This document shows, piece after piece, positions 1 to 61,208 of a stretch of 61,208 nt of DNA. Numbering within the stretch: the stretch's first letter is position 1; the number at the start of each line of letters is the position of its first letter. The notes under the pieces were generated by a model that saw only the letters and a program-made list of their open reading frames with translations, was not told the DNA's origin and made no database searches. A program made the translations under genes and the position numbers. This stretch comes from a virus. Where the stretch lies: IMG/VR virus record IMGVR_UViG_3300010330_000002, positions 1-61,208 of that record; one strand, 5' to 3'.

Positions 1-123
1 ATTGTTGATCAGGTAGTCTTAAATCAACCTAAAACAATGGACGATTATGTCCGAGACTTGGTTGATACCACTGTCATTACTTTAGGGCAGACCAGTTTGA
101 CTGGATTGCCAGGCATAGCTTTA
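1..123. repeat. Left copy of the 123-bp end repeat
   Basis: Bases 1-123 are identical to 61086-61208. The giant virion gene reads in frame from the right end into the left end, so the repeat marks a circular or circularly permuted genome opened inside a gene. A real physical end in the middle of a gene is unlikely. An assembly overlap from a circular graph is the simplest reading, giving a unique length of 61085 bp. Confidence 0.9.
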
Positions 124-3100
124 CAAACACGGTTACAAAAGCAAGAGAAAGTAAGTCCAGATAAATTAATTGACGAAGCTCTTAAATCAGCGGAGCAACA
201 GCCTACTCCAGAGGCTGCTGGCGATACGGCACTGGCTGTATTGCCTCTAGTAATAACTTCGCTAAGCAAGTCTAAGATAGACGCTAACGACTATGCAGGT
301 TGGGCTAAACAAGCTGCTCTGGCCTATGAGAAAATAGCTAAAGCTATCCCTGATGAAGATACATTAGTCAAACAGACCCTTAGCGACACTGTCAAAGCTT
401 TTAAGCTTATAGCAAGTGGCAGAAAGCTAAAGGATGAGGAATTGCCTATTTTGTCCCATGCTAGTGCTGAGGTTGCAGAATGGCCCGATGATATACCAGG
501 CAAACAAGCCCTGCTAAAAGCTATTGATACAGCAATCAAGACTAATGAATTTCCTAAACCTGCTACTGCTGTTCCTGAGTCTAACTTACTTACTCTTGGG
601 TTTAAGGCTTCTGAGCAAAAGAAGCTTAGTGCCGAAGACAAGGAGAAGATTCTAAAGAACAAGATTAGCAGAAAAGATGTGGTTCTCAAAAGGGACGGTA
701 CAGTAGTTTATAAAAAGGAAAAAGCTGTTGGTGAGGAGTTAATCCCCAAAGAAACAACGCCTGCTCCCACTAAGGAAAAGAAGAAAGCGCTGCCTATAGA
801 AGAGGGAATGAAAAAGACTGTAGATGTCTATAAGAATTTGGGATACAGCGCTAAAGACATTTCATCTCTAGCTCCTGAAGAACTAGCTAGAATAAAGAAA
901 GAAAAGATTCCTCGGAAACAGGTAGATATTAAAGAAGGCAAAATTGTACCTAAATCAGTAGAGAAAGTTTCTGCTAAGGAAGTAAAACCTACAAAAGAGC
1001 TAATTCCTAAAGAGGAAAAGCCTCAACAGGCAATTGATATTACCAAATTATCTCAGACGCCTAAGTCTAAAATCGGTGATTTAGTAACCATTGATGAAAA
1101 TGCAAAAGAACTCGTATCTGTAAAAGGCAATAAAGTAACTGTTCATCCTGATTTCTTTAAGAAGAGGAAAGTAACTCGTGCAAAGCTTCTACAAGAAGCT
1201 ATTCAACAAAAACCAGAACAAGCTCCGCCTCAGAAACAAAAAGTACCTCCTCCTAAATTTACAGATACGCAAAAGCGGTCGCTTAAAAAACTGGGGTACA
1301 GCGATAAGCAAATAAAAAGAATGAAAGCGGAAGCCGCTAAGGAAATCTTGTCTAAGAAGATCAAAGCCGATTTTGTTAGTGTAAAACAAGATGGAACTAT
1401 AAAAGTATTTAAAGAGAGTAACGAAGTAGAAGCGGCTCTGAAAAAGAAAGCCAAGGTTCTCAAGAAGAAGCCTAAAGCCGTATCCTTGCCTGAATTTCCA
1501 AAGATGAAAAAAGGGAAAGAGTCCCCTGAATTAGCAGCTAAAGTGTATAAAATAAACTACGATGGCCAATGGCCCGAAGGCTCTATGATGGGCAAACTTA
1601 GTGGTGCATACTCCTTTACTTTGACTGGAAAGACTCATCCTGTTTTTGAGAAAAAGGGCGGGGCAACTACTATAGTTGTGCCTAAAGGAGAACTCCACAA
1701 ACTGCCTGAAATCATCAAACAAAAAGTTAAGGAATACGAAGCAGAGACGGGGCTGTCTGCTCCTGAGCTTATTCCAGGACATCCTGTTAAATCAGAGGCC
1801 AAGAATTTAGAACAAGCTCCCTCTAAAAAGATGAGGTTGTTTAAAGTAAATATGAAAGCCCTTAAACGAGTGAAAGCTTCTCCCACTATTGAGGATAAAA
1901 TAAGTGCTGCTTATTTTAGATTTCAACCTACATGGGAAAAGTTTACAGGGAAAGGGCGGTATTTAATGCCCAATCTTGGCAGGACCAAGCTCGTACAAAA
2001 AGAAGCCAAGGCCAGAGGCGTTCAAGATAAAGACTTGTTTAGGCTTGACTATTTGCTAAGCGCCAAAGAATGGTTAGCTGGAACCAATTTCAAAGAACAG
2101 ATTAAAAAAGGACTAATTACCGAAAAAGAAGCTCAAGCCAGAATTAGGTTTTTCGATAAGTTCGGTGAAAACGTTTTCAGATTTAAGTCCGAGCTAACGT
2201 CTGGTCTAACGGATATGTTTCGTAAATGGGCGGAAGGAGAGCCTTATCGGTTAGACCCTGACGAACCTGATTCTCCTCATATTAACAACATAATTAAAGA
2301 AGCACAGGGAACTCCCAAAGAGAAAATTGCTCCTCGTTATACTCTAAAGGAGTTGCTACATCCACCAAAAGACAAGGCAGAAGATATATCCAACCATCTG
2401 GCATATAGCTTAGCCTACACCATAATGGATCGCTACATCAGGTTGGCTAAGAGCATAGGAGAGTCTGCATTAGAAACTTTGTTGGATAACATGCTAACGT
2501 ATGGCCTGGTCCATTACGAAATGGCCCTTGAAGACGAAGATTCCTTTTTCTTCAACGAAATGGCCCCTACTGAACTGTCCGACGAACAAATTCAGCAGCT
2601 TCTAAAAAATACCACCTTTGACAAAATTGCGGACTACTTGGAGAATTTCCACTTCTTCTATCTAAAGAATAACATGGGGCTTCATAAGCTGGACACCATT
2701 CTAGGACTGTCCGCAGGGTTAATGAAATATACAATGGACCTAATAAGGTCTGAAGAATATTTTGAATCCAATGATGCGGGACGGCTAGTAAGGAATGAAG
2801 TAAAGAATGTAGTTTTTCCTGCTATTCAGCGAATTATCCAGGCTGCCGATAGGCTAATGGTAGTAAGTCGAGACATTAAACATATTGTCGGCATCAAAGG
2901 CATTATGAAAAAGCTGGAGCGCATGATAATAGCATATCAGAATAAGGAGATAGACAACCCTGACAAGTATATCCGCACGTTAGAGCCTTATTGGAGAAAA
3001 GTAATCCTTCCTTACCTGAGCCGTAACGAAAGAGCCTTAGCTGAAAAAATAGGCAGTGAAGAATTTTATGCTTCTAAGAAAGAAGGTCTGGCAGAAAAGA

Positions 3101-6100
3101 TGCTGGACAATCTGGTCAGTCGAATAGATGCGCACGGCGCCAGTGCTAACGGATTTAAAAAGCTGATTACTCAGCCCAATGCAAATGCCTACCAAGGGTT
3201 ATTATATCTAGCCAAACACGCTCAATCGGCCCATGTGCGCTATATGGCTAGCATGTTGAGCGATCTAGGGTACGCTGCAAGGGCGCTACCTGATGTAGAG
3301 ATGAGAATAGCACGCACGCCACGCTCATCTAGGGCGATATTTAACCCCAGGGGGCCTAAAGTCGGGGCTATTTCTATCAGACCAGGACTATCTTCTTCTG
3401 AGATGGAAGCATGTTTCTTGCACGAAGTAGTCCATGCCCTTACTTATTATAGACTGTCTATTAATAAAGAAGCGAATAGGCAAATCAAAGACTTGATGAA
3501 GGAAGTCAGAAAGCACCTGTCCAGCGCTGAAAAGAAAGTAGCAGACCTTCTACTTGAAACTGTAAGATCAAAGACTGAAGTTGATTGGAAAGAAATAAAT
3601 AGAATTGTCACTGGAGACGAATCTTTCAGGAAACACTTTGATGAATTTGGGGAACATTGGTATGGATTACTTTATGCTTTTTCGGACCCTCATGAGTTTA
3701 CGGCATATGCTATGTCTGACCCCTCTGCATACTTATTCCTTAACAGTATCGAAATTGAAACAGAACCTAAAAAATCTCTGTGGGACAAAGTAGTTAATTT
3801 TGTAGCTGATTTATTAGGAATAGGCAAAGAGAAAGCTGCTCTGTGGACAGAGTCTGTCAAAGGTGTATTGAATATTATTAAACAAAGTCATCTGAGGGAA
3901 GTCGCAGAGCTTAAATCTATACGAGGTGAACCCCGATTCTCCGATTATCTGAAAAAACAAATAATGGGGGAAGCGCCTGCTGAAGAAGCTCTAAAAGATT
4001 TCCAAGTCAAACAATTTGATGGCGAACTTGCTCAGTTTGCTCCTTCTTTGAATGACTATGATTATGAGCACCTAAAAGGTTTTGCTAAACAAATCTTAAA
4101 GCAGTCGCCGAAGGCTGCTCCCAAGCTTGCAGATATAGGAAAAGTTCGTAAGGCAGTGGGGCTACCGTTGTGGACTTCTCTTATACATCCAGAATTTGCT
4201 CCTTTATTCAAACACGTAGTTAAAGCTATGGAAGAGAAGAACTTTTCCCTCCATAATATTTTGGAATCGGGAGATATATACTTCTCCCAACTCAATAATG
4301 AGGAGAAGGAAGCAGTCAATGCCGCTGTTAAAATAAGTGACGCTCTTAATATCAAGTTCAGTAAAAAAGAACTTGCTGAATTTCCTACTACTGTCAAAAA
4401 GCTTAAACAACTTTTTAATCAGCTTTTCTTGTACAGAAATGCTCCTGCCGCTATACGGCAACAGCTTTTGGAACAATCTGAATTTGATTTGCCCAAAGAG
4501 TATTCGCAACCAGAATATATTAAGCGGTTTAAGTATTTTTTTGATTATGCTTTGCCCAGCCTTAAAGTTAAAAAGATTTTCGGTACTGCTGCCGACGGGT
4601 ATTACAATTACCGAGAGGTAACTAACAAGACAGCGGAGCATATTTCTGACAAGCTTTTAACTCTTATCATTGATACTGTCATAAAAGACCCTATGGCAGC
4701 TAATACGGTATTTACCCTAATAAAGCATCCTAAACTAAAAGAGCAGTTGTCCAAAGAAAGTATGGCTATCTATAGGCCGTTAATAGAAGAAATAGAAAAT
4801 CATTCTTTGTTCAAAAAATATGAAAAGATTAGGGAGTTGATAGATAAGCTAGATTTTTACAGCCCTCGATACAGGGATCAGGACGCTGCTGAAATGATAG
4901 TAGCTTTCGATAAAGAAGCGTTTAAAGCCTCTTTTTCAAAACATATCGCTCAAACTGGAAGCAGAGCCAAAGCTTTGGAGAAGGTCTATAATGATCTCTC
5001 CCAGCAAAACAAAGTATATCTGAGAGAGCATGTCAGGCGCATAGACCCTGATATGCACAAAAAGATAGATAGAGCCAAAAAAGTATTTGGTAAAGAAAAC
5101 GTAGTGCTGTTGCTCCCTAATTACAAATTGGCAGAAAGCGTTTATGGGGATATTACCGAAGGCAATGTAGGTTCTTTCCTGGAAACTTTGGCTAATAAGA
5201 CTAAAACTGCTCAAGCCAACCCCGAAACTTTGAGCAATATTCTTAATGAGATTTCTAATATCATTGAAGAAGAACTTTTAGCTAGAAGTAGGGCGGGGCA
5301 AAAGTTCTTACATAGAAATCCTTATTTGATTTTAGGTTATCATTTGGACAAAACTACTGAAGAAACGTTTAACTATGTCAACAACGCTGCTAACTATATG
5401 GCTCGTATTGATGCTTTGGTTAATGGGCTGCCTCTGCTAAACAGGATTGACCCTAAACAACAGCCAAAATTGAGGGACTATGCCCATAAGTGGTTTTTCG
5501 ATCAGCTTAAACCACAAACTCAATTCGATAAGGTAGTCGGTAAAACCAAGGCGTATATGTTTTTGTGGTATTTGAGCGGGATGCTTCGTCCTGCGGCAGT
5601 ACAAACTACTCAGATGTTTGTCAGTACCATACCTTTGGCCAAAACTATTTACAAGATACCGATGAGCAAATCTATCAATCTATTTATGAAGGCTTACAAA
5701 GATGTAATCCTCAGCGGTAGTATAGAAGATAATGACAATCTGACTGAAGACGAAAAGAAGTTTTTGAATGTTACTTATGCCAAAGGTGTAACTACCGCCC
5801 AGTTTATCAATCAAATAAGAGACGAGGTAGCGGGGAGTGGTGGCTGGGCCGTTAAGGCAGCAACATGGCTGTCTACTCCGTTTGCATATATGGAACAAAC
5901 CAACCGTCTGGCTACCGCTTTAGGGGTATATAGGTTCTTTAAAGAAGGCAACAAAGGCATTAAACCTGACGATCCTACGTTGATTAACGAAGCTACTGAC
6001 CTAATTAATATGTCCCATTTTCTAATGGGAAAGCTAAACCTACCTTCTATTGCTACAGGTGGCACTGTGCCTCAAGGTTTGGCCCGACTAGCAGTGACAT

Positions 6101-6966
6101 TTAGGTCGTTTACCATGAACCTTATGGAATTATATAACTATACTTTGCGTCATATGCCTGCTAGTAAAAAGTTATGGGACCTGAATAAAGAAGGGCTAGA
6201 GTTTGTAGCATATAGCCTCCTAGCATTTACAATGTTTGGAGGGCTCCTTTCTATACCTTTCCTTGATGATTTGCTCAAATTACTTGAGCGACAGACAGGC
6301 AAGCCATTGAGACGCCAGTTCTTTAAAAAGATAGGCGATATTAATAGCCCGTTGGCTTATAGCCTGGAGCGAGGGCTGCCCTCATTGATAGGAGTAGATT
6401 TAAGTGGTTCTCTAAAGATAGAGATACCGACTTCTCCTTCTGATGCGCTGAACGCAATATTTGGCGTATATGGCGGCCTGGCCAAAAACGCTACGGACTC
6501 TCTTGTCGCATATCAAGGATTTGATAAGATCAACGCTGTTTATAGAATTTTGCCCCAGTTCATAGGCAATCCTCTAAAAGCATACGAAACATATAAAGGA
6601 TTGAAAAACCAATACAATAAACCTATATATGACGAAAACGGAAAACCTATTAAAGCTACTCCGTTAGAGGCTTTATTAATTGCCACAGGGTTTCGTCCTA
6701 CCAGGTTTGGGAAGACGTATTCTTATAAAAGCGCAGCAAGAAACATAGCTGCTCATTTTAGAGAAAGGCGAAATAAAATTTATAATATGTTTAGGTCGGC
6801 AGAGACACCTGCGCAACGTAAAAAAGTATTAGAAGAAATAATGAAATACAACAAGGAAGCATCTAAGTACATCACTGTTCCTAGAATAACTCTCAGGGCT
6901 CTTACTGCCGCTATTACCCCCAAGAGGGAGAAACTAGCTGAAGAACTAAGAATGAGAGGCCTCTAA
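1..6966 (+). CDS. Giant virion protein, C-terminal 2321 residues (gene continues from 60381)
   Basis: This is the larger part of a 2556-residue protein that starts at 60381 and crosses the window join. Numbering below is for the joined protein. Three related lysine-rich modules of about 45 residues begin near 434, 515 and 666. An HEVVH zinc-protease motif lies at 1376-1380, with a likely third ligand Glu1467 in a DPHEF context. Near the C terminus are a hydrophobic stretch (around 2305) and helical segments with NRLA-like motifs, as in large polyvalent phage proteins. It is the last gene of the late operon, after the internal and tail proteins, so an ejected internal virion protein is likely. 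Its TAA stop overlaps the TAG stop of the convergent polymerase gene by a few bases. The zincin call rests on motif only. No RNA polymerase or lysozyme motif was recognised. Confidence 0.8.
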   Translation: MVDQVVLNQPKTMDDYVRDLVDTTVITLGQTSLTGLPGIALQTRLQKQEKVSPDKLIDEALKSAEQQPTPEAAGDTALAVLPLVITSLSKSKIDANDYAGWAKQAALAYEKIAKAIPDEDTLVKQTLSDTVKAFKLIASGRKLKDEELPILSHASAEVAEWPDDIPGKQALLKAIDTAIKTNEFPKPATAVPESNLLTLGFKASEQKKLSAEDKEKILKNKISRKDVVLKRDGTVVYKKEKAVGEELIPKETTPAPTKEKKKALPIEEGMKKTVDVYKNLGYSAKDISSLAPEELARIKKEKIPRKQVDIKEGKIVPKSVEKVSAKEVKPTKELIPKEEKPQQAIDITKLSQTPKSKIGDLVTIDENAKELVSVKGNKVTVHPDFFKKRKVTRAKLLQEAIQQKPEQAPPQKQKVPPPKFTDTQKRSLKKLGYSDKQIKRMKAEAAKEILSKKIKADFVSVKQDGTIKVFKESNEVEAALKKKAKVLKKKPKAVSLPEFPKMKKGKESPELAAKVYKINYDGQWPEGSMMGKLSGAYSFTLTGKTHPVFEKKGGATTIVVPKGELHKLPEIIKQKVKEYEAETGLSAPELIPGHPVKSEAKNLEQAPSKKMRLFKVNMKALKRVKASPTIEDKISAAYFRFQPTWEKFTGKGRYLMPNLGRTKLVQKEAKARGVQDKDLFRLDYLLSAKEWLAGTNFKEQIKKGLITEKEAQARIRFFDKFGENVFRFKSELTSGLTDMFRKWAEGEPYRLDPDEPDSPHINNIIKEAQGTPKEKIAPRYTLKELLHPPKDKAEDISNHLAYSLAYTIMDRYIRLAKSIGESALETLLDNMLTYGLVHYEMALEDEDSFFFNEMAPTELSDEQIQQLLKNTTFDKIADYLENFHFFYLKNNMGLHKLDTILGLSAGLMKYTMDLIRSEEYFESNDAGRLVRNEVKNVVFPAIQRIIQAADRLMVVSRDIKHIVGIKGIMKKLERMIIAYQNKEIDNPDKYIRTLEPYWRKVILPYLSRNERALAEKIGSEEFYASKKEGLAEKMLDNLVSRIDAHGASANGFKKLITQPNANAYQGLLYLAKHAQSAHVRYMASMLSDLGYAARALPDVEMRIARTPRSSRAIFNPRGPKVGAISIRPGLSSSEMEACFLHEVVHALTYYRLSINKEANRQIKDLMKEVRKHLSSAEKKVADLLLETVRSKTEVDWKEINRIVTGDESFRKHFDEFGEHWYGLLYAFSDPHEFTAYAMSDPSAYLFLNSIEIETEPKKSLWDKVVNFVADLLGIGKEKAALWTESVKGVLNIIKQSHLREVAELKSIRGEPRFSDYLKKQIMGEAPAEEALKDFQVKQFDGELAQFAPSLNDYDYEHLKGFAKQILKQSPKAAPKLADIGKVRKAVGLPLWTSLIHPEFAPLFKHVVKAMEEKNFSLHNILESGDIYFSQLNNEEKEAVNAAVKISDALNIKFSKKELAEFPTTVKKLKQLFNQLFLYRNAPAAIRQQLLEQSEFDLPKEYSQPEYIKRFKYFFDYALPSLKVKKIFGTAADGYYNYREVTNKTAEHISDKLLTLIIDTVIKDPMAANTVFTLIKHPKLKEQLSKESMAIYRPLIEEIENHSLFKKYEKIRELIDKLDFYSPRYRDQDAAEMIVAFDKEAFKASFSKHIAQTGSRAKALEKVYNDLSQQNKVYLREHVRRIDPDMHKKIDRAKKVFGKENVVLLLPNYKLAESVYGDITEGNVGSFLETLANKTKTAQANPETLSNILNEISNIIEEELLARSRAGQKFLHRNPYLILGYHLDKTTEETFNYVNNAANYMARIDALVNGLPLLNRIDPKQQPKLRDYAHKWFFDQLKPQTQFDKVVGKTKAYMFLWYLSGMLRPAAVQTTQMFVSTIPLAKTIYKIPMSKSINLFMKAYKDVILSGSIEDNDNLTEDEKKFLNVTYAKGVTTAQFINQIRDEVAGSGGWAVKAATWLSTPFAYMEQTNRLATALGVYRFFKEGNKGIKPDDPTLINEATDLINMSHFLMGKLNLPSIATGGTVPQGLARLAVTFRSFTMNLMELYNYTLRHMPASKKLWDLNKEGLEFVAYSLLAFTMFGGLLSIPFLDDLLKLLERQTGKPLRRQFFKKIGDINSPLAYSLERGLPSLIGVDLSGSLKIEIPTSPSDALNAIFGVYGGLAKNATDSLVAYQGFDKINAVYRILPQFIGNPLKAYETYKGLKNQYNKPIYDENGKPIKATPLEALLIATGFRPTRFGKTYSYKSAARNIAAHFRERRNKIYNMFRSAETPAQRKKVLEEIMKYNKEASKYITVPRITLRALTAAITPKREKLAEELRMRGL
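2166..2179. promoter_or_regulatory. Dispersed palindrome TGAAAACGTTTTCA (in giant gene)
   Basis: Exact 14-bp palindrome inside the coding region of the giant virion gene, where it reads as part of ENVF. It is one of 13 exact copies in the genome and fits the LacI/GalR-type operator pattern with a central CG. Confidence 0.8.
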
Positions 6967-9320
6967 AACGCTAAAGTAGTTCCAACCTTTCCATCAGTTT
7001 CAATGGGGTATCCTACAGTGATACCCCAATTCTTTTTTATATATTCTTTGGTCCTGTTCTCGAAACAATCCTTTAAGATTTCTTGGCATTTCTCTACCAC
7101 GTCTTCTCTAGCTCGGTAATAATAGGCGTCGTGGATGAATAGATTAGTCAATTTGACTTTGGTTCTAAGTCTAGGCTGGCTCATTATTTCTTTGTAGAAC
7201 AGGCTTACCCCCAAACAAGCCAACTCCGAACTAAAGTTTTGGACTGGAGTATTGATAGCCTGCCTTTCTGCTTTGCTTCTCCAATAAATATCTTTGTCAT
7301 TGATCTTGGGCAAATGGCGTATCCTGCCCAATACACATCTAACGTGTCCTAATCTTGATGCTATTGCTACCATCTTTTTATGGTAAATAGGCAGGCGCCA
7401 GTACCCGTTGGGTACAGAGAAAAATTTCTCTCTATAAAGGGTAGCTTCTTTTTCAGTTAGAACTATGTCATAGTTTTTAAACGCATAATCTACTAAGGTT
7501 TTGGCTTGCATACCATAAAGCAATCCAAACACTACTGGTTTTGCTTTTTGCCTTTGTTCTTTAGTTACCTTGTCATAGGAAACTCCTGCTAATATGGATG
7601 CGGTGTAAGTATGAATATCTAATCCCTTATTCAAGGCCCCCAGAATGTTCTCGTCTCCTGCCAACCATCCTGCTATTCTTACTTCGCTCTGGGAAAGGTC
7701 TTGCGTGGCTATTACATACCCGTCTTCGGTAGTTATCAGTTCTAAGATATATTTAGCCAGGTCTCCATGAGTAGGGAATTGTTGTAGAGGCGGGTCAAGA
7801 ATAACCGTCCTTCCCGTAACAGTACCTGTAAGAAATATTTTAGGATAGATATAGCCATCTGGCTTTAGGTTTTTCCTAAGCAGAGGAATGTAAGTGCTTA
7901 GAATCTTTTTTATTCTATTATACCTAATAAGATCAGCAACCCAGGGATTGTCTTTAAACCGTTTCAGATGATGTTTGTCTGTAGAGGGTTGTTGAGTTTT
8001 CTCTGTAAAAGAGATTGGTTTTAAGCCCAAACCTTCTTTGGTAAACATATATTTTGCTATGACGTTGGGTGTGAGCTTTTCGGCGTCTGGTGGCAGGAGC
8101 TTTTCCTCTAGTTTGGATAGCTCGTCGTACAAGACATCCTCATTTTCATCGAGCTTTTTAAGATTTATAGGCCATCCTGTTTGTGAGATATTGGCAAACG
8201 CATTTTCTACAGGAATCATATAATAGTAATAATACCGTAGCAGTTTCTTATCTCGGCTAATCCGTGGAGCTAATTCTTTATAGACTTGGAGAGTAGCTTT
8301 TGCATCAATGGCAACGTATTTGAGTAACTTGGCTTTGCTTATTTCTGATAGGTTGCTACGGTTGTGCCCGACTATATCTTTTATGTTATACATATCAGTG
8401 TAGACATTGGCCAGATGCTCCAAATTATATGCTTCCATGTTTTCATCTACTACATGAGCCATAGTCATTACATCGTAAATCGGGCCTTTTACTTCACACT
8501 TCAAATTCTTTTTGCATATCCATTCATCAAATGGGCGGTTATGTACTACTTTAATTATCTTGGGGTCAGAAAGAATTTGCTTGATCTTGGGTTTAAGTTT
8601 ATTGTCTTTGATTCTAGCGGAATAAATCTTGTCTTTTCCTGCTACTGAAATGGCCAAGACTTCGCCGTTAGTATGAACTACGTCTAGGTTTTCTGTCTCC
8701 AGATCAAAGGCTACTACTTTGGAAGTTGGAGGGTCGATAGAGGAATATTCTATCTCTATCTCTGGAGTTTTACCGTGTTTTAGATATTCCACTGCTTCTT
8801 TGATGTCTGAGTAGAAAAGTTTTTCTGCCTCTCCCATTTTTGATACAGGGATATTAGGATAGCCAGCATGGGCCTGTCTTAGAATATATGAGGGATGGTA
8901 CGTTGCTATGTAAGTATACGGCCCTACGTTGTGTATTTCTCCTCGGAACTTGCCAATCTTTTTTCTGTTTAAGTGTTGAAGCAGGGACCATTCTCCCAGC
9001 AAAACAATAAGATCAGGTTTGAGTATTTCGAGGGCCTGCATTACATATTCTTTGCAATGTTTTACTGCCGATTCGATGTCTGCTCTAGAATCATTAGGCA
9101 GTTTGGGGCATCGCATCGAATTTAAAATAGAGTAATCCTTTCTACTTAGCCCAAAAAGTGAAAACGTTTTCATTAGCAATTGCCCACTTGGGCCGATGAA
9201 AGGCTTACCAGATTCTAATTCTTCCCTGCCAGGACATTCCCCTATTACAACAAGTTTAGGAGAATTCCTCTCGTACTTAACCTTCGGTCTTCCTTTGAAT
9301 GGACAGTCTTTACAGCTCAT
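6963..9320 (-). CDS. Uracil-DNA glycosylase / 3'-5' exonuclease / DNA polymerase A fusion
   Basis: A 785-residue replicative polymerase in three parts. Residues 1-170 match a family-4 uracil-DNA glycosylase: GECPG at 27-31, YHPS at 141-144, and Cys3, Cys6, Cys71 and Cys89 placed as in the 4Fe-4S cluster enzymes. Residues about 200-350 are a proofreading exonuclease with a full acidic set (Asp206, Glu208, Asp265, Asp339). Residues about 360-785 are a family A polymerase: motif A with Asp541, motif B (RQ..K...FG..YG) at 590-603, motif C at 730-732. Motif C reads HDA where most Pol I enzymes have HDE. The ATG overlaps the stop of the upstream gene (ATGA). It is last in the leftward replication operon. 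A glycosylase domain on a phage Pol A is, from memory, known in SPO1-like phages. Whether this one excises, or only senses, uracil cannot be told. Confidence 0.93.
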   Translation of the reverse strand: MSCKDCPFKGRPKVKYERNSPKLVVIGECPGREELESGKPFIGPSGQLLMKTFSLFGLSRKDYSILNSMRCPKLPNDSRADIESAVKHCKEYVMQALEILKPDLIVLLGEWSLLQHLNRKKIGKFRGEIHNVGPYTYIATYHPSYILRQAHAGYPNIPVSKMGEAEKLFYSDIKEAVEYLKHGKTPEIEIEYSSIDPPTSKVVAFDLETENLDVVHTNGEVLAISVAGKDKIYSARIKDNKLKPKIKQILSDPKIIKVVHNRPFDEWICKKNLKCEVKGPIYDVMTMAHVVDENMEAYNLEHLANVYTDMYNIKDIVGHNRSNLSEISKAKLLKYVAIDAKATLQVYKELAPRISRDKKLLRYYYYYMIPVENAFANISQTGWPINLKKLDENEDVLYDELSKLEEKLLPPDAEKLTPNVIAKYMFTKEGLGLKPISFTEKTQQPSTDKHHLKRFKDNPWVADLIRYNRIKKILSTYIPLLRKNLKPDGYIYPKIFLTGTVTGRTVILDPPLQQFPTHGDLAKYILELITTEDGYVIATQDLSQSEVRIAGWLAGDENILGALNKGLDIHTYTASILAGVSYDKVTKEQRQKAKPVVFGLLYGMQAKTLVDYAFKNYDIVLTEKEATLYREKFFSVPNGYWRLPIYHKKMVAIASRLGHVRCVLGRIRHLPKINDKDIYWRSKAERQAINTPVQNFSSELACLGVSLFYKEIMSQPRLRTKVKLTNLFIHDAYYYRAREDVVEKCQEILKDCFENRTKEYIKKNWGITVGYPIETDGKVGTTLAF
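9159..9172. promoter_or_regulatory. Dispersed palindrome TGAAAACGTTTTCA (in polymerase)
   Basis: Exact copy inside the glycosylase domain, encoding KTFS at residues 51-54, between the conserved GQLL and GL.R positions. The site is accommodated in a conserved fold without disrupting the frame. Confidence 0.8.
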
Positions 9321-9556
9321 TGTTTGTCCAAATATGTTTGCATGTTATGCATTAGACGACTTAACAAACCTAACAAAGTAACTACTCTATCGTCCCCTGC
9401 GAAAAACGTAGCTACCAAGACTTCTTTGTCTTCGGGGTTATCATATTCATACGCTACACAGAAATTGCGTAACTTTCCATCTTCCAACAATTGTAATATT
9501 TCTGATAACGTAGCGTGCGCTTGCCCGTGCTCAACTATTTTGATTATTTCAGCCAT
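9317..9556 (-). CDS. Small hypothetical protein (79 aa)
   Basis: Not recognised. Acidic, probably mixed alpha/beta, with one Cys and no membrane segment. ATG at 9556 follows a GGAGAG ribosome site that lies inside the end of the preceding gene, and its TGA overlaps the polymerase start, so the two are translationally coupled. That position suggests a replication accessory role, but nothing in the sequence shows one. Confidence 0.7.
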   Translation of the reverse strand: MAEIIKIVEHGQAHATLSEILQLLEDGKLRNFCVAYEYDNPEDKEVLVATFFAGDDRVVTLLGLLSRLMHNMQTYLDKQ

Positions 9557-9857
9557 CGTTCTCTCCTTCCAAAATACTTAGCAAGTCTTTAATCCTTAAT
9601 ACAGCGTAATCATTCTCATATCTTTTACCTTTGATATGCACGACTAATAAAGGGAGCTTATCTTTTGGAGTGTACTTTTCTGCCTGGGCAAACCAGGATT
9701 CTATAACTGATTTAACTCTGGATTTACACTCAATAGCAAATTTATCTGCTAAGACATCGACTCCACCTAATGTACCTAGATTCAATCCTTTGAATAATTC
9801 AGCTATCCTTTTTTGGTGTTCCTTCCCTCTTTGCCTGTTTCTTTTTGGATTTGCCAA
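9549..9857 (-). CDS. Holliday-junction-resolvase-like PD-(D/E)XK protein (102 aa)
   Basis: Begins with a very basic stretch (NPKRNRQRGKEHQKR), then a short nuclease-like core: Asp in GGVDVLAD followed by FAIECKSR, which matches the D...ExK pattern of archaeal-type resolvases and related small nucleases. I chose the TTG at 9857 because AAGGAGG lies six bases before it and the frame upstream has no better start. It overlaps the end of the Cas4-like gene. Likely role is cutting branched recombination intermediates. The family call is from motif spacing only. Confidence 0.7.
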   Translation of the reverse strand: MANPKRNRQRGKEHQKRIAELFKGLNLGTLGGVDVLADKFAIECKSRVKSVIESWFAQAEKYTPKDKLPLLVVHIKGKRYENDYAVLRIKDLLSILEGENDG

Positions 9858-10647
9858 AACACACCTCCTTAAAAGGACATTTTTTAGCATTTGGGGATAG
9901 CTCTGTTCTACACCCACGTTCAGGTATAGTTTTACTTGTCATATCTTTAAGAAGCTGGGGTATTCTTTCATCCAAACCATAGACTTTTCTGTCTATTAGA
10001 AAGGATTTAATACCCAGTTTTTGGAAATCTTTCTTGAAATAAATTATATATGCTTCTTCTTTGTCAACACGATATTTATCGAACGCTGGGTCTTTGACAA
10101 CGAATTTATTGTTGTGCATCCAGAGATAACCGCAACTCTGGACTAGATGATCAAATAGAGGTTCCTCTAATTTATCAAATTCTTTTGCTTCCATACTTTT
10201 TATTTCTGCAATAAAGACTTTATTGCCTACTCTAATAAAAGCGTCTACGCTTCCCGTCAGGGAAAACCAACCTCTTGTTAACTCAAGCCCATATTCCTCT
10301 AGTTTCATGTTGTACGGGTTACATTTTAATCCCTTAAAATCTGGATAAGAAATGTAGTGTGTTTTACCGCAATCGAAGCATTTCCACTTGGAAATAAGAT
10401 AGGAACTGTATTGAGATAGCAGGCGTTGTATTAGGATGCCATAACTAAATGCTAAGACCATCTGTTTAGGAAACGCACGTTTGAACCTGAAATTAGTCCC
10501 GTTTTTTCTGGCATACCATACTGCCCGTGGGCAGATATTTACTAGATCACTTACATGGAAATGAAGATTTACTCGTTTACTACCAGTAAATTTATCAATC
10601 ATGTTTTGATACAGATCGTTCTCTATTTGGGAATCGAATGATGTCAT
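9799..10647 (-). CDS. Cas4/RecB-like PD-(D/E)XK exonuclease with Fe-S cysteines
   Basis: A 282-residue nuclease. One Cys near residue 39 (ICPRAVWYA) and three near the C terminus (GCRTEL..., KKCPFKEVC) match the four-Cys iron-sulphur arrangement of Cas4/AddB-type exonucleases. The core has GSVDAF followed by VFIAEIKS, the D...ExK catalytic signature. An extra CxxC-type pair (KCFDCGK) lies near residue 90 in an insertion. AAGGAGG precedes the ATG at 10647. Sitting between RecA and the polymerase, it probably resects DNA ends for recombination-dependent replication. There is no CRISPR array, so an adaptation role is unlikely. Confidence 0.85.
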   Translation of the reverse strand: MTSFDSQIENDLYQNMIDKFTGSKRVNLHFHVSDLVNICPRAVWYARKNGTNFRFKRAFPKQMVLAFSYGILIQRLLSQYSSYLISKWKCFDCGKTHYISYPDFKGLKCNPYNMKLEEYGLELTRGWFSLTGSVDAFIRVGNKVFIAEIKSMEAKEFDKLEEPLFDHLVQSCGYLWMHNNKFVVKDPAFDKYRVDKEEAYIIYFKKDFQKLGIKSFLIDRKVYGLDERIPQLLKDMTSKTIPERGCRTELSPNAKKCPFKEVCFGKSKKKQAKREGTPKKDS

Positions 10648-10864
10648 TGGTCAGTGCCTCCTTGAACTTCTCCAGTGCAACTAGAACATCTATTAACCTG
10701 CTGTACTGGACTTCTGAATAACTAGCTATAGGTAAAAGTAACTCTCTAATAGACCTTAACTCATTAGCTAATACCGCTGGAGTTATTTTTGGCCCTCTTT
10801 CATAGTTGTCTTTTTCTTTCTGATAGTACCCTTTTACAAGTATCTCCTTGAGACTGGTACTCAT
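10595..10864 (-). CDS. Small hypothetical protein (89 aa)
   Basis: Not recognised. Helical, with a basic start and an acidic middle. The ATG overlaps the stop of the upstream nuclease gene (ATGA), and its end overlaps the start of the Cas4-like gene by 53 bases. The tight packing supports a real gene of the recombination operon. Confidence 0.65.
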   Translation of the reverse strand: MSTSLKEILVKGYYQKEKDNYERGPKITPAVLANELRSIRELLLPIASYSEVQYSRLIDVLVALEKFKEALTNDIIRFPNRERSVSKHD

Positions 10865-11286
10865 AGCACCTCTAACAGTTTTAACATAGCTTCGGACAAT
10901 ACTATAAGAGGGCCTACAGTTTTACGATATAACTTCACTTTCTTTCTAGCTCCTGATTCCCAGACTCCTTTGATTTCTATCATATGCCCATTGACCATGA
11001 AGTCTGGGATGTACCATCTACCATTAGGCAGAGAGAAAGCAAACGGTTCGTACATAAAATTCAAATCATTTTCCCTACAAAACCTGGCAAAAGACGACTC
11101 CCATTCACTCTTGTAATCCCAGTGAGGGATTATTACGTGTCCTCCTTTTGGAGGGTCGGTAGGAATACTGAGATAATCAATAAGGCAATCTTTGGAGCAA
11201 AAATGGGCGCCATCATACCCTATTGCTTTTAACGTCTTCGCATCAGCGAGGAAGCGACCATTACAATGCAAGCATTTAACTATCAC
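10861..11286 (-). CDS. Zinc-finger PD-(D/E)XK endonuclease-like protein (141 aa)
   Basis: The N terminus carries CLHC and later FCSKDC, a probable four-Cys zinc site. The second half has a Glu in YKSEWE, a YIPDF motif and then MIEIKG: the E...PD...ExK layout of small phage endonucleases related to T7 endonuclease I and some homing enzymes. The start is GTG at 11286, preceded by AAGGAGG, and lies inside the end of recA. Likely roles are junction resolution or a nicking step; the sequence does not say which. Confidence 0.75.
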   Translation of the reverse strand: MIVKCLHCNGRFLADAKTLKAIGYDGAHFCSKDCLIDYLSIPTDPPKGGHVIIPHWDYKSEWESSFARFCRENDLNFMYEPFAFSLPNGRWYIPDFMVNGHMIEIKGVWESGARKKVKLYRKTVGPLIVLSEAMLKLLEVL

Positions 11287-12268
11287 TGTATACCTCCTTG
11301 CGATATTGGTTGATTATGGCCTCGACCACCATATTTCTGAAATCTTCTTGGTTCAGTAACTGTTTCAATTCTTTTAGAGTAGGTCTTGTTTCTCCTAACA
11401 GGGAGAATGATTTTTTATTTTTGGTAAGTAAATTATACCTTTTTGCGTATTCCAAGATAGGTTTTTCGTCATCGACCTTGCCTCGAATTAAGTCAATAAC
11501 AAACTCTCCACTCATCTTGGGCAAACCCAGTCTATTCTTTTCTACCGTAAATGTATGGGTGCTAGTAGTAGGAATGCCTTCTACACTTTTATAACTTTTA
11601 TGGTACAGCTTGAGCGTGAGGCTCGTCAGGTGGTCGATTATCTTTCCACCTGGCATCCTGGTTTGAGAGGCAAACTTTTGAGCGCCAATATTAGCTCTTA
11701 CTTGATTTATTATTACTACGGTAAGCAGCCTGTCATTCTGTCTAGCCTGGCTCATTGCTACTAGGAGCTTATTAAACATTTGCCTGATAAGTCGGGCAGA
11801 AGGCCCTACAAAATTAGATTCGGCAGTAGCCTCTGCCTCTACGATACTAAAGATCATAGCTATACTGTCGATAATAATTAATCCTATATCATCTGCCTGT
11901 GCCAGTTTATAGATACTGTCTACTCCATGTTCTCCATAGAGAGGTTCAAACCATATCAATCTGTCCATGTCTGTTATGAATTTTTCCGCCCAGTCTCTGT
12001 TAAATCCTTTTTCAAAATCTGCATAGACGCATTTATAATCAGTGGCTTTAAAGTAACTGTCTATTATCTTATAAGACAAGGTACTTTTGCCTGAGCTTTT
12101 TGGCCCCCAGAGTACAGTAAACTTGTTTAGAGGGATACCCCCAGTAAGAAGGTCGATTGTAAACACCCCTGTTCTTAGTTGGAGTATTTTAGGGCTATTG
12201 GATGCTTTTTTAATAGTCCCTGGAAACTCAGATTCCAGACTTTCTATGATCTTGTCTGAGCTAATCAT
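11276..12268 (-). CDS. RecA-like recombinase
   Basis: A 330-residue strand-exchange ATPase. Walker A GPKSSGKST is at 55-63, a Walker B-like LIIIDS lies near 128-133, and a conserved VIINQVR segment and a PGG loop follow, as in RecA/UvsX proteins. I chose the ATG at 12268, which overlaps the upstream stop (ATGA), over a GTG four codons earlier. It sits with nucleases and helicases, which suggests recombination-dependent replication or repair. Confidence 0.9.
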   Translation of the reverse strand: MISSDKIIESLESEFPGTIKKASNSPKILQLRTGVFTIDLLTGGIPLNKFTVLWGPKSSGKSTLSYKIIDSYFKATDYKCVYADFEKGFNRDWAEKFITDMDRLIWFEPLYGEHGVDSIYKLAQADDIGLIIIDSIAMIFSIVEAEATAESNFVGPSARLIRQMFNKLLVAMSQARQNDRLLTVVIINQVRANIGAQKFASQTRMPGGKIIDHLTSLTLKLYHKSYKSVEGIPTTSTHTFTVEKNRLGLPKMSGEFVIDLIRGKVDDEKPILEYAKRYNLLTKNKKSFSLLGETRPTLKELKQLLNQEDFRNMVVEAIINQYRKEVYSDS

Positions 12269-12546
12269 CCTACACCCCACTCTTTCAACTTTTCATCCAT
12301 TTTTGTTTCAACGAATTTGGCTGCTTTTTTGTACATCTTGTTTATATTGTTTTTGGTGCAAGGCACAGTAAGGCCTATTCTAAACTTCAACATCTCCATG
12401 TTTCCTACGTTTATAGTCCTACCAAATTCGTAAGTAACATAGGCTGAATCTTCGGTAGCAGGAGTATCCGACGGGACTTGTTGGATGTCATCGTCTTGTA
12501 TTAGTGTTGCCTGTACCGTCTTGTTTTTTGTAGATTTCTTTGACAT
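12265..12546 (-). CDS. Conserved phage protein upstream of recA (93 aa)
   Basis: Not assigned. The core YEFGRTINVGNMEMLKFRIG resembles a short beta-rich domain that I have seen next to recA in other phages, followed by a VPC motif and a helical tail. GGAGGT precedes the ATG. Its coupling to recA suggests a recombination accessory protein, as inference. Confidence 0.7.
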   Translation of the reverse strand: MSKKSTKNKTVQATLIQDDDIQQVPSDTPATEDSAYVTYEFGRTINVGNMEMLKFRIGLTVPCTKNNINKMYKKAAKFVETKMDEKLKEWGVG

Positions 12547-12850
12547 AGTTCTCTACCTCCATTGGCCTAAAATGTGGGCGGTTTCTAAAGTGATAATAAG
12601 TCTTTTCTAGGACACTTTTAGGAATACCTTTCATTGTCATAAAGACCATACAAAGGTCTGCTAGAAAAGTTACCATCCCATAAGACCTCAAAACTTGTTT
12701 ACAAGGGCTGCCTTTGCTGCTCCATATACGAACAACAGGCCGCCCCTTGTATTCCCCATAGCAATGCCTTAGTTTGGCTATCCGCTTCCACCATAGCATT
12801 ACTATGTGTTTATCTGCGCTTCTCAATAATTTTGAATCTACTGTAGTCAT
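12488..12850 (-). CDS. Hypothetical protein (120 aa)
   Basis: Not recognised. Basic, with two Trp in WWKR, Cys residues at several positions and no clear motif. I took the ATG at 12850, which leaves a 41-base overlap with the SF2 helicase gene; an in-frame ATG at 12910 would overlap far more. It sits between two recombination genes. Confidence 0.6.
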   Translation of the reverse strand: MTTVDSKLLRSADKHIVMLWWKRIAKLRHCYGEYKGRPVVRIWSSKGSPCKQVLRSYGMVTFLADLCMVFMTMKGIPKSVLEKTYYHFRNRPHFRPMEVENYVKEIYKKQDGTGNTNTRR

Positions 12851-14042
12851 GTTTTTTCTTACGCTTCCAGTAATTGTTAGACGGTCTACAAAAGACATCA
12901 ACGATGTCAAATATCATAATGGGTTTAGTTCCTTCATATCTGCTTAGTCTGCCAATAGCCTGTTTAATATCTGCTCGTGGCGTAGCAAGAATTAGACAGT
13001 TTATTTCTGGAGCATCGAATCCAATTCCTGCTGCCTGATAAGTACCAAGAATTATATCTTGGTCGCCAGAGTAGGTCTTTTTGTTTCCTGTTACCCAGGC
13101 TATTTTGTTAGTGTCTAACAACCGACTGTATGCCCGCAGCAGAGCTAATGAGTCAGAGAGGATAAGAACTTTATTCCCCTTTCTGACTGCTGCATCTGCT
13201 AATTGAGCAACGAGACGATTACGTCTGGGAACGTTTAGTTTTTTATTGAATGTGCTTCTTATAAATTTGCTGCCTATATAACAACCTTTGCTGGAAGTTT
13301 TGGGATCGGCATATTCTACTTTTACCACCTTAAAGTCCGACCTATTGGCTTTATAAGAAGCAATAATAGGGCCTATGTGCCATTTAAAAATATTGGTCTT
13401 TCCGTCTTTCCTGGTTGGAGTAGCAGAGAGACCGGTTCGTATCTTAGGGTTGAATTTAGGGGCAGTTTCGGAAAACTTCTCTGCTCCCATAATATGAACT
13501 TCGTCATAGATAATATGCCCAAAAGTTTCCTTGGGTATTTTTGCAGTAAGTAAGGTTTGTATCATAGCCACAGTTATAGGCTGGTAGTCTCTGATAGACT
13601 GTTGGATTAGGCCAGGCTCCTGGCCAGTGAACTTTCTAATAGCGTCCATCCATTGGTTCCTAAGCACCTCAGTATGGACAACTATCATTGTTCTCAATTT
13701 TAGAGCACAAGCCAGGGCCAGTCCTACTACAGTCTTCCCAGTGCCTGTAGGCATTTGAATTATACCGCCATAAGGATACTTTTTTAGGTTTTTCAAATAG
13801 AGCTTTATTATCTCTTCTTGATAAGGGCGTAGCTTCCCCTTGAAAGAGATAGAAACAGGCTCCCATTTACCTTTCAGTTCGGGATAAGGTGAGAGCTTGA
13901 AATAATAACGAGGGACTCCCACCTTATTCCCACTAAACCGCATTAAAGTATAATCGCCTTTTTTTGTCCCAAAGAAGTTTACCTTCTGGATAGTAAGGTT
14001 GTGCTTGTCCTCTTCGGACAACGCTTCTCGTGGGACAAACAT
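12810..14042 (-). CDS. SF2 DNA helicase, UvsW/RAD25-like
   Basis: A 410-residue superfamily 2 helicase. Q-like RPYQ is at 72-75, Walker A PTGTGKT at 98-104, DEVH at 180-183, SAT at 206-208, and a motif VI-like QAIGRLSR lies near the C terminus. The length and short N-terminal domain fit phage UvsW-type annealing or branch-migration helicases. The start is set at ATG 14042, eight bases after the upstream stop, with AGAGAG nearby. An ATG at 14090 would overlap the previous gene. It probably remodels forks and recombination intermediates made by the RecA homologue. Confidence 0.88.
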   Translation of the reverse strand: MFVPREALSEEDKHNLTIQKVNFFGTKKGDYTLMRFSGNKVGVPRYYFKLSPYPELKGKWEPVSISFKGKLRPYQEEIIKLYLKNLKKYPYGGIIQMPTGTGKTVVGLALACALKLRTMIVVHTEVLRNQWMDAIRKFTGQEPGLIQQSIRDYQPITVAMIQTLLTAKIPKETFGHIIYDEVHIMGAEKFSETAPKFNPKIRTGLSATPTRKDGKTNIFKWHIGPIIASYKANRSDFKVVKVEYADPKTSSKGCYIGSKFIRSTFNKKLNVPRRNRLVAQLADAAVRKGNKVLILSDSLALLRAYSRLLDTNKIAWVTGNKKTYSGDQDIILGTYQAAGIGFDAPEINCLILATPRADIKQAIGRLSRYEGTKPIMIFDIVDVFCRPSNNYWKRKKKHDYSRFKIIEKRR

Positions 14043-14049
14043 TAGCTCT

Positions 14050-14793
14050 CTAGCTAAACAATTCGTGAAGGTTTTCTTCTGTAGAATCATCGGTAGCTTC
14101 CTCTTTCTCGTCTGAATCCTCGACCTCGTTAAATATATCGTCTATCTCTGCTCCAACGTCTTCTTCTGACCCTACTACTGTAGTGTCCATACCAAGGGCT
14201 TCAAGCTCTTCGTCAGTAGGAGGGGCCAGAATAACCTCATAGTCATAAGGCTTGTTGTCTTCGAACTTAGACAGATTGACCTTTCCCAATACCTCAAAAT
14301 AGTTACCGCAATTAGGGTCGTTGCTGGTGTACCGCTTTACTTTCATAGCGATGCCACGCAAATTTTTATGCTTCTTTTTGAGGTCTTCTATGAAATTAAT
14401 AGCAGAGCCTTTCAGAGGAATGAGAACCTTTCGGTTCTTTACTACCTTTCCGTCTGTAGTGGTGTACTTCCTACCATCAATGACCGTGTAATAGGCCGTA
14501 TACGTAGGACGGTAACCTTCCTTGCACACTGCACATGGGGCAAAATCGTCAGTACAAGTAACAAAGTTACCCCACTTACCACCAATTTTGAGATTATGTT
14601 CTTTGATATAGAACCCTTCGGAGTCCAAGAAGACTATCTTTGCCTCTTCATCAGGCTTTAGCCAAAACCTTGGAGCATATTTCTCCTTACGCTTTTCAGC
14701 TACTGCATCGAGTTTCTTCTTCTCTTCGAAACCATCCTTGCCTTTTTTAAACCAACCACTGGGACTCGTATTTTGTCCTTTTTTCTTAGCCAT
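14050..14793 (-). CDS. Probable single-stranded DNA-binding protein
   Basis: 247 residues. A basic N terminus is followed by a beta-rich core, a cysteine group (VTCTDDFAPCAVC) that could hold zinc as in T4 gp32, and an acidic tail of about 50 residues ending in ENLHELFS. A terminal acidic tail with a final aromatic residue is typical of phage ssDNA-binding proteins that recruit partners. It lies between primase and helicase genes. AAGGAGGT precedes the ATG. The assignment rests on architecture, not on a clear family match. Confidence 0.72.
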   Translation of the reverse strand: MAKKKGQNTSPSGWFKKGKDGFEEKKKLDAVAEKRKEKYAPRFWLKPDEEAKIVFLDSEGFYIKEHNLKIGGKWGNFVTCTDDFAPCAVCKEGYRPTYTAYYTVIDGRKYTTTDGKVVKNRKVLIPLKGSAINFIEDLKKKHKNLRGIAMKVKRYTSNDPNCGNYFEVLGKVNLSKFEDNKPYDYEVILAPPTDEELEALGMDTTVVGSEEDVGAEIDDIFNEVEDSDEKEEATDDSTEENLHELFS

Positions 14794-14794
14794 T

Positions 14795-15736
14795 TTAGAC
14801 CTCCTTGATAGTCGCTAAGACTTTCTTGATTATTCCTTTTTCTACGGCCTCTGCTGGGTCGTTACATCCAAAATACTTGGTAACTCTGTAAAACTTTACG
14901 CAGTCTTTTAGATTCTCGTACACTCTCTCTGTTGCTTTCTCACCCCCTTTGTCGTTGTCAAAGAATAGAATCATGGTTTTTGCCTCACATTTCCGCAATA
15001 CTTTTAGCTGTGCATTGCTTATTTCCGCCCCACCGCTGGCCCATACATTCGCTGCTCCTTTGTCGAATAGAGCCAAAAGGTTGCGCTCTCCTTCTACCAG
15101 TATAAGAGGTTTGTTTGGGTCGATAGGGCGGTGATACCCAAACCACACGCCTAAACTATGAGGCATAGTGCCCCCTAGTTCTTTGTAATACCTGTATTTC
15201 ATCTTGTCTTGGATGCGCTTGCTTTTTCCTAAATACCGTCCTTTGAGGGCTACTACTCGGTTGTTGTAATATCTAATCGGGATTACTAATCTTCTCTCTT
15301 TAGCATCGTACCTAAGAGAAAATACATGGATAGTTCGCATAGAAAACATGTTTCCTTTGTACAAAGGAAAAGGAATTTCGTTGATGTACTTAGGCTGCTT
15401 AGGTGCTATATTCCAGAATAATCTGGGAATAAACTCATGAGACGAAAGCATGGATTTCAAAGTTGGGTCGTTTATCCCTGTTATTTTCTTCCATATTCGA
15501 GGCAGATTACGAATGTGCCCTTTAGTCCCGCAAGCAAAGCAGTTGAATACACCGTTGTTGGTGTTTATCCCAAAAGAGGGATGCTCGTCTACTCCGTGTT
15601 CATGAGTCCATTTGGCAAAAGGGCATGACGCTTTAATCCATACAGAGGGTTTAGCAACGTCGTACTTTATATGGCTACAACCCAGATACCTCAATACCTC
15701 CAGGAATAAGTTCACGTTTGCTGGCACGTTTCCCAT
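14795..15736 (-). CDS. DnaG-type DNA primase
   Basis: 313 residues. An N-terminal CHC2-like zinc site is formed by Cys38, a nearby His, Cys66 and Cys69 (CFAC). A TOPRIM domain follows, with ILVEGE (Glu215) and FFDNDKGG (Asp260, Asp262). There is no C-terminal helicase-interaction domain of bacterial length, so it is a compact phage primase. GGAGTG precedes the ATG. It is encoded two genes from the DnaB-like helicase, with which it should act at the fork. Confidence 0.9.
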   Translation of the reverse strand: MGNVPANVNLFLEVLRYLGCSHIKYDVAKPSVWIKASCPFAKWTHEHGVDEHPSFGINTNNGVFNCFACGTKGHIRNLPRIWKKITGINDPTLKSMLSSHEFIPRLFWNIAPKQPKYINEIPFPLYKGNMFSMRTIHVFSLRYDAKERRLVIPIRYYNNRVVALKGRYLGKSKRIQDKMKYRYYKELGGTMPHSLGVWFGYHRPIDPNKPLILVEGERNLLALFDKGAANVWASGGAEISNAQLKVLRKCEAKTMILFFDNDKGGEKATERVYENLKDCVKFYRVTKYFGCNDPAEAVEKGIIKKVLATIKEV

Positions 15737-15968
15737 GATTCCACTCCTTTTTTGAAAGTTTTATCTGCCATCTTTGACAATAGTCAACATACCGTTGCCA
15801 GTCTTCTTCTTCAAAAAATTTTTCAGGCTCACCCATTAATGCAAAAACAATCAGTGTCTCCAGAATAAACGGGCTGGTGTCCATTATTCTGTCTCCGAGT
15901 ACCAGAATGAACGACTTTAACAGCCTGCGCTGTTTCTTATTCAGCTTTACCTTAGTGACCTTTCTCAT
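15675..15968 (-). CDS. Hypothetical protein between helicase and primase (97 aa)
   Basis: Not recognised. A basic helical N terminus (KVKLNKKQRR) is followed by a hydrophobic helix and a Trp-rich middle. The ATG overlaps the helicase stop (ATGA), and the end overlaps the primase start by about 60 bases. Strict coupling suggests a primosome accessory protein, as inference. Confidence 0.65.
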   Translation of the reverse strand: MRKVTKVKLNKKQRRLLKSFILVLGDRIMDTSPFILETLIVFALMGEPEKFFEEEDWQRYVDYCQRWQIKLSKKEWNHGKRASKRELIPGGIEVSGL

Positions 15969-17167
15969 TCGAACGGTAGCTCCGTTTCTACTTCTGAAAA
16001 ATCCATCCTCTCCCAATTCCAATTGATTTGGAATATGCAATTAGTCCCTTCTCTATTAGCAACCATCTCAACTGTTTTTACATTTGATCCCTCCTCTCCG
16101 GATATTCCTATAGCTACTGAACATAACTGAGATAATGCGTCTGTTAAGTGAATGTGTTCCAGTCCCCCAGACTTGGTTTTAGGCGCTTCTCTGTTGAACT
16201 GGAACGAGACTATCAAAGGGATGTTGAAGTTTAGCGCCATCAGTTTTAGCTCCTGGGCTATCTCAGAAGCTACTTCCCACTTTGATTTGTACTTACTCTG
16301 TACTTTTATGAGATACCCCCCGTCAATGAATACAAGATCTGGTTCGTGGTTGTCGATTAAAGCAAAAATATCATCAAATCCGTGTTGGAATTTCCCATCG
16401 ACATAAATTAGAGGAACAGGACTCTGCTTCAATTCTTCCAACGATCTCTCTGCAAAAGTGGAGATTTCGCCCTTCTTTATTGCTTCAAATTTGAGTTTAT
16501 TGGCAAGAGCTGTGATTCTCTTTGCCTGTTGCATTAATCCCATTTCCATAGAGATTAGCATTGCTTTATACCCTGCTTTAGCTGCTGCATATGCAGAGTA
16601 GACCATCATCATGCTCTTGCCTCTTTTGGGCCTTGCTAAAATTAAATCCAGGTCTCCAGGTTGATAACCATCACAAGCTTCGTCTAAACTTTTCCATCCA
16701 GTGGGGATTCCGAATGTCTGTCCTATCTTTGTTCTACGTTCTCGTACATACCCTAAAAACACGTCTATTAACTCATCAAAGGTGTAAACCCCATCGTCTG
16801 TTTTTTGGATGCTTCGGTAGTAATCTACAATGTTTTTCATAATATCGAGAGCTTTTTGCACATTGTGTTTGTGTAGTGCAGTCTCGATTTCTTGGGATGC
16901 TTGAAACAAATCTTCCTTAAATTTTCTCTCAATACACCGTTCGAGCAGTAGCTCGATTGGAGAATCAGGGATAAGTAAAGTATCTTCGTCTAAAAGTTCA
17001 GCTAAAGTTGGAAGGCTCGGTAGCTCCCCGTATTTTTTAATGTAGTTTTTGATTACATGGTACACCTCTTTTTCATCCTCAATGAAAACGTTTTCACTCA
17101 GTTTGTTGAATAATTTCAAGTCTTTATTGTTAACTACTGCTGTTAGTAATCTAATTCCTATCGACAT
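15965..17167 (-). CDS. DnaB-like replicative helicase
   Basis: 400 residues with an N-terminal helical domain (about 1-120) and a RecA-fold motor. IPTGWKSLDE precedes Walker A ARPKRGKS at 178-185. Later segments LVFIDGG (Walker B) and IVSFQFNR (motif H3/H4 region) match DnaB. The ATG overlaps the upstream stop as TAATG. A dispersed palindrome lies in the N-terminal domain, encoding ENVF. Confidence 0.9.
   Translation of the reverse strand: MSIGIRLLTAVVNNKDLKLFNKLSENVFIEDEKEVYHVIKNYIKKYGELPSLPTLAELLDEDTLLIPDSPIELLLERCIERKFKEDLFQASQEIETALHKHNVQKALDIMKNIVDYYRSIQKTDDGVYTFDELIDVFLGYVRERRTKIGQTFGIPTGWKSLDEACDGYQPGDLDLILARPKRGKSMMMVYSAYAAAKAGYKAMLISMEMGLMQQAKRITALANKLKFEAIKKGEISTFAERSLEELKQSPVPLIYVDGKFQHGFDDIFALIDNHEPDLVFIDGGYLIKVQSKYKSKWEVASEIAQELKLMALNFNIPLIVSFQFNREAPKTKSGGLEHIHLTDALSQLCSVAIGISGEEGSNVKTVEMVANREGTNCIFQINWNWERMDFSEVETELPFE
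17083..17096. promoter_or_regulatory. Dispersed palindrome TGAAAACGTTTTCA (in helicase)
   Basis: Exact copy 70-85 bases after the helicase start codon, encoding ENVF within the N-terminal domain. It lies within a leftward operon, far from any recognisable promoter. Confidence 0.8.
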
Positions 17168-17589
17168 TATTTGCCCTCGACTATCAAGTAAGCATTTGAT
17201 AGTAGCATATCAGCATAAGCTATGCCTAACGTTTGTTTGAGCACCATATCATCATAAGTATTTACTACTACTTCTTTGTCTTCGTAGACCATGACCATTA
17301 CTTCTTTCGGGTTGAATATATTAGTAAGTGCAGTATCAATAAAAACTATTCTTCCTTTACAATCTGGGTACACGGATAAGACTGCTGCGTCTGCTCTTCC
17401 TTGCTTGCGTATTTTTAGAGCGATAATCGTTGAAATCAACGCTCTCTTCTTTTTGCTATACTGCCCTATGATTACTACTTGTTTTGCATTCTTTGCTTTT
17501 TTGAGCATGTCCAAATCAAAATTGTAAGCTAACGGGTTCCCCAAAGGAATTCCTCGAAGTTTCATTAACTTGAGAATTTCGGTTTGCAT
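17167..17589 (-). CDS. Hypothetical protein upstream of helicase (140 aa)
   Basis: Not recognised. It has alternating hydrophobic strands (QVVIIGQY, AAVLSVYP, RIVFIDTAL, VMVMVYEDK), which suggests an alpha/beta fold, perhaps a P-loop relative without an intact Walker A. Start and stop are coupled to both neighbours by TAATG. A helicase loader or partner is possible from position only. Confidence 0.7.
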   Translation of the reverse strand: MQTEILKLMKLRGIPLGNPLAYNFDLDMLKKAKNAKQVVIIGQYSKKKRALISTIIALKIRKQGRADAAVLSVYPDCKGRIVFIDTALTNIFNPKEVMVMVYEDKEVVVNTYDDMVLKQTLGIAYADMLLSNAYLIVEGK

Positions 17590-17939
17590 TAGTAGACCCC
17601 GCTTTCATTTGAAAGGTTTGTCTTAGAAGATGCCAAATGCTTTATGTCTGGGTAATTGAAACAGAACGAGACAATTCCACAATCATATCGTGGTATGACG
17701 CTTCTCAATGTTTTATGGTTGGTAACGGCAAACACAATAACGGAGGGCAGGTCTTCGTCTGAGTAACTAAGAAACTTCTTTAGTATCGCTTTGGTCTTGT
17801 AGGTGTTGGGTGTTATTTTGGGAGCAACGTTGTGCATTTTGTGGGAAATAAACCAATACTTATGAAAATCTGTTTCCGACCATCCTTGCCTTTCGTATTT
17901 CTCTTCCAACTCTTCCAACATCTCGATCAGTTCAATCAT
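17589..17939 (-). CDS. First gene of the replication operon, hypothetical (116 aa)
   Basis: Not recognised. An acidic helical N terminus is followed by a mixed alpha/beta region. AAAGGAGG precedes the ATG. It sits about 24 bases downstream of a strong leftward promoter at 17970-17998, making it the leader gene of the long operon that ends with the polymerase. Confidence 0.7.
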   Translation of the reverse strand: MIELIEMLEELEEKYERQGWSETDFHKYWFISHKMHNVAPKITPNTYKTKAILKKFLSYSDEDLPSVIVFAVTNHKTLRSVIPRYDCGIVSFCFNYPDIKHLASSKTNLSNESGVY

Positions 17940-17969
17940 TTTTTCCTCCTTTCAACAACTCTTGACGAA

Positions 17970-17998
17970 AATATAAAAACGAATGACTGATTTGTCAA
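17970..17998 (-). promoter_or_regulatory. Leftward promoter of the replication operon
   Basis: On the minus strand, TTGACA (17998-17993), a 17-base spacer and TATATT (17975-17970). This is near-consensus sigma-A/sigma-70. It is placed to give a short leader before the ATG at 17939. Confidence 0.8.
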
Positions 17999-18013
17999 GT
18001 AAAAATTTTTGAT

Positions 18014-18042
18014 TGACATTTTTTGCAATGATGATTATATTT
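18014..18042 (+). promoter_or_regulatory. Rightward promoter facing the replication promoter
   Basis: TTGACA (18014-18019), a 17-base spacer and TATATT (18037-18042). It is divergent from the leftward promoter, with 15 bases between the two -35 boxes. It reads into a region with no rightward gene and a terminator at 18112-18137. Confidence 0.75.
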
Positions 18043-18049
18043 TAGGCAC

Positions 18050-18137
18050 AACAACTCATCATCAATACCTCCTTTCTTTTTGGTGATTCGAATGAATCCC
18101 AACCTAATTTCAAGGACCTCAAATGAGGTCCTTTTTT
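18050..18137 (+). ncRNA. Candidate small RNA with a 16S-tail-like sequence
   Basis: A strong rightward promoter and a rho-independent terminator delimit about 88 bases with no meaningful frame. The predicted RNA holds ACCTCCTTTCT at 18067-18077, the sequence of the 3' tail of Firmicutes 16S rRNA, then a small hairpin (18085-18098), then the terminator hairpin. It could pair with Shine-Dalgarno sites. On the opposite strand the same bases read as a ribosome site before a six-codon frame, so coincidence remains possible. Confidence 0.45.
18112..18137 (+). terminator. Rho-independent terminator (rightward)
   Basis: A perfect 9-bp stem (AAGGACCTC / GAGGTCCTT) with a 4-base loop, followed by six T residues on the plus strand. 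It ends the short transcript from the promoter at 18014. Confidence 0.8.
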
Positions 18138-18163
18138 GTTTTTGGACCCCCCTCGGACTTAAG

Positions 18164-18351
18164 TAGCTGAACTAGGAGCTAGTAGACTCCCATTTATATT
18201 TATAAATTTTTTAAATTTATAAATTAAATAAATGGGAATTTAATATAAATCTTTGATTTATATTTAGAAAATCTTCGATTTTCCTTTTTTATAATGATTA
18301 CTATCATAATCACCTGAGCATACACTAATACTTCGTATTATTGTATCTCAG
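18164..18351. repeat. Run of stem-loops in a gene-free region
   Basis: Within 17940-18366, after the small RNA, several inverted repeats follow one another. They are CTAG-GAG-CTAG at 18172-18182; a long AT-rich stem with arms beginning CCCATTTAT (18189) and ending ATAAATGGG (18236); a perfect 10-bp stem at 18242-18264; a 7-bp stem at 18267-18283 followed by TTTTTT; a 6-bp stem at 18295-18312; and a 16-bp interrupted stem at 18314-18351. No gene is seen. Origin, RNA processing or transcription-barrier roles are all possible. Confidence 0.7.
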
Positions 18352-18366
18352 ATTATTAATATAGCG

Positions 18367-18588
18367 CTAGCCTTCTTTAAGTTTATGTAGCAGATACCCT
18401 CTTGCTATTCCATATCCATAAAATTCTTTATCAGGACATTCTTCTAAATCGCTGATGTAATTTGGAGTAAATCCGAAGGTGCATATCCTCCAAGGAGTTC
18501 GGTAGAATATGCACCTTCTTTCTCCTAATTCACAGCTCTTTATCCACTCTTTGTGGTCTAAAGGATACCCTGGAATCAGTTCTTTCAT
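18367..18588 (-). CDS. Small Cys-containing hypothetical protein (73 aa)
   Basis: Not recognised. It has four spaced cysteines (SCELGERRC, RICTF, EECPD) that could bind metal, and several aromatics. The ATG overlaps the stop of the AAA+ ATPase gene, so it belongs to the same unit and may be its partner. Confidence 0.65.
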   Translation of the reverse strand: MKELIPGYPLDHKEWIKSCELGERRCIFYRTPWRICTFGFTPNYISDLEECPDKEFYGYGIARGYLLHKLKEG

Positions 18589-20117
18589 GTCAAAACCATC
18601 TTGGTGTTCTTGGTCTTGGACTTCTTGGGAATAAAATTAGCTACTCTTGCACGAGTAGTCCCCCACTGTCGCAACGCCTCGATTTCCTCTTTTCTACTGA
18701 TTGACAGAGGAACTGTTACATCACAAATTTCTAAAATATCTTCGGTAGTTACGTCACTTTCTTTATAAAATCCTTTAACTTTTGCTTGTTTCAATACATT
18801 CTCTATTTCCGCGCCTGTGTACCCCTCTGTTGCTGCTACGATCTTCTTTAGTGAAAATGTTTTCACATCCAGTTTGAGTTTATTCATATGAATTTTGATT
18901 ATCTCTTCCCGTTCTGTTTTCAATGGCAAATCTACAAACCAAAGTTCGTCTATCCTTCCTTTTCGTTCGAGTTCTGGAGGCAAAGCATGAACATTGTTTA
19001 CAGTGAAAGCAAAGAATACTGGGGCCTCGGTCTCCTGCATAAAGTACAGAAAAGAACCTATCACTCTTGCTGTGGTCCCTGCATCCGTAGAGTCTGACGA
19101 CCCCACTCCACTTAATGCTTTTTCTGCCTCGTCTATCATAACGATAGCAGGAGCCTGGGCCTCGATTTCTTTCAACACTCTTCTTGTATTTTCTTCTGTT
19201 TCCCCTAACCTAGAAGCAAATAGACTCCCTACATCTACTCTTAACAGTGGAACGTTGAATAGGTTAGCCAGAATCTTACAGCTTAGGGTCTTTCCTGTTC
19301 CTGGAACTCCTGCTAATAACATGCCTTTAGGGACAGGTACTTTCTTTGCGATAGCTTCCGCTCTGTTATTAAATACTTTGGCAGACATCATGGCCCACTC
19401 TCTAAAAGCATGTAATCCTCCTAAATCGTTGATAGTATCCTGCGGAGCTAGGTATTCTATCATCCCATTTTTCCTGACTTTCTCTGCTTTCAGTTTTTGT
19501 AAAGTATTCAAATTCAATTTACCTTTGCCTTGTACCAGAACTGTCCTAAATGCGAGGTCTGCTTCATATTTGGTTAACCCTGTAAGATATTCCGCAGCCT
19601 GTTTGCACTTTGATTTTGTTATCTTGATGTTATTGTTTTTGGTTATATGTTCGATCAATTCGAGCAGTTCTTCTTGAGTGGGCAGAGGAATATCTATCAA
19701 CCCACAATATTGGGAAATTTCCTCTGGCAAATTGAAACTGCCCTGCATTATACACGTAGCGAACGAATCTGAGTTGGCTATGTTTCTAAAGTAAGTGATC
19801 ATAAGAGGCAAATTAAACCTCTCGTCTATGAATCTGTGAAAATTGGTTAGCAGATAAATGTTTGGTTCGGTGTCTGATGCAATATGTCTCAAAATGTCTA
19901 AGTAGTTTGAATGGTTGCCGTTTACTCCTTCTATCGGGTCCCATACTTTTAGTTCATATCCTTTACTTTCTAAGTCTGGCGGCGCAGACTTTGCCTCTTT
20001 TAATTCTCTATTCAATTCCTTTACAGTATCCGTAACCAGGCTTATCACTCTTTCAGTTTCAATGGAATTGATTGCAATGATTTTATACCTGCTTTTTATC
20101 ATTGTTTTTAGCATCAT
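18585..20117 (-). CDS. Ycf46-like AAA+ ATPase
   Basis: 510 residues. The N-terminal 230 residues form an alpha/beta domain resembling a degenerate ATPase module (IYLLTNFHRF; a helical lid), as in Ycf46-type proteins. The AAA+ domain follows, with Walker A GVPGTGKT, Walker B IVMIDEAEKA, and a sensor and second-region segment (NNVHALPPELERKGRIDE) with the expected arginines. No protease or membrane domain is attached. The ATG at 20117 overlaps the upstream stop (ATGA). Its neighbours, a DUF2997-like protein and Cys-rich small proteins, recall the bacterial and cyanobacterial ycf46 neighbourhood. Substrate unknown; it presumably remodels a protein or protein-DNA complex. Confidence 0.82.
   Translation of the reverse strand: MMLKTMIKSRYKIIAINSIETERVISLVTDTVKELNRELKEAKSAPPDLESKGYELKVWDPIEGVNGNHSNYLDILRHIASDTEPNIYLLTNFHRFIDERFNLPLMITYFRNIANSDSFATCIMQGSFNLPEEISQYCGLIDIPLPTQEELLELIEHITKNNNIKITKSKCKQAAEYLTGLTKYEADLAFRTVLVQGKGKLNLNTLQKLKAEKVRKNGMIEYLAPQDTINDLGGLHAFREWAMMSAKVFNNRAEAIAKKVPVPKGMLLAGVPGTGKTLSCKILANLFNVPLLRVDVGSLFASRLGETEENTRRVLKEIEAQAPAIVMIDEAEKALSGVGSSDSTDAGTTARVIGSFLYFMQETEAPVFFAFTVNNVHALPPELERKGRIDELWFVDLPLKTEREEIIKIHMNKLKLDVKTFSLKKIVAATEGYTGAEIENVLKQAKVKGFYKESDVTTEDILEICDVTVPLSISRKEEIEALRQWGTTRARVANFIPKKSKTKNTKMVLT
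18852..18865. promoter_or_regulatory. Variant palindrome TGAAAATGTTTTCA (in AAA+ gene)
   Basis: One central base differs from the exact site (CG to TG). It encodes KTFS near the C-terminal part of the AAA+ ATPase. Flanks G and C extend the palindrome as in most exact copies. Confidence 0.65.
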
Positions 20118-20248
20118 CCACACCATCCTTTCTTACAATTTTTGCAGTTTTTGATGGGGCATTGATCACATTCATCAATCCACATTTCTATTTTAGTGCC
20201 CCTTACCACCAATACTACTTCTTTATGATCTTTACTGTCTCCTCGCAT
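20114..20248 (-). CDS. Cys-rich microprotein (about 44 aa)
   Basis: Its C-terminal third carries CDQC, then NCKNC and a final WC, six cysteines that could hold zinc or an iron-sulphur cluster. I take the ATG at 20248; the frame is open to 20323. The stop overlaps the AAA+ start, so translation is coupled. In ycf46-type loci a small ferredoxin-like gene is often near, which makes a redox or metal role plausible but unproven. Confidence 0.55.
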   Translation of the reverse strand: MRGDSKDHKEVVLVVRGTKIEMWIDECDQCPIKNCKNCKKGWCG

Positions 20249-20385
20249 AATGGTTTCTCTTCCAATGCCACGCCCAGTTTGTTTACTATTTCTTCTATCG
20301 GCTGTCTGCATTCTTCCCCCCAAAATCCTTCTCCTTTGACTGTTACTGTCCCATCCTTGTTAATTTTTATGTTGATCGTCGGCAT
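20215..20385 (-). CDS. DUF2997-like small protein (56 aa)
   Basis: A clean short frame with TAGGAGGT before the ATG at 20385. It starts MPTINIKINKDGTVTVKGEG and continues FWGEECRQPI, matching the DUF2997 pattern of a beta-hairpin, then GF.G..C, then a helix. DUF2997 genes travel with ycf46 ATPases and DUF1257 genes in bacteria. Function of the family is unknown. It overlaps the next gene slightly. Confidence 0.75.
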   Translation of the reverse strand: MPTINIKINKDGTVTVKGEGFWGEECRQPIEEIVNKLGVALEEKPLCEETVKIIKK

Positions 20386-20689
20386 CTTCTTCACCTCCTA
20401 GAATAAATACTCTGCTAGTAATGAATATTTGTCTTTCTTTGAACATATTCAAATATATGATAATCCTATCAGCGGGATAAGACGTAGATTGAAAATACCT
20501 TACAGGAATATCGAATATGGACGAAACTTCCGCTCCTCCAAATAACTTTCTTAGAGATTTAGTAGCGAGGATTTCTTTCGGCAGCACCCCGTATGACTTA
20601 AAAGCCTCATCAATCATGTATCTGAGCCTTATTATAAAATCGTCTCTTTTTGGCTCTTTTAATTTTACTGCCTGATTCATTTTGTACAT
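20360..20689 (-). CDS. Hypothetical protein (109 aa)
   Basis: Not recognised. Basic N-terminal helix, then a beta-rich second half with IIIYLNMFKERQIFI. GAGGAGGG precedes the ATG at 20689; the ATG at 20713 lacks a good site. Its end overlaps the DUF2997-like start. Confidence 0.65.
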   Translation of the reverse strand: MYKMNQAVKLKEPKRDDFIIRLRYMIDEAFKSYGVLPKEILATKSLRKLFGGAEVSSIFDIPVRYFQSTSYPADRIIIYLNMFKERQIFITSRVFILGGEEDADDQHKN

Positions 20690-20706
20690 CTTGTTTCCCT
20701 CCTCTA

Positions 20707-20970
20707 TTAGCATTGTATTATCACCTCGTCTCTACTAACATTTTGGCGGACGCCTCCAGTTTGTTCTACCAAATAATCTGCAATTAAATCAGTAACATAA
20801 GGCACATCTATATTGTCATACTTTAACTTTTCGTTTTCTATTCTTATGGGCCTAAAAAGTAACTTTGAAGTGAAAACGTTTTCACTTGCTTCTTTGTAAC
20901 CCTTGCGCAGGGCCACTTGTTTAAACACATGCGGGTCTACTCTTAATTCTACTTCTACTATTCTGCTCAT
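20707..20970 (-). CDS. Hypothetical protein, possibly DUF1257-like (87 aa)
   Basis: It begins MSRIVEVELRVDPHVFKQVA and has a later helix DLIADYLVEQTGG. The opening strand, helix and GY motif vaguely recall DUF1257 (Ycf35), which sits beside ycf46 and DUF2997 elsewhere, but it is short and the match is weak. A dispersed palindrome encodes ENVFT in its first third. Confidence 0.6.
   Translation of the reverse strand: MSRIVEVELRVDPHVFKQVALRKGYKEASENVFTSKLLFRPIRIENEKLKYDNIDVPYVTDLIADYLVEQTGGVRQNVSRDEVIIQC
20871..20884. promoter_or_regulatory. Dispersed palindrome TGAAAACGTTTTCA
   Basis: Exact copy with G/C flanks, giving a 16-bp palindrome. It lies inside the 87-residue gene at 20707-20970. Confidence 0.8.
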
Positions 20971-20979
20971 CTTACCCTC

Positions 20980-21423
20980 CTACCACCATATAGTTTGTTT
21001 AGTTCTTGTAATCAATTCTAACATACTGTTTTTAGTGATAAACGCTTTTCCTGACGTTCTTATCCATAGACTAGGAGCTTCTTTTACTCTCATCAAAACC
21101 TGGGGAGTATTGTCTAATTCAATGAAACCATAGTTGGATTGAGTGGGCCTGCCCCACTTTATAACTCTAGTAGTAAGAACCAAAGTCAGATCAGGCGGTG
21201 CGTCTAATTTACAAACCACTCTGGTTATATAGGGATAGCTAGAGCAGTCTTTTTTGTACACCAACCATTCTCTTGGGAATATATAGTTTACGTGGTTGCG
21301 GACCCACTTCAATCCTTTTTGTTTGATCTTTTTTAGATCACAAGAGTAAAGGAAACCCACACTCAGCCTTATGGATGATCTGCTTGAGGTAGAAAGCGTT
21401 CCTCTGCTGAATTGGATTTCCAT
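20980..21423 (-). CDS. Hypothetical protein (147 aa)
   Basis: Not recognised. Basic, Ser/Thr-rich start, then strand-rich segments (RVVCKLD, TLVLTTRVIKW) suggesting a beta fold. No motif seen. It sits in the leftward operon below the 22712 promoter. Confidence 0.65.
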   Translation of the reverse strand: MEIQFSRGTLSTSSRSSIRLSVGFLYSCDLKKIKQKGLKWVRNHVNYIFPREWLVYKKDCSSYPYITRVVCKLDAPPDLTLVLTTRVIKWGRPTQSNYGFIELDNTPQVLMRVKEAPSLWIRTSGKAFITKNSMLELITRTKQTIWW

Positions 21424-21431
21424 AATAACTC

Positions 21432-22073
21432 CTACTCATCATCAAAATTTAATTCCTCTAACTCCTCATCGGACTCTGGCTCATCCTCTCCTATAGGCTC
21501 GTCTGCCAACAAGAACTCTTGGCAGATATATTCGAGGGCGGCTCCCGTGCTATCTGTCCCTACTGCCTCTTTTGCTTTGTCTATTGCCTGTTTTACAATC
21601 TCGTACTGATCCTCAATCAAGCTAAACGTTAGCTTAGTAATGGTAACCTCTTTTTTCGGGGCCAGGTTTTTCCTAAGTTGCTTGACTGTTTCTTTGACCT
21701 CGTTAAACGTCATGTTGGGTGCTTTTTTCAATAACCTGTCTATTTCTTTCTTGTCGTCCAGCAAGCTGATTTCCTTAAATTTGGTCCACGATACACTTAG
21801 AATTACATCTTTGGGAATATTATACTTTGCTATAGTCTCTCCCATTTGGGCGTACCACAAAGCAATCCGATACTCCAAATTCAACTCGGATTCTGCATAG
21901 TCTTTGAAGGTTTCGTATCCCCATTGGACGAACTGTTCCTTGCTTTTTACTTCGTGGAGCTTCAAATACAAATCATATCTGCTGTCATCAATACTCCGAA
22001 TGAGGTCTTTGATTTCCTCTCGGATACTAACCTTTGCCTTTTTCTCCATCTTTACGCTCTTTTTCTTTGCCAT
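21432..22073 (-). CDS. Putative DNA-binding protein with acidic tail (213 aa)
   Basis: A basic N terminus is followed by a helical core with LYLKLHEVKSKEQFVQWGY and FKDYAESELNL, then a WTKFKEIS segment and an acidic tail ending LEELNFDDE. The helical pattern resembles phage proteins sometimes labelled ParB/KorB-like, in which these helices form an HTH. No enzyme motif is present. With abundant dispersed palindromes in the genome, this is one of few encoded candidates to bind DNA specifically. Assignment is tentative. Confidence 0.6.
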   Translation of the reverse strand: MAKKKSVKMEKKAKVSIREEIKDLIRSIDDSRYDLYLKLHEVKSKEQFVQWGYETFKDYAESELNLEYRIALWYAQMGETIAKYNIPKDVILSVSWTKFKEISLLDDKKEIDRLLKKAPNMTFNEVKETVKQLRKNLAPKKEVTITKLTFSLIEDQYEIVKQAIDKAKEAVGTDSTGAALEYICQEFLLADEPIGEDEPESDEELEELNFDDE

Positions 22074-22083
22074 TTTTATCCTC

Positions 22084-22275
22084 CTATTGTTTTTGAACTA
22101 GCTTAGTATATCGGCTGCTGTTGGGGAACGCATACTTAACACCCTCCAGTTTGAAGAAGGCGAACCCGCTCCTAAAGCAACCAGTTTCCGCTACTCGTCC
22201 AGACCATACTCCTGACAACTTCTTGTTTTTCGGGTACTGCACTTCCACAGTAACCACATCTCCCTTTCGTAACAT
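22084..22275 (-). CDS. Small beta-rich protein (63 aa)
   Basis: Not recognised. LRKGDVVTVEVQYP and a following GRVAE segment resemble an SH3-like or KOW-like barrel. AAAGGAGGT precedes the ATG. Its start overlaps the upstream stop. Confidence 0.65.
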   Translation of the reverse strand: MLRKGDVVTVEVQYPKNKKLSGVWSGRVAETGCFRSGFAFFKLEGVKYAFPNSSRYTKLVQKQ

Positions 22276-22634
22276 TATTTCACCTCCTTTACTCTGTATT
22301 GGTAGTAAGTAGTTACTTTCTTGATGAGCTTGTTGAGTTCTGCTGGCAAGAAGAATTTCTTAACTGCTGATGTAACTTTGATCACTTTTACCAGTTCTTT
22401 CTTGGGGAGCCTGGTCGCAACTTTCAAAGGATCATACTCTACTCTCTCATTCTCTCCGACCACCAATTCATATTTTTTGCCGTCATGAGTGGCGTAATAC
22501 GTCCCTGCTGCTAAAGGTATCTCCTCGAATTCAGCCCTAAGTTGTTTTTGTCTAGCCTGGAGTTCTTTGATCTGCGTATCCAGGTAACAATACTCTCCTA
22601 TCTTCTTTTTAATATTATTGTTTTTTCTATTCAT
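22275..22634 (-). CDS. First gene of the leftward unit, hypothetical (119 aa)
   Basis: A coiled-coil-like N terminus (YLDTQIKELQARQKQLRAEF) is followed by a beta region with a HDGKKYELVVGEN hairpin. It resembles small phage coiled-coil proteins encoded near replication genes. I chose the ATG at 22634 for its AAAGGAGGT site. Upstream is the leftward promoter at 22684-22712. Confidence 0.7.
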   Translation of the reverse strand: MNRKNNNIKKKIGEYCYLDTQIKELQARQKQLRAEFEEIPLAAGTYYATHDGKKYELVVGENERVEYDPLKVATRLPKKELVKVIKVTSAVKKFFLPAELNKLIKKVTTYYQYRVKEVK

Positions 22635-22683
22635 TACATAACCTCCTTTCATCATTGAAAATTTTGGGTTTGCTTTGGCAGAA

Positions 22684-22712
22684 AATTTAAGATTTGAAAA
22701 TCCATTTGTCAA
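22684..22712 (-). promoter_or_regulatory. Leftward early promoter
   Basis: Minus-strand TTGACA (22712-22707), a 17-base spacer and TAAATT (22689-22684). It drives the operon from 22634 down to 18367. Its -35 box overlaps that of the rightward promoter at 22706. Confidence 0.72.
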
Positions 22713-22734
22713 GCAAAAATTTTTTGGATAGAAT
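22706..22734 (+). promoter_or_regulatory. Rightward promoter sharing the -35 box
   Basis: TTGTCA (22706-22711), a 17-base spacer and TAGAAT (22729-22734). Its -35 hexamer and the leftward one occupy the same seven bases, so one polymerase should exclude the other. It drives the terminase-small-subunit-like gene. Confidence 0.65.
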
Positions 22735-22761
22735 CAAATCATTGAAATCATGGAGGAAAAA

Positions 22762-23196
22762 ATGAAAACGTTTTCACTTTTGCCATCAACCGAACCAAAA
22801 CAATTTTCCGATGAAGAACTGGATGGGTTTGATCTTCTTCCTCAGTCCTGGAAGACATTCGCCATTGAATATTTGAAGCATCGACGACCTATTCGAGCAG
22901 CAAAAAACGCAGGATTCAAAGACCCCAAAAAAATGGCGAAACGCCTGCTCCATAACGAGAAAGTAAAGCGTTATATGGAATACGAACAGGAAAGGATGAG
23001 AGAGCTAGCTCGAATAGATCGGGAGTATATAGTCTTAAAACTTAAAGAGGTAGCAGAAAGTGGCGCAAAAACGAGCGACCGACTCCAAGCTTTGAATTTG
23101 CTTGCCAGAATCGAGGGCCTACTCCAAGACAAAGCTCCTCAGCAGCCTCCTGTCCTCCTCTTTAACTTCCAGGGCTTAAAGGTAGACGATAAATAA
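22762..23196 (+). CDS. Terminase small subunit-like protein
   Basis: 144 residues. The core SWKTFAIEYLKHRRPIRAAK, then AGFKDPKKMAKRLLHNEKVK, follows the pattern of small terminase HTH domains (aromatic, helix, repeated alanines, AG..., LL.N..V). A helical oligomerisation part and a Pro-rich tail follow. Start is ATG 22762 with GGAGG six bases before it, rather than the ATG at 22750. Its codons 1-5 (MKTFS) are the dispersed palindrome itself. It lies 12 kb from the large subunit, which lowers certainty. Confidence 0.68.
   Translation: MKTFSLLPSTEPKQFSDEELDGFDLLPQSWKTFAIEYLKHRRPIRAAKNAGFKDPKKMAKRLLHNEKVKRYMEYEQERMRELARIDREYIVLKLKEVAESGAKTSDRLQALNLLARIEGLLQDKAPQQPPVLLFNFQGLKVDDK
22763..22776. 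promoter_or_regulatory. Dispersed palindrome TGAAAACGTTTTCA over a start codon
   Basis: Exact copy starting at the second base of the ATG at 22762 and about 22 bases beyond the expected transcription start of the rightward promoter. A bound protein would block both elongation and ribosome entry. Confidence 0.8.
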
Positions 23197-23202
23197 GTAG
23201 GT

Positions 23203-23231
23203 TTGCGAAAAATTTTTGAGGCCTGTAAAAT
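23203..23231 (+). promoter_or_regulatory. GGTTTGC-type promoter 1
   Basis: TTGCGA (23203-23208), a 17-base spacer and TAAAAT (23226-23231), preceded by GGT and followed by GGCCAAAA at the expected start site. A hairpin GGCCTG/CAGGCC spans the -10. One of four related promoters in 23.2-27.7 kb. Confidence 0.6.
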
Positions 23232-23262
23232 CAGGCCAAAATTTCGGAAAGGAGGAATCGAA

Positions 23263-23526
23263 ATGGCTTATTGTCGATGGGGGCCAAACAGTGATGTTTA
23301 TGTTTATCGTGGTTTTTCAGGATCGTGGTGGGGGTTCATTGCCAGACGTAATTTGCCTTTGCCTAATGGCGAAGACTGGTTTAAGTGTAGTTCTTTAGAA
23401 GAACTACAGCAGAAATTAACTGAACTGAGGGAACTTGGTTACAAAATACCTGATAGAACTTTTGAAAGAATTGGAAAGGAGGTAGATGATGGAGTTCTTA
23501 GAAGAATTGAAAGAGAAAGGATTTAA
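23263..23526 (+). CDS. Hypothetical protein (87 aa)
   Basis: Not recognised. Aromatic N-terminal half (CRWG, YRGFSGSWWGF), then a helix LEELQQKLTELRELGY. The shape suggests a small beta sheet packed on a helix. GGAAAGGAGG precedes the ATG. First gene after promoter 1; its end overlaps the next gene. Confidence 0.7.
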   Translation: MAYCRWGPNSDVYVYRGFSGSWWGFIARRNLPLPNGEDWFKCSSLEELQQKLTELRELGYKIPDRTFERIGKEVDDGVLRRIERERI

Positions 23527-25111
23527 GTCTCAAAAGCTAATAGGGATTGTTGCTATTAAATGTAAAGACTTGCAACTATTTCTGCCCGAGGGCATTTACT
23601 GCCCACCTACTGCTTTTTACAACGGTAAGCAAGTTTATTTATTGCGGGAGCCTTACAATCCGTGGGGCGGCCTTCCAAAGATGGCCCCAGCAGCTTGGGA
23701 AGACGTAGTTGCTGAGGTTTTTAACTATCACAACGAAGCAGTAATAAGAGCTTGCCCAGAAACGCCTCGTCATGGCGTATTGCCAAATGTAATAGTAGAA
23801 AGAGAAGACTGGGATAAACTTTACGCACTCATGCCTCCTTGTGAGGCAGTAATTCAGCCTTTTCTTAAAGACACAAATAACGTTGTGGCTAATGACAAGT
23901 TTATGTCAATTGGGCTAGGCCACGACGGAGCTACAAACAGATCGCCGACTACATTGTCTTTTCCTTTCAAACTAAATTATCGGCTAAGGAATACTGTTTC
24001 TCTGGCAGGAGAGGACGTTGATAATACGGAATTAGAGTTCTTGATTGACCAGTACATGGGAGTTTATTTGGTACAAATAAGGCGGGCAGCATCCGCACCC
24101 TATGTACCTATCTGCGGCAGGGGTAAGTGGCAAGGATTTGGGTTCAATGGGGAGCCACTAAGCCCGTATATTCTAATCGAGGGCTTGGAAGGGTTAGAGG
24201 AAATAGAAAACCTACAAGAAAGGACGGCAATTGTCCACATTGGGGGGAGTTTCAATTCCCACGCTGCGGCGTGGGCAAGACAAAAGAATTTTCCCTACCT
24301 CATACTAGACGATGAGAAATCTCTGGATGACGTTCTAAAAGCAAGAAAGCTCTACAGTAATGGATTTATGGTAGATACCAGGCCGTACAAAGAGCCGAAA
24401 AGAAAGAGTTATTCCTTTCCCGAAATCTTTCGGTTGGGGGCTAGATGCGGAGAAATATATTTTCCCACGACTTTACAAAAAGTAAAAGATTGGGTAGAGG
24501 GAGGGACCCTCCTTTTCATGTCATATGCCAGTGGCTGGCCTCATAACAAGAAAGCCGTATTTGCCGCTGGCATATACGCAAAGATCATTCCTAAAATAGC
24601 AATTATGTTATGTCTAGGTGAAGCTAGACATAAAACAAGGCGGAGCCATAGACATAAATATCCACTTGTACAAGAATTTCTAAAGGAGGATTTTCCTGCT
24701 AACAGTAGTGGCAGGATAAAACTCTATAATCACTTTATTTTCATTAGCGACAAGCTCGGTAGCCCCGATTATTTGAACCTGGCTTCGGAGTTGGAAAATA
24801 TGTTTTTTCAAGAAACCTGGGAAGAATCGTACGGGGGGAAGAGGTGGGGAAGAATAACTTCCTTGGCTAAAAAGGCGCTTAAAGCGCAAACAAACTCTGC
24901 AATAATCAATTCGGTCAACCTTTTGGTAAATGCACTGCACAATAGCAACTGGTTCCTTGACAAGCTGGTAGATATAGCATATTTCAATGCAATAGCTTGT
25001 CCGGAAAACAATACCCAGCACTATTTCTTAGCAGCTAACACGGCTTTAGGACTGGTAAACAGAATTCATCTGATAGAAAGAAAGGGGGAAAGTTATGAAA
25101 AGAAAATCTAG
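23489..25111 (+). CDS. PEP-utiliser/ATP-grasp-like protein, function unknown (540 aa)
   Basis: The middle holds IVHIGGSFNSHAAAWARQ (His258), close to the phosphohistidine segment GG.tSHaA..AR of PEP synthase, PPDK and rifampicin phosphotransferase swivel domains. Before it, ELEFLIDQYMGVYLVQIRRA resembles the end of their ATP-binding domain. A classical PEP-binding TIM barrel is not evident; the C-terminal 250 residues are unrecognised. GGAGG precedes ATG 23489. The next, overlapping gene is a Cys-based phosphatase. A phosphoryl-transfer role on an unknown substrate is possible; it could also be a catalytically dead relative. Confidence 0.6.
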   Translation: MEFLEELKEKGFKSQKLIGIVAIKCKDLQLFLPEGIYCPPTAFYNGKQVYLLREPYNPWGGLPKMAPAAWEDVVAEVFNYHNEAVIRACPETPRHGVLPNVIVEREDWDKLYALMPPCEAVIQPFLKDTNNVVANDKFMSIGLGHDGATNRSPTTLSFPFKLNYRLRNTVSLAGEDVDNTELEFLIDQYMGVYLVQIRRAASAPYVPICGRGKWQGFGFNGEPLSPYILIEGLEGLEEIENLQERTAIVHIGGSFNSHAAAWARQKNFPYLILDDEKSLDDVLKARKLYSNGFMVDTRPYKEPKRKSYSFPEIFRLGARCGEIYFPTTLQKVKDWVEGGTLLFMSYASGWPHNKKAVFAAGIYAKIIPKIAIMLCLGEARHKTRRSHRHKYPLVQEFLKEDFPANSSGRIKLYNHFIFISDKLGSPDYLNLASELENMFFQETWEESYGGKRWGRITSLAKKALKAQTNSAIINSVNLLVNALHNSNWFLDKLVDIAYFNAIACPENNTQHYFLAANTALGLVNRIHLIERKGESYEKKI

Positions 25112-25661
25112 TATATGTACTTGTAACAGTTTTGGGCTTACCCATGCATTTACTGTAGAAAACCTTGAATTTTTTGGTGGCGGGATAAGATATCTAAATC
25201 TTGATGACTATGATCTGGTACTCAACGCCAGCGGTGTCCCTGCAACAACTAGAGTCAAAGGTAATGGGAAAGCTAGAGAGTTATTTCCCAGTCTTTTTTC
25301 TATCAAAACTGATGCAGCGGTTATTGAGATAGATTGGCCAGATGGATCAGTTCCTCCTCTCCCCAGGGAATGGTGGATTAACCTAGTAAACAAATTAAAA
25401 AGAATATCTGCTTCCCCATTTAGAATAGCTTGCTGTTGTGTTGGGGGGCATGGGAGAACGGGGACAATGTTAAGTATTTTTGCGGGGCTACTAAACCAGG
25501 GTAAAGATCCTGTAGCCTTCGTGAGGCGGAACTACTGTCCCAGAGCAGTAGAAAGCTTATCCCAAAAAACTTACATCGAGATGGTGACCGGAAAGGAGGT
25601 GAGAGCGAAAATAGAGAAATACGTATGGTACGGAGGAGGTGATATACACGAAATGTATTAG
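25095..25661 (+). CDS. Cys-based protein or dual-specificity phosphatase-like
   Basis: 188 residues. The signature CVGGHGRTG places Cys115 and Arg121 in the C-x5-R P-loop of tyrosine and dual-specificity phosphatases, and an Asp in IDWPDG (80-83) sits where the general acid is expected. GGGGG precedes the ATG. Overlaps of 17 and 23 bases link it to both neighbours. Substrate could be protein, RNA 5' ends or a small phosphate. Pairing with a phosphotransferase-like protein suggests opposed reactions, as inference. Confidence 0.8.
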   Translation: MKRKSSICTCNSFGLTHAFTVENLEFFGGGIRYLNLDDYDLVLNASGVPATTRVKGNGKARELFPSLFSIKTDAAVIEIDWPDGSVPPLPREWWINLVNKLKRISASPFRIACCCVGGHGRTGTMLSIFAGLLNQGKDPVAFVRRNYCPRAVESLSQKTYIEMVTGKEVRAKIEKYVWYGGGDIHEMY

Positions 25662-25827
25662 ATGTAATTTGATGATGTTCAGAGTAAAAGAATTAACTTA
25701 CAAATGCCCGCTTTGCGGGGATGAACTAGACCTAAAGGAGGTAGAAAAAGATGATACAAGTAAGAGAGAAAGACGGCGCACTACACGTACAGGCAACAAA
25801 AGACGAAGCTCTAAACTCAAGCCCTAA
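25639..25827 (+). CDS. Zinc-ribbon microprotein (62 aa)
   Basis: CIRC near the start and CPLC about 17 residues later form a four-Cys ribbon, followed by a very basic tail (RERRRTTR, KRRSSK). The GTG at 25639 is only two bases after GGAGG, so the exact start is unsure, but a later start would lose the first Cys pair. The tail overlaps the next gene by 77 bases in another frame. Confidence 0.55.
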   Translation: MIYTKCIRCNLMMFRVKELTYKCPLCGDELDLKEVEKDDTSKRERRRTTRTGNKRRSSKLKP

Positions 25828-26212
25828 CAGGAGTTATGGCTGGGCGTTTGATCTTTACCCAACTGACTCTGATCTAGAAGTTTTTAGGGACATCGCTGAA
25901 GAAATGGATACTTTACCTAGCTTAGCTGGGACTGAGGCATTGTATGTTGCCGCAGAGATAGAGAATGGGTTTTTGTATGTAGACGGCACATCAATATGCG
26001 CAGTGCCTCCCGAATACCAAAAAGCAAGTGAGGCGAAGCAGGAACAGGAAGACAAGCCTGAACAAGAGACCGACGAAGTAGAGGTCTCCGAAGAGACGAC
26101 ATCGCCACGTTTGTGGCTAGTGGCCGTAGGAGACAAGGTGGTGTTTGTAAAAAGCGAAGAGAAACCAGAAGTCAAGGAAGTAAAGGAGGTTATCAATGTT
26201 GATATGCCCTAA
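25751..26212 (+). CDS. Acidic hypothetical protein (153 aa)
   Basis: Not recognised. The first 95 residues look folded (YGWAFDLYPTDSDLEVF). Next comes an acidic Glu/Gln-rich linker, and then a short strand pair (LWLVAVGDKVVFVKS). AAAGGAGGT precedes the ATG. Acidic small proteins in phage early regions sometimes mimic DNA; nothing here proves that. Confidence 0.65.
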   Translation: MIQVREKDGALHVQATKDEALNSSPNRSYGWAFDLYPTDSDLEVFRDIAEEMDTLPSLAGTEALYVAAEIENGFLYVDGTSICAVPPEYQKASEAKQEQEDKPEQETDEVEVSEETTSPRLWLVAVGDKVVFVKSEEKPEVKEVKEVINVDMP

Positions 26213-26309
26213 ATGCGGTAAAGGATACCTACATATTTGGAAAGGGGGATATAGATGTTCTTTATGTGGGTATATAATAAAACTACTTGATGTAGTTATT
26301 AAACGCTAA
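26196..26309 (+). CDS. Zinc-ribbon microprotein (37 aa)
   Basis: Short frame with AAGGAGG before the ATG. CPKC at residues 4-7 and CSLC at 20-23 form a complete four-Cys ribbon, followed by a hydrophobic helix. It overlaps the end of the previous gene, and a terminator follows ten bases after its stop. Confidence 0.65.
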   Translation: MLICPKCGKGYLHIWKGGYRCSLCGYIIKLLDVVIKR

Positions 26310-26318
26310 TTCCAAGCT

Positions 26319-26343
26319 AAGGGGCCTTTTGGCCCCTTTTTTT
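26319..26343 (+). terminator. Rho-independent terminator
   Basis: AAGGGGCC / GGCCCCTT stem of 8 bp with a TTTT loop, then a run of seven T. It ends the transcript that covers 23263-26309, just before the next promoter. Confidence 0.9.
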
Positions 26344-26369
26344 ATGTAAGTGTTTAGCCTAGCTTTGGT

Positions 26370-26398
26370 TTGCAGGCCAAAAACAGATTGGATAAAAT
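26370..26398 (+). promoter_or_regulatory. GGTTTGC-type promoter 2
   Basis: TTGCAG (26370-26375), a 17-base spacer and TAAAAT (26393-26398), with GGT before the -35 and GCCAAAA near the start site. It follows a terminator directly. Confidence 0.62.
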
Positions 26399-26432
26399 CG
26401 AGCCAAAAATTTTTGGAAAGGAGGACGCAAAC

Positions 26433-26909
26433 ATGGAGGACAAACCAACAAAGGCTAGACTGTATCAATGCTTGCCGCATGGTAGCGGTATTAACGGGGA
26501 CTGGTACATTGAGGAAACTAGGCGGTCTTTTAGGTGTTATAACGGGTATCACTGCATGGACGAAAACGGCATGTACGACGGTTGGGCCGATTTTGTCCTT
26601 ATAGTACCTAAGTCTAGCCCGATAGAATTTAAGCTTCAGTTTAGAGGACGGCGGAGCCAATATTTGGCTAGGAAATATATGTTACGGGATTATTTAGAAG
26701 ACGAATTTCACTACTTTTTAGTGAGGGAGTTCCCACGAACTGTAGCAGATATTCCGCAAGATTTTGAATTGATTCCTAATAGCCAGGATATAAAGGCTAT
26801 GGGAATAGACCCTAACGAATGGCCTACAGTATTTACAAATGGAGAGAGAGTTTACGGTATCGAAAGTAACATTCCGTACCTTAATCTCCCAGTAACTAGA
26901 CTAAAATGA
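26433..26909 (+). CDS. Hypothetical protein (158 aa)
   Basis: Not recognised. Aromatic-rich, with a possible beta core (GWADFVLIVPKS) and a later helix LARKYMLRDYLEDEF. GGAAAGGAGG precedes the ATG. Its TGA stop codon is part of a dispersed palindrome. Confidence 0.7.
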   Translation: MEDKPTKARLYQCLPHGSGINGDWYIEETRRSFRCYNGYHCMDENGMYDGWADFVLIVPKSSPIEFKLQFRGRRSQYLARKYMLRDYLEDEFHYFLVREFPRTVADIPQDFELIPNSQDIKAMGIDPNEWPTVFTNGERVYGIESNIPYLNLPVTRLK

Positions 26910-26920
26910 AAACGTTTTCA
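26907..26920. promoter_or_regulatory. Dispersed palindrome TGAAAACGTTTTCA at a gene end
   Basis: Exact copy whose first three bases are the stop codon of the gene at 26433. It lies 20 bases before the ATG at 26941, just before its ribosome site. Confidence 0.8.
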
Positions 26921-26940
26921 CTTATATAGGAGGATTGAAC

Positions 26941-27168
26941 ATGGCAAGGTTTCAGCTAATTATAGAAAGCGATCGAGCAAAGAAGACTAGCAGATTGGCA
27001 AATAAATGGGGTTGTGTTCGACTGAACACGTGGGGAAAAGGCATAATCGTTGAAGCACAATACAACGACACTACAAAACAAATAGTTTTTTCAGTATGGG
27101 AGAATGGGGGCAGCAATTACCCCAGGCCTAGAAAGTTATTAGCGAGAGTAGAAATGGAGAAAGACTAG
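26941..27168 (+). CDS. Hypothetical protein (75 aa)
   Basis: Not recognised. Two-strand pattern (FQLIIESD, GIIVEAQYN, IVFSVWENG) suggests a small beta sheet. AGGAGGA precedes the ATG. Co-transcribed with the gene at 26433, with a palindrome between them. Confidence 0.65.
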   Translation: MARFQLIIESDRAKKTSRLANKWGCVRLNTWGKGIIVEAQYNDTTKQIVFSVWENGGSNYPRPRKLLARVEMEKD

Positions 27169-27175
27169 TGTAGGT

Positions 27176-27205
27176 TTGCAACTGAAAATCCACTTGTGAT
27201 AGGCT
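27176..27205 (+). promoter_or_regulatory. GGTTTGC-type promoter 3 (weak -10)
   Basis: Shares GTAGGTTTGCAA and, at matching distance, GGCCAAAA and GAAAGGAGG with promoters 1 and 2. The -10 is poor (TAGGCT, with TG just before). Element length from GGTTTGC to GGAGG is about 56 bases, as in the others. Confidence 0.45.
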
Positions 27206-27236
27206 GTGGCCAAAAACACGAAAGGAGGGTTTAGCT

Positions 27237-27560
27237 ATGAAAAAATACGGAATTTGTGTATTCAGAGACGACTTTGCTATTAATTGGTTTAAGGTATTTC
27301 TTAGGCCAGAGCAAGCCAGAAGGGCGTTTAATAAGTATAAAAACAATAGGCGGGGATTAATAGTATGCCTAGACGGCCCTGCCTTCGAGGTAGAATATAC
27401 GTCGTGGGCGCTGGGGGATAAACCTGGAGTGCACGACGTAGAAATAACTGAGGTTGAGACTATTTCTAGGGAAGAGCTTTTTGATCTCTATCCCGATTTG
27501 GGATCGTGGACGCAAAGAATCATTGCACGTTCCAACGAGTGCGGCGGGACGTGCTATTAA
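27237..27560 (+). CDS. Hypothetical protein (107 aa)
   Basis: Not recognised. Begins KKYGICVFRDDFAINWFKVF; mixed alpha/beta with a Cys pair near the end (NECGGTC). AAAGGAGGG precedes the ATG. Followed by a large hairpin and promoter 4. Confidence 0.7.
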   Translation: MKKYGICVFRDDFAINWFKVFLRPEQARRAFNKYKNNRRGLIVCLDGPAFEVEYTSWALGDKPGVHDVEITEVETISREELFDLYPDLGSWTQRIIARSNECGGTCY

Positions 27561-27569
27561 AACTCCATA

Positions 27570-27633
27570 CCACTGGGGAGTGTGCTAGTTTCTTATACCT
27601 ATTTAATAAGAGAGACTAGACGCCCCCTGGTGG
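27570..27633 (+). terminator. Long imperfect hairpin, probable terminator
   Basis: Bases 27570-27596 can pair with 27607-27633 in a long stem with G-U pairs and one bulge (outer CCAC/GTGG, then GGGG/CCCC, then CTAGT/ACTAG). A T-rich stretch begins about eight bases later. It may end the upstream transcript or act as a processing site. Its right arm abuts the -35 of promoter 4. Confidence 0.5.
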
Positions 27634-27634
27634 T

Positions 27635-27663
27635 TTGCAATGTTTTTTCGATTGGGTTATATT
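27635..27663 (+). promoter_or_regulatory. GGTTTGC-type promoter 4
   Basis: TTGCAA (27635-27640), a 17-base spacer and TATATT (27658-27663), again preceded by GGT. The expected transcript starts near 27670, directly before a stable hairpin. Confidence 0.65.
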
Positions 27664-27673
27664 GTTGTCAAAA

Positions 27674-27708
27674 CATCGGCAATAACCCTGCTTTGCGGGG
27701 TGCCGATG
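27674..27708 (+). other. 5' end hairpin in the leader of the 27732 gene
   Basis: CATCGGCA (27674-27681) pairs perfectly with TGCCGATG (27701-27708). Inside, CCCTGC and GCGGGG form a second stem with a TTT loop. Being at the very 5' end of the predicted mRNA, it may stabilise the message or bind a regulator. Confidence 0.6.
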
Positions 27709-27731
27709 AATAGTAAAAGGGGGATTTAGAG

Positions 27732-28004
27732 ATGGAGATTACGATTAAAGGCGTAAAGGCGTTCGTTAAATCAGGAGACCGGAAAAGCGAATTAACGGAC
27801 GGAAAGTTGGTGGTAGATTTGGAAAATAAATGCCTTATTTACGGCAAGAAAAAAATAGAGTTGGAGCCTGTAGAAAAAGAGAAAAGTTTACATTTTCTTT
27901 GGGTACAAATATTTAGCAGTGATGGAAACACAACATTGTCTGGTAACATGCTAGCGTACAAAAAGAAAGCCAAGAAAAAGAAACAAGGTAGTAGTCTTCT
28001 ATAG
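27732..28004 (+). CDS. Hypothetical protein (90 aa)
   Basis: Not recognised. Beta-rich start (EITIKGVKAFVKSGD), a second strand pair, and a very basic end (KKKAKKKKQ) that could contact nucleic acid. AAGGGGGA precedes the ATG. A terminator follows 12 bases after the stop. Confidence 0.7.
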   Translation: MEITIKGVKAFVKSGDRKSELTDGKLVVDLENKCLIYGKKKIELEPVEKEKSLHFLWVQIFSSDGNTTLSGNMLAYKKKAKKKKQGSSLL

Positions 28005-28015
28005 GCCTTTTCAAT

Positions 28016-28052
28016 CCCCCTAGGGTATCGGACACCTAGGGGGTTGTTTTTT
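28016..28052 (+). terminator. Rho-independent terminator
   Basis: CCCCCTAGG (28016-28024) pairs with CCTAGGGGG (28035-28043), followed by TTGTTTTTT. It separates the early small-gene block from the repeat region. Confidence 0.9.
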
Positions 28053-28080
28053 GAGGGCGTGGGCGTTTTTTATCAAACCT

Positions 28081-28179
28081 CTCATATGAAATCTTCTTAT
28101 ACAAATTGCATAAAACCTCTCATATCAAATTCTCATATCAAACCTCTTATACGAATTATATAAACTCCTCATATAAACT
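28081..28179. repeat. Six iteron-like direct repeats
   Basis: Degenerate direct repeats of the form CTYATAYNAAA start at 28081, 28096, 28119, 28132, 28146 and 28168. The best conserved read CTCATATGAAAT, CTCATATCAAAT and CTCATATCAAAC. All lie in one orientation in a gene-free AT-rich stretch between a terminator and the palindrome cluster. Iterons of this kind bind replication or partition proteins elsewhere; that role here is inference. Confidence 0.7.
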
Positions 28180-28192
28180 GTAAAAATGGGAG

Positions 28193-28328
28193 TGAAAATA
28201 TTTTCAATCACGAGTGAAAACGTTTTCATTCTTAAGGTGAAAATATTTTCAGTTACGAAATGAAAGTGAAAATATTTTCAATTAGAAGTGGTTGTGCTCC
28301 CCGAAATTCGCTATTGAAAATGTTTTCA
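28193..28328. promoter_or_regulatory. Cluster of five palindromes
   Basis: TGAAAA-NN-TTTTCA occurs at 28193-28206 (TA centre), 28215-28228 (CG), 28238-28251 (TA), 28267-28280 (TA) and 28315-28328 (TG). Only one has the exact genome-wide sequence. Start-to-start spacing is 22, 23, 29 and 48 bases, the first two close to two helical turns. A degenerate sixth half-site follows near 28335 at the promoter. Confidence 0.85.
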
Positions 28329-28333
28329 GTTCG

Positions 28334-28376
28334 TTGAAATATTTTTCTTGACTTTAATATAATGTGTGTTATATTA
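28334..28376 (+). promoter_or_regulatory. Promoter region of the 28404 operon
   Basis: Two overlapping possibilities: TTGAAA (28334-28339), an 18-base spacer and TATAAT (28358-28363); or TTGACT (28348-28353) with TATATT (28370-28375) at 16 bases. Either would start transcription shortly before the ATG at 28404. The upstream box touches a degenerate palindrome half-site. Confidence 0.6.
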
Positions 28377-28403
28377 TTGTTAAAAAATAAAAAGGAGGTA
28401 CTG

Positions 28404-28823
28404 ATGGAAAAGTACAAAAAGAAACCAGTAATAGTAAAAGCGGAAAAGTGGGTAGGGGAGTTTACGCCCGAACTTTTGGAAGCATTGAAAGCGAGGGACC
28501 GTCGGTTTGCTAAAGCTGATAATGGAGATTTGATAATCTCGACTTCGGGAGGCACTATGCGAGCAACTAAAGGTGATTATATTGTTTTTGGTGTCAATGG
28601 CGAGCTTTATCCCTGCAAGCCTGATATTTTTATGAAAATCTATGAGAGAATTGACGAGCCGCCCGAAAGTTGGAGAGTGGCTATTGTTCTAAGGAAAGAC
28701 TCGAATGAGTGTGGTTTCAGATACCGCATTTTGAGACCTCAGTATTACAGTAAAAAGTATTATTGTAGTAAGCTCAGCAGCATTCAGGAATGCACATATG
28801 AGAATTGTCCATTTAAGTTATAA
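28404..28823 (+). CDS. Conserved phage protein with PGDY/GELYPCKPDIF-type domain
   Basis: 139 residues. The first 90 match a widespread small phage protein: KYKKKPVIVKA at the start, then TKGDYIVFGVNGELYPCKPD and FMKIYE. Its function is unknown. A C-terminal extension has CxxxxxxxC and CxxxC spacings that could bind zinc. AAAGGAGG precedes the ATG. First gene after the palindrome cluster, so likely controlled by it. Confidence 0.75.
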   Translation: MEKYKKKPVIVKAEKWVGEFTPELLEALKARDRRFAKADNGDLIISTSGGTMRATKGDYIVFGVNGELYPCKPDIFMKIYERIDEPPESWRVAIVLRKDSNECGFRYRILRPQYYSKKYYCSKLSSIQECTYENCPFKL

Positions 28824-28849
28824 AATGCAAGATGAAAGGAGGTGTTTAG

Positions 28850-29152
28850 GTGAGAGAATTGGAAAATAAAGCACTAATTAAAAGAAAGGAGAAAGAAATG
28901 GCATGGTTATGTCTCAAACCAATGAAAGAGTTTTTGATAGGTAAGACCATCAAAGAGGTTAACACTGATAAATGGCCTGAAGCAGTCCTCGTTTTTACCG
29001 ATAACACGGCCATAGAGTTGAAACCCTGTATTGATATTAAAAATTCGCTTGTTCCTACAGAAGGAAGTATACGTATATCTCCGTACATTGTGGCGACACT
29101 GTTAAAGCTGGAAAATGGGAAGCCTAAAATTATCCAACTAAAAATAGATTGA
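28850..29152 (+). CDS. Hypothetical protein (100 aa)
   Basis: Not recognised. The core PMKEFLIGKTIKEVNTDKWP, followed by AVLVFTDNTAIELKP, resembles a small beta-rich phage protein. GTG 28850 has AAAGGAGGT before it; ATG 28898 has AAAGGAG and is an alternative start giving 84 residues. Confidence 0.65.
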   Translation: MRELENKALIKRKEKEMAWLCLKPMKEFLIGKTIKEVNTDKWPEAVLVFTDNTAIELKPCIDIKNSLVPTEGSIRISPYIVATLLKLENGKPKIIQLKID

Positions 29153-29168
29153 AAAGAAAGGATGTGCT

Positions 29169-29345
29169 ATGAGAGGAAAGAAAGCAAAAGAGTTGAGGAG
29201 GAAAGTATATGGGGATTTTTCTATTAGGGAGAAGATGTATAAGGTGGCCCCAGGGGGGCAGAGAGTATGTGTAGGTCGCAGAGGGGAATATTTGAAGGCG
29301 AAAAAATTTATGTACGCTGCCCGAAGAGAGGGGACAAAGGACTGA
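29169..29345 (+). CDS. Small basic phage protein (58 aa)
   Basis: Starts MRGKKAKELRRKVYGDFSIR, a pattern I have seen in short basic phage proteins, and ends with several Arg/Lys groups. AAGGATG precedes the ATG. Overlaps the next gene in another frame. Function unknown. Confidence 0.65.
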   Translation: MRGKKAKELRRKVYGDFSIREKMYKVAPGGQRVCVGRRGEYLKAKKFMYAARREGTKD

Positions 29346-29467
29346 TACCAATTGGAGCATGTAAATCATGCTCTATATATAATAGGTATGTCGCCGCCCT
29401 CGAAACCAATGGAATTGAATTAGAAATGGAGGTAGAAACATGGAAGTGCGGTTCAAAGTCTTCGTAA
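29267..29467 (+). CDS. Cys-rich microprotein (66 aa)
   Basis: Cysteines in VRCPK, GACKSC and WKCG form a plausible metal site. No clear ribosome site precedes the ATG at 29267, and 79 bases overlap the previous gene, so the start is uncertain. The Cys spacing argues for a real gene. Confidence 0.5.
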   Translation: MCRSQRGIFEGEKIYVRCPKRGDKGLIPIGACKSCSIYNRYVAALETNGIELEMEVETWKCGSKSS

Positions 29468-29667
29468 AGGAAGAAGAATATGGGCACAGTTTAATGATAG
29501 GAGAATACAGTACGTGCCCTACTTGTAATCATAGAAGTTTGAGGAGGCATGTAAGGATAAACCTTCCTGCTATTGAAGTTACGAAACAAGATTTACTGGA
29601 AAAGTTTGAAACTGTAGTAAAGTTTTTGAATATGAAGGAGAGTAAAGATGGAAATAGTTCATGTTGA
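29440..29667 (+). CDS. Hypothetical protein (75 aa)
   Basis: One CPTC pair followed by His and basic residues suggests a partial zinc knuckle. Then a helix DLLEKFETVVKFL. TGGAGGT precedes the ATG. Not otherwise recognised. Confidence 0.6.
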   Translation: MEVRFKVFVKEEEYGHSLMIGEYSTCPTCNHRSLRRHVRINLPAIEVTKQDLLEKFETVVKFLNMKESKDGNSSC

Positions 29668-29842
29668 TTTGCAAGAAGCCACGGAAAGGTATCAGAACGA
29701 TGTGGAATTTCATTATATGGTAAGCGCCATTGCTAAAAGTATGTTGTCTGGGAGGATGACGCCCCAGGACATACTTGCTGGGTTTTTATTGGCTGTTCAG
29801 TTGGTAGGCACGCTAAAGGAAAAAGACCCTATAAATAATTAG
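29648..29842 (+). CDS. Small helical protein (64 aa)
   Basis: Not recognised. Helical, with a hydrophobic centre (ILAGFLLAVQLVGTL) that may be a weak membrane helix or a core helix. It overlaps the previous gene by 20 bases. Confidence 0.6.
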   Translation: MEIVHVDLQEATERYQNDVEFHYMVSAIAKSMLSGRMTPQDILAGFLLAVQLVGTLKEKDPINN

Positions 29843-29850
29843 GAGGGGGT

Positions 29851-30120
29851 ATGTTTTTTGTTATATCTTTTGGTTTATTGTTTATATCTGTTTATTTCTT
29901 AATAAGAAGTGAGATAGTTTTTATGATAAAAACTCGTGCGTTGATTATGGCTGGCTCGTTGGCTAGACAGGCTATTGACTGTGGAGATCTTAATTGGGCT
30001 AGATATTATCGTATGTATGATGAGAAATCATATATCCGACTTTTATTTGGTTTTTGTTGGACGGTTAAACAAGCTTATCCCCAATTATATAAGGAGTATG
30101 GGGTGCTGCTACATGGATAG
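29851..30120 (+). CDS. Small membrane protein (89 aa)
   Basis: The first 30 residues are strongly hydrophobic (FFVISFGLLFISVYFLI), one membrane helix with little N-terminal tail. The rest is basic and aromatic and would lie in the cytoplasm. AGGAGGGGG precedes the ATG. Function unknown. Confidence 0.65.
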   Translation: MFFVISFGLLFISVYFLIRSEIVFMIKTRALIMAGSLARQAIDCGDLNWARYYRMYDEKSYIRLLFGFCWTVKQAYPQLYKEYGVLLHG

Positions 30121-30147
30121 TAAGATAGTAAAGAAGGGCAATTGGGT

Positions 30148-30333
30148 ATGAAAACATCAGTGAAAGTCAAACATAATGATGAAGACGTTGAATTTGAAGT
30201 TATTGCTGATACTGAAAAGATTAAAATCGTCTTTCCAGACAAGGAAACTCCAATTTACCTCCAAGATGGAGACAGATTGGACGTTTTATTAACAAGAGAT
30301 CGAAGGAGTAAGGAAGAAATAGCTGAGCAGTAA
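30148..30333 (+). CDS. Small hypothetical protein (61 aa)
   Basis: Ubiquitin-like strand pattern (SVKVKHNDEDVEFEV, KIKIVFPD, IYLQDGDRLDVLL), which suggests a beta-grasp or similar fold. A weak GAAGGG precedes the ATG. Confidence 0.6.
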   Translation: MKTSVKVKHNDEDVEFEVIADTEKIKIVFPDKETPIYLQDGDRLDVLLTRDRRSKEEIAEQ

Positions 30334-30350
30334 AAAAGGAGAGATAAGTT

Positions 30351-31220
30351 ATGAAATGTTTTTACCATTCAAGTGATTTAGACGGTCATTGTTCAGGCGC
30401 AATCGTTAAATTTCATTACCCTGAGTGCGAAATGTGGCCTATTGACTACGGGGCTAGATTTCCTATAGACAAGATCAAAGAAGGTGGAACGGTTTATATG
30501 GTGGATTTTACTTTACAGCCTTTTGACCAAATGGTTGAGCTAGCTGAGAAATGTAAGCTCATCTGGATTGACCACCACAAGACCGCTTTGGAAGAAGCAG
30601 AGAAGAGAGGTTTTGTTGTACGTGGCCTGAGGCGTATAGGTATAGGGGCATGCTCTTTGACTTGGGAATTTATAAATTCACATTTGCCTATACCTAAACC
30701 TGTAAAACTTCTTGCCAAATACGATGTTTGGGACCATAGCGATCCTGACACCTTGCCTTTCCAGTACGGCATGAGACTGAGAGAGACCGATCCTGCCACA
30801 GAAGAAGGGATGAAGTTGTGGGGGCAATTGTTTAGCAGTTCGTTTTTCGCTTTTGACAAGATTTTGGAGGAAGGCAAGGTTATTCTCAAATACCAAAAAC
30901 AGATAGACACCAAATATTGCGCTAGGCATGCTTACCCTGCTGTTTTTGAGGGCTACAAAGCCCTTGTGCTGAACAGAGGCATTGTCAATAGCATGACGTT
31001 TGAAAATGCCCCAGGCGCAAAAGATGCGGACATTTTTGTAACCTATGTATTCAGTGGTAAAAATTGGATAGTTTCTTTGTATGCCAATAAACCTGACATA
31101 GATGTTAGCAGAATAGCCAAGAAGTACGGCGGTGGTGGTCATAAGGGAGCAGCAGGTTTCACCTGTTTGGATAAACAATTTCCACCTGAATTGAAAGGAG
31201 AGAATAGTCATGGCAATTGA
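30351..31220 (+). CDS. DHH-family phosphoesterase
   Basis: 289 residues. Motif I SSDLDG (Asp9, Asp11), motif III WIDHHKTA (Asp74-His75-His76) and a C-terminal GGGGHKGAAGF DHHA1 substrate-binding motif are all intact. Such enzymes cleave short RNAs, pAp or cyclic dinucleotides, with metal ions. In a phage it could degrade nanoRNA or a cyclic-nucleotide alarm. AAAGGAGAG precedes the ATG. It overlaps a MazG-like gene. Confidence 0.88.
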   Translation: MKCFYHSSDLDGHCSGAIVKFHYPECEMWPIDYGARFPIDKIKEGGTVYMVDFTLQPFDQMVELAEKCKLIWIDHHKTALEEAEKRGFVVRGLRRIGIGACSLTWEFINSHLPIPKPVKLLAKYDVWDHSDPDTLPFQYGMRLRETDPATEEGMKLWGQLFSSSFFAFDKILEEGKVILKYQKQIDTKYCARHAYPAVFEGYKALVLNRGIVNSMTFENAPGAKDADIFVTYVFSGKNWIVSLYANKPDIDVSRIAKKYGGGGHKGAAGFTCLDKQFPPELKGENSHGN

Positions 31221-31476
31221 TTTAAGACCAGAGGTTAAGTGGTTTGCGGAAGTAATGGAATCCAAGCTGCGTAAATATGACAATGAAAAAGGCATTAGTG
31301 GATGGAAAGAGGAGTCTCGTTTGTGGTTGTACGCCCGCTTGGTTCAAGAGCTACTCGAACTACATGAAGCTCTTACTGAAGAGATTCCACTGGAAGAAAA
31401 TATACTAGAAGAATGTGCGGATGTAGCAAATGTGGCAATGATGATTGCTGATAAAGGAAGAGAAAAGGAGGAATGA
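31210..31476 (+). CDS. MazG-like nucleotide pyrophosphohydrolase
   Basis: 88 residues. ARLVQELLELHEAL and EECADVANVAMM provide the ExxE...ExxD metal-binding pattern of MazG-like all-alpha pyrophosphatases. AAAGGAGAG precedes the ATG. It may clean the nucleotide pool or lower ppGpp; the substrate cannot be told. Its stop overlaps the pyrE start. Confidence 0.75.
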   Translation: MAIDLRPEVKWFAEVMESKLRKYDNEKGISGWKEESRLWLYARLVQELLELHEALTEEIPLEENILEECADVANVAMMIADKGREKEE

Positions 31477-32036
31477 TGGATTTATACAAAGAAAGAGCTG
31501 CACTTAAATCTCTTCTAACTAATTGTATATTTAGATTTGACGGAATTAAGCTGTCATCAGGGAAGACCAGCCGCTATTATGTAGATGTTAGGGCGGTAAC
31601 CACACTTCCTGAAGGTGCAAAGTTGGCAGCTAAAATTATGGGAAAAATGATTGGTCCTGTTGATGCTGTGGGCGGGCCAATACTTGGGGCAGTTCCTATT
31701 TTGGGAGCGCTCGCAGCTTTAGAAAACTATCGTACTTTTATAGTTAGAAAAGAACCTAAAAAACATGGGCTTGGTAAATGGATTGAAGGATGTCTTGGAA
31801 AGAAAGTAGCAATTATTGATGATGTTGCAACTACAGGGCGTTCTTTAATAAGGGCAATCCAAATAATTAATGACCTGTCTCCTTGGACAGAAATAACTAA
31901 AGTCGTAGTTCTTGTTGATCGTCAAGAAGGAGCGCAAAAGAAACTTGCTAAACATGGCTATCAGTTAATGAGTGTTTTCCAGATGGACGAGCTTTTAAAA
32001 GTGAAAACGTTTTCACTGGAGGAAAGGAGTAAATAA
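31476..32036 (+). CDS. pyrE: Orotate phosphoribosyltransferase
   Basis: 186 residues, usual length for the family. VAIIDDVATTGRSL is the PRPP-binding motif, RKEPKKHGLGKWIEG is the flexible catalytic loop, and SSGKTSRYYVDVR is the orotate-side segment. It converts orotate and PRPP to OMP in pyrimidine synthesis. Start ATG 31476 is preferred over 31473 for ribosome-site spacing. The last residues (VKTFSLEERSK) extend over a dispersed palindrome. An unusual metabolic gene for a phage. Confidence 0.85.
   Translation: MDLYKERAALKSLLTNCIFRFDGIKLSSGKTSRYYVDVRAVTTLPEGAKLAAKIMGKMIGPVDAVGGPILGAVPILGALAALENYRTFIVRKEPKKHGLGKWIEGCLGKKVAIIDDVATTGRSLIRAIQIINDLSPWTEITKVVVLVDRQEGAQKKLAKHGYQLMSVFQMDELLKVKTFSLEERSK
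32002..32015. promoter_or_regulatory. Dispersed palindrome TGAAAACGTTTTCA at the pyrE end
   Basis: Exact copy with G/C flanks inside the last codons of pyrE. It lies about 20 bases before the ATG at 32036, just upstream of its ribosome site. Confidence 0.8.
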
Positions 32037-32389
32037 TGCCTGAATTAAAAAAGATAGTTTTATCTACTGGGAAACTTGAGGCTACGTTTGATGATATAGA
32101 AAAAATAGATCGTAGGATGGGAATTTTGCGCATTGATTATTCTCTTTATGCAAAGGGCGCCGCTGTTATTGGAGAAATCTTTCATAAACTAAAGATAGTA
32201 CCTATTCAGGTCAATACTAATTTGGCTACGAATGAAGTCTTTGTTTATTTCATTTGTCCTCATTTAAGTGTCGTTCCTTTGGGAATGCGCCCGCCAATTT
32301 TTGTACTTGAATTTCATAGAGACGATAATGGCATTATAACAGACGTAAAATTAGTAGAAACGGAGGATTACTATGGAACACCGAATTGA
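32036..32389 (+). CDS. Hypothetical protein (117 aa)
   Basis: Not recognised. Beta-rich with PIQVNTNLATNEVFVYFIC and VLEFHRDDNG segments. AAAGGAG precedes the ATG, which overlaps the pyrE stop (TAATG). Confidence 0.65.
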   Translation: MPELKKIVLSTGKLEATFDDIEKIDRRMGILRIDYSLYAKGAAVIGEIFHKLKIVPIQVNTNLATNEVFVYFICPHLSVVPLGMRPPIFVLEFHRDDNGIITDVKLVETEDYYGTPN

Positions 32390-32768
32390 AATAGTAATGG
32401 ATATTGAAGGAAATGCAGTAACAGTTAGGCCGTCACCAGGACTGCCTGGGCATTCTTTGTTCTATAAAGGTCTTGGGAAAATGGCATTGATTCATGCTAA
32501 AAAGAATTTAGATTATGGAGATGGAGACCCTTTAGGTAATTTCAAATTTTCTGAGGAAGTGACTGGGGTTCCTGCTTGGAAAGGCGCTTTGGTTCGACTT
32601 ACGGACAAGTGGGGGCGAATTAAATCCCTTGTCAAGCGGGGCAAGGCTTATGTAACTGATGAAAGCTTAGAAGATACTCTACTCGACAATGCAGTTTATA
32701 GTTTATTGATTCTTGCTTTGTACGGGGAGGATTCTGTTGAAGACGGATATTCTAAAGTTTGCGAATGA
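32373..32768 (+). CDS. Conserved-looking hypothetical protein (131 aa)
   Basis: Residues 50-105 (GNFKFSEEVTGVPAWKGALV, LTDKWGRIKSLV, ESLEDTLLDNAVYSLLILAL) resemble small phage proteins that carry a DUF1599-like nucleotide modification domain: asparagine-rich start, W..V.LTDK..R, E...D.L.D.A.Y...... That link is tentative. CGGAGGA precedes the ATG. Confidence 0.6.
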   Translation: MEHRIEIVMDIEGNAVTVRPSPGLPGHSLFYKGLGKMALIHAKKNLDYGDGDPLGNFKFSEEVTGVPAWKGALVRLTDKWGRIKSLVKRGKAYVTDESLEDTLLDNAVYSLLILALYGEDSVEDGYSKVCE

Positions 32769-32982
32769 AATGGAACGAGTGTTTTACCAGAATAATGATT
32801 GGGGTTATATAGATCGCTCTGATTTATTACTTCGATTAAAAATCGAGGTAGACAACCTGGTAGAAACTATCATTAGTGGTAATTCAAAGAGGCTTGTTAC
32901 GAATTGTTGTAATATAGCTTTGTATGCCATGTTATTAGCAAAGGAGGATTGGGATGATAGATTGGGAAGGAATGGCGATTAA
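32737..32982 (+). CDS. Hypothetical protein (81 aa)
   Basis: Helical, with LRLKIEVDNLVETI and NIALYAMLLAKE, distantly like all-alpha nucleotide hydrolases or helper proteins. TTG at 32737 has GGGGAGG five bases before it; ATG 32770 is an alternative start just after the upstream stop. Confidence 0.55.
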   Translation: MKTDILKFANEMERVFYQNNDWGYIDRSDLLLRLKIEVDNLVETIISGNSKRLVTNCCNIALYAMLLAKEDWDDRLGRNGD

Positions 32983-33313
32983 GCATGGGTTTAATACACC
33001 AAAAGAACTTTTGGAGCATCTTTACTGGGATAAAAAGCTATCAACATTAGAAATAGCAGATAAATTAATTGTGTCAAATACATCAGTCTGGACCGCTCTT
33101 GTAAAGTACGGGATACCCACAAGAAGCCGAGCTAAGATAAGGTCGGGGCCTGGATGCCCCAAATGTTCTATAGGAAATTCAAAAGTGAGACATTCTGTCA
33201 GAACTAAGTCGGGCGTAATCAGGCATAGAATTTGTAACTCTTGCGGGACTAAATTTACAACAAAAGAAGTGGTTATAAACGATGAAGCTGAACTTTCTGG
33301 AACTGATAGTTAA
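32954..33313 (+). CDS. HTH plus NrdR-like zinc ribbon protein, copy 1 (119 aa)
   Basis: An N-terminal HTH (LSTLEIADKLIVSNTSVWTA) is followed by a zinc ribbon: CPKC, then RHRICNSCGTKFTTKE, which resembles the NrdR ribbon but lacks its ATP-cone. It is a paralogue of the 34002 gene. Likely a DNA-binding regulator acting before the late genes. AAAGGAGG precedes the ATG. Confidence 0.72.
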   Translation: MIDWEGMAIKHGFNTPKELLEHLYWDKKLSTLEIADKLIVSNTSVWTALVKYGIPTRSRAKIRSGPGCPKCSIGNSKVRHSVRTKSGVIRHRICNSCGTKFTTKEVVINDEAELSGTDS

Positions 33314-33464
33314 CGATATATTAGCCGCTGCCAAAGCTAGGGAAAGTAGTGACGAGGTGGCGGCTATTCATGGAGTATGGATGGAAATAGGTAGAATGCT
33401 GGGCAAAGAAATAAGACGCATTAGAGAAAAGGAGCGTACTGATGAATCTCTTAGATCGGATTGA
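33282..33464 (+). CDS. Small helical protein (60 aa)
   Basis: Not recognised; helical, charged C terminus. It overlaps both neighbours by 20-30 bases and has only a weak ribosome site. Confidence 0.5.
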   Translation: MKLNFLELIVNDILAAAKARESSDEVAAIHGVWMEIGRMLGKEIRRIREKERTDESLRSD

Positions 33465-33774
33465 AGCAATTTGGACTGGCAACAAAAAACTACAGCTACC
33501 TCATCTTGATGCTTTTTTAATAGAAGAAGAGGACAATTGTTCTGTTTCTTTAGAAACAGAGAAGCAGTATAGAATTGGGGTTAGTTATTACTGGTCGGTT
33601 TACTGCCAACCTTCTGAATTAAATCATATGATTAAAAGAGTGAGGGACGAACTTAAACATGTTCTATATTCTGATTTCATAAAAGATTTGTACGAATTGC
33701 GGCGGGCCATTGCTTATGAAAACAAAAAGAAGAGTTTAGATTTGATAGATCAATTGTTTAACAAAATTCAGTGA
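33442..33774 (+). CDS. Hypothetical protein (110 aa)
   Basis: Not recognised. Mostly helical second half (IKRVRDELKHVLYSDFIKDL). AAAGGAG precedes the ATG. Confidence 0.6.
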   Translation: MNLLDRIEAIWTGNKKLQLPHLDAFLIEEEDNCSVSLETEKQYRIGVSYYWSVYCQPSELNHMIKRVRDELKHVLYSDFIKDLYELRRAIAYENKKKSLDLIDQLFNKIQ

Positions 33775-33783
33775 GGGATAAAA

Positions 33784-34005
33784 GTGAAAACGTTTTCAGA
33801 AACTAAAATGCCGTTTGGAAAATACAGGGGTATTTCTATAGCGTTAATAAATACAGGTTATTTGTCTTGGTTACTTGGCCAGGATTGGTTTTTGGAGGCT
33901 TATGACGATTTGGCTTCTAATATAGAAAAGGAATTAGTCTGGAGGGACCAATGGAATCTTCATTTTTATAAAGACAAAGTAAAACCTTATGGAGGAAACC
34001 AATGA
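33784..34005 (+). CDS. DUF3820-like protein (73 aa)
   Basis: MPFGKYRGISIALI and YLSWLL match the short DUF3820 domain, also found at the end of exonuclease X-type proteins. Start is GTG 33784, which lies in the dispersed palindrome, so the first residues read MKTFS. GAGGG precedes it. Function unknown. Confidence 0.72.
   Translation: MKTFSETKMPFGKYRGISIALINTGYLSWLLGQDWFLEAYDDLASNIEKELVWRDQWNLHFYKDKVKPYGGNQ
33785..33798. promoter_or_regulatory. Dispersed palindrome TGAAAACGTTTTCA over a GTG start
   Basis: Exact copy beginning at the second base of the GTG start codon at 33784. Same arrangement as at 22762, where the palindrome covers codons 1-5. Confidence 0.8.
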
Positions 34006-34340
34006 AAGTTGATTGGGACGAATTAGCTAAAAAACATGGCTTTGATAATATTAGAGACTTGATAATTGATTTATATTATCGCCAGAGCAAGAGTATACAA
34101 GATTTACATTCTTTATTGGGGGTTAGCCGAGGCTCGTTATATAGTTGCTTAAATCAGCTTAATCTCCCTTCTAAAGGTCGTGCTCTGGCTAGATATGTTG
34201 CTGGGCCTCCGTGCCCTAAGTGCGGAGCCACGAAAGCTAGGATTATCTATTCTAAAGGCTTTAGCTTCGGCCATAGAAGGATCAAGGTCTGTAAAGAGTG
34301 CGGTAACAAGTTTGTCACCATTGAGCGTGTAAAAGAGTAG
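34002..34340 (+). CDS. HTH plus NrdR-like zinc ribbon protein, copy 2 (112 aa)
   Basis: Same layout as the gene at 32954: WDELAKKHGF start, HTH near SIQDLHSLLGVSRGSLYS, then CPKC and KVCKECGNKFVTIE. The ATG overlaps the upstream stop, with GGAGG before it. Being last before the terminase operon, it is a candidate activator of late genes or of the inverted-repeat promoter at 34355. Confidence 0.72.
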   Translation: MKVDWDELAKKHGFDNIRDLIIDLYYRQSKSIQDLHSLLGVSRGSLYSCLNQLNLPSKGRALARYVAGPPCPKCGATKARIIYSKGFSFGHRRIKVCKECGNKFVTIERVKE

Positions 34341-34354
34341 ACATTTATTGTATA

Positions 34355-34399
34355 TTTGGTATAATCCGTGGTACTTAGTTACTCGGAGATTATACCAAA
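34355..34399 (+). promoter_or_regulatory. Perfect inverted repeat with extended -10 at the late operon head
   Basis: TTTGGTATAATC (34355-34366) and GATTATACCAAA (34388-34399) are perfect 12-bp arms 21 bases apart. The left arm holds TGGTATAAT, an extended -10 box without a good -35, as expected for an activated promoter. In RNA the hairpin would cover the ATG at 34399. Confidence 0.6.
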
Positions 34400-34791
34400 T
34401 GCTAGAAGAAACTTTTTCTCTTATAAAGAAGTTTGAGCCTTTACGGAAGTTTCCAAGCAGAAATAAAATTGGATTGTTAAGAATTGGGTATGATCATCCG
34501 CTTAGCCTTACTCAAAGTGAGGCTAATTTTTTGCTCAAAGAAGACATTTCAGCCATAATTCGTTTTCTCGAACAAGAGAACCTTCCGATTAATCCTGGCC
34601 TTATTTCCCTTATTCATCAAATTGGTATAGTTACATTTAAGAGGTCCAAACTAAGAAAGGCTTTGGAGTCTGGAAATTTTGAGGCTGTCAAAAGCTTTTT
34701 TATGTCTTGGTCTAAAATTGACGGTGTTTCTGACCCAGAATTATATGAAAGGCGGAAAGAGGAGTTACTCTATTTAAGGTTAGAGGAGTAG
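34399..34791 (+). CDS. Hypothetical protein upstream of terminase (130 aa)
   Basis: Not recognised. Helical (LSLTQSEANFLLKEDISAII). ATG 34399 has CGGAG ten bases before, inside the inverted repeat; a TTG at 34348 has no ribosome site. Stop is followed at once by terL. Confidence 0.6.
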   Translation: MLEETFSLIKKFEPLRKFPSRNKIGLLRIGYDHPLSLTQSEANFLLKEDISAIIRFLEQENLPINPGLISLIHQIGIVTFKRSKLRKALESGNFEAVKSFFMSWSKIDGVSDPELYERRKEELLYLRLEE

Positions 34792-34794
34792 TTG

Positions 34795-36669
34795 GTGAAA
34801 GTACAAAAAGTTTATAACTTTGATGACGTGCCAACTGTCCGAAAGTTCTATCTATCTGACAAGAAAATACGTGCCATAATAGGGCCTTATGGTTCTGGCA
34901 AATCTAGCGGGTGTGTTATTACTTTATTGAAGGTTGCTTCCGAGCAACAACCTGACCCCGAAGGGGTTCGTTACACACGATTTGTTATAATAAGAAATTG
35001 TTATTCGGACGATACCGAAATTTTGACTGAACAACGGGGATGGGTCTTATTTAAAGACCTTCTTTCAGAGGACAAGGTTGCTCAATATAATCCTTCAACA
35101 GATAGATTAGAATTTGTTTATCCTATTTATTATTATTGCGCTCCTTATGAAGGAAGAATGATCGGTGTTCGTTCTGATGAGATTGATTTTCTTGTAACTC
35201 CAGATCATAAATTGTTTGTTCGCACAAAAGATGCAGAAAATTATAGTTTAGTATTTGCAAAAGATTGTTTTGGCACTTTTACACGATTTATGTGCTCTCC
35301 AGAAAAAGAAGTAGCAATAAATCCTTCTCAATGGCGTGCGCAGTTTTATAAAGGTTTTGTATATTGTGTAGAAGTTCCGAGTCACGTTGTTCTGGTTCGG
35401 AGAAATGGAAAACCAGTATTATGTTCTCAAACTTATAGACAACTGAAGGACACTACTAAGAAAACTATAGATGAATGGTTGTCGTTCGCAGAGTGGAAAG
35501 AGTCCGAGCATTCTTACACCATTCATGTCCAAAAGGAAGACGGGACTATAATCCATTCTGAGTGGTTGCTTAGAGCCTTAGATCGTCCTGAGCACATTGC
35601 TAATTTGCTGTCTTTAGAGGTTACTGCTGGGTGGATAAACGAGGCACGAGAGATACCCAAAGAAATATTTGATAATTTAGAGTCCAGGCTGAGATACCCT
35701 CCTACTATTCGTGATTCTGAAGGCAATGTTATTTATGGCCCTACTTGGTCTGGTATTTTATTGGATACCAACCCGCCTGATACTGATCATTGGTTTTATA
35801 AATACTTTGAAGAGGATAGACCAGAAAAGGCGGAAATATTCCACCAACCGTCTGGGTTATCTCCTGAAGCTGAAAATATTAATAATTTGCCTCAGAATTA
35901 TTATGAAGACTTGGTAACAGGTAAAGACCCCGAATGGATTGATATTTATGTGCATGGCAAATATGGGTCCCTGAGAGAAGGGATGCCCGTTTTTACGCTG
36001 TACAATGACAAAGTTCATTGTGCTAAAGAGCCGTTGGCCCCGCTTCCAGGTATGAATACTTTAATAATAGGTATGGATTTTGGGCTTACTCCTGCTGCTG
36101 TTATTACCCAACAACCCCCAGGCAGGCTATTGGTTCTTGATGAAGTGGTTGTGTTTGAGCCGATTGATATTGGCGAGTTTACTAGAATGTTCCTATTGCC
36201 TTTCCTTTCCTCTGAGAAATACAAATTTAAGCATTATATTATAATAGGTGACCCTGCGGGGCGAGGGACATCCCAAACAGACGGACGTACTTGCTTTCAG
36301 GTACTTAATCAATTAGGGATACGAGCATATCCTGCGTTTTCCAATTCTATCCAGTTAAGAATCAATGCAGTAAACCAATATCTATCTCGTATTGACCCTT
36401 CTTCTGGGGAGGAAGCTCGGCCTGCGTTTTTGCTATCTCCTACTTGTATTACTTTAAGAAAAGCCTTGAAGACAAAGTATAAATTGAAGAAAATAAGCAT
36501 AGGCGGGGAGCGGTATGCTACTGCGCCTGTTAAAGATAAATACTCCCATGTGGCGGATGCTCTTCAATATGCGGCGTTGGGCCATACAATTAATAGTATA
36601 AATACTAGAACAGATTTGCCAGTCAGGGATTCGTCTCCTACAAGACTGGCTGGAACGGGTTATTACTAA
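34795..36669 (+). CDS. Terminase large subunit with a mini-intein
   Basis: 624 residues before splicing, 480 after. Walker A GPYGSGKS starts at residue 30. An intein occupies residues 69-212; the joined exteins read VIIRN-TYRQLKDTT, the usual terminase motif. Further on are GWINEARE, a nuclease core starting MDFGLTPAAV, IIGDPAGRG and SHVADALQY. Start GTG 34795 follows AGGAG by six bases; TTG 34792 is closer. The motor cuts and pumps DNA through the portal encoded next. Confidence 0.93.
   Translation: MKVQKVYNFDDVPTVRKFYLSDKKIRAIIGPYGSGKSSGCVITLLKVASEQQPDPEGVRYTRFVIIRNCYSDDTEILTEQRGWVLFKDLLSEDKVAQYNPSTDRLEFVYPIYYYCAPYEGRMIGVRSDEIDFLVTPDHKLFVRTKDAENYSLVFAKDCFGTFTRFMCSPEKEVAINPSQWRAQFYKGFVYCVEVPSHVVLVRRNGKPVLCSQTYRQLKDTTKKTIDEWLSFAEWKESEHSYTIHVQKEDGTIIHSEWLLRALDRPEHIANLLSLEVTAGWINEAREIPKEIFDNLESRLRYPPTIRDSEGNVIYGPTWSGILLDTNPPDTDHWFYKYFEEDRPEKAEIFHQPSGLSPEAENINNLPQNYYEDLVTGKDPEWIDIYVHGKYGSLREGMPVFTLYNDKVHCAKEPLAPLPGMNTLIIGMDFGLTPAAVITQQPPGRLLVLDEVVVFEPIDIGEFTRMFLLPFLSSEKYKFKHYIIIGDPAGRGTSQTDGRTCFQVLNQLGIRAYPAFSNSIQLRINAVNQYLSRIDPSSGEEARPAFLLSPTCITLRKALKTKYKLKKISIGGERYATAPVKDKYSHVADALQYAALGHTINSINTRTDLPVRDSSPTRLAGTGYY
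34999..35430 (+). other. Mini-intein in the terminase large subunit (144 aa)
   Basis: Begins with Cys1 (CYSDDTEILTE, block A), has TPDH in block B, and ends in block F/G with VYCVEVPSHVVLVRRN and then KPVLCSQ before Thr+1. There is no homing endonuclease domain. The last residue is Gln, not Asn, and the penultimate is Ser, not His, so the splicing end is non-standard. Inserted at the conserved RN-TYR position next to the ATPase site. Confidence 0.88.
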
Positions 36670-36680
36670 GGAGTTAAATA

Positions 36681-39600
36681 ATGGTATCCTTTGTACCTGT
36701 TAAAGATATGTCTTCTGCGCTCCTTCCAGAAGAACCATTTACCGAAATGGTGGAGCTTAAAACCCAAGATCAATATGTATTGTCTAATTTGTCTAATTAT
36801 GTTTTAAGTAAATTTGAGGAAGCCAGAAGAGCCAAAGTTGGAATAGAAGAGAGATTAATAGACTGCCTACAACGCTTCAAGTCCGAGTATTCCCCCCAGA
36901 AATTACAGGAAATTAAATCCATAGACGCTCCTCCTATTTATATTCCTCTTACTTCTATAAAGGTGCGAGCCTTGACAGCTTGGCTAGTTGACGTTCTCTT
37001 TCAAACTCCTGACCTTCCTTATGACATAACTCCTACTCCTATTCCAGAATTACCTTTAGAAGTTCAACATGCTTTGGCACGAAGAGTATACGATACCATT
37101 ATGCCGATGGTGGAATTGTTGCCTTTTAACGAGCTGCAATCTATGGCCCTCGACGCTAAGAACTTGGCTGAAAAGGAAATTAAAATAGAAATAGATAAAT
37201 GGTCTAAAAAGTTGGCCGAAGGATTCAAGAAAAAATTAGACGATGTATTTATTGAAGGAGGACTTCCCGAAGCTCTTTCTGCGATGTGCGTAGACATTGC
37301 AATCTTTCCTACTGCTATAATTAAAGGTGGAATTCTGAGGAAAGAGAAAGGATATGTGAGGACTAAATATGGGTTGGAGCCAAAGAACAAAGTAATCTAT
37401 ACCTTTAATAGAGTATCTCCTTTTAACGCATATCCTGCTCCTTATTCCAGTGGCTTTGAAAATTATTTTATAGAAGTCGTGCCCCTCTTACCTAACGATC
37501 TTTATGATATGATCGGGATGCCAGGGTATAATTCTAAAATACTTACAGAGGTATTAGATAGGTATGAGCACGGATATAAATTTCACCATATGAACTATGG
37601 GTTGGATAAGGAAGCGCTGGAAGGCAATGAATTTGCCTCTTCTTCGGATTATGAATATATCGACGTGTTGGAATTTTGGGGGCCAGTCAAAGGCTCTTTA
37701 TTAAAAGATTTTGGTATAAGTGTTCCGAGCAGTAACGCTTACTATGAAGCTACGGTATGGGTAATTGAGGATTATGTAATCAAAGCAGTTTTGAATGAAA
37801 ATCCTTTGGGGCTTAAACCCTACGCAAAAGCTTCTTTTATAGATATTCCCGATTCTTTTTGGGGGCAGGCTCTGCCAGAAGTATTGGCTCCTATTCAAGA
37901 TTCTGTTAATGCTTTTGCCAGGTCTGTAGTAGTTAACGCTGCTATGTCTTCGGGGCCTATGGTAGAGCGCAACATAGATAGAGTCGATCCGAGTCAGCCT
38001 AAGATGATTATTCCCTGGCATATGTATGATGCTCATGACTCCGCTCTTAACTCCGCTCCTGCATACCGATTCTTTCAGCCTCAACTGACCGCAGATCGTT
38101 TGTCTACTGTTATGGCCTATTATCTAAAGTTGGCTGATGAGACTTGCGGCATTCCCAGCTATGCTCATGGTGATATTACAGTTGGCGGAGCAGGTCGAGC
38201 TTTGGCAGACTATGAATTAGTTCTAACTGAGACTGGAGCCAAACCTATTTCTTCTATCGAAGTGGGAGATAAGGTGGCAGGGACCGATGGCAAGTTTTAT
38301 GAAGTTCTGGGAGTTTACCCACAGAAAGGAAAACGTTTAATCTATCGAGTGCATTTTAGTAATGGATTTACAATTGATTGCGATGCAGATCATTTATGGA
38401 CTGTATCTAGTAAGCCTTCTAGGAAGAGTAGTTGGCAAACTCTGACTTTAGCCGAACTATTGAATAAAGGAATATTTAGACAAGATAACGGTCGTAAGAG
38501 TAAAGGTTTAAGACCAAAATGGGCAGTGTCCAAGATAAAACCAGTACAGTTTCCTAAACGTGAAGTGAAGATAGACCCTTATACTTTGGGTGTAATTTTA
38601 GGAGACGGAGACAATCGAGGCAGAATTCATCTAAATACAGAAGACAGCGAACATATAATTAGCCAGTTGGCCTATAGTGTAGGAAAGCCCAGTTATAATT
38701 CTGCTAAAACTGCTGTTTCTTATACAGTTAAAGGCGTAAAGAAGTGGTTGAGGTTCTATGGTTTGGGAGATACGACCGCACCAGATAAATTCATTCCAGA
38801 GGACTATCTGTTTAATACGGTAGACGTTCGATTGGCTTTGCTGCGTGGGCTTATGGACACAGATGGTTACACCAGCGAAGGGCGAGTATTTTTATCTTCT
38901 TCATCCAGAAAGCTGATAGAGCAAGTAAAGTTTCTTGTGATTTCTCTTGGTGGTTGGGCGGGAACTATAACAGAGTACCCTGAAGGAGAAGGCGAAATTA
39001 AAGGCCGTACAATTCATAGAAAGAAGAATTATAGGTTATATTTTTCTCTGAGTGAAAACGTTTTCACTTTGCCTCGAAAGAAGGAAGCAGTAAAAGGTGG
39101 AAAACGTCCTACATGGTTTGTTTATATCAGAGGGATAGAATTGCTGGGCGAAGGTACTACTACCTGTATAAAAGTTTCTAGCCCCGACCATTTGTTTTTG
39201 TGTGCCAATCTTATTCCTACGCATAACACAGCTACAGGGTTGTCAATGCTTACAAACAACGCCACACGTGGAATCAAGGCTGTATTGAGAAATATAGATA
39301 AAGGGATTATTGAGCCAATTGTGAAACGGCAATATTATACCTTAATAAAAGAGGCGAATGTTACAGACATTCCTGATCTTAAAATCAGAACCAAAGGCTC
39401 TATTTCCTTGTCTGAAAGAGAAATGGAAGCTACAAGGGCCTTGGAATTTCTGCGAGTGGTTAGCAATCCTCTTGACCAAAATCTGGTTCCTTTAGAAGGC
39501 AGGCGTTACTTGCTTACTTCTGCTGCCAAAGCTACTGGATTTGACCCTGATAGGATATTTGGCTACGAAGCTGACTTACAACAAATGCTTCGCCCTCTAA

Positions 39601-39725
39601 TTGAGGAAACGCAGGCTCAATTTGCTCAGCAACAAAGTCCTATAAATGTACCTCAGAATAAAGCGGTGCAGCTTGGTATGGGCGTTTCTAATTATGTAAA
39701 TGAAAACGGGAGGGTAGCTATATGA
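36681..39725 (+). CDS. Portal protein with a class 3 intein
   Basis: 1014 residues before splicing, 671 after. N-terminal helices, a beta segment with FNRVSPFNAYPAP, and a crown-like C terminus fit podovirus-type portals. The exteins join as GGAGR-TATGLSML, then NNATRGIK, the conserved portal signature. The intein lies at residues 507-849. AAGGAG precedes the ATG. The portal forms the DNA channel and docks terminase. Confidence 0.9.
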   Translation: MVSFVPVKDMSSALLPEEPFTEMVELKTQDQYVLSNLSNYVLSKFEEARRAKVGIEERLIDCLQRFKSEYSPQKLQEIKSIDAPPIYIPLTSIKVRALTAWLVDVLFQTPDLPYDITPTPIPELPLEVQHALARRVYDTIMPMVELLPFNELQSMALDAKNLAEKEIKIEIDKWSKKLAEGFKKKLDDVFIEGGLPEALSAMCVDIAIFPTAIIKGGILRKEKGYVRTKYGLEPKNKVIYTFNRVSPFNAYPAPYSSGFENYFIEVVPLLPNDLYDMIGMPGYNSKILTEVLDRYEHGYKFHHMNYGLDKEALEGNEFASSSDYEYIDVLEFWGPVKGSLLKDFGISVPSSNAYYEATVWVIEDYVIKAVLNENPLGLKPYAKASFIDIPDSFWGQALPEVLAPIQDSVNAFARSVVVNAAMSSGPMVERNIDRVDPSQPKMIIPWHMYDAHDSALNSAPAYRFFQPQLTADRLSTVMAYYLKLADETCGIPSYAHGDITVGGAGRALADYELVLTETGAKPISSIEVGDKVAGTDGKFYEVLGVYPQKGKRLIYRVHFSNGFTIDCDADHLWTVSSKPSRKSSWQTLTLAELLNKGIFRQDNGRKSKGLRPKWAVSKIKPVQFPKREVKIDPYTLGVILGDGDNRGRIHLNTEDSEHIISQLAYSVGKPSYNSAKTAVSYTVKGVKKWLRFYGLGDTTAPDKFIPEDYLFNTVDVRLALLRGLMDTDGYTSEGRVFLSSSSRKLIEQVKFLVISLGGWAGTITEYPEGEGEIKGRTIHRKKNYRLYFSLSENVFTLPRKKEAVKGGKRPTWFVYIRGIELLGEGTTTCIKVSSPDHLFLCANLIPTHNTATGLSMLTNNATRGIKAVLRNIDKGIIEPIVKRQYYTLIKEANVTDIPDLKIRTKGSISLSEREMEATRALEFLRVVSNPLDQNLVPLEGRRYLLTSAAKATGFDPDRIFGYEADLQQMLRPLIEETQAQFAQQQSPINVPQNKAVQLGMGVSNYVNENGRVAI
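38199..39227 (+). other. Class 3 intein with LAGLIDADG endonuclease in the portal (343 aa)
   Basis: Starts with Ala1 instead of Cys or Ser. Block B reads CDADHLW (Trp67), block F has CIKVSSPDHLFL (Cys323), and the end is PTHN before Thr+1. Trp, block-F Cys and Thr are the WCT set that defines class 3 inteins, in which the block-F Cys starts splicing. Two LAGLIDADG motifs (LGVILGDGD, LLRGLMDTDG) mark a homing endonuclease. A dispersed palindrome lies inside. Confidence 0.88.
39053..39066. promoter_or_regulatory. Dispersed palindrome TGAAAACGTTTTCA inside the portal intein
   Basis: Exact copy with G/C flanks, encoding ENVFT in the last part of the intein. It means the intein DNA itself has the genome-wide signal, either gained after insertion or present at arrival. 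Confidence 0.8.
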
Positions 39726-39940
39726 GAGACGAATTTAAACGTTTAAAAGGAGCCAATCCTCAAGTATTTGAGGCGCTTAATAGTTATTTTAGGCGAGAAC
39801 TGGATAATGTTTTATTGAAATTGCTGGCGTGCGAAGAGACCAACCGCCTCAATTTCTTACGTGGCGTAGGGAGCGCATATCTGAAAATTGTGAATGATAT
39901 GCTTGATATGGAGGAAACTAAAACAAAAGTAAAAGTATAA
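39722..39940 (+). CDS. Small hypothetical protein after portal (72 aa)
   Basis: Helical; not recognised. ATG overlaps the portal stop (ATGA). Position suggests a packaging or head accessory protein. Confidence 0.65.
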   Translation: MRDEFKRLKGANPQVFEALNSYFRRELDNVLLKLLACEETNRLNFLRGVGSAYLKIVNDMLDMEETKTKVKV

Positions 39941-39958
39941 ATTTTGTGGAGGTGTAAA

Positions 39959-40354
39959 ATGGAAGAATTTGTAAGACAAATTATAGCTGCGGTAGCCCCT
40001 TATTTCATTACGTTTGTGGTTACTATGGTAGGTTTGGTTCTTACTATGGTAACTGCTTGGCTTAAAAACAAGATCAAATCTGAGAAGGCGGACAACGCTA
40101 TTAGCATGGTTGAAGACGCTGTTTATGATGTTGTCCAGCATATGGAGCAGACTGTCCGTCCTATGCTTTCTGATGGGAAGCTTAGTGACCAGGAACGCCA
40201 ACTAATTAAAACCAAAGCTTTGAAAAGGCTGAAAGAGAATTTAAGCCCACAGGTTGTAAAAGCTTTGCAGATGGTTACTGGGGATATGGAAAAATACCTG
40301 GAAACCAAGATGGAAGCTACTATTCATCGTCTTAAAAGGAGGGAGTCGCTGTGA
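39959..40354 (+). CDS. Putative holin, LLH-like (131 aa)
   Basis: One membrane helix (residues about 8-34: YFITFVVTMVGLVLTMV) followed by KNKIKSEKADNAISMVEDAV and a long charged helical part with KLSDQERQLIKTKALK. This matches the LLH-type (superfamily 6) holins of Firmicutes phages. GGAGGT precedes the ATG at 39959. It lies before other lysis candidates. Confidence 0.65.
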   Translation: MEEFVRQIIAAVAPYFITFVVTMVGLVLTMVTAWLKNKIKSEKADNAISMVEDAVYDVVQHMEQTVRPMLSDGKLSDQERQLIKTKALKRLKENLSPQVVKALQMVTGDMEKYLETKMEATIHRLKRRESL

Positions 40355-40686
40355 AACGTAAACTCGTATTAGTATTATTGTTATTGGTAATGGCTGCTTG
40401 TGTTACTACTCCTGCCAATCCCAAGACAGCTTACCTTCAAGCTCGTATTGAGTTTAATACCCTGCTTCGCCAGTATCTTTCTTACTACAACCAAGCTACT
40501 GCTGAAGTACAGGCCGAGTGGAAAGAAAAAGTCGATTCCTTATTTAAAGAGGCAGGGAATGTTTTGGATTTGTGGGGCGCTTCTTTGAAGCAAGGGCAGC
40601 CAGGGATAGAACAGCAACAACGTTATTTGGAGCTAAAAAATAAACTACTGGATGCCTTAATTCCTGTATTAGGAGGTTCTTCATGA
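40351..40686 (+). CDS. Small lipoprotein (111 aa), possible lysis accessory
   Basis: A signal peptide (KRKLVLVLLLLVMAAC) has lipobox LVMAAC with the modified Cys at about 17. The mature part is helical. GTG start preceded by GGAGGGAG, overlapping the putative holin stop. It could be a lysis accessory or superinfection-exclusion lipoprotein. Confidence 0.7.
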   Translation: MKRKLVLVLLLLVMAACVTTPANPKTAYLQARIEFNTLLRQYLSYYNQATAEVQAEWKEKVDSLFKEAGNVLDLWGASLKQGQPGIEQQQRYLELKNKLLDALIPVLGGSS

Positions 40687-40850
40687 AAGAAAATACTCTT
40701 CTTCTGATTAAACTTTTGTCGGACGTAGCGCTAACTGCTTTGGCTACTATTAAGCAAGTTGAATCAATGACTCCAGACCAAATTGATGCCGCTATTAAGA
40801 AAGCAGAATCTGTATCTGAGCTTTTGTTGGATGAACTGAATTCTCATTAG
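40683..40850 (+). CDS. Small helical protein (55 aa)
   Basis: Starts at ATG 40683 overlapping the lipoprotein stop, with AGGAGG before it. Helical throughout (LLIKLLSDVALTALATIKQV), acidic end. Not recognised; part of the lysis gene group. Confidence 0.6.
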   Translation: MKENTLLLIKLLSDVALTALATIKQVESMTPDQIDAAIKKAESVSELLLDELNSH

Positions 40851-40855
40851 CTAAG

Positions 40856-40869
40856 TGAAAACGTTTTCA
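40856..40869. promoter_or_regulatory. Dispersed palindrome TGAAAACGTTTTCA before a ribosome site
   Basis: Exact copy in the short gap after the 55-residue gene, followed by TTTTGGAGG and the ATG at 40888. The same palindrome-to-GGAGG layout recurs at 49771. Confidence 0.8.
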
Positions 40870-40887
40870 TTTTTGGAGGCAATATGG

Positions 40888-41247
40888 ATGGCAGTATACG
40901 AACTGTTGGGGCCGCTACTAAGTTTGTGTGGAAGCTTGATGGGGCTGGCCTATGTCTGGGGGAAAGTCAAACAAAATCTGGAAACACACGAACAAGAAAT
41001 CAAACAGCTAAAAGGAGGGCTTTACAACCCTGACGGTACATTAGTTTATATGCCGAGGTCGGAATGTATGGAACAACATAACAGATGTGGAAATAGTGTT
41101 ACAGTTCAGTTGGGCGAAGTTAAAGCAATGATTGCTGATTTACGTACAGAAATGCTTAATAACAATCGAAACCATAACCACGAGCTTCAAAAGCTAATGA
41201 AGTTTGTGGGGAGAGTTGAAGAGCATATTAGGGGGGTTAAAGACTAA
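40888..41247 (+). CDS. Small membrane protein (119 aa)
   Basis: One membrane helix near the start (LLGPLLSLCGSLMGLAYVW), then a coiled-coil-like part with ETHEQEIKQLKGG and a His/Asn-rich segment. ATG 40888 has GGAGG eight bases before. The frame also runs back over the palindrome to a GTG at 40855, which is less likely. Possible second holin or antiholin-type protein. Confidence 0.6.
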   Translation: MAVYELLGPLLSLCGSLMGLAYVWGKVKQNLETHEQEIKQLKGGLYNPDGTLVYMPRSECMEQHNRCGNSVTVQLGEVKAMIADLRTEMLNNNRNHNHELQKLMKFVGRVEEHIRGVKD

Positions 41248-41250
41248 TTT

Positions 41251-41427
41251 ATGCCCAAAGGTACTAAAGTAGAGCGGTGCTATACTAAGCTTCGCAGACA
41301 AGGAAAAAGCAAAGCCAGTGCTGCTAGAATTTGTCAAGCAGCTACGGGTTTGTCTTTAAAAACAGGCAAGCCTCCTAAATCCAAACGCAAAAGGAGACGA
41401 AAGAATGGCAAGAAGAAAAACACCTAA
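41251..41427 (+). CDS. Small basic phage protein (58 aa)
   Basis: MPKGTKVERCYTKLRRQGKS, then AARICQAATGLSLKTGKPP and a run of Lys/Arg. This pattern is common in short phage proteins of unknown role. It overlaps the next gene by 23 bases. Confidence 0.65.
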   Translation: MPKGTKVERCYTKLRRQGKSKASAARICQAATGLSLKTGKPPKSKRKRRRKNGKKKNT

Positions 41428-41659
41428 AGTGGGGGAAAAGGTCACTATCAGGGCTAAAGGCAAGAAACCTCTTTCCTTTACTAAAGGGAAACTTCATCGT
41501 CTTTTGGGAGTGCCTCAAGATAAGAAAATACCTCAGTCTAAAGTAAAGGCTGCATTGGCAGGGAAGTATGGCCCCGAAGCTAAAAAGGCTGCGGTCTTTG
41601 CATTTAAAGGCCCTCTTAAAAAAGGCAGGCAAACGGCGTCTAAGCGTAGGAGGAAATGA
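41405..41659 (+). CDS. Small basic protein (84 aa)
   Basis: Very Lys/Arg-rich with basic ends (ARRKTPK, ASKRRRK). AAGGAGA precedes the ATG. May bind DNA in the head; not recognised. Confidence 0.6.
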   Translation: MARRKTPKVGEKVTIRAKGKKPLSFTKGKLHRLLGVPQDKKIPQSKVKAALAGKYGPEAKKAAVFAFKGPLKKGRQTASKRRRK

Positions 41660-41660
41660 G

Positions 41661-42107
41661 ATGGTTAACTGGGATGCCATACCTGACAAAGTATTTGTAC
41701 GAGAAGAATTTGACGATCCCAAATACCCAGGTTCTGGCGATCTCATAGATTCTCATCTGATACATAAGTTAGTGGGGTTGCGTCTCTATACTAAGTGGCC
41801 CATGATTATTCATGGTAAAGTTGGGGGTGCAGTAGACGTAGACGGTAGCTGGGGCCATGCTCCCCATAGTTATCACAGAAAAGACATGGGATGCAAAGCA
41901 GTAGATTTTCATTTCATTACCGACGCTTCTCCTAGAGAGCAGGCTTATTATGTCTCGTTGTTTGCTTTTGGGGGGATAGGCTTTTATTTTGATTGGCATT
42001 GGAATGGTAAACTTCTGCCTATTGGTTTTCATGTGGATACTCGTCCAATTAAGCGGTTTCAAATGTGGAAGAGAGAACGTGGAAAGTATATTTATATGTT
42101 AAAGTGA
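41661..42107 (+). CDS. M15-type peptidase, probable endolysin
   Basis: 148 residues. HSYHRKDMGCKAVDFHF followed at about 45 residues by GFHVDTRP gives the H...D...H zinc set of DUF882/M15-like cell-wall peptidases, with GIGFYFDWHW between. No wall-binding domain. TAGGAGG precedes the ATG. Together with the putative holin it forms the lysis set. Confidence 0.75.
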   Translation: MVNWDAIPDKVFVREEFDDPKYPGSGDLIDSHLIHKLVGLRLYTKWPMIIHGKVGGAVDVDGSWGHAPHSYHRKDMGCKAVDFHFITDASPREQAYYVSLFAFGGIGFYFDWHWNGKLLPIGFHVDTRPIKRFQMWKRERGKYIYMLK

Positions 42108-42141
42108 GAAAACATAATAGAGATTTTATAAGGAATAACCT

Positions 42142-42429
42142 ATGGGTGTTGGGATTGAGTGGATAGATCAAGTAAAGGGAAGAATAGGGATAATGCGATT
42201 GGGTAAGGATTTTAAGGCGTATGGTGATCCCTATGAAATGGCTTGTGTAGCACAAGAGCAAAGACCTGAAGAAGCTTATTTGTTGGGAGCGTATACAACT
42301 GATTTTACTTCCTTAGTAAGATTTAGAAGTCAGGTGCGGAAAGTTTTAAAAAATGAGGGATTTAAATTTGTGAGATGGAAAAGACACAGAAAAAACGGTC
42401 AATGGAAAGAGATAAGAAAAGAGCTTTAA
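42142..42429 (+). CDS. Hypothetical protein (95 aa)
   Basis: Not recognised; basic C terminus (KRHRKNGQWKEIRK). AAGGA precedes the ATG. Lies between lysis and virion genes. Confidence 0.6.
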   Translation: MGVGIEWIDQVKGRIGIMRLGKDFKAYGDPYEMACVAQEQRPEEAYLLGAYTTDFTSLVRFRSQVRKVLKNEGFKFVRWKRHRKNGQWKEIRKEL

Positions 42430-42450
42430 TTTTAGTATGGGAGGTAGGGA

Positions 42451-42723
42451 ATGGCCCTCAAAACCAAGCACATATCAAAACGAGACAACGGCACTTTCAT
42501 CATAACAGCAGAAGAAACTTCTCTTCAAATCGGAACAGACGAAAAGGGAAACCCGATCTATCAGACATTTACGGTGATCCATAATCCTAAAGATGGAGAC
42601 ACTGTCTTGCAAGAGAAGTTTGCCAAAGAAATTAAACGATACAAAGAAAGGCAAGAGACTATAAACACTATAAAGTCAAAGATAGATTCAGTGCTCGAGG
42701 AGATAGACTATAGCAAGATTTAG
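42451..42723 (+). CDS. Hypothetical protein (90 aa)
   Basis: Beta-rich first half (GTFIITAEETSLQIG), helical second half (LQEKFAKEIKRYKERQ). GGAGG precedes the ATG. Likely a small virion or chaperone protein by position. Confidence 0.6.
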   Translation: MALKTKHISKRDNGTFIITAEETSLQIGTDEKGNPIYQTFTVIHNPKDGDTVLQEKFAKEIKRYKERQETINTIKSKIDSVLEEIDYSKI

Positions 42724-42734
42724 GAGGACAGAGG

Positions 42735-43175
42735 ATGGCAAACGTTAGATGGGAAACACCTAGTAGTTGGGCTACAGCTTTAAGCTCAGAATTGGATAGC
42801 TTAGCCGACGAAGGGTTAGCATTAAGTAGTGAAATAAGCAATGACACAAACAGATATATGTTCATTGACCTTGAGTTAAACTTAGCATCAGTTGATTTAC
42901 AAAGCTCAAGCAATCCTGTGATTCGTGTTTGGTTTTTACCCAAATTGAGTGACGGCACAAATTTTGAAGATGGCGAATCAAGTGTCGAACCTGCTCGGAT
43001 GCCAGACGCAAACTTTCCTCTTAGAGAAATTAGTGGAGAACAACATGTTGTAGCGAGAAGTGTTTTGGCCCCTAACGGCAACTTTAAAATTTTAGTGAAG
43101 AATGAAACAGATGCTACATTGGCTTCCAATGGTAACACTTTAAAATACAAGATGTACGGACAAACGGTGTCGTAA
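42735..43175 (+). CDS. Virion structural protein (146 aa)
   Basis: Beta-rich, with a FIDLELNLASVDL strand and RVWFLPKLSDGTN, as in small phage tail or baseplate proteins. GGAGGAC precedes the ATG. Next to a fibre-like gene, so a tail role is likely. Confidence 0.6.
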   Translation: MANVRWETPSSWATALSSELDSLADEGLALSSEISNDTNRYMFIDLELNLASVDLQSSSNPVIRVWFLPKLSDGTNFEDGESSVEPARMPDANFPLREISGEQHVVARSVLAPNGNFKILVKNETDATLASNGNTLKYKMYGQTVS

Positions 43176-43176
43176 A

Positions 43177-45078
43177 ATGTTTCGCTTTGTCAGAAACCCA
43201 GACCCTCGAAAGAAACCGCCTTATGGCAGCAGGATTGATCCTACGCATCCTTTGGCGCAGGGATTGGTGGGATGTTGGTTGTTTAATGAGGGAGGGGGGA
43301 ACAAAGTTTTTGATTTAGTAGAAGCAAAATCTCTGATAGGAAATAATGACTTTAATTGGAGCAATAATGTTTTAGATTCTGGAACGAATGGGTATCTTGA
43401 AAGTCAATCTTCAAAGTACAAAATATTGAATGATTTAACTGTCATTCTTTCTTTTAAGGCAATAGAAGCAACTGATGGGGGTTGTTTTTGTGCGATAGAA
43501 GGAAGTCCAGGAGAAACAGAAGATGAGAATAGTATTCTCTATCTCTACAATAATGGTGGCAATATTTACTACATTCATGAATATTCATCTGGGCAGAACC
43601 AATCAATAGATACTCAAATCAATTTATCGGAATTACAAACCAACATTTCTACTATTGTTTGCAAACGCAATGCTTCCGTTAAGGCGTTTAAAGCGTTTTT
43701 TAACAGAGAATTACGAACTAATATTAGTTACACTTATAATCCAACAAATACGGCAACAAACTTATATCTTTCTTTAAGTAGTCGAAGTAATGGTAACAAT
43801 CAGATCCGTGCTTGTTGGGAAAAATGTTATATTTATAATTGTGTTCTAGAAGATAGTGAAGTGCTTCAACTCCACGCCGAACCCTACTCCTTCATCCTCG
43901 TCCCTCAATACTGGTACATGGTGGATCTTGGGGCGGTGGGAGGAGGTGAAATCGTTGTTTCCGATAGCGGGAGCGGTTCTGATTCTTTATCCCAAATTGC
44001 AGTATCTCTTGCTTTAAGCGATTCAGGTGCGGGGTCTGACTCTCTTCCCAGTCTCCAGGCATCATTTGGGCTTTCTGACCAAGGCACAGGCTCAGATTTT
44101 TTATCCCAACTTTTAGCTGCGTTAAGTATAGGCGATTCTGGTACTGGCGCAGATACTTTGTCCCCTATGTCGGTTTCTGCTTCTGTGTCTGATACTGGAG
44201 CAGCTTCTGATTCTATTTCGTCTTTGACTGTAACTCTTTCAGTTTCAGACACTGGAACAGGTACTGATGTTGTTTCAGTTCTAAAAGAGCTTCTTAAAAC
44301 TATATATGATTCGGGCATTGCTTCCGACATAGTTTCTTCTATCGCTGTAAACGTAGCTATTCCTGATTCTGCATCGGGCCAGGATAATATACATAATGTG
44401 TCTGCAACTTTGATACTATCTGATACTGCCTCTGGTCTGGATGCGATAACAGTTTTAAAGGAACTTTTAAAGCAAGTTGCTGATAGTGGGCTAGGGACAG
44501 ACAGTGTTTCGTTTTTGAATGTATCTTTTGCTATGTTTGATGCTGGTGAAGGCAACGATATTTTGTCTTCTATCTCTGCTAGAATCCCTATATCAGACCT
44601 TGGTTCTGCTATAGACGCAGTTTCTGTTCTGACAGAAATAGTTAAAAGCATATTTGAGTCTGGGCAAGGCACGGACACGCTTTCTTCTATTTCTGTAGAT
44701 TTAGGCGTGGCAGATAACGCAGCCGGGGCGGACTCTATTGGAATAGAAGTAGCTCTAACTATTTCTGACGCCGCAACTTCAACAGAAGTTATAACAATAG
44801 CTAAGACTGCTTTAAAGGTAATAACTGATAGCGGAATAGGGGCGGATACATTAAGCGGTATTGTAGTCAACGTTCCAGTTAAGGATTATGGGCAAGGGCT
44901 GGACTTTATTGCGCAGATAACAGCAATACTGTCCATTTCTGATTTAGGAGTTGCTACTGATGTCGTTTTAAAATATGATACTGCTGTTAAGCTAGTTAGT
45001 ATATCTTTTAGGCTTAGGAAACCAAATATTGAATTTGGGCTTAAAACTAATAAAATTGAATTTAAACTTTATACTTAG
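43177..45078 (+). CDS. Fibre-like protein: LamG-like domain plus DSG repeats
   Basis: 633 residues. Residues 1-240 include LVGCWLFNEGGGNKVFDLV and later RACWEKCYIYN, fitting a concanavalin/LamG-like sugar-binding domain. Then about 14 degenerate repeats of 20-30 residues centred on SDSGxGxDxLS-type motifs extend to residue 600. No good ribosome site; it is coupled to the upstream gene. Probably a host-binding or head-decorating fibre. Confidence 0.72.
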   Translation: MFRFVRNPDPRKKPPYGSRIDPTHPLAQGLVGCWLFNEGGGNKVFDLVEAKSLIGNNDFNWSNNVLDSGTNGYLESQSSKYKILNDLTVILSFKAIEATDGGCFCAIEGSPGETEDENSILYLYNNGGNIYYIHEYSSGQNQSIDTQINLSELQTNISTIVCKRNASVKAFKAFFNRELRTNISYTYNPTNTATNLYLSLSSRSNGNNQIRACWEKCYIYNCVLEDSEVLQLHAEPYSFILVPQYWYMVDLGAVGGGEIVVSDSGSGSDSLSQIAVSLALSDSGAGSDSLPSLQASFGLSDQGTGSDFLSQLLAALSIGDSGTGADTLSPMSVSASVSDTGAASDSISSLTVTLSVSDTGTGTDVVSVLKELLKTIYDSGIASDIVSSIAVNVAIPDSASGQDNIHNVSATLILSDTASGLDAITVLKELLKQVADSGLGTDSVSFLNVSFAMFDAGEGNDILSSISARIPISDLGSAIDAVSVLTEIVKSIFESGQGTDTLSSISVDLGVADNAAGADSIGIEVALTISDAATSTEVITIAKTALKVITDSGIGADTLSGIVVNVPVKDYGQGLDFIAQITAILSISDLGVATDVVLKYDTAVKLVSISFRLRKPNIEFGLKTNKIEFKLYT

Positions 45079-45087
45079 GAGGAGATC

Positions 45088-45603
45088 ATGGTTACAGAAA
45101 GAGTCGGCCACAAAAGTAAGTGGGTAATAACTCGTTATCCTGATGAAGAAGCTTTTAAGAACAAGACTCCCAAACCAGTAATAGACGCTGAGGGTCGGGA
45201 GCTACCCGCAGTTTCGGTTGTAGAGGGCAATATTTTATTAAACGTAGGCATTGGCGAGATGTGGGACCTAATTTGCGGGTTAGGGTCTCCTACAGCCTAT
45301 AATAACGCTAATGCTGAATTGGGGGTAGGTGATGGGACTACTGCTGCCGATGCCTCTCAAACAGATTTGCAGGGAACGAGCACTGCTTGGCAGTCAATGT
45401 CAACAGGCTATCCCCAACGCTCTGGTCAAACAGTGACTTTTAGGGCTGAGTTTGATGGAAGTACAGCTAATTTTAGTTGGCAGGAATTCGCTGTAAGAAA
45501 TGGCGCTACTGCTAATGTATTGATGAACAGAAGAGTAGAAGATCAGGGAACAAAAGCTTCGGGCCAAGTATGGACTCTTGAGCTTCAAATAACCTTGTCG
45601 TAG
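45088..45603 (+). CDS. Virion structural protein (171 aa)
   Basis: Contains ANAELGVGDGTTAADASQTD, seen in many phage tail-associated proteins, then NFSWQEFAVRNG and a final strand. AGGAGGA precedes the ATG. Confidence 0.65.
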   Translation: MVTERVGHKSKWVITRYPDEEAFKNKTPKPVIDAEGRELPAVSVVEGNILLNVGIGEMWDLICGLGSPTAYNNANAELGVGDGTTAADASQTDLQGTSTAWQSMSTGYPQRSGQTVTFRAEFDGSTANFSWQEFAVRNGATANVLMNRRVEDQGTKASGQVWTLELQITLS

Positions 45604-45610
45604 AGGGCTT

Positions 45611-45928
45611 ATGAAAAAAATAGTAAACGAAAATAGCACAGCCTATTTGTCTCTGACTTTTAAGAACAAAGAGGGGGAGGTAGAAAGCCCTCAGGCGGTG
45701 ACCTATAACATTCATTGTTTGACTAATGATGTAGAGATAAGAGGAAATACTTCGGTGTCTCCAGGGCCTTCAATTGAAATTGTTTTATCTCCTACTGAGA
45801 ATAGAATTATTGATGCTAATAATAAGTACGAACGGCGTGTAGTTACTGTTACAGCTACCTATGGGCCTGATGATGAAATAACTGGACAGTATGAATATAA
45901 GGTTTTGAATTTGAAATATATTTCATAG
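45611..45928 (+). CDS. Virion structural protein, Ig-like (105 aa)
   Basis: Beta-sandwich pattern (STAYLSLTFKN, SIEIVLSP, RRVVTVTATYG). GAGGG precedes the ATG. Likely a small head or tail decoration protein. Confidence 0.6.
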   Translation: MKKIVNENSTAYLSLTFKNKEGEVESPQAVTYNIHCLTNDVEIRGNTSVSPGPSIEIVLSPTENRIIDANNKYERRVVTVTATYGPDDEITGQYEYKVLNLKYIS

Positions 45929-45962
45929 TATGGTAATAACTTATTAACCAACAGGAGGATTT

Positions 45963-46865
45963 ATGCCAATACCAGAAGCAGTGAAAAAACAAGCAGAAAA
46001 AGCTAAGGAGTTGGAGAAAGAGCTTTTGAGTAAAACCAAAGGCGATGACGATAACCCTGAACCTTCTCCAGAACCTGAGCCGCAGCCTGAACCCGAACCA
46101 AAACCCGAACCTGAGCCAACTCCAGAGCCTTCTCCTGATGTATGGGAGCAGAGATATAAAACTCTGCAAGGCAAATACAATACTGAGATAGGTAGATTGC
46201 AAGAATCTTTGAGAACATTGCAGGCCGAAAATGAGTTTTTGAAGGGTAAGCTGGCTACGTTGGAAGAGATGGTACAATCTCAGCCACAACCGGCCCCGCC
46301 CGCTCCTTCTCAAGAAGACCCTCTTGCTGTTATTAAAGATACCCTTCCAGAAGTTTATGACGCTCTTATTAAATATACTTCTCAGTTTGTACGTAAAGAC
46401 GAAATTCCGAACATAGAGGAAACAGTAAATAGTAAAGTTCAGCCTATTGTTCAGACTACGTTTAAGACTACTTTGACAAGTCTTGTGCCTGATTGGGAGA
46501 TACTGAACACTGACCAGGATTTTATTGACTGGCTTCAGCGTCCAGCCCCCTATACAGACAAGACTTTGCACGAATTAATGCTAGAATATTTTAACCAGGG
46601 AGACGCACACAAAGTAGCTCAATTCTTTCTTGATTATAAGAAAGAAAAGCAAGCGTCTTCCCAACCTAGCCCGCCCTCGACAAGTGTTGCACCTCCGAGG
46701 AGACAGGCTGCCGTTTCTCAACCGCAAAGTCCCAGACCAATAAGGCGGGACGAAATCGTTCAGTTTTATAGGGACTCTGCATTAGGCAGATATTCTCCAG
46801 AACAAAAAGCTCAAATGGAAGCCGAGATTATGAAGGCTATCCGAGAAAATCGAGTAATCGACTAG
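45963..46865 (+). CDS. Scaffolding protein
   Basis: 300 residues. N-terminal helix, a Pro-Glu repeat linker (about 38-58), a coiled coil (YNTEIGRLQESLRTLQAENE), then a helical and basic C terminus. It lies directly before the capsid gene, as scaffolds do. GGAGGA precedes the ATG. Confidence 0.8.
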   Translation: MPIPEAVKKQAEKAKELEKELLSKTKGDDDNPEPSPEPEPQPEPEPKPEPEPTPEPSPDVWEQRYKTLQGKYNTEIGRLQESLRTLQAENEFLKGKLATLEEMVQSQPQPAPPAPSQEDPLAVIKDTLPEVYDALIKYTSQFVRKDEIPNIEETVNSKVQPIVQTTFKTTLTSLVPDWEILNTDQDFIDWLQRPAPYTDKTLHELMLEYFNQGDAHKVAQFFLDYKKEKQASSQPSPPSTSVAPPRRQAAVSQPQSPRPIRRDEIVQFYRDSALGRYSPEQKAQMEAEIMKAIRENRVID

Positions 46866-46875
46866 GAGGTCAACC

Positions 46876-47796
46876 ATGCCCGTTGCAAAAGTACCAGGAT
46901 ACCCTGATTATAATGCGACTAAAAACATTCCTGTAATCTTTGCAGGTAAAACCCTTGAAAAATTTTATGCAGCCAGTACGGTTGCGAACATTTCGTCTGT
47001 AGACTATGTAGGCGAAGTGCGTGAGCAAGGCGATACGGTATATATCAGGACCGTTCCGAACATTACGATCAAAGAGTATCGTAAAGGCCAAAAGCTTGAA
47101 CTGGAATACCCTGAAAGCCCGTATGTTGAGTTTAGTATTAACAAAGCAAAATACTACAATTTTGCATTGGATGAGATCGACATCAAGCAGTTTGATCTCA
47201 AAATGATGGATAAGTATGCGGACGATGCCGCTGAACAGTTGAAGATAACCCAGGATACAGAAGTATTCGCCACAATTTATGCAGATGTGGACGATGCCAA
47301 CCAGGGAAGCTCTGCTGGAGCCAGAACTGGGAAATTTAACCTGGGCGAAACTGGCTCTCCTATTACTCTGACAAAAGACAGTATCCTAGACTACATTGTC
47401 GATTGCGGAGTGGTTTTGGATGAGCAAAATAGGCCTTCTACTGATAGGTTTATGGTTATGCCTCCGCATATTGCAGGTATGATCAAGAAATCTGATCTAA
47501 GAAACGCCTCGATTACAGGGGATGGAAAATCTATCCTTCGTAGCGGTTATATCGGAGATATTGATAGGTTTCATATTTATATCTCTAACTTACTGCCCAT
47601 CGTAGATGACGGCGGCTCTGATTGTACCTATATTTACTTTGGGCACAAATCGGCTTTGGTATTCGTTACCCAACTAACCAGAGAAGAAACCTATAGGCCA
47701 CAAGACACGTTTGCGGAGGCCATGAAGGGTCTAGTCGTTTATGACTTTGACGTTATTCAACCTGCAAGTCTTGGCGTTCTGTACGCTCTAGTCTAA
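46876..47796 (+). CDS. Major capsid protein
   Basis: 306 residues. VREQGDTVYIRTVPNI, the YNFALDEID segment and RFMVMPPHIAGMI fit HK97-fold capsids of the podovirus/P22-like kind. AGGAGGT precedes the ATG; order scaffold-capsid is typical. No long cleaved prodomain is evident. Confidence 0.87.
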   Translation: MPVAKVPGYPDYNATKNIPVIFAGKTLEKFYAASTVANISSVDYVGEVREQGDTVYIRTVPNITIKEYRKGQKLELEYPESPYVEFSINKAKYYNFALDEIDIKQFDLKMMDKYADDAAEQLKITQDTEVFATIYADVDDANQGSSAGARTGKFNLGETGSPITLTKDSILDYIVDCGVVLDEQNRPSTDRFMVMPPHIAGMIKKSDLRNASITGDGKSILRSGYIGDIDRFHIYISNLLPIVDDGGSDCTYIYFGHKSALVFVTQLTREETYRPQDTFAEAMKGLVVYDFDVIQPASLGVLYALV

Positions 47797-47812
47797 TAAG
47801 GAGGTGTAACCA

Positions 47813-48250
47813 ATGGCTGTAGTCAATGGACTTGGTGGTCATACCGCAGAAGTTCCCTTTAAGGGAGCAGGTGCGGCGTTTATATTGGAAAATACTATTG
47901 ATTTAGACGCATTGAACGTAAGTAGCGGGGATACAGTGCAAGCCCTTCCTGTCAAAGAAGGAATGAGAATACCTATTGTTGAAACAGAAATTGTAACCCC
48001 TTCTGACGCTGCCACTTCAGCTACGGCTGATATTGGGGATGGCGATGATGCTGATGGGTTTGATGCTGCCGTGGACCTCAAAGCAAGTGCGGGTACTATA
48101 GTATGCACTGCTATAGGCACGGATGCTTATGGCGCATCTGGGAAACGCTATACAGGCTCAGACACCATTGATATTACCGTTACTTATTCTGGCGCTGTTA
48201 CTGTAAAAGGTAAGGTAAAAATCCGAGCACTTGGATTTAAATTTGAATAG
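47813..48250 (+). CDS. Head decoration-like protein (145 aa)
   Basis: Ala/Gly/Asp-rich, with an Ig-like end (TIDITVTYSGAVTVKGKVKI). AAGGAGGT precedes the ATG. Position after capsid suggests a decoration or stabilising protein. Confidence 0.65.
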   Translation: MAVVNGLGGHTAEVPFKGAGAAFILENTIDLDALNVSSGDTVQALPVKEGMRIPIVETEIVTPSDAATSATADIGDGDDADGFDAAVDLKASAGTIVCTAIGTDAYGASGKRYTGSDTIDITVTYSGAVTVKGKVKIRALGFKFE

Positions 48251-48259
48251 TCTGATTAT

Positions 48260-48281
48260 AAGGGGGCCTTGTGCCCCCTTT
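48260..48281 (+). terminator. Weak terminator after the capsid genes
   Basis: AAGGGGGC / GCCCCCTT stem of 8 bp with a 5-base loop and only TTT after it. Probably a partial terminator or mRNA-stabilising hairpin that keeps capsid message high. Confidence 0.6.
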
Positions 48282-48297
48282 GGTAATGGAGGGTGAA

Positions 48298-48468
48298 ATG
48301 CGTTTACTGAAACAAGTAACTACTGGGCGTGTTTATGCCTACACTGAAGCTTTGGCCAAAAGGAAAGATATGGTGCTCTTAGAGCCAAAGAAGAAGGTTA
48401 AAAAAAGGATAAAAAAAGACAAAGAACCTGTGGATTTGATAGGACCAGAAGGCGATGAACAGAAGTGA
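48298..48468 (+). CDS. Small basic protein (56 aa)
   Basis: RLLKQVTTGRVYAYTEALAKR followed by a Lys-rich tail. Short proteins of this kind lie after capsid genes in several phages. GGAGGG precedes the ATG at 48298. Confidence 0.65.
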   Translation: MRLLKQVTTGRVYAYTEALAKRKDMVLLEPKKKVKKRIKKDKEPVDLIGPEGDEQK

Positions 48469-49075
48469 GCTTGTCCAAAGAGTAAGGCAGCTTTTGTTTG
48501 ACACAGAAGTTCCTTACTTGTGGGAAGACCCTGATCTCGAATTTTATTACTATCTTTCTGTAAGGGAGATGTGCCGCCGCACTCTCCTTTACAGGGAGAC
48601 CTTTGATCCTATTCTTTCTGTAGCAAATCAGTATTTGTATAACTATCCTGATAGGCTATTGTTGCCTCTGAGCATTACTTATAATGGAAATGATTTGACT
48701 AAAGTCGATTATGACAGAATAAAATCTGTAAGAGGTACTGTGGGGACAGTCAAATATTATTGTTTGGATTATGCCCCGAAACAAATTGTCTTACATATGA
48801 CCCCCGAAGAAGATGATAAAGAGATTGTTATCTACGGGGCGGCTGTTCCTGATTCTTCTCATATTCAAACAGCTATTCCTGATGAATATACTGATTACTT
48901 GCTTTATGGGATGTTAATGTTTGCTTTTCAAAAAGCTGATTCAGAAACAGTTAGTCCTTTTGCATCCAAATACGAGACTCTTTGGAATGCGTACATCGAA
49001 AAGATTAACAGAGAATTAGATAGGAACAAGTATGTTCCAACATCACAAACTTACACACATCCTGGGTTGCTGTGA
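48455..49075 (+). CDS. Head-tail adaptor-like protein (206 aa)
   Basis: Helical, with LVQRVRQLLFDTEVPYLWED and DEYTDYLLYGMLMFAFQ, as in podovirus adaptor or tail-gatekeeper proteins. It follows the capsid group. The start overlaps the upstream stop. Confidence 0.7.
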   Translation: MNRSELVQRVRQLLFDTEVPYLWEDPDLEFYYYLSVREMCRRTLLYRETFDPILSVANQYLYNYPDRLLLPLSITYNGNDLTKVDYDRIKSVRGTVGTVKYYCLDYAPKQIVLHMTPEEDDKEIVIYGAAVPDSSHIQTAIPDEYTDYLLYGMLMFAFQKADSETVSPFASKYETLWNAYIEKINRELDRNKYVPTSQTYTHPGLL

Positions 49076-49773
49076 AACCTATATTTCAGACAGAATTGTT
49101 TTTAGGAGAGATACGAACTCCTCCTAAGTTTGTAGCGGTGTCTAAAAAGACTCCGCTTCCCCTCTTGATTAACGGCTTACCTACCGATTCGGGTTCTCTT
49201 AAAACTCAAGCATTAACTGGATTAGAATTTATCGGAGAAGCGCACCCTCCCCCATTGTCTATTCAATTTACTTCTTTAGGGAGAGAGTGGAGGGCAGAAG
49301 GTAATAGGCTTTATTACAGTCCTCCTTTTACTTCTCTTCGTATTGATGGCGGCGAACATTATGAGGACGATTCAATTCGACCTATTACTTTTAAACAACT
49401 AATTACTGCTGTGAGCGTAAGTCCTTCGTCTGTAGTATGTAAATGGGCGGTGTACATTTCTACTACAGAAGCTGTTTATGTGATAAGATTTCAGGGAACA
49501 AAACCAGTCATACAAAAAGTAGTTAGTGCTCCTGCGCTTGGGTCGATAGGAGTAGGAGTTTTGGCTCGGCCTGCATCAGATGAACTTCCTTCTGGAACTC
49601 AAATTGTAGTTATTCCTACTCATAAAGGAATATTCCTGGCTACAGAAACAGGATTATTGCCTTTAACTGAGTCTCACCCAAATGCATTGGAGCATTTTGA
49701 CTATGTACATATCGCTTTAGTATCAAATGATTATGGCCAGTATTTAGTGTTTTTAGATGCGTTAAAGAAGTGA
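49072..49773 (+). CDS. Probable tail protein (233 aa)
   Basis: Beta-rich with repeated strands (WAVYISTTEAVYVIRF, GIFLATETGLLPL), which resembles part of the beta-propeller nozzle proteins of short tails. GTG start overlaps the upstream stop (GTGA). Tentative. Confidence 0.6.
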   Translation: MKPIFQTELFLGEIRTPPKFVAVSKKTPLPLLINGLPTDSGSLKTQALTGLEFIGEAHPPPLSIQFTSLGREWRAEGNRLYYSPPFTSLRIDGGEHYEDDSIRPITFKQLITAVSVSPSSVVCKWAVYISTTEAVYVIRFQGTKPVIQKVVSAPALGSIGVGVLARPASDELPSGTQIVVIPTHKGIFLATETGLLPLTESHPNALEHFDYVHIALVSNDYGQYLVFLDALKK

Positions 49774-49784
49774 AAACGTTTTCA
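49771..49784. promoter_or_regulatory. Dispersed palindrome TGAAAACGTTTTCA before a ribosome site
   Basis: Exact copy that overlaps the stop codon of the 49072 gene and is followed by TTTTTGGAGG and the ATG at 49802. The layout is nearly identical to that at 40856. Confidence 0.8.
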
Positions 49785-49801
49785 TTTTTGGAGGTAAGTA
49801 A

Positions 49802-50605
49802 ATGGGAAATGTAAAGATTTCAACTGGTTTAGCAAAAGCTTTGGCGGTTGGGGATAATCTCAAAAGTTTATTAACTGATTGTGTTTTACAGATATTTAGC
49901 GGGTCTGTGCCCAATTCTGCTGATGATGCAGAAACGGGAACTTTGCTAGTTACGATTACTACAGATGGCAATAGCTGGTCTGCTAGTGAAAAGCAAGTGT
50001 TCTCTTTTAGTGTAACTGCTGTAGGCGATAACGGGGACACTCTTACCGTAACTATCAGTCCTGTAAATCCTTCAGGTAGTAACGAGGTTATCCAATATAC
50101 TAAATCTGCGTCCGAAACCACGGTTAATGAAGTAGCCAAAGCAGTAGTTGATTTGATCAATTCTAATTCTGATCTTACCAGGGCCGTAGTAGGCTCTAAC
50201 GGAGAAGTCATTTTGCAATCCAGATATGCAGGGGATAGTTTTTCTGTAACTGCTGTGGGGAGTGGAAGTTTGACTGTAAGTGCAGTATTCGAACTGGTTG
50301 CTAATGTAAGAGGCAATGGTCTCCATTTCGAATCTCCGCAAAACATAGACGCTGGCGTTCTACAAAAGACTGATGAGACGTGGAAAGGAACTGTAGCAGC
50401 GTCGGGCACAGCTTCTTATTTTAGACTGAAGTCTAATGGTGACGCTGGAGGACAGGATAGTTCTGGTGAGTACAAAAGAGTGCAAGGCACAGTAGGTACT
50501 TTATCTGACTCGCCATTGCAATTGTCTGGAAGCTCGACATTAACCCAGGATACTACAATAACCATAGGGTCTTTTTCTATACAGGTTCCCTTGGCTAATG
50601 TTTAA
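49802..50605 (+). CDS. Tail protein, paralogue A (267 aa)
   Basis: N-terminal KISTGLAKALAVGDNLKSLL and IFSGSVPNSADDAETGTLL, then an inserted beta-rich domain, then GTVAASGTASYFRLKSNGD. The same frame and ends occur in the gene at 52312, with a different middle. GGAGGT precedes the ATG. Confidence 0.65.
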   Translation: MGNVKISTGLAKALAVGDNLKSLLTDCVLQIFSGSVPNSADDAETGTLLVTITTDGNSWSASEKQVFSFSVTAVGDNGDTLTVTISPVNPSGSNEVIQYTKSASETTVNEVAKAVVDLINSNSDLTRAVVGSNGEVILQSRYAGDSFSVTAVGSGSLTVSAVFELVANVRGNGLHFESPQNIDAGVLQKTDETWKGTVAASGTASYFRLKSNGDAGGQDSSGEYKRVQGTVGTLSDSPLQLSGSSTLTQDTTITIGSFSIQVPLANV

Positions 50606-52301
50606 AAAGATTTTATTAGGTTCTAGCGCATACCAATATCTGCCTTTAGCTAGGCGTTTGTGGAATAAAATGCCCGAAGGTAAAAAGTCTTATAGGTTTC
50701 CTGGGGTGTATATCGACCTAGCTAAAGGTGCGGCAAATTATGTCCGTATACGAGCAGACGAAATCAAAAGAGACGCTATTTGTTTATATGCTACTTATAC
50801 CTACAATATCTGGGGCGAATATTCTGTGTCTATCTGGCGAGTAGATATGCGAGGTAATTTGGATATATTGACAATACCAGGTAAAAGCATAACTACTCTT
50901 GTAGGAATGGTTACAGATATTAAATGCGGTAGATTCAACCACGACAATCCGTCAGAATTTATTTTGTGTATCCAAGACACGCCTCCTTCTCCTACTACAG
51001 TTAATTATGTGCCTGGTAAATACAGACCTTGTTTAACAGACAGCGAAAGCAAAGCTAATCAAAGGTTTTTTAAAATATCCGTTGATTTTGATTCTATGCG
51101 TATTACTTGTGATTTAATAAAAACTATTCAGTATTATAATTATTATCGTCAATCTGATCTATCTTCGGATTGTAACGTTTATTATCTGCCTGGGTCTTGG
51201 GAACTTAGGTGGCACTACCAAAGAGGCTCTGGTATTGAAGAGTATTTTAAAGACTCTATTTTAGATATGTTTGTAGACAATAGTGGTATTCGAAGGTTGT
51301 TGGAAGCAACTAAATATAAATATACGTGGAAACCTTGTGGTTTGTGGAATATGGATACGCAATCCAGCCCTCCTCCAGAATCTAAAAGAGGGCACGAAAC
51401 TATATTTACTAGGGTTTATTTTGAAGGTGGGGATGACGGTTTTGTATTAGAAGATACAGATAGAGAAAAATACACATATAAGGTCTTTACTGGGACTCAG
51501 TATAAATTTGGAGAAAAATTTATTGAATCTAGTAATTATTTAGTTGATGTTGTTGGTTGCAAGATTATTAATTCCCAAGATTTTATTTATGCCAAAAACG
51601 ATGCAAATGACAAAGCCCATGTAGAAATCGGGGCAACTGGGCATGGAAAATTTGTTGAATTAATTATTCCCTATGTTCCTGCTTTAGGAACTAGATCAGG
51701 AAACAGGCCAATTTATCCGAGTATAACTCTATTAAAAGATCGGGGTATTTCTACTACTATTAACGCTCGATTTATTGAAACTTTTTCGTGGGGGCGCAAT
51801 GATTTTTCTTCCTATACTCTTTGGATTGGCAGTTATGCTGACCCCTTGAAAGGAAATAGTTCTATTTTCGAGAACAATAATACTTTTTTAACAGGATTTC
51901 CTAATCCTTTTAAAGAAGATCAATATCTTGGAGTGTGGTATAGCGATGCTCCTGATTTTGGATATGGCGGGTTAGGCTGGTCTTATCCTCCTATTTGGGA
52001 TGGGTTTTTCACGTTACCTTTTTCTAGTTGGGACGGAGATTTAAAAGGCTGGCAAGATGTTAAGCCTGTTGAAATAAAAGATTATGCGCTTTCGTTGCCT
52101 AATCATTATTTCAATAATTTTATTATCATTCCTAAAATACTTTTTAGAGGTTTTTACATTAAAGGAGCAGAAGTGTTTGCTGATTATGGGGCCGATATTT
52201 TATTAGATGTAACTATTATCCAAACGAAGAATGATGAAATTTATGTAAATGGTGATGAAAAAACAAAATCTGTAGATAAAAACAGACTAAAACTAAAATA
52301 G
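50598..52301 (+). CDS. Large tail protein (567 aa)
   Basis: Aromatic- and Asp-rich, beta-rich, without recognised motif. ATG overlaps the upstream stop with little ribosome site, so coupled translation. It lies between the two paralogues, suggesting one tail or fibre complex. Confidence 0.6.
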   Translation: MFKKILLGSSAYQYLPLARRLWNKMPEGKKSYRFPGVYIDLAKGAANYVRIRADEIKRDAICLYATYTYNIWGEYSVSIWRVDMRGNLDILTIPGKSITTLVGMVTDIKCGRFNHDNPSEFILCIQDTPPSPTTVNYVPGKYRPCLTDSESKANQRFFKISVDFDSMRITCDLIKTIQYYNYYRQSDLSSDCNVYYLPGSWELRWHYQRGSGIEEYFKDSILDMFVDNSGIRRLLEATKYKYTWKPCGLWNMDTQSSPPPESKRGHETIFTRVYFEGGDDGFVLEDTDREKYTYKVFTGTQYKFGEKFIESSNYLVDVVGCKIINSQDFIYAKNDANDKAHVEIGATGHGKFVELIIPYVPALGTRSGNRPIYPSITLLKDRGISTTINARFIETFSWGRNDFSSYTLWIGSYADPLKGNSSIFENNNTFLTGFPNPFKEDQYLGVWYSDAPDFGYGGLGWSYPPIWDGFFTLPFSSWDGDLKGWQDVKPVEIKDYALSLPNHYFNNFIIIPKILFRGFYIKGAEVFADYGADILLDVTIIQTKNDEIYVNGDEKTKSVDKNRLKLK

Positions 52302-52311
52302 GAGGAGAATT

Positions 52312-53163
52312 ATGGCTCTTAGGTTTTCTACTGGCTTAAAGAACATTTTGTTGGGATTAACCAGGGATTCGGTTGAGAATGGAAGTTTTACAGCCGATAC
52401 CAGTGGTTGGAGTGCGATAGACGCAACTTTGGCTTCTGTGTCTGGCGGGCAGGATGGTAATTGTTTGCAGATAACTAATAATACTTCTGCAAAAGGATAT
52501 GCTTACCAGGCCCAGCAGGTTAAAAATGGGCATAGATACATGCTTGAGTTGTACCATAAAAACGGTACTGGGCAAGGCTTTGTCAAAGTGGGAACTTCTG
52601 CAAACGATGGTACGTTTATCGACCAAGCTGCTCTGGACGATTCTGATTGGACTAAATACTATTTCCTAATAGAGAGCAATGTACAAGGGAGTATTTATGT
52701 AACTTTGGGCGTGGATGACGCCACTTCAGGGCATACCACTCTTTTTGATGAAGTCAAATTTACCTGGGAAGCTTCTTCTATTAAGGAAGTCTTTAAGAAT
52801 TCCAAGCTTATTATGTACACAGGTTCTCAACCTGCAAGTGCTGACGATGCTCCTATTGGCACTAAGTTAGTTGAAATTACTAAAAATGGTTCTGGCAACT
52901 TTGACTTGGTTTTTGATGAAGCAGAAGACGGTTCTATCAATAAAGTTCCCGCAGATAATTGGAGTGGCCAGGCTGTAGCTTCTGGAACTGCTGGTTGGTT
53001 TAGATTGATAGTTAACGGAGATAGTGAAGTATACAATACGGACGACCCCCGTATAGACGGGGCAATTGGTACTGCTAATGCGGAATTAGTAATGGCTGAT
53101 ACTAATATAACTGTGGATTCTGTTCAGACCATCTCTGTCTTCAGATTAAGTGTTTCTGTCTAA
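52312..53163 (+). CDS. Tail protein, paralogue B with carbohydrate-binding-like insert (283 aa)
   Basis: Start RFSTGLKNILLG and end MYTGSQPASADDAPIGTKLV through GTAGWFRLIVNGD match paralogue A. The insert (residues about 22-160) starts ENGSFTADTSGWSA and ends TLFDEVKF, the layout of CBM4/9-like sugar-binding modules. GGAGGAG precedes the ATG. Likely host-surface binding. Confidence 0.7.
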   Translation: MALRFSTGLKNILLGLTRDSVENGSFTADTSGWSAIDATLASVSGGQDGNCLQITNNTSAKGYAYQAQQVKNGHRYMLELYHKNGTGQGFVKVGTSANDGTFIDQAALDDSDWTKYYFLIESNVQGSIYVTLGVDDATSGHTTLFDEVKFTWEASSIKEVFKNSKLIMYTGSQPASADDAPIGTKLVEITKNGSGNFDLVFDEAEDGSINKVPADNWSGQAVASGTAGWFRLIVNGDSEVYNTDDPRIDGAIGTANAELVMADTNITVDSVQTISVFRLSVSV

Positions 53164-53172
53164 GGAGAAATC

Positions 53173-55470
53173 ATGCCTCTTGTTGATCCTGTAACTTTTT
53201 CAGTTCAGAAATATTCTTCTCCGTCTAACAATCAAGGAGTATATTATAAAGACGGAGACGGTATTTTTGGTATTTCATCTGGGGACGGTATTATATGGAT
53301 ATCTAAAACAGATGAAGTAGGCAATAAGTTATGGGACGCTCCCGTTTTAGCTCCTGGGGCAAATTACTATGGGGGTGTAGTTCTTGTTACAGATGATAGA
53401 ATATATTTTCGAGACAGATCAAGCTCTCCTCAAAGAATAGTTTGGATTCCATATACATCTAATCCTATTCCAGATTATCCTCCTTTGACTACTGTTATTT
53501 CTTATGGTCCAGGTGCGCAAGATTTGCATGGGAGCAATAATGCTTGGTGGTGTGGTACTTTATACGGTACTCAATATATTTTTCATTGTGACAGAGGCGC
53601 TCATCGTATTGTCGTTACTGATTTAGACGGTAATTATATTGGAGAGTTTGGAACATATGGTTCTGGTTTAGGAGAATTGAATAGTCCTATTCAGGTGTGC
53701 GTTATTTATCCTGATATGGTAGGGGTAGTAGAGTACGGAAATAGGCGTGTGTCTTTTTGGGAAATTAAAAGTTGGTCTCCTTTTGTGGCTCAAATGGTAG
53801 TTGGTGGTGTAGAATCTTCCCAACTTATAAGCGAAGATTATTATCCTATTGGCGTTGCTGCTTGGAAAGATACTCAGTTGTATGTTATGGAGTACAAACC
53901 TAGTTATCTGGCGAGCATTTATGTGACAGAATTCAAAATAAACTCGGATTTATCGACTACAAAACAAGGAAGTTATTATTATAGTCATGATTCAAATACT
54001 GCTCTTTGTGCGTGGGCTGGTACATCCAAATTAGTTACTTCTTATAAAAGTAAAGAATGTAGAGTCTATGGTCTTCGTGTTATTGATAGTGGTCTTTCTG
54101 AAACTATGACTTTTGATATATACGCCATGATTTCTGGTGTGGGCGTAGATATTAATTTTGATTTAATCTCTGGGTCGCCTCAAGCTTTAATGGATGCACC
54201 ATTTGAAATAGATGCAGAGGCCAGAACTCAAATCAATGAATTTGATGAAAATTTCTTTTTTTCTCTTACAGCGAAAGCTGGCCCGTATAATATGATTTCT
54301 GAGTTTGGTTTTGATCTTGTTGCTGGAGAACACGGAATACGACAATCTTTTGGTTTTGAGTTATTTGCAGGACAAAATCATTTAGAAGATGCTTTTGGTT
54401 TTGAGCTTTATACTGAAACTTCAACAATAGAATTTTCTACCGTAGAAAGCTCTTTTGGATTTGAGCTTTTAGCAGGCGCTCCTTGTAGTGGCGGGTTGTC
54501 TCTGGAATTAGAAACTTTAGAATTACACAGCAAAGCTGCCGCTGACATTATAGGAACATGTCAGTTCTTACTTGAGTCTTTAGTAGTCGAAGCTTATGAA
54601 GGTCCGACGAGCGAATTAGTTCTTCCTGCTTTGGAAGTAGAAGCGTCTATTTCTGTACCTTCTACAGGGGTATCTCAACTGATATTGCCAGAGCTATCTG
54701 TGGTTGCTTCGGCATCTGTGCCTTCTGTAGCTTCTATGGTTTTAGAACTTGAAGGTTTGAGTGCCGAAGGACAAGCACTTATTCATGGACAGTTGAATGG
54801 AGCCGTAGTTCTTCCTTCTCTAGTTACCCAAGGAATTATGTCGATGGGAGCAGCTTCTGCTCAGATTTCGGCAGTTGTAAACAATTTAAAGGTAAATAGT
54901 TGGGGGGCAGTAGTACCGTCTATTACGGGTGCTTTGGTACTTCCTTCTTTGGCGGTATCATCGTCTCAAAGTATACAGCTTTATAGTATTTCTGAACTTT
55001 ACGATGGCAATTCTCTAATACATATACCAGGTGCAGATTATTACCAAATTGATTTGAGTTCTTTTTCTGATTTGGAAGAAAATTTATTTGATGTCCAGGG
55101 CCTAGCAATAAACCTTGGCACTAAGGCAGTCACAAAATTAGGACATCCTGCTACGTATAATGTCATTGATCTTGGTTATCTCGATGTTCATAAAGTAGCA
55201 GTGATGGATTATTTGATTGTATATTTGTATGGAGATATGTCTACTGAGGAGGACTCGGTTGGGCAGCTTGTCATAGGAGACTATTCATATGAAATAAAAC
55301 GCTGGGTTACTAATGGGGAATGGAGAGTTGTAATAGGTAAAGGGCTGACCAAGCAGTCGTTCAGAGGCCCTAGCGTTAGGTATCAACGAATTTTGTTACA
55401 GTTAAAAGATGGTTTTGAACTTAAAGGCATTACTATTTTAGCTACTCCAAATCCACGGAGACTGCGTTAA
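53173..55470 (+). CDS. Large propeller-like tail protein with repeats (765 aa)
   Basis: Residues 1-310 show repeated blades like NHL propellers (DLDGNYIGEFGTYGSGLGEL, ITVD-type strands). Then FGFELxAG-type repeats (about 375-440) and a Leu/Val/Ser-rich repeat region with LVLPALEVEA-like units (about 480-590). The C-terminal domain is beta-rich. AAGGAG precedes the ATG. Probably a tail nozzle, hub or fibre. Confidence 0.65.
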   Translation: MPLVDPVTFSVQKYSSPSNNQGVYYKDGDGIFGISSGDGIIWISKTDEVGNKLWDAPVLAPGANYYGGVVLVTDDRIYFRDRSSSPQRIVWIPYTSNPIPDYPPLTTVISYGPGAQDLHGSNNAWWCGTLYGTQYIFHCDRGAHRIVVTDLDGNYIGEFGTYGSGLGELNSPIQVCVIYPDMVGVVEYGNRRVSFWEIKSWSPFVAQMVVGGVESSQLISEDYYPIGVAAWKDTQLYVMEYKPSYLASIYVTEFKINSDLSTTKQGSYYYSHDSNTALCAWAGTSKLVTSYKSKECRVYGLRVIDSGLSETMTFDIYAMISGVGVDINFDLISGSPQALMDAPFEIDAEARTQINEFDENFFFSLTAKAGPYNMISEFGFDLVAGEHGIRQSFGFELFAGQNHLEDAFGFELYTETSTIEFSTVESSFGFELLAGAPCSGGLSLELETLELHSKAAADIIGTCQFLLESLVVEAYEGPTSELVLPALEVEASISVPSTGVSQLILPELSVVASASVPSVASMVLELEGLSAEGQALIHGQLNGAVVLPSLVTQGIMSMGAASAQISAVVNNLKVNSWGAVVPSITGALVLPSLAVSSSQSIQLYSISELYDGNSLIHIPGADYYQIDLSSFSDLEENLFDVQGLAINLGTKAVTKLGHPATYNVIDLGYLDVHKVAVMDYLIVYLYGDMSTEEDSVGQLVIGDYSYEIKRWVTNGEWRVVIGKGLTKQSFRGPSVRYQRILLQLKDGFELKGITILATPNPRRLR

Positions 55471-57465
55471 ATGGATGTTAGTGATCTTTTAGGATTTTAT
55501 TCAGATGCTACTGATTTAATTACTCAAGTAAGCGAAGAAGTATCTAGCTTTGCTGCGACGGCTAGTGACATAATTAATTTCAATTTCAGTATTCCAGAGC
55601 TTTCCAGTGCTCCTGCGGAGTTATCTAATTATCCTGATCCTTTAATTGATCTCTCGACTCTTCCTAGATTAAGTTGGGATTATCCTAATATACCTTTGTC
55701 TCCTGAAGATTATAAATCTGCGATAACTGATTTACGCCATGTTGTAGATCGTTTGCTAGATGCTTTTCAAAATATTGTACCTGACTTGGGTCAGCTAAGT
55801 TTAACTTCTTTGCCAGATGTTCCTGTTACGGATATTAATTTGGAATACCCTTCTCTTACCTTAGATACTAAAGATATTCCTTCTTTGCCCAATGTTCCTA
55901 GTTTAAATCTTCCTACTATCCCAAGTGTTGAGGATGTATCGACTAAAACTAAGACTTATTCTGTTGAAGATATAACTGGTTACTTCGAATCTTTGGCAGA
56001 CTATATTGCACAAATCAGACAGCTTTTGCAGGACCAGCCGATAGAGGTTGATACTGATTTTCCTAATGATGCAGAAATAGCTACTGCTAAAAAGACTTTG
56101 AATGATTGGTTGTTGCATGATTACATTCCTACTCTTGCTAAAATGGATAGCATAGATTTAGCTGGTCTTGTCGATGTAGTAGAAGGTACAAGTATCGAAG
56201 GCTATAGATATTACATACTTCCAGACGGTTTTGTTAAAGCCGTTATGGATTTTGCAGAGAATATAAACGGTCTGGACCTTCCACGCAAAGAGCCTATTTC
56301 TTATTTAGACTCACTAAGAATGAGTGAAGAAATAGAACAACTTTTGGGAGAAACTGCTGATAGAGGGTTTAATGAGGATGTAATCGACGAAGGAGCGGCT
56401 TATGATATTACCCTTCACCGAATCAAAACACAGCTTGAACTTACTGAGAAAAAAGGGAAAGTATTATCCTCTTATACAGATCAGATGTGGAAAGCCATTG
56501 ATAGAAAGCCTAAGCTTTATAATCAGCTATCTACTTGGCTTCTTGTATCTTATTATTCTCTCGTGGACAACATTGCAAAGCTTTATCAAGTCAAAATTAA
56601 GACTATTCAGGAGAGGATAGATTTAGTCGATAAGGCTGTTAAAGCAAATCAAACTCGACTACGAGTTCTAATTTCATCTTCATTAAATCTTTTTATTAAT
56701 ATCGAAACTCGAATTCGTAATTTAACGTCTAAATTAAAAGCTCAAACGTTAGAAGCTCAGAGCGAGGTATTAGCGACACAAGCCGAAGCATTGGAAAGCC
56801 AAGCTATCGCAAAGAAAATTGCAGAATACGTTCAGAAGATAAAGCTAGCAGAAACTGCTTTTAAGGAAGTACAGACTAGGCTTAGGTTGTATGAAGTCAA
56901 AGCTGGAGTGCTTAGTAGTCAACTTCAATTTGAAATCTTAAAAAATAATCAGATTATTTTAGAAAACCAGAACGAGGTGCTATCCACGTTAACACAATTT
57001 ATAGATTATGATAAGTTATCAGAGCAATATAGATTATTGGCTAATCTACAAGAAAGTAAGCTTTCTGTGTTTAGCGATTATGTTTCTTACTTAACTACCG
57101 TAGTAGAAAAACTAACTCAGACTCCAGACGTAGTTAAACTAAGAGGAGAATTAAAAAATCTTAAAGCTCAAATAAGTAAGTTTCTTATCCAAAGAGAAGG
57201 TAAAGATCAAATGATGAGCACCTGGCAGTCTTCTTTAACAGATCGTTGGGCTGTTGATTCCTACGAATATAAAAAATTAATGCAAAAAATAGTTTATGAT
57301 GCAGAAGCTTCTGTTGTTTTCTCAGAGAGTCTTTTGGCTGATATGATTGCTAGAAATTCTGGAAATTTTGATGTTTTAGGTAATTTTTACTCTGAAAAAG
57401 CGGCAGGAGCTTTGTCTGCTGCCCATACTGTTGTAAGTTTAACTAATAAGATTTTGGAAGAGTAA
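55471..57465 (+). CDS. Coiled-coil virion protein A (664 aa)
   Basis: N-terminal third is Pro/Asp/Ser-rich with strand-loop repeats; the rest is long helices (LTSKLKAQTLEAQSEVLATQ, AEYVQKIKLAETAF). Same layout as the next gene. No ribosome site, coupled to the upstream stop. Likely a tail-needle, fibre or ejected internal protein. Confidence 0.65.
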   Translation: MDVSDLLGFYSDATDLITQVSEEVSSFAATASDIINFNFSIPELSSAPAELSNYPDPLIDLSTLPRLSWDYPNIPLSPEDYKSAITDLRHVVDRLLDAFQNIVPDLGQLSLTSLPDVPVTDINLEYPSLTLDTKDIPSLPNVPSLNLPTIPSVEDVSTKTKTYSVEDITGYFESLADYIAQIRQLLQDQPIEVDTDFPNDAEIATAKKTLNDWLLHDYIPTLAKMDSIDLAGLVDVVEGTSIEGYRYYILPDGFVKAVMDFAENINGLDLPRKEPISYLDSLRMSEEIEQLLGETADRGFNEDVIDEGAAYDITLHRIKTQLELTEKKGKVLSSYTDQMWKAIDRKPKLYNQLSTWLLVSYYSLVDNIAKLYQVKIKTIQERIDLVDKAVKANQTRLRVLISSSLNLFINIETRIRNLTSKLKAQTLEAQSEVLATQAEALESQAIAKKIAEYVQKIKLAETAFKEVQTRLRLYEVKAGVLSSQLQFEILKNNQIILENQNEVLSTLTQFIDYDKLSEQYRLLANLQESKLSVFSDYVSYLTTVVEKLTQTPDVVKLRGELKNLKAQISKFLIQREGKDQMMSTWQSSLTDRWAVDSYEYKKLMQKIVYDAEASVVFSESLLADMIARNSGNFDVLGNFYSEKAAGALSAAHTVVSLTNKILEE

Positions 57466-57466
57466 A

Positions 57467-59344
57467 ATGAGCTACGATGTAACTGAACTTATTTCAGAGA
57501 GACTAGACGCAATTAATAGCGGGATAAATTATACCCTAAATACTATTACAAATGTTATTAATGGGTTTCTATCTAGAGGTGTGTTGGAAATTGACCCTGC
57601 TTTTGTTGAAGATTTGCATCTTCATACTTATCCTATTCCTATTTTATCAAAGGGCGTAGGTGCGTCCGACATACAGCTAATTCCTACTGATTTAAAATTT
57701 CCTGATCATTCTGCTGAAGATTTTGATTTAAATACACTCATTTCTGAATTTGATTCTATACTTACAGAAATAGGCCAGAACATTGCTCCTCCTACAATTG
57801 ATTCTGTTTCTCAAAATCTGCATTCTATTTCTGCCCCACGTATTCCAGATAATTTAGATTCTATAGAATCTCCTTCTTTGGATACTGTTAAACTCCCTAC
57901 TTTACCAGTATTTGACAAAATTTCTGTTCCCTATCCAGAATCAGTTACTACGAATTTCACACCTTCGGATGTAACTTCGCTAACATTTGTTGAAACTCAA
58001 CATTTATTTGAAGAGTTTGACTCTATTTTACAAGAGGAATTGCAGTTTTCCACATACGTTCATAGTTTGATAAAAGATAGGCGCCTTAGAGTTGGAGAGT
58101 TGGTAGAGTTTTATGGCAGAATTTTAAACGCTCTTAAGGCTACTAATCCTCTTCAAAGAACTAGGGGAGTTATTGATGAAATCAATCAAATTGTAGATGA
58201 GGGTGAAGAGAAATTCATCAAACCTATTTATGATAGGTATACTACTTTTGTCTCTGAGGATATTAAAAATAAATTAGAAAATTTATATTCCCAAGCTAAA
58301 ACTTTGAGTGAAGGGCAATTACAAGAAAAATTTTATAGTGAAAACGTTTTCACTGATCGAGATAAAGAAGACGAAATAGAGGTTTTAAAGCTTCAACTTA
58401 AAGAAGATTTGGACAAACATGAAGCTGCTTATATGGACATTTGTATCCAACTCTGGAATCTTACTCTTTCTTATGTTCTTGTTTATGTAAATAAGTTATT
58501 GATAGAGTTTCAGCAAAGAATTGAATATGAGAGGGTTTTGGCAGAACTTCATGCTAACTTAGGCAAAGCAATTTTTCAGTATTATAATTTGTACGATTCT
58601 TTACTTCAGGCGGGAAATGTTCAGTTAGATAATTTTAAAGCTATTTTGAGCAAAGCTGATACAGAGTTGAATAAACTTCAATCTATATTAGAAAAAAACA
58701 ATGCTTATATCGAAGCATACGCCGCTCAGATTACTGGGCTTCAGACTTTAGTAGACAAGTACGATACTGATAGGAAAAATTACCAGGCACAACTTACTGA
58801 GAGGTCTTCAAGAGTAGACTTAGCTAAAACTGTGTATCAAAACAACCAGGCTAAGGTTGATTTGTATCAAAGAGCCGTAGGCTTGGTTAATAAGTTGTAC
58901 AGATTAAGACAAGAGAAAATAAGAGATATTCTCAATAGGACTAAAGCTAAAGTAGGTGCAGCTAAAGCCCAGCAGAGTTTAGATGTAGCAGGCTCTAAAA
59001 GCCTAGAAGAAATTTACAATATTTATGGGGATATATTAGAAACAGATGTGAGCAGATATAATGCCGAATATAACAATGTTCTCAAAGATAATTTAATGGG
59101 TTACAAAACTACAGTCCGTTTGAACGCAGAACGAGCTAATTTGTTGAAGCAAGCTTATTCAGTATTTCTTCAGAAAGTGATGCAGGAGAACCGCTATCTT
59201 CTAACAACTACTAGACTGGTCAATAGCACTGTAAATAAAATTGCTATGGAAGGAATCAGGCCCCTGTCTTCTATGTCGGCTGGGTTGCTGAGCGCTATTG
59301 ATGCTGTTGTCAATGGCTTATATGAATTTGTTGCAGAGGGATAA
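57467..59344 (+). CDS. Coiled-coil virion protein B (625 aa)
   Basis: Same architecture as protein A: disordered Pro/Ser-rich first 170 residues with SPSLDTVKLPTLPVFDK-type segments, then long helices (LQTLVDKYDTDRKNYQAQL, RLRQEKIRDILNRTKAK). Probably a duplicate of A. Contains a dispersed palindrome. Confidence 0.65.
   Translation: MSYDVTELISERLDAINSGINYTLNTITNVINGFLSRGVLEIDPAFVEDLHLHTYPIPILSKGVGASDIQLIPTDLKFPDHSAEDFDLNTLISEFDSILTEIGQNIAPPTIDSVSQNLHSISAPRIPDNLDSIESPSLDTVKLPTLPVFDKISVPYPESVTTNFTPSDVTSLTFVETQHLFEEFDSILQEELQFSTYVHSLIKDRRLRVGELVEFYGRILNALKATNPLQRTRGVIDEINQIVDEGEEKFIKPIYDRYTTFVSEDIKNKLENLYSQAKTLSEGQLQEKFYSENVFTDRDKEDEIEVLKLQLKEDLDKHEAAYMDICIQLWNLTLSYVLVYVNKLLIEFQQRIEYERVLAELHANLGKAIFQYYNLYDSLLQAGNVQLDNFKAILSKADTELNKLQSILEKNNAYIEAYAAQITGLQTLVDKYDTDRKNYQAQLTERSSRVDLAKTVYQNNQAKVDLYQRAVGLVNKLYRLRQEKIRDILNRTKAKVGAAKAQQSLDVAGSKSLEEIYNIYGDILETDVSRYNAEYNNVLKDNLMGYKTTVRLNAERANLLKQAYSVFLQKVMQENRYLLTTTRLVNSTVNKIAMEGIRPLSSMSAGLLSAIDAVVNGLYEFVAEG
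58339..58352. promoter_or_regulatory. Dispersed palindrome TGAAAACGTTTTCA (in coiled-coil gene)
   Basis: Exact copy with G/C flanks inside coiled-coil protein B, encoding ENVFT. It is the rightmost copy in the window; on the circle the next is at 2166. Confidence 0.8.
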
Positions 59345-59345
59345 A

Positions 59346-60368
59346 ATGCCTCGTTATTATGATCCAAACAAACCTGTAAAAATAAACAAAAAATTAGTTG
59401 AACAGGAAGCTCTCCAAACTCCGTGGATAGACCCTATTGACTTATTGACTTTTGGCACAGGACGAAGTGTGTTATCCAAGTTAGGGTCCAAAGGAGTTGG
59501 GGGAATATTAGGAGCACTATCCACTAAAGGAGCTACAAAGATGGGATTAATTAACAAAGCCATTGATTTAGGTGGGAAGGCATTAAAAAAAGGATGGCCT
59601 ATATTAGCAGGCTATGCTTTAGGCTCAATGGGTGGGGGAAACAAAGATAAAAAAGAAGCTCTGCCCTCTATAGAAAAGCCCGTTCTTACTAAAGAACAAT
59701 TCCAAGGATTTGTTAATCAAATTAACAGTATTCTGGGCGGGAACATTCCTATTAATCCTTATTCTGCCCAAGCTGCTAAGATGGCTAATAATGCTATTCC
59801 TATGCTACAACGTGCTTACGCTCCTCTTATAGAGTCTGGCAAAGAAGCATCGTCAGCCTTGACTGAGTTAGCATCTAAAATACCTTTAACCTCTGTACAA
59901 GGACCTAGTTATTATGACACCGCATTGTTAAAAAACATGGGTGCTCAGATTTCCGAGCTTTTAGCTCAATCTCAACCCCCTGACCTTAGTTTTAAATCTT
60001 TATTGAGAGCCAAATATGCAAGACGAGCGCTGCAAACAGCTTTACCTGCCTATGCTAGTTTAGTTAGCAGCGGGCGCCAAGCTATTACTCCGTCTTCTGT
60101 TGTACCTAATTTAATAACTGCTGCTTATGAGGCTCAAATGCGCCCGCATTTTAATATGCTATCGGCACTTCCAGGACTTTTAACAGGGGCGCAAACTACA
60201 CTACGTCAAGTTGGTGCAGGCCAACAAGCAAAAGCTGCTATGCTACTTAATACGTTGTTAGGCGGCCAAACTAAAATGGACACTGCTACCTTGACCGCAT
60301 TAGCTAAATTGGGAGCATTGGACCCCGCAATCAAAGATTTGATACTCCAGAATTACGTTCAACAATAA
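59346..60368 (+). CDS. Internal virion protein with membrane-active segments (340 aa)
   Basis: A Gly/Ala-rich segment (GGILGALSTKGATKMGLI; then KKGWPILAGYALGSMGGG) could insert in membrane; the rest is helical and Ala/Leu-rich. GAGGG precedes the ATG at 59346. Just before the giant protein, so probably an ejected protein like T7 gp14-16 or an equivalent. Confidence 0.6.
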   Translation: MPRYYDPNKPVKINKKLVEQEALQTPWIDPIDLLTFGTGRSVLSKLGSKGVGGILGALSTKGATKMGLINKAIDLGGKALKKGWPILAGYALGSMGGGNKDKKEALPSIEKPVLTKEQFQGFVNQINSILGGNIPINPYSAQAAKMANNAIPMLQRAYAPLIESGKEASSALTELASKIPLTSVQGPSYYDTALLKNMGAQISELLAQSQPPDLSFKSLLRAKYARRALQTALPAYASLVSSGRQAITPSSVVPNLITAAYEAQMRPHFNMLSALPGLLTGAQTTLRQVGAGQQAKAAMLLNTLLGGQTKMDTATLTALAKLGALDPAIKDLILQNYVQQ

Positions 60369-60380
60369 GGAGAGAAGTAG

Positions 60381-61208
60381 ATGCCTGAAAACAATGCTCT
60401 TGCTGAATTAATAGCTAGAAAATTATTAGGCCTCCCTCTTCAGGGAGATTTAGGTTTGCCTTCAGAGACCGAGGCGATTCCGCAACAACAACCTGTAACA
60501 ACTCCACCTGCGGCCCTCCCTACTGGGACCAGCTTAGTTCAGGTTCCGCAAGCACCCACAATGAGACAGATTACTGCTCAAGAAGAATCTTGGCCTGGGG
60601 TAGTAGCTAAGTCTATTGGAAGTGGCCTTACCCAAGTTGCTACAGGAGCGTTGGGTACTGCTTCGGGTATATTGGAAAACTTAGGAGCTAATACTCAAGA
60701 ACTCCAGCACATGGCAAACGAAGTTAATCAGTATCTGGCCCCCAAAGTAGGGAAGAGCAGGGCCAAATCCTGGGTATCAGGGATTATTCAATCTACTATA
60801 AATTCCCTGGCTCAGTATGTAATTTCTAAGAGGCTTGGTATACCTTTATTGCCTATGTTTGGGGCAACAAGCGGAGGGCAGAAATACCTCCAAGTAAGAC
60901 AGCAAGGATACACTCCTGGGCAAGCACTAAAAGCAGCAGTACCTACTGGAATATCTGAAGCTGTTACCGAGAAGATACCTTTTGAAGCTGTATTTAAAGA
61001 TGTAGGGAAACCCATAGTTCGTCGTCTACTAAAGCTGTACGGTGGGGAGCTATTAGGGGAAAATATCAATACTATCACAGAAAATATTGTTGATCAGGTA
61101 GTCTTAAATCAACCTAAAACAATGGACGATTATGTCCGAGACTTGGTTGATACCACTGTCATTACTTTAGGGCAGACCAGTTTGACTGGATTGCCAGGCA
61201 TAGCTTTA
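60381..61208 (+). CDS. Giant virion protein, N-terminal 276 residues (continues at 1)
   Basis: Start ATG 60381 with AAGGAG before it. The frame is open to the window end and continues at position 1 to 6966, giving 2556 residues. This part has a Pro/Gln linker (about 30-60) and amphipathic Gly/Ala helices (IGSGLTQVATGALGTASGIL; ISKRLGIPLLPMFG). Residues 236-276 are duplicated at the window start because of the end repeat. Confidence 0.88.
   Translation, partial: MPENNALAELIARKLLGLPLQGDLGLPSETEAIPQQQPVTTPPAALPTGTSLVQVPQAPTMRQITAQEESWPGVVAKSIGSGLTQVATGALGTASGILENLGANTQELQHMANEVNQYLAPKVGKSRAKSWVSGIIQSTINSLAQYVISKRLGIPLLPMFGATSGGQKYLQVRQQGYTPGQALKAAVPTGISEAVTEKIPFEAVFKDVGKPIVRRLLKLYGGELLGENINTITENIVDQVVLNQPKTMDDYVRDLVDTTVITLGQTSLTGLPGIAL
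61086..61208. repeat. Right copy of the 123-bp end repeat
   Basis: Identical to bases 1-123. The ATG at 37 corresponds to position 61122, which lies 741 bases (247 codons) after the ATG at 60381. The two partial frames therefore join without a stop or shift. Confidence 0.9.

Follow-up and report, generated by a model that had tools for sequence, protein, structure and literature searches.

A dispersed 14-bp palindrome in a phage genome and a candidate phage-encoded binder that accompanies such sites across many hosts

Introduction

Noc, a ParB paralogue of Firmicutes, has dispersed binding palindromes similar in length to the sites described here. Operators of CcpA (cre) and the LacI family are also palindromes, with a central CG. 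MatP/matS of the E. coli Ter macrodomain pairs a short repeated palindrome with a small dedicated DNA-organising protein, the matS sites all lying in a single part of the chromosome (23 in 800 kb) (PMC3330122). The stoperators of cluster A mycobacteriophages are dispersed in the genome, include sites near a promoter, are asymmetric and oriented with transcription, and are served by a monomeric repressor (PMC9283540). Cluster O mycobacteriophages (Corndog, Dylan) carry more than 30 dispersed 17-bp dyads, mostly off promoters and about a third of them intragenic, whose binder and function were left open about ten years ago (PMC4351075).

The viral DNA analysed here, referred to as the window over its whole length of 61,208 nt, is a complete circular map whose ends overlap by ~123 bp. 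It shares features with each of these systems. As in cluster O, an AAA ATPase accompanies many dispersed dyads, and Dylan, from which we recovered 34 dyad copies compared with 18 in the window, encodes a homologue (58824-60524) of the window ATPase. However, the cluster O site, TGTTCGG-N3-CCGAACA, is unlike the window dyad, its copies are denser at one genome end and not evenly spaced, and a search of Dylan for the 213-aa protein family proposed below as the binder found no homologue; cluster O phages have ATPase and dyads with this protein absent. The fold matches of the 213-aa model include Noc structures (E not significant), but the window protein is phage-encoded, shows no CTPase domain and is partnered with the AAA ATPase. 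The locus differs from ParABS in that no ParA family match was seen among the window genes scanned, where, apart from the helicase, the Cdc48-like AAA protein is the sole co-conserved ATPase. Whereas matS marks one region, the window sites extend over the entire genome, one per 3 kb, and neither PDB nor Pfam searches linked the 213-aa protein to MatP in sequence or fold. Unlike stoperators, the window sites are perfect palindromes without orientation; unlike CcpA or LacI-family operators, they do not follow promoters or a host regulon, about half of the exact sites being intragenic and their presence following a phage gene.

Results

All 13 exact copies of TGAAAACGTTTTCA listed in a first-pass annotation of the window were found, as were the five further copies that it described as differing only in the two central bases (Table 1). 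About 0.001 exact copies are expected in a window of this length; Markov models of order 1-4 predict 0.0005-0.0015, and exact copies are absent from shuffled sequences, in agreement with the rarity claimed in that annotation. The half-words are not unusual in count (TGAAAA, 59 found and ~45 expected; TTTTCA, 45 and ~35), and the usual flanks lengthen TGAAAACGTTTTCA to AGTGAAAACGTTTTCACT. As annotated, sites occur in genes of both strands and one lies in an intein; others are intergenic. An RNA hairpin seems an unlikely reading, as there is no space for a loop between the palindrome arms unless the stem is cut to a weak 5 bp.

A nucleotide search of cultured phages returned nothing close to the window. 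In the relative G001, whose DNA is 75% identical, 11 of 11 alignable exact sites are unchanged; for aligned 14-mers as a whole the share is 3.9% (p=3e-16). Since the sites are unchanged inside genes too, the DNA itself is under selection. Conservation at the protein level was rejected as the cause because the exact bases last between genes (49771) and in a diverged gene (58339), where the G011 and G029 proteins are only 30-33% identical and yet the site codons are the same. A chance origin is ruled out by the shuffles, the Markov models and the conservation in G001. The first-pass annotation had proposed that loss of the sites at syntenic positions, or similar counts in shuffles, would speak against a function; the sites are instead conserved at syntenic places in relatives.

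Table 1 Palindromic sites and candidate genes of the window
Feature	Coordinates	Strand	Location or family	Relatives and remarks
Candidate site-binding protein, 213 aa	21432..22073	-	phrog_17202, no Pfam family	
AAA ATPase, 513 aa	18585..20126	-	phrog_8638	C-terminal half Cdc48/p97-like
Site, exact	2166..2179		inside 2309-aa gene 37-6966	G001 14/14, flank 82%
Site, exact	9159..9172		inside family A DNA polymerase gene	same place in G001, G011, G029
Site, exact	17083..17096		inside DnaB-like helicase gene	kept in G001; TG centre in G029
Site, TG centre	18852..18865		inside AAA ATPase gene	CG centre in G001; same TG/CA centre in G011
Site, exact	20871..20884		inside gene 20707-20970	kept in G001
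Site, exact	22763..22776		small terminase start codon, beside divergent junction of two operons	kept in G001; small terminase genes of G011, G029, G018, G027 have sites 28-48 nt from this position
Site, exact	26907..26920		between co-directional genes, upstream of ribosome-binding site	compared with G001
Five-site array	28193..28328		noncoding gap, upstream of promoter-like sequence	centres 28193 TA, 28215 CG (exact), 28238 TA, 28267 TA, 28315 TG; six sites in corresponding gap of G001
Site, exact	32002..32015		3' end of phosphoribosyltransferase gene, upstream of next gene's ribosome-binding site	this gene not found in relatives
Site, exact	33785..33798		at gene start	this gene not found in G001
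Site, exact	39053..39066		within portal-gene intein	compared with G001; LAGLIDADG domain residues 715-785, Hint trace 512-558, site at ~residue 791
Site, exact	40856..40869		upstream of ribosome-binding site	compared with G001
Site, exact	49771..49784		gene junction, upstream of ribosome-binding site	same junction in G001, G011, G029
Site, exact	58339..58352		inside gene 57467-59344	same codons in G001, G011, G029

Over 13 lineages the spacing of sites is more even than chance (z=-7.3); the evenness of the window's own spacing is not significant (p=0.13). Sites occur genome-wide, mostly away from promoters. They are enriched in noncoding DNA and in several carrier phages lie just upstream of ribosome-binding sites.

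Phylogenetic profiling of 46 window genes singled out two, 21432-22073(-) and 18585-20126(-), as the only ones present in 20/20 site-bearing complete phages and 0/8 site-less phages, in a carrier set of which many members were recovered via the two genes themselves. Both lie within the replication operon, and the product of the first had already been named for testing in the first-pass annotation. The next-best window genes reach 19/20 site-bearing phages, the replication module being largely co-inherited. Other window genes (polymerase, primase, RecA-like and others) were rejected as the binder because site-less phages have them or G018 lacks them. No relative turned up when bacterial genomes were searched with the 213-aa family.

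Searches with one or the other of the two proteins alone identified carriers among phages of Rhizobium, Agrobacterium, Rhodobacter, Pseudomonas, Stenotrophomonas, Aeromonas and Vibrio as well as uncultured phages, and the sites follow the phage gene over at least seven cultured host genera. Carriers found in this way possess dispersed palindromes of their own that share the window layout, most often TG(A/C)AA-N4-TT(G/T)CA, in up to 47 copies (Rhizobium L338C, 47; Stenotrophomonas DLP5, 31; G022, a TGCAATCGATTGCA-type dyad, 26; G023, ATTAAATCGATTTAAT, 13). The ATPase alone led to Agrobacterium JP1, Pseudomonas SM1 and RcMenchie, which contain 33, 30 and 24 dyads and each encode a diverged member of the 213-aa family. 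The homologues in L338C and SM1 lie at 59759-61150 and 44202-45551, respectively. Both genes are also present in G029, which was found by its sites and has 25 of them, and in G040, with eight copies of TGAAA-N4-TTTCA. The best dyad reaches a log10P of -30 to -158 in most carriers and about -4 to -6 in random sequences, and six polymerase or portal relatives without the two genes contain 0-1 matches to TGMAANNNNTTKCA. The phage Tunturi_4 has a protein of the 213-aa family, no ATPase and a different dyad (7 copies), and in G035 a distant homologue occurs with neither ATPase nor dyads. Because Rhizobium phage RHph_TM3_14A, with neither gene, carries 15 dispersed copies of GTTACC-N6-GGTAAC, we claim only the TGMAA-type layout for the 213-aa family.

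The predicted model of the 213-aa protein is helical, with pLDDT >90 over residues ~20-130, after a short disordered N-terminal stretch. ParB, Noc and Spo0J-parS recur among its PDB fold matches at E values of about 0.7-6, which are not significant, and the weak resemblance of the predicted fold to the ParB/Noc DNA-binding domain is therefore suggestive only. A PDB sequence search with the family profile gave chance-level matches only, and comparison with the ParB family detected neither a match nor an N-terminal ParB/Srx CTPase domain. Residue 70, in the predicted recognition helix (68-84), varies together with base 3 of the site: it is Lys in 14/17 TGCAA-type phages (Arg, Thr and Gln once each) and Ile, Asn, Met or Val in 11/11 TGAAA-type phages. 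In G040, nested in the TGCAA clade, residue and site have both switched. The residue-70 change has occurred independently twice, which does not suffice for statistical significance, and residue 20 behaves similarly. In our judgement the 213-aa protein (21432-22073) is very probably the binder of the palindromes.

Discussion

We propose that the product of 21432-22073(-), as the phage's own dimeric DNA-binding protein, would occupy the palindromes, each 14-bp dyad probably being bound via a ParB/Noc-like helix-turn-helix and the C-terminal part serving to dimerise. The bound protein would mark and organise the whole phage chromosome in the cell, which could mean that replicating genomes or extrachromosomal prophages are bridged, compacted, segregated or anchored. 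Its remodelling or removal, for example before packaging, would fall to the Cdc48-like AAA ATPase that is conserved together with it. Marking and organising the chromosome appears the likeliest job because the sites are genome-wide (~one per 2-6 kb), evener than chance and mostly off promoters. We give this scheme as a whole, with its dimeric binder, genome organising and ATPase remodelling, about an even chance, and somewhat less than that to the statement that binder and ATPase organise or maintain the phage chromosome. Selection on the sites, the gene-site association, the matched change of residue and site, and the spacing are the computed support; DNA binding by the 21432 protein, its dimerisation, the role of the ATPase and the biological output are what we infer.

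The main rival is stoperator-like silencing, in which the 21432 product would be a repressor, blocking early promoters and forming a roadblock to elongation at dispersed sites, maybe quieting an extrachromosomal prophage, until its removal by the ATPase starts lytic growth. The five-site array adjoins promoter-like sequence (28334-28377), a site lies at the divergent junction 22712-22776, and the gene carriers DLP5 and VHS1 form extrachromosomal lysogens (PMC5834331, PMC7326821, PMC3148565); the noncoding enrichment, the sites upstream of ribosome-binding sites and the promoter-side array fit a regulator too. We nevertheless consider silencing rather unlikely, given that the sites are spread evenly over early and late regions with many inside genes, that palindromic, orientation-free sites are unlike known stoperators (an argument also made in PMC4351075), that no integrase or repressor family was seen among the window genes scanned, and that cluster O phages yield no lysogens (PMC4351075). 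Partition of an extrachromosomal prophage, with dispersed centromere sites, a ParB-like binder and the AAA ATPase replacing ParA, partly overlaps the organising role. The plasmid prophage N15 has dispersed centromere sites, and the ParB/Noc-like fold matches point in the same direction. DLP5, moreover, is described as a phagemid (PMC5834331), VHS1 as extrachromosomal (PMC3148565). The absence of a ParA-like gene among the window genes scanned, the fact that classical AAA ATPases remodel proteins and are not known as partition motors, and again the failure of cluster O phages to yield lysogens (PMC4351075) make partition unlikely.

That the sites are marks for replication, recombination or packaging, at which the binder recruits replisome or terminase, would suit the position of both genes in the replication operon and the site at or near the small terminase start in six phages. 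Genome-wide dispersal does not resemble one origin or pac site, and the structural module varies while the sites stay (G022, DLP5 and L338C are without the window's structural genes), so that we view this role as improbable. Operators of a host LacI/CcpA-type regulator, one of the options of the first-pass annotation, are very unlikely. The 14-mer does fit the cre consensus and occurs next to cre-like variants in the contigs G013, G014 and G032; however, the binder gene is missing from these contigs and their few sites crowd into 1-7 kb, adjoining TGAAAGCGTTTACA-type variants, whereas the sites of carriers are genome-wide and partly intragenic or between operon genes. For the window phage we reject a host regulator, because the sites follow the phage gene, many of them lie inside genes, and across unrelated hosts a change in the phage protein goes with a change in the palindrome. 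What stands of the options first listed is dispersed sites for one dedicated protein, whether stoperator-like or for partition or condensation.

The long-open question of dispersed dyads thereby gains a candidate binder, a predicted specificity residue and cultured model phages, and the dyads of phages from many hosts are tied to a single protein family and a single ATPase. We tentatively suggest, as a possibility that falls short of even, that phages of many bacterial groups share a widespread, unrecognised viral chromosome-organising machine, made up of a site-specific binder, evenly spaced and co-evolving landing sites and a Cdc48-like ATPase for loading or stripping, of which cluster O would be a variant with a different binder and site. 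If the organising role is true, phages would possess a genome-handling machine of their own, of the same general kind as MatP/matS or Noc.

Conservation of the palindrome in the window and its relatives

The 13 exact copies of the 14-mer palindrome and the five central variants listed by the first-pass annotation were all found at the positions it had assigned to them. Its estimate that far fewer than one exact copy is expected agrees with Markov models of order 1–4, which predict 0.0005–0.0015 exact copies in the window. With the usual flanks of the sites included, the palindrome extends to 18 bp (AGTGAAAACGTTTTCACT). The map of the window is circular and complete, with ~123 bp of overlap between its ends. 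Relatives were obtained by an IMG/VR pattern scan and a portal-protein search. The phage part of contig G001 (3300017593_000402), starting at ~78.6 kb, shares 75% nucleotide identity with the window across 49 kb and carries 14 exact copies of the site. All 11 alignable exact window sites are identical in G001, compared with 3.9% of all aligned 14-mers (p = 3e-16). In the more distant contigs G011 and G029 (about 65–67%), the polymerase-gene site and the sites at 49771 and 58339 are retained, and the portal-intein site at 39053 is missing. This pattern of retention and absence indicates that the sites are maintained by selection on DNA, yet can be gained or lost at individual places. That the window sites are real and under selection is virtually certain.

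G001 1–78592 is site-free, with no DNA-level match to the window, and the remainder is a single 58.2-kb unit with a repeated end; the contig looks like two phages joined. Other window features are listed below.

Coordinates of genes and other features in the window
Position (strand)	Feature	Observation
18585-20126 (-)	AAA ATPase gene	Cdc48/p97 match in C-terminal half
21432-22073 (-)	213-aa protein gene	Candidate site-binding protein
25095-25661	Protein among small early genes	Tyrosine-phosphatase-like motif (CVGGHGRTG)
28080-28175	AT-rich direct repeats, CTCATATnAAA-like	Adjoin five-site array; could be origin or iteron region
32954-33313; 34002-34340	Two related small proteins	HTH and NrdR-like zinc ribbon
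34792-36669	Large terminase gene	Apparent interruption by small intein-like stretch
36681-39725	Portal gene	Intein with LAGLIDADG domain, residues 715-785

Two genes accompany the sites

In a first comparison, the genes for the 213-aa protein and the AAA ATPase were present in multi-site contigs and absent from G004, a site-free portal relative. Only these two of the 46 window genes occur in all 20 complete site-bearing genomes and in none of the eight site-less ones, a profile that is not a blind sample because many positives were found through the two genes; only the site-first contigs and the dyad scans are blind. Other replication-module genes reach at most 19 of the 20 site-bearing genomes or are found in controls too. 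G029, first found by the 14-mer, carries both genes and 25 sites; three other contigs found in this way (G013, G014 and G032) are without the 213-aa protein, and their sites are clustered and cre-like. Dispersed dyads are present in contigs first picked up by the 213-aa protein alone, and six polymerase/portal relatives without the two genes contain 0–1 matches to TGMAANNNNTTKCA. The 213-aa protein is very probably the binder of the sites, and the ATPase probably acts in the same system.

The structural model of the 213-aa protein (mean pLDDT 80.5) is confident at residues about 20–130 and 150–190. Foldseek matches in the PDB include ParB, Noc and Spo0J-parS, with probabilities of at most 0.89 but E-values of 0.7–6. 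In the C-terminal sequence, a strand-like stretch precedes two helices, an arrangement suggestive of a dimer unit of the ribbon-helix-helix type; the monomer model contains no strand.

Dispersed dyads in cultured phages

Searches with both proteins reached phages of Vibrio, Rhizobium, Rhodobacter, Stenotrophomonas, Aeromonas, Agrobacterium, Pseudomonas and Mycobacterium, whose genomes were then scanned blind for dyads. Most have a single dominant dispersed palindrome. Vibrio phages with weak exact dyads contain 11–28 degenerate TTGCAATNNATTGCAA matches (≤2 mismatches), compared with 0.1–0.6 in random sequence. A profile of the 213-aa family detected further members in JP1, SM1, RcMenchie and Tunturi_4.

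Dyads recovered by the blind scan of cultured phages
Phage	Dyad	Copies
L338C	TGCAAC-N2-GTTGCA	47
RHph_I4		45
JP1	TTGCAAA-N2-TTTGCAA	33
SM1	TGCAA-N4-TTGCA	30
DLP5	TGCAAT-N2-ATTGCA	27
RcMenchie	TGCAATCGATTGCA	19
HJ05	TTGCAAC-N2-GTTGCAA	15
Vibrio phages	GCAATTAATTGC types	

Tunturiibacter phage Tunturi_4 (PP885687.1; L167), which encodes a 213-aa family member but lacks the ATPase, carries a different dyad, CTGCACA-N1-TGTGCAG (seven copies). A control with neither gene, Rhizobium phage RHph_TM3_14A (MN988472.1; L277–L279), contains GTTACC-N6-GGTAAC 15 times and TTACC-N6-GGTAA 26 times, possibly another such system with another binder. Puniceispirillum phage HMO-2011 (L280–L282) has five copies of AGTCCG-N4-CGGACT, and in contigs G015 (L145), L254, L259 and L260 a second dyad occurs a few times, as GGGACA-N3-TGTCCC or related GGGAC/GTCCC forms.

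Residue 70 and site type

A tree of the 213-aa family computed without the columns near residue 70 places phages with TGCAA-type and TGAAA-type sites on two sides, with two exceptions. G040 is nested in the TGCAA side, yet has a TGAAA-type site and Val replacing Lys at residue 70; G022 lies on the TGAAA side, yet combines Arg at this residue with a TGCAA-type site. Within the TGCAA group, 14 members have Lys at residue 70 (Arg, Thr and Gln once each), and all 11 members of the TGAAA group have Ile, Asn, Met or Val. The two switches are too few for significance, and residue 20 shows a similar pattern. Residue 70 is located in helix 68–84, taken as the putative recognition helix from fold likeness.

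Spacing of the sites and their possible function

Most carriers have one site per 2.3–6 kb. Gaps vary less than under random placement matched for coding/noncoding share (combined z = −7.3, 13 lineages), and evenness is significant in the single genomes of DLP5, G022, JP1, SM1, L338C and G012 (p = 0.0003–0.004); in the window alone it is not (p = 0.13). With gene models that are simple ORF choices, sites are ~2–8 fold commoner in noncoding DNA, significantly so in most carriers. Several carriers prefer sites directly upstream of ribosome-binding sites, which may merely mirror the location of noncoding space.

Silencing is a less likely output of the sites than a role in handling the chromosome. 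The five-site array adjoining promoter-like sequence and the site at the divergent junction are compatible with a silencer or autoregulation, but the even, genome-wide spacing of the sites, their occurrence in early and late regions and even within an intein, and their palindromic form argue against gene-by-gene control and for whole-chromosome handling. Two carriers, DLP5 (PMC5834331, PMC7326821) and VHS1 (PMC3148565), form extrachromosomal lysogens. The cluster O mycobacteriophages resemble the carriers in having the ATPase but differ in their dyad, present in 34 copies; they form no lysogens, and their authors concluded that the dyads have a role other than transcription initiation (PMC4351075). 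We tentatively suggest that, in the carriers, the sites serve to organise or maintain the phage chromosome, broadly understood.
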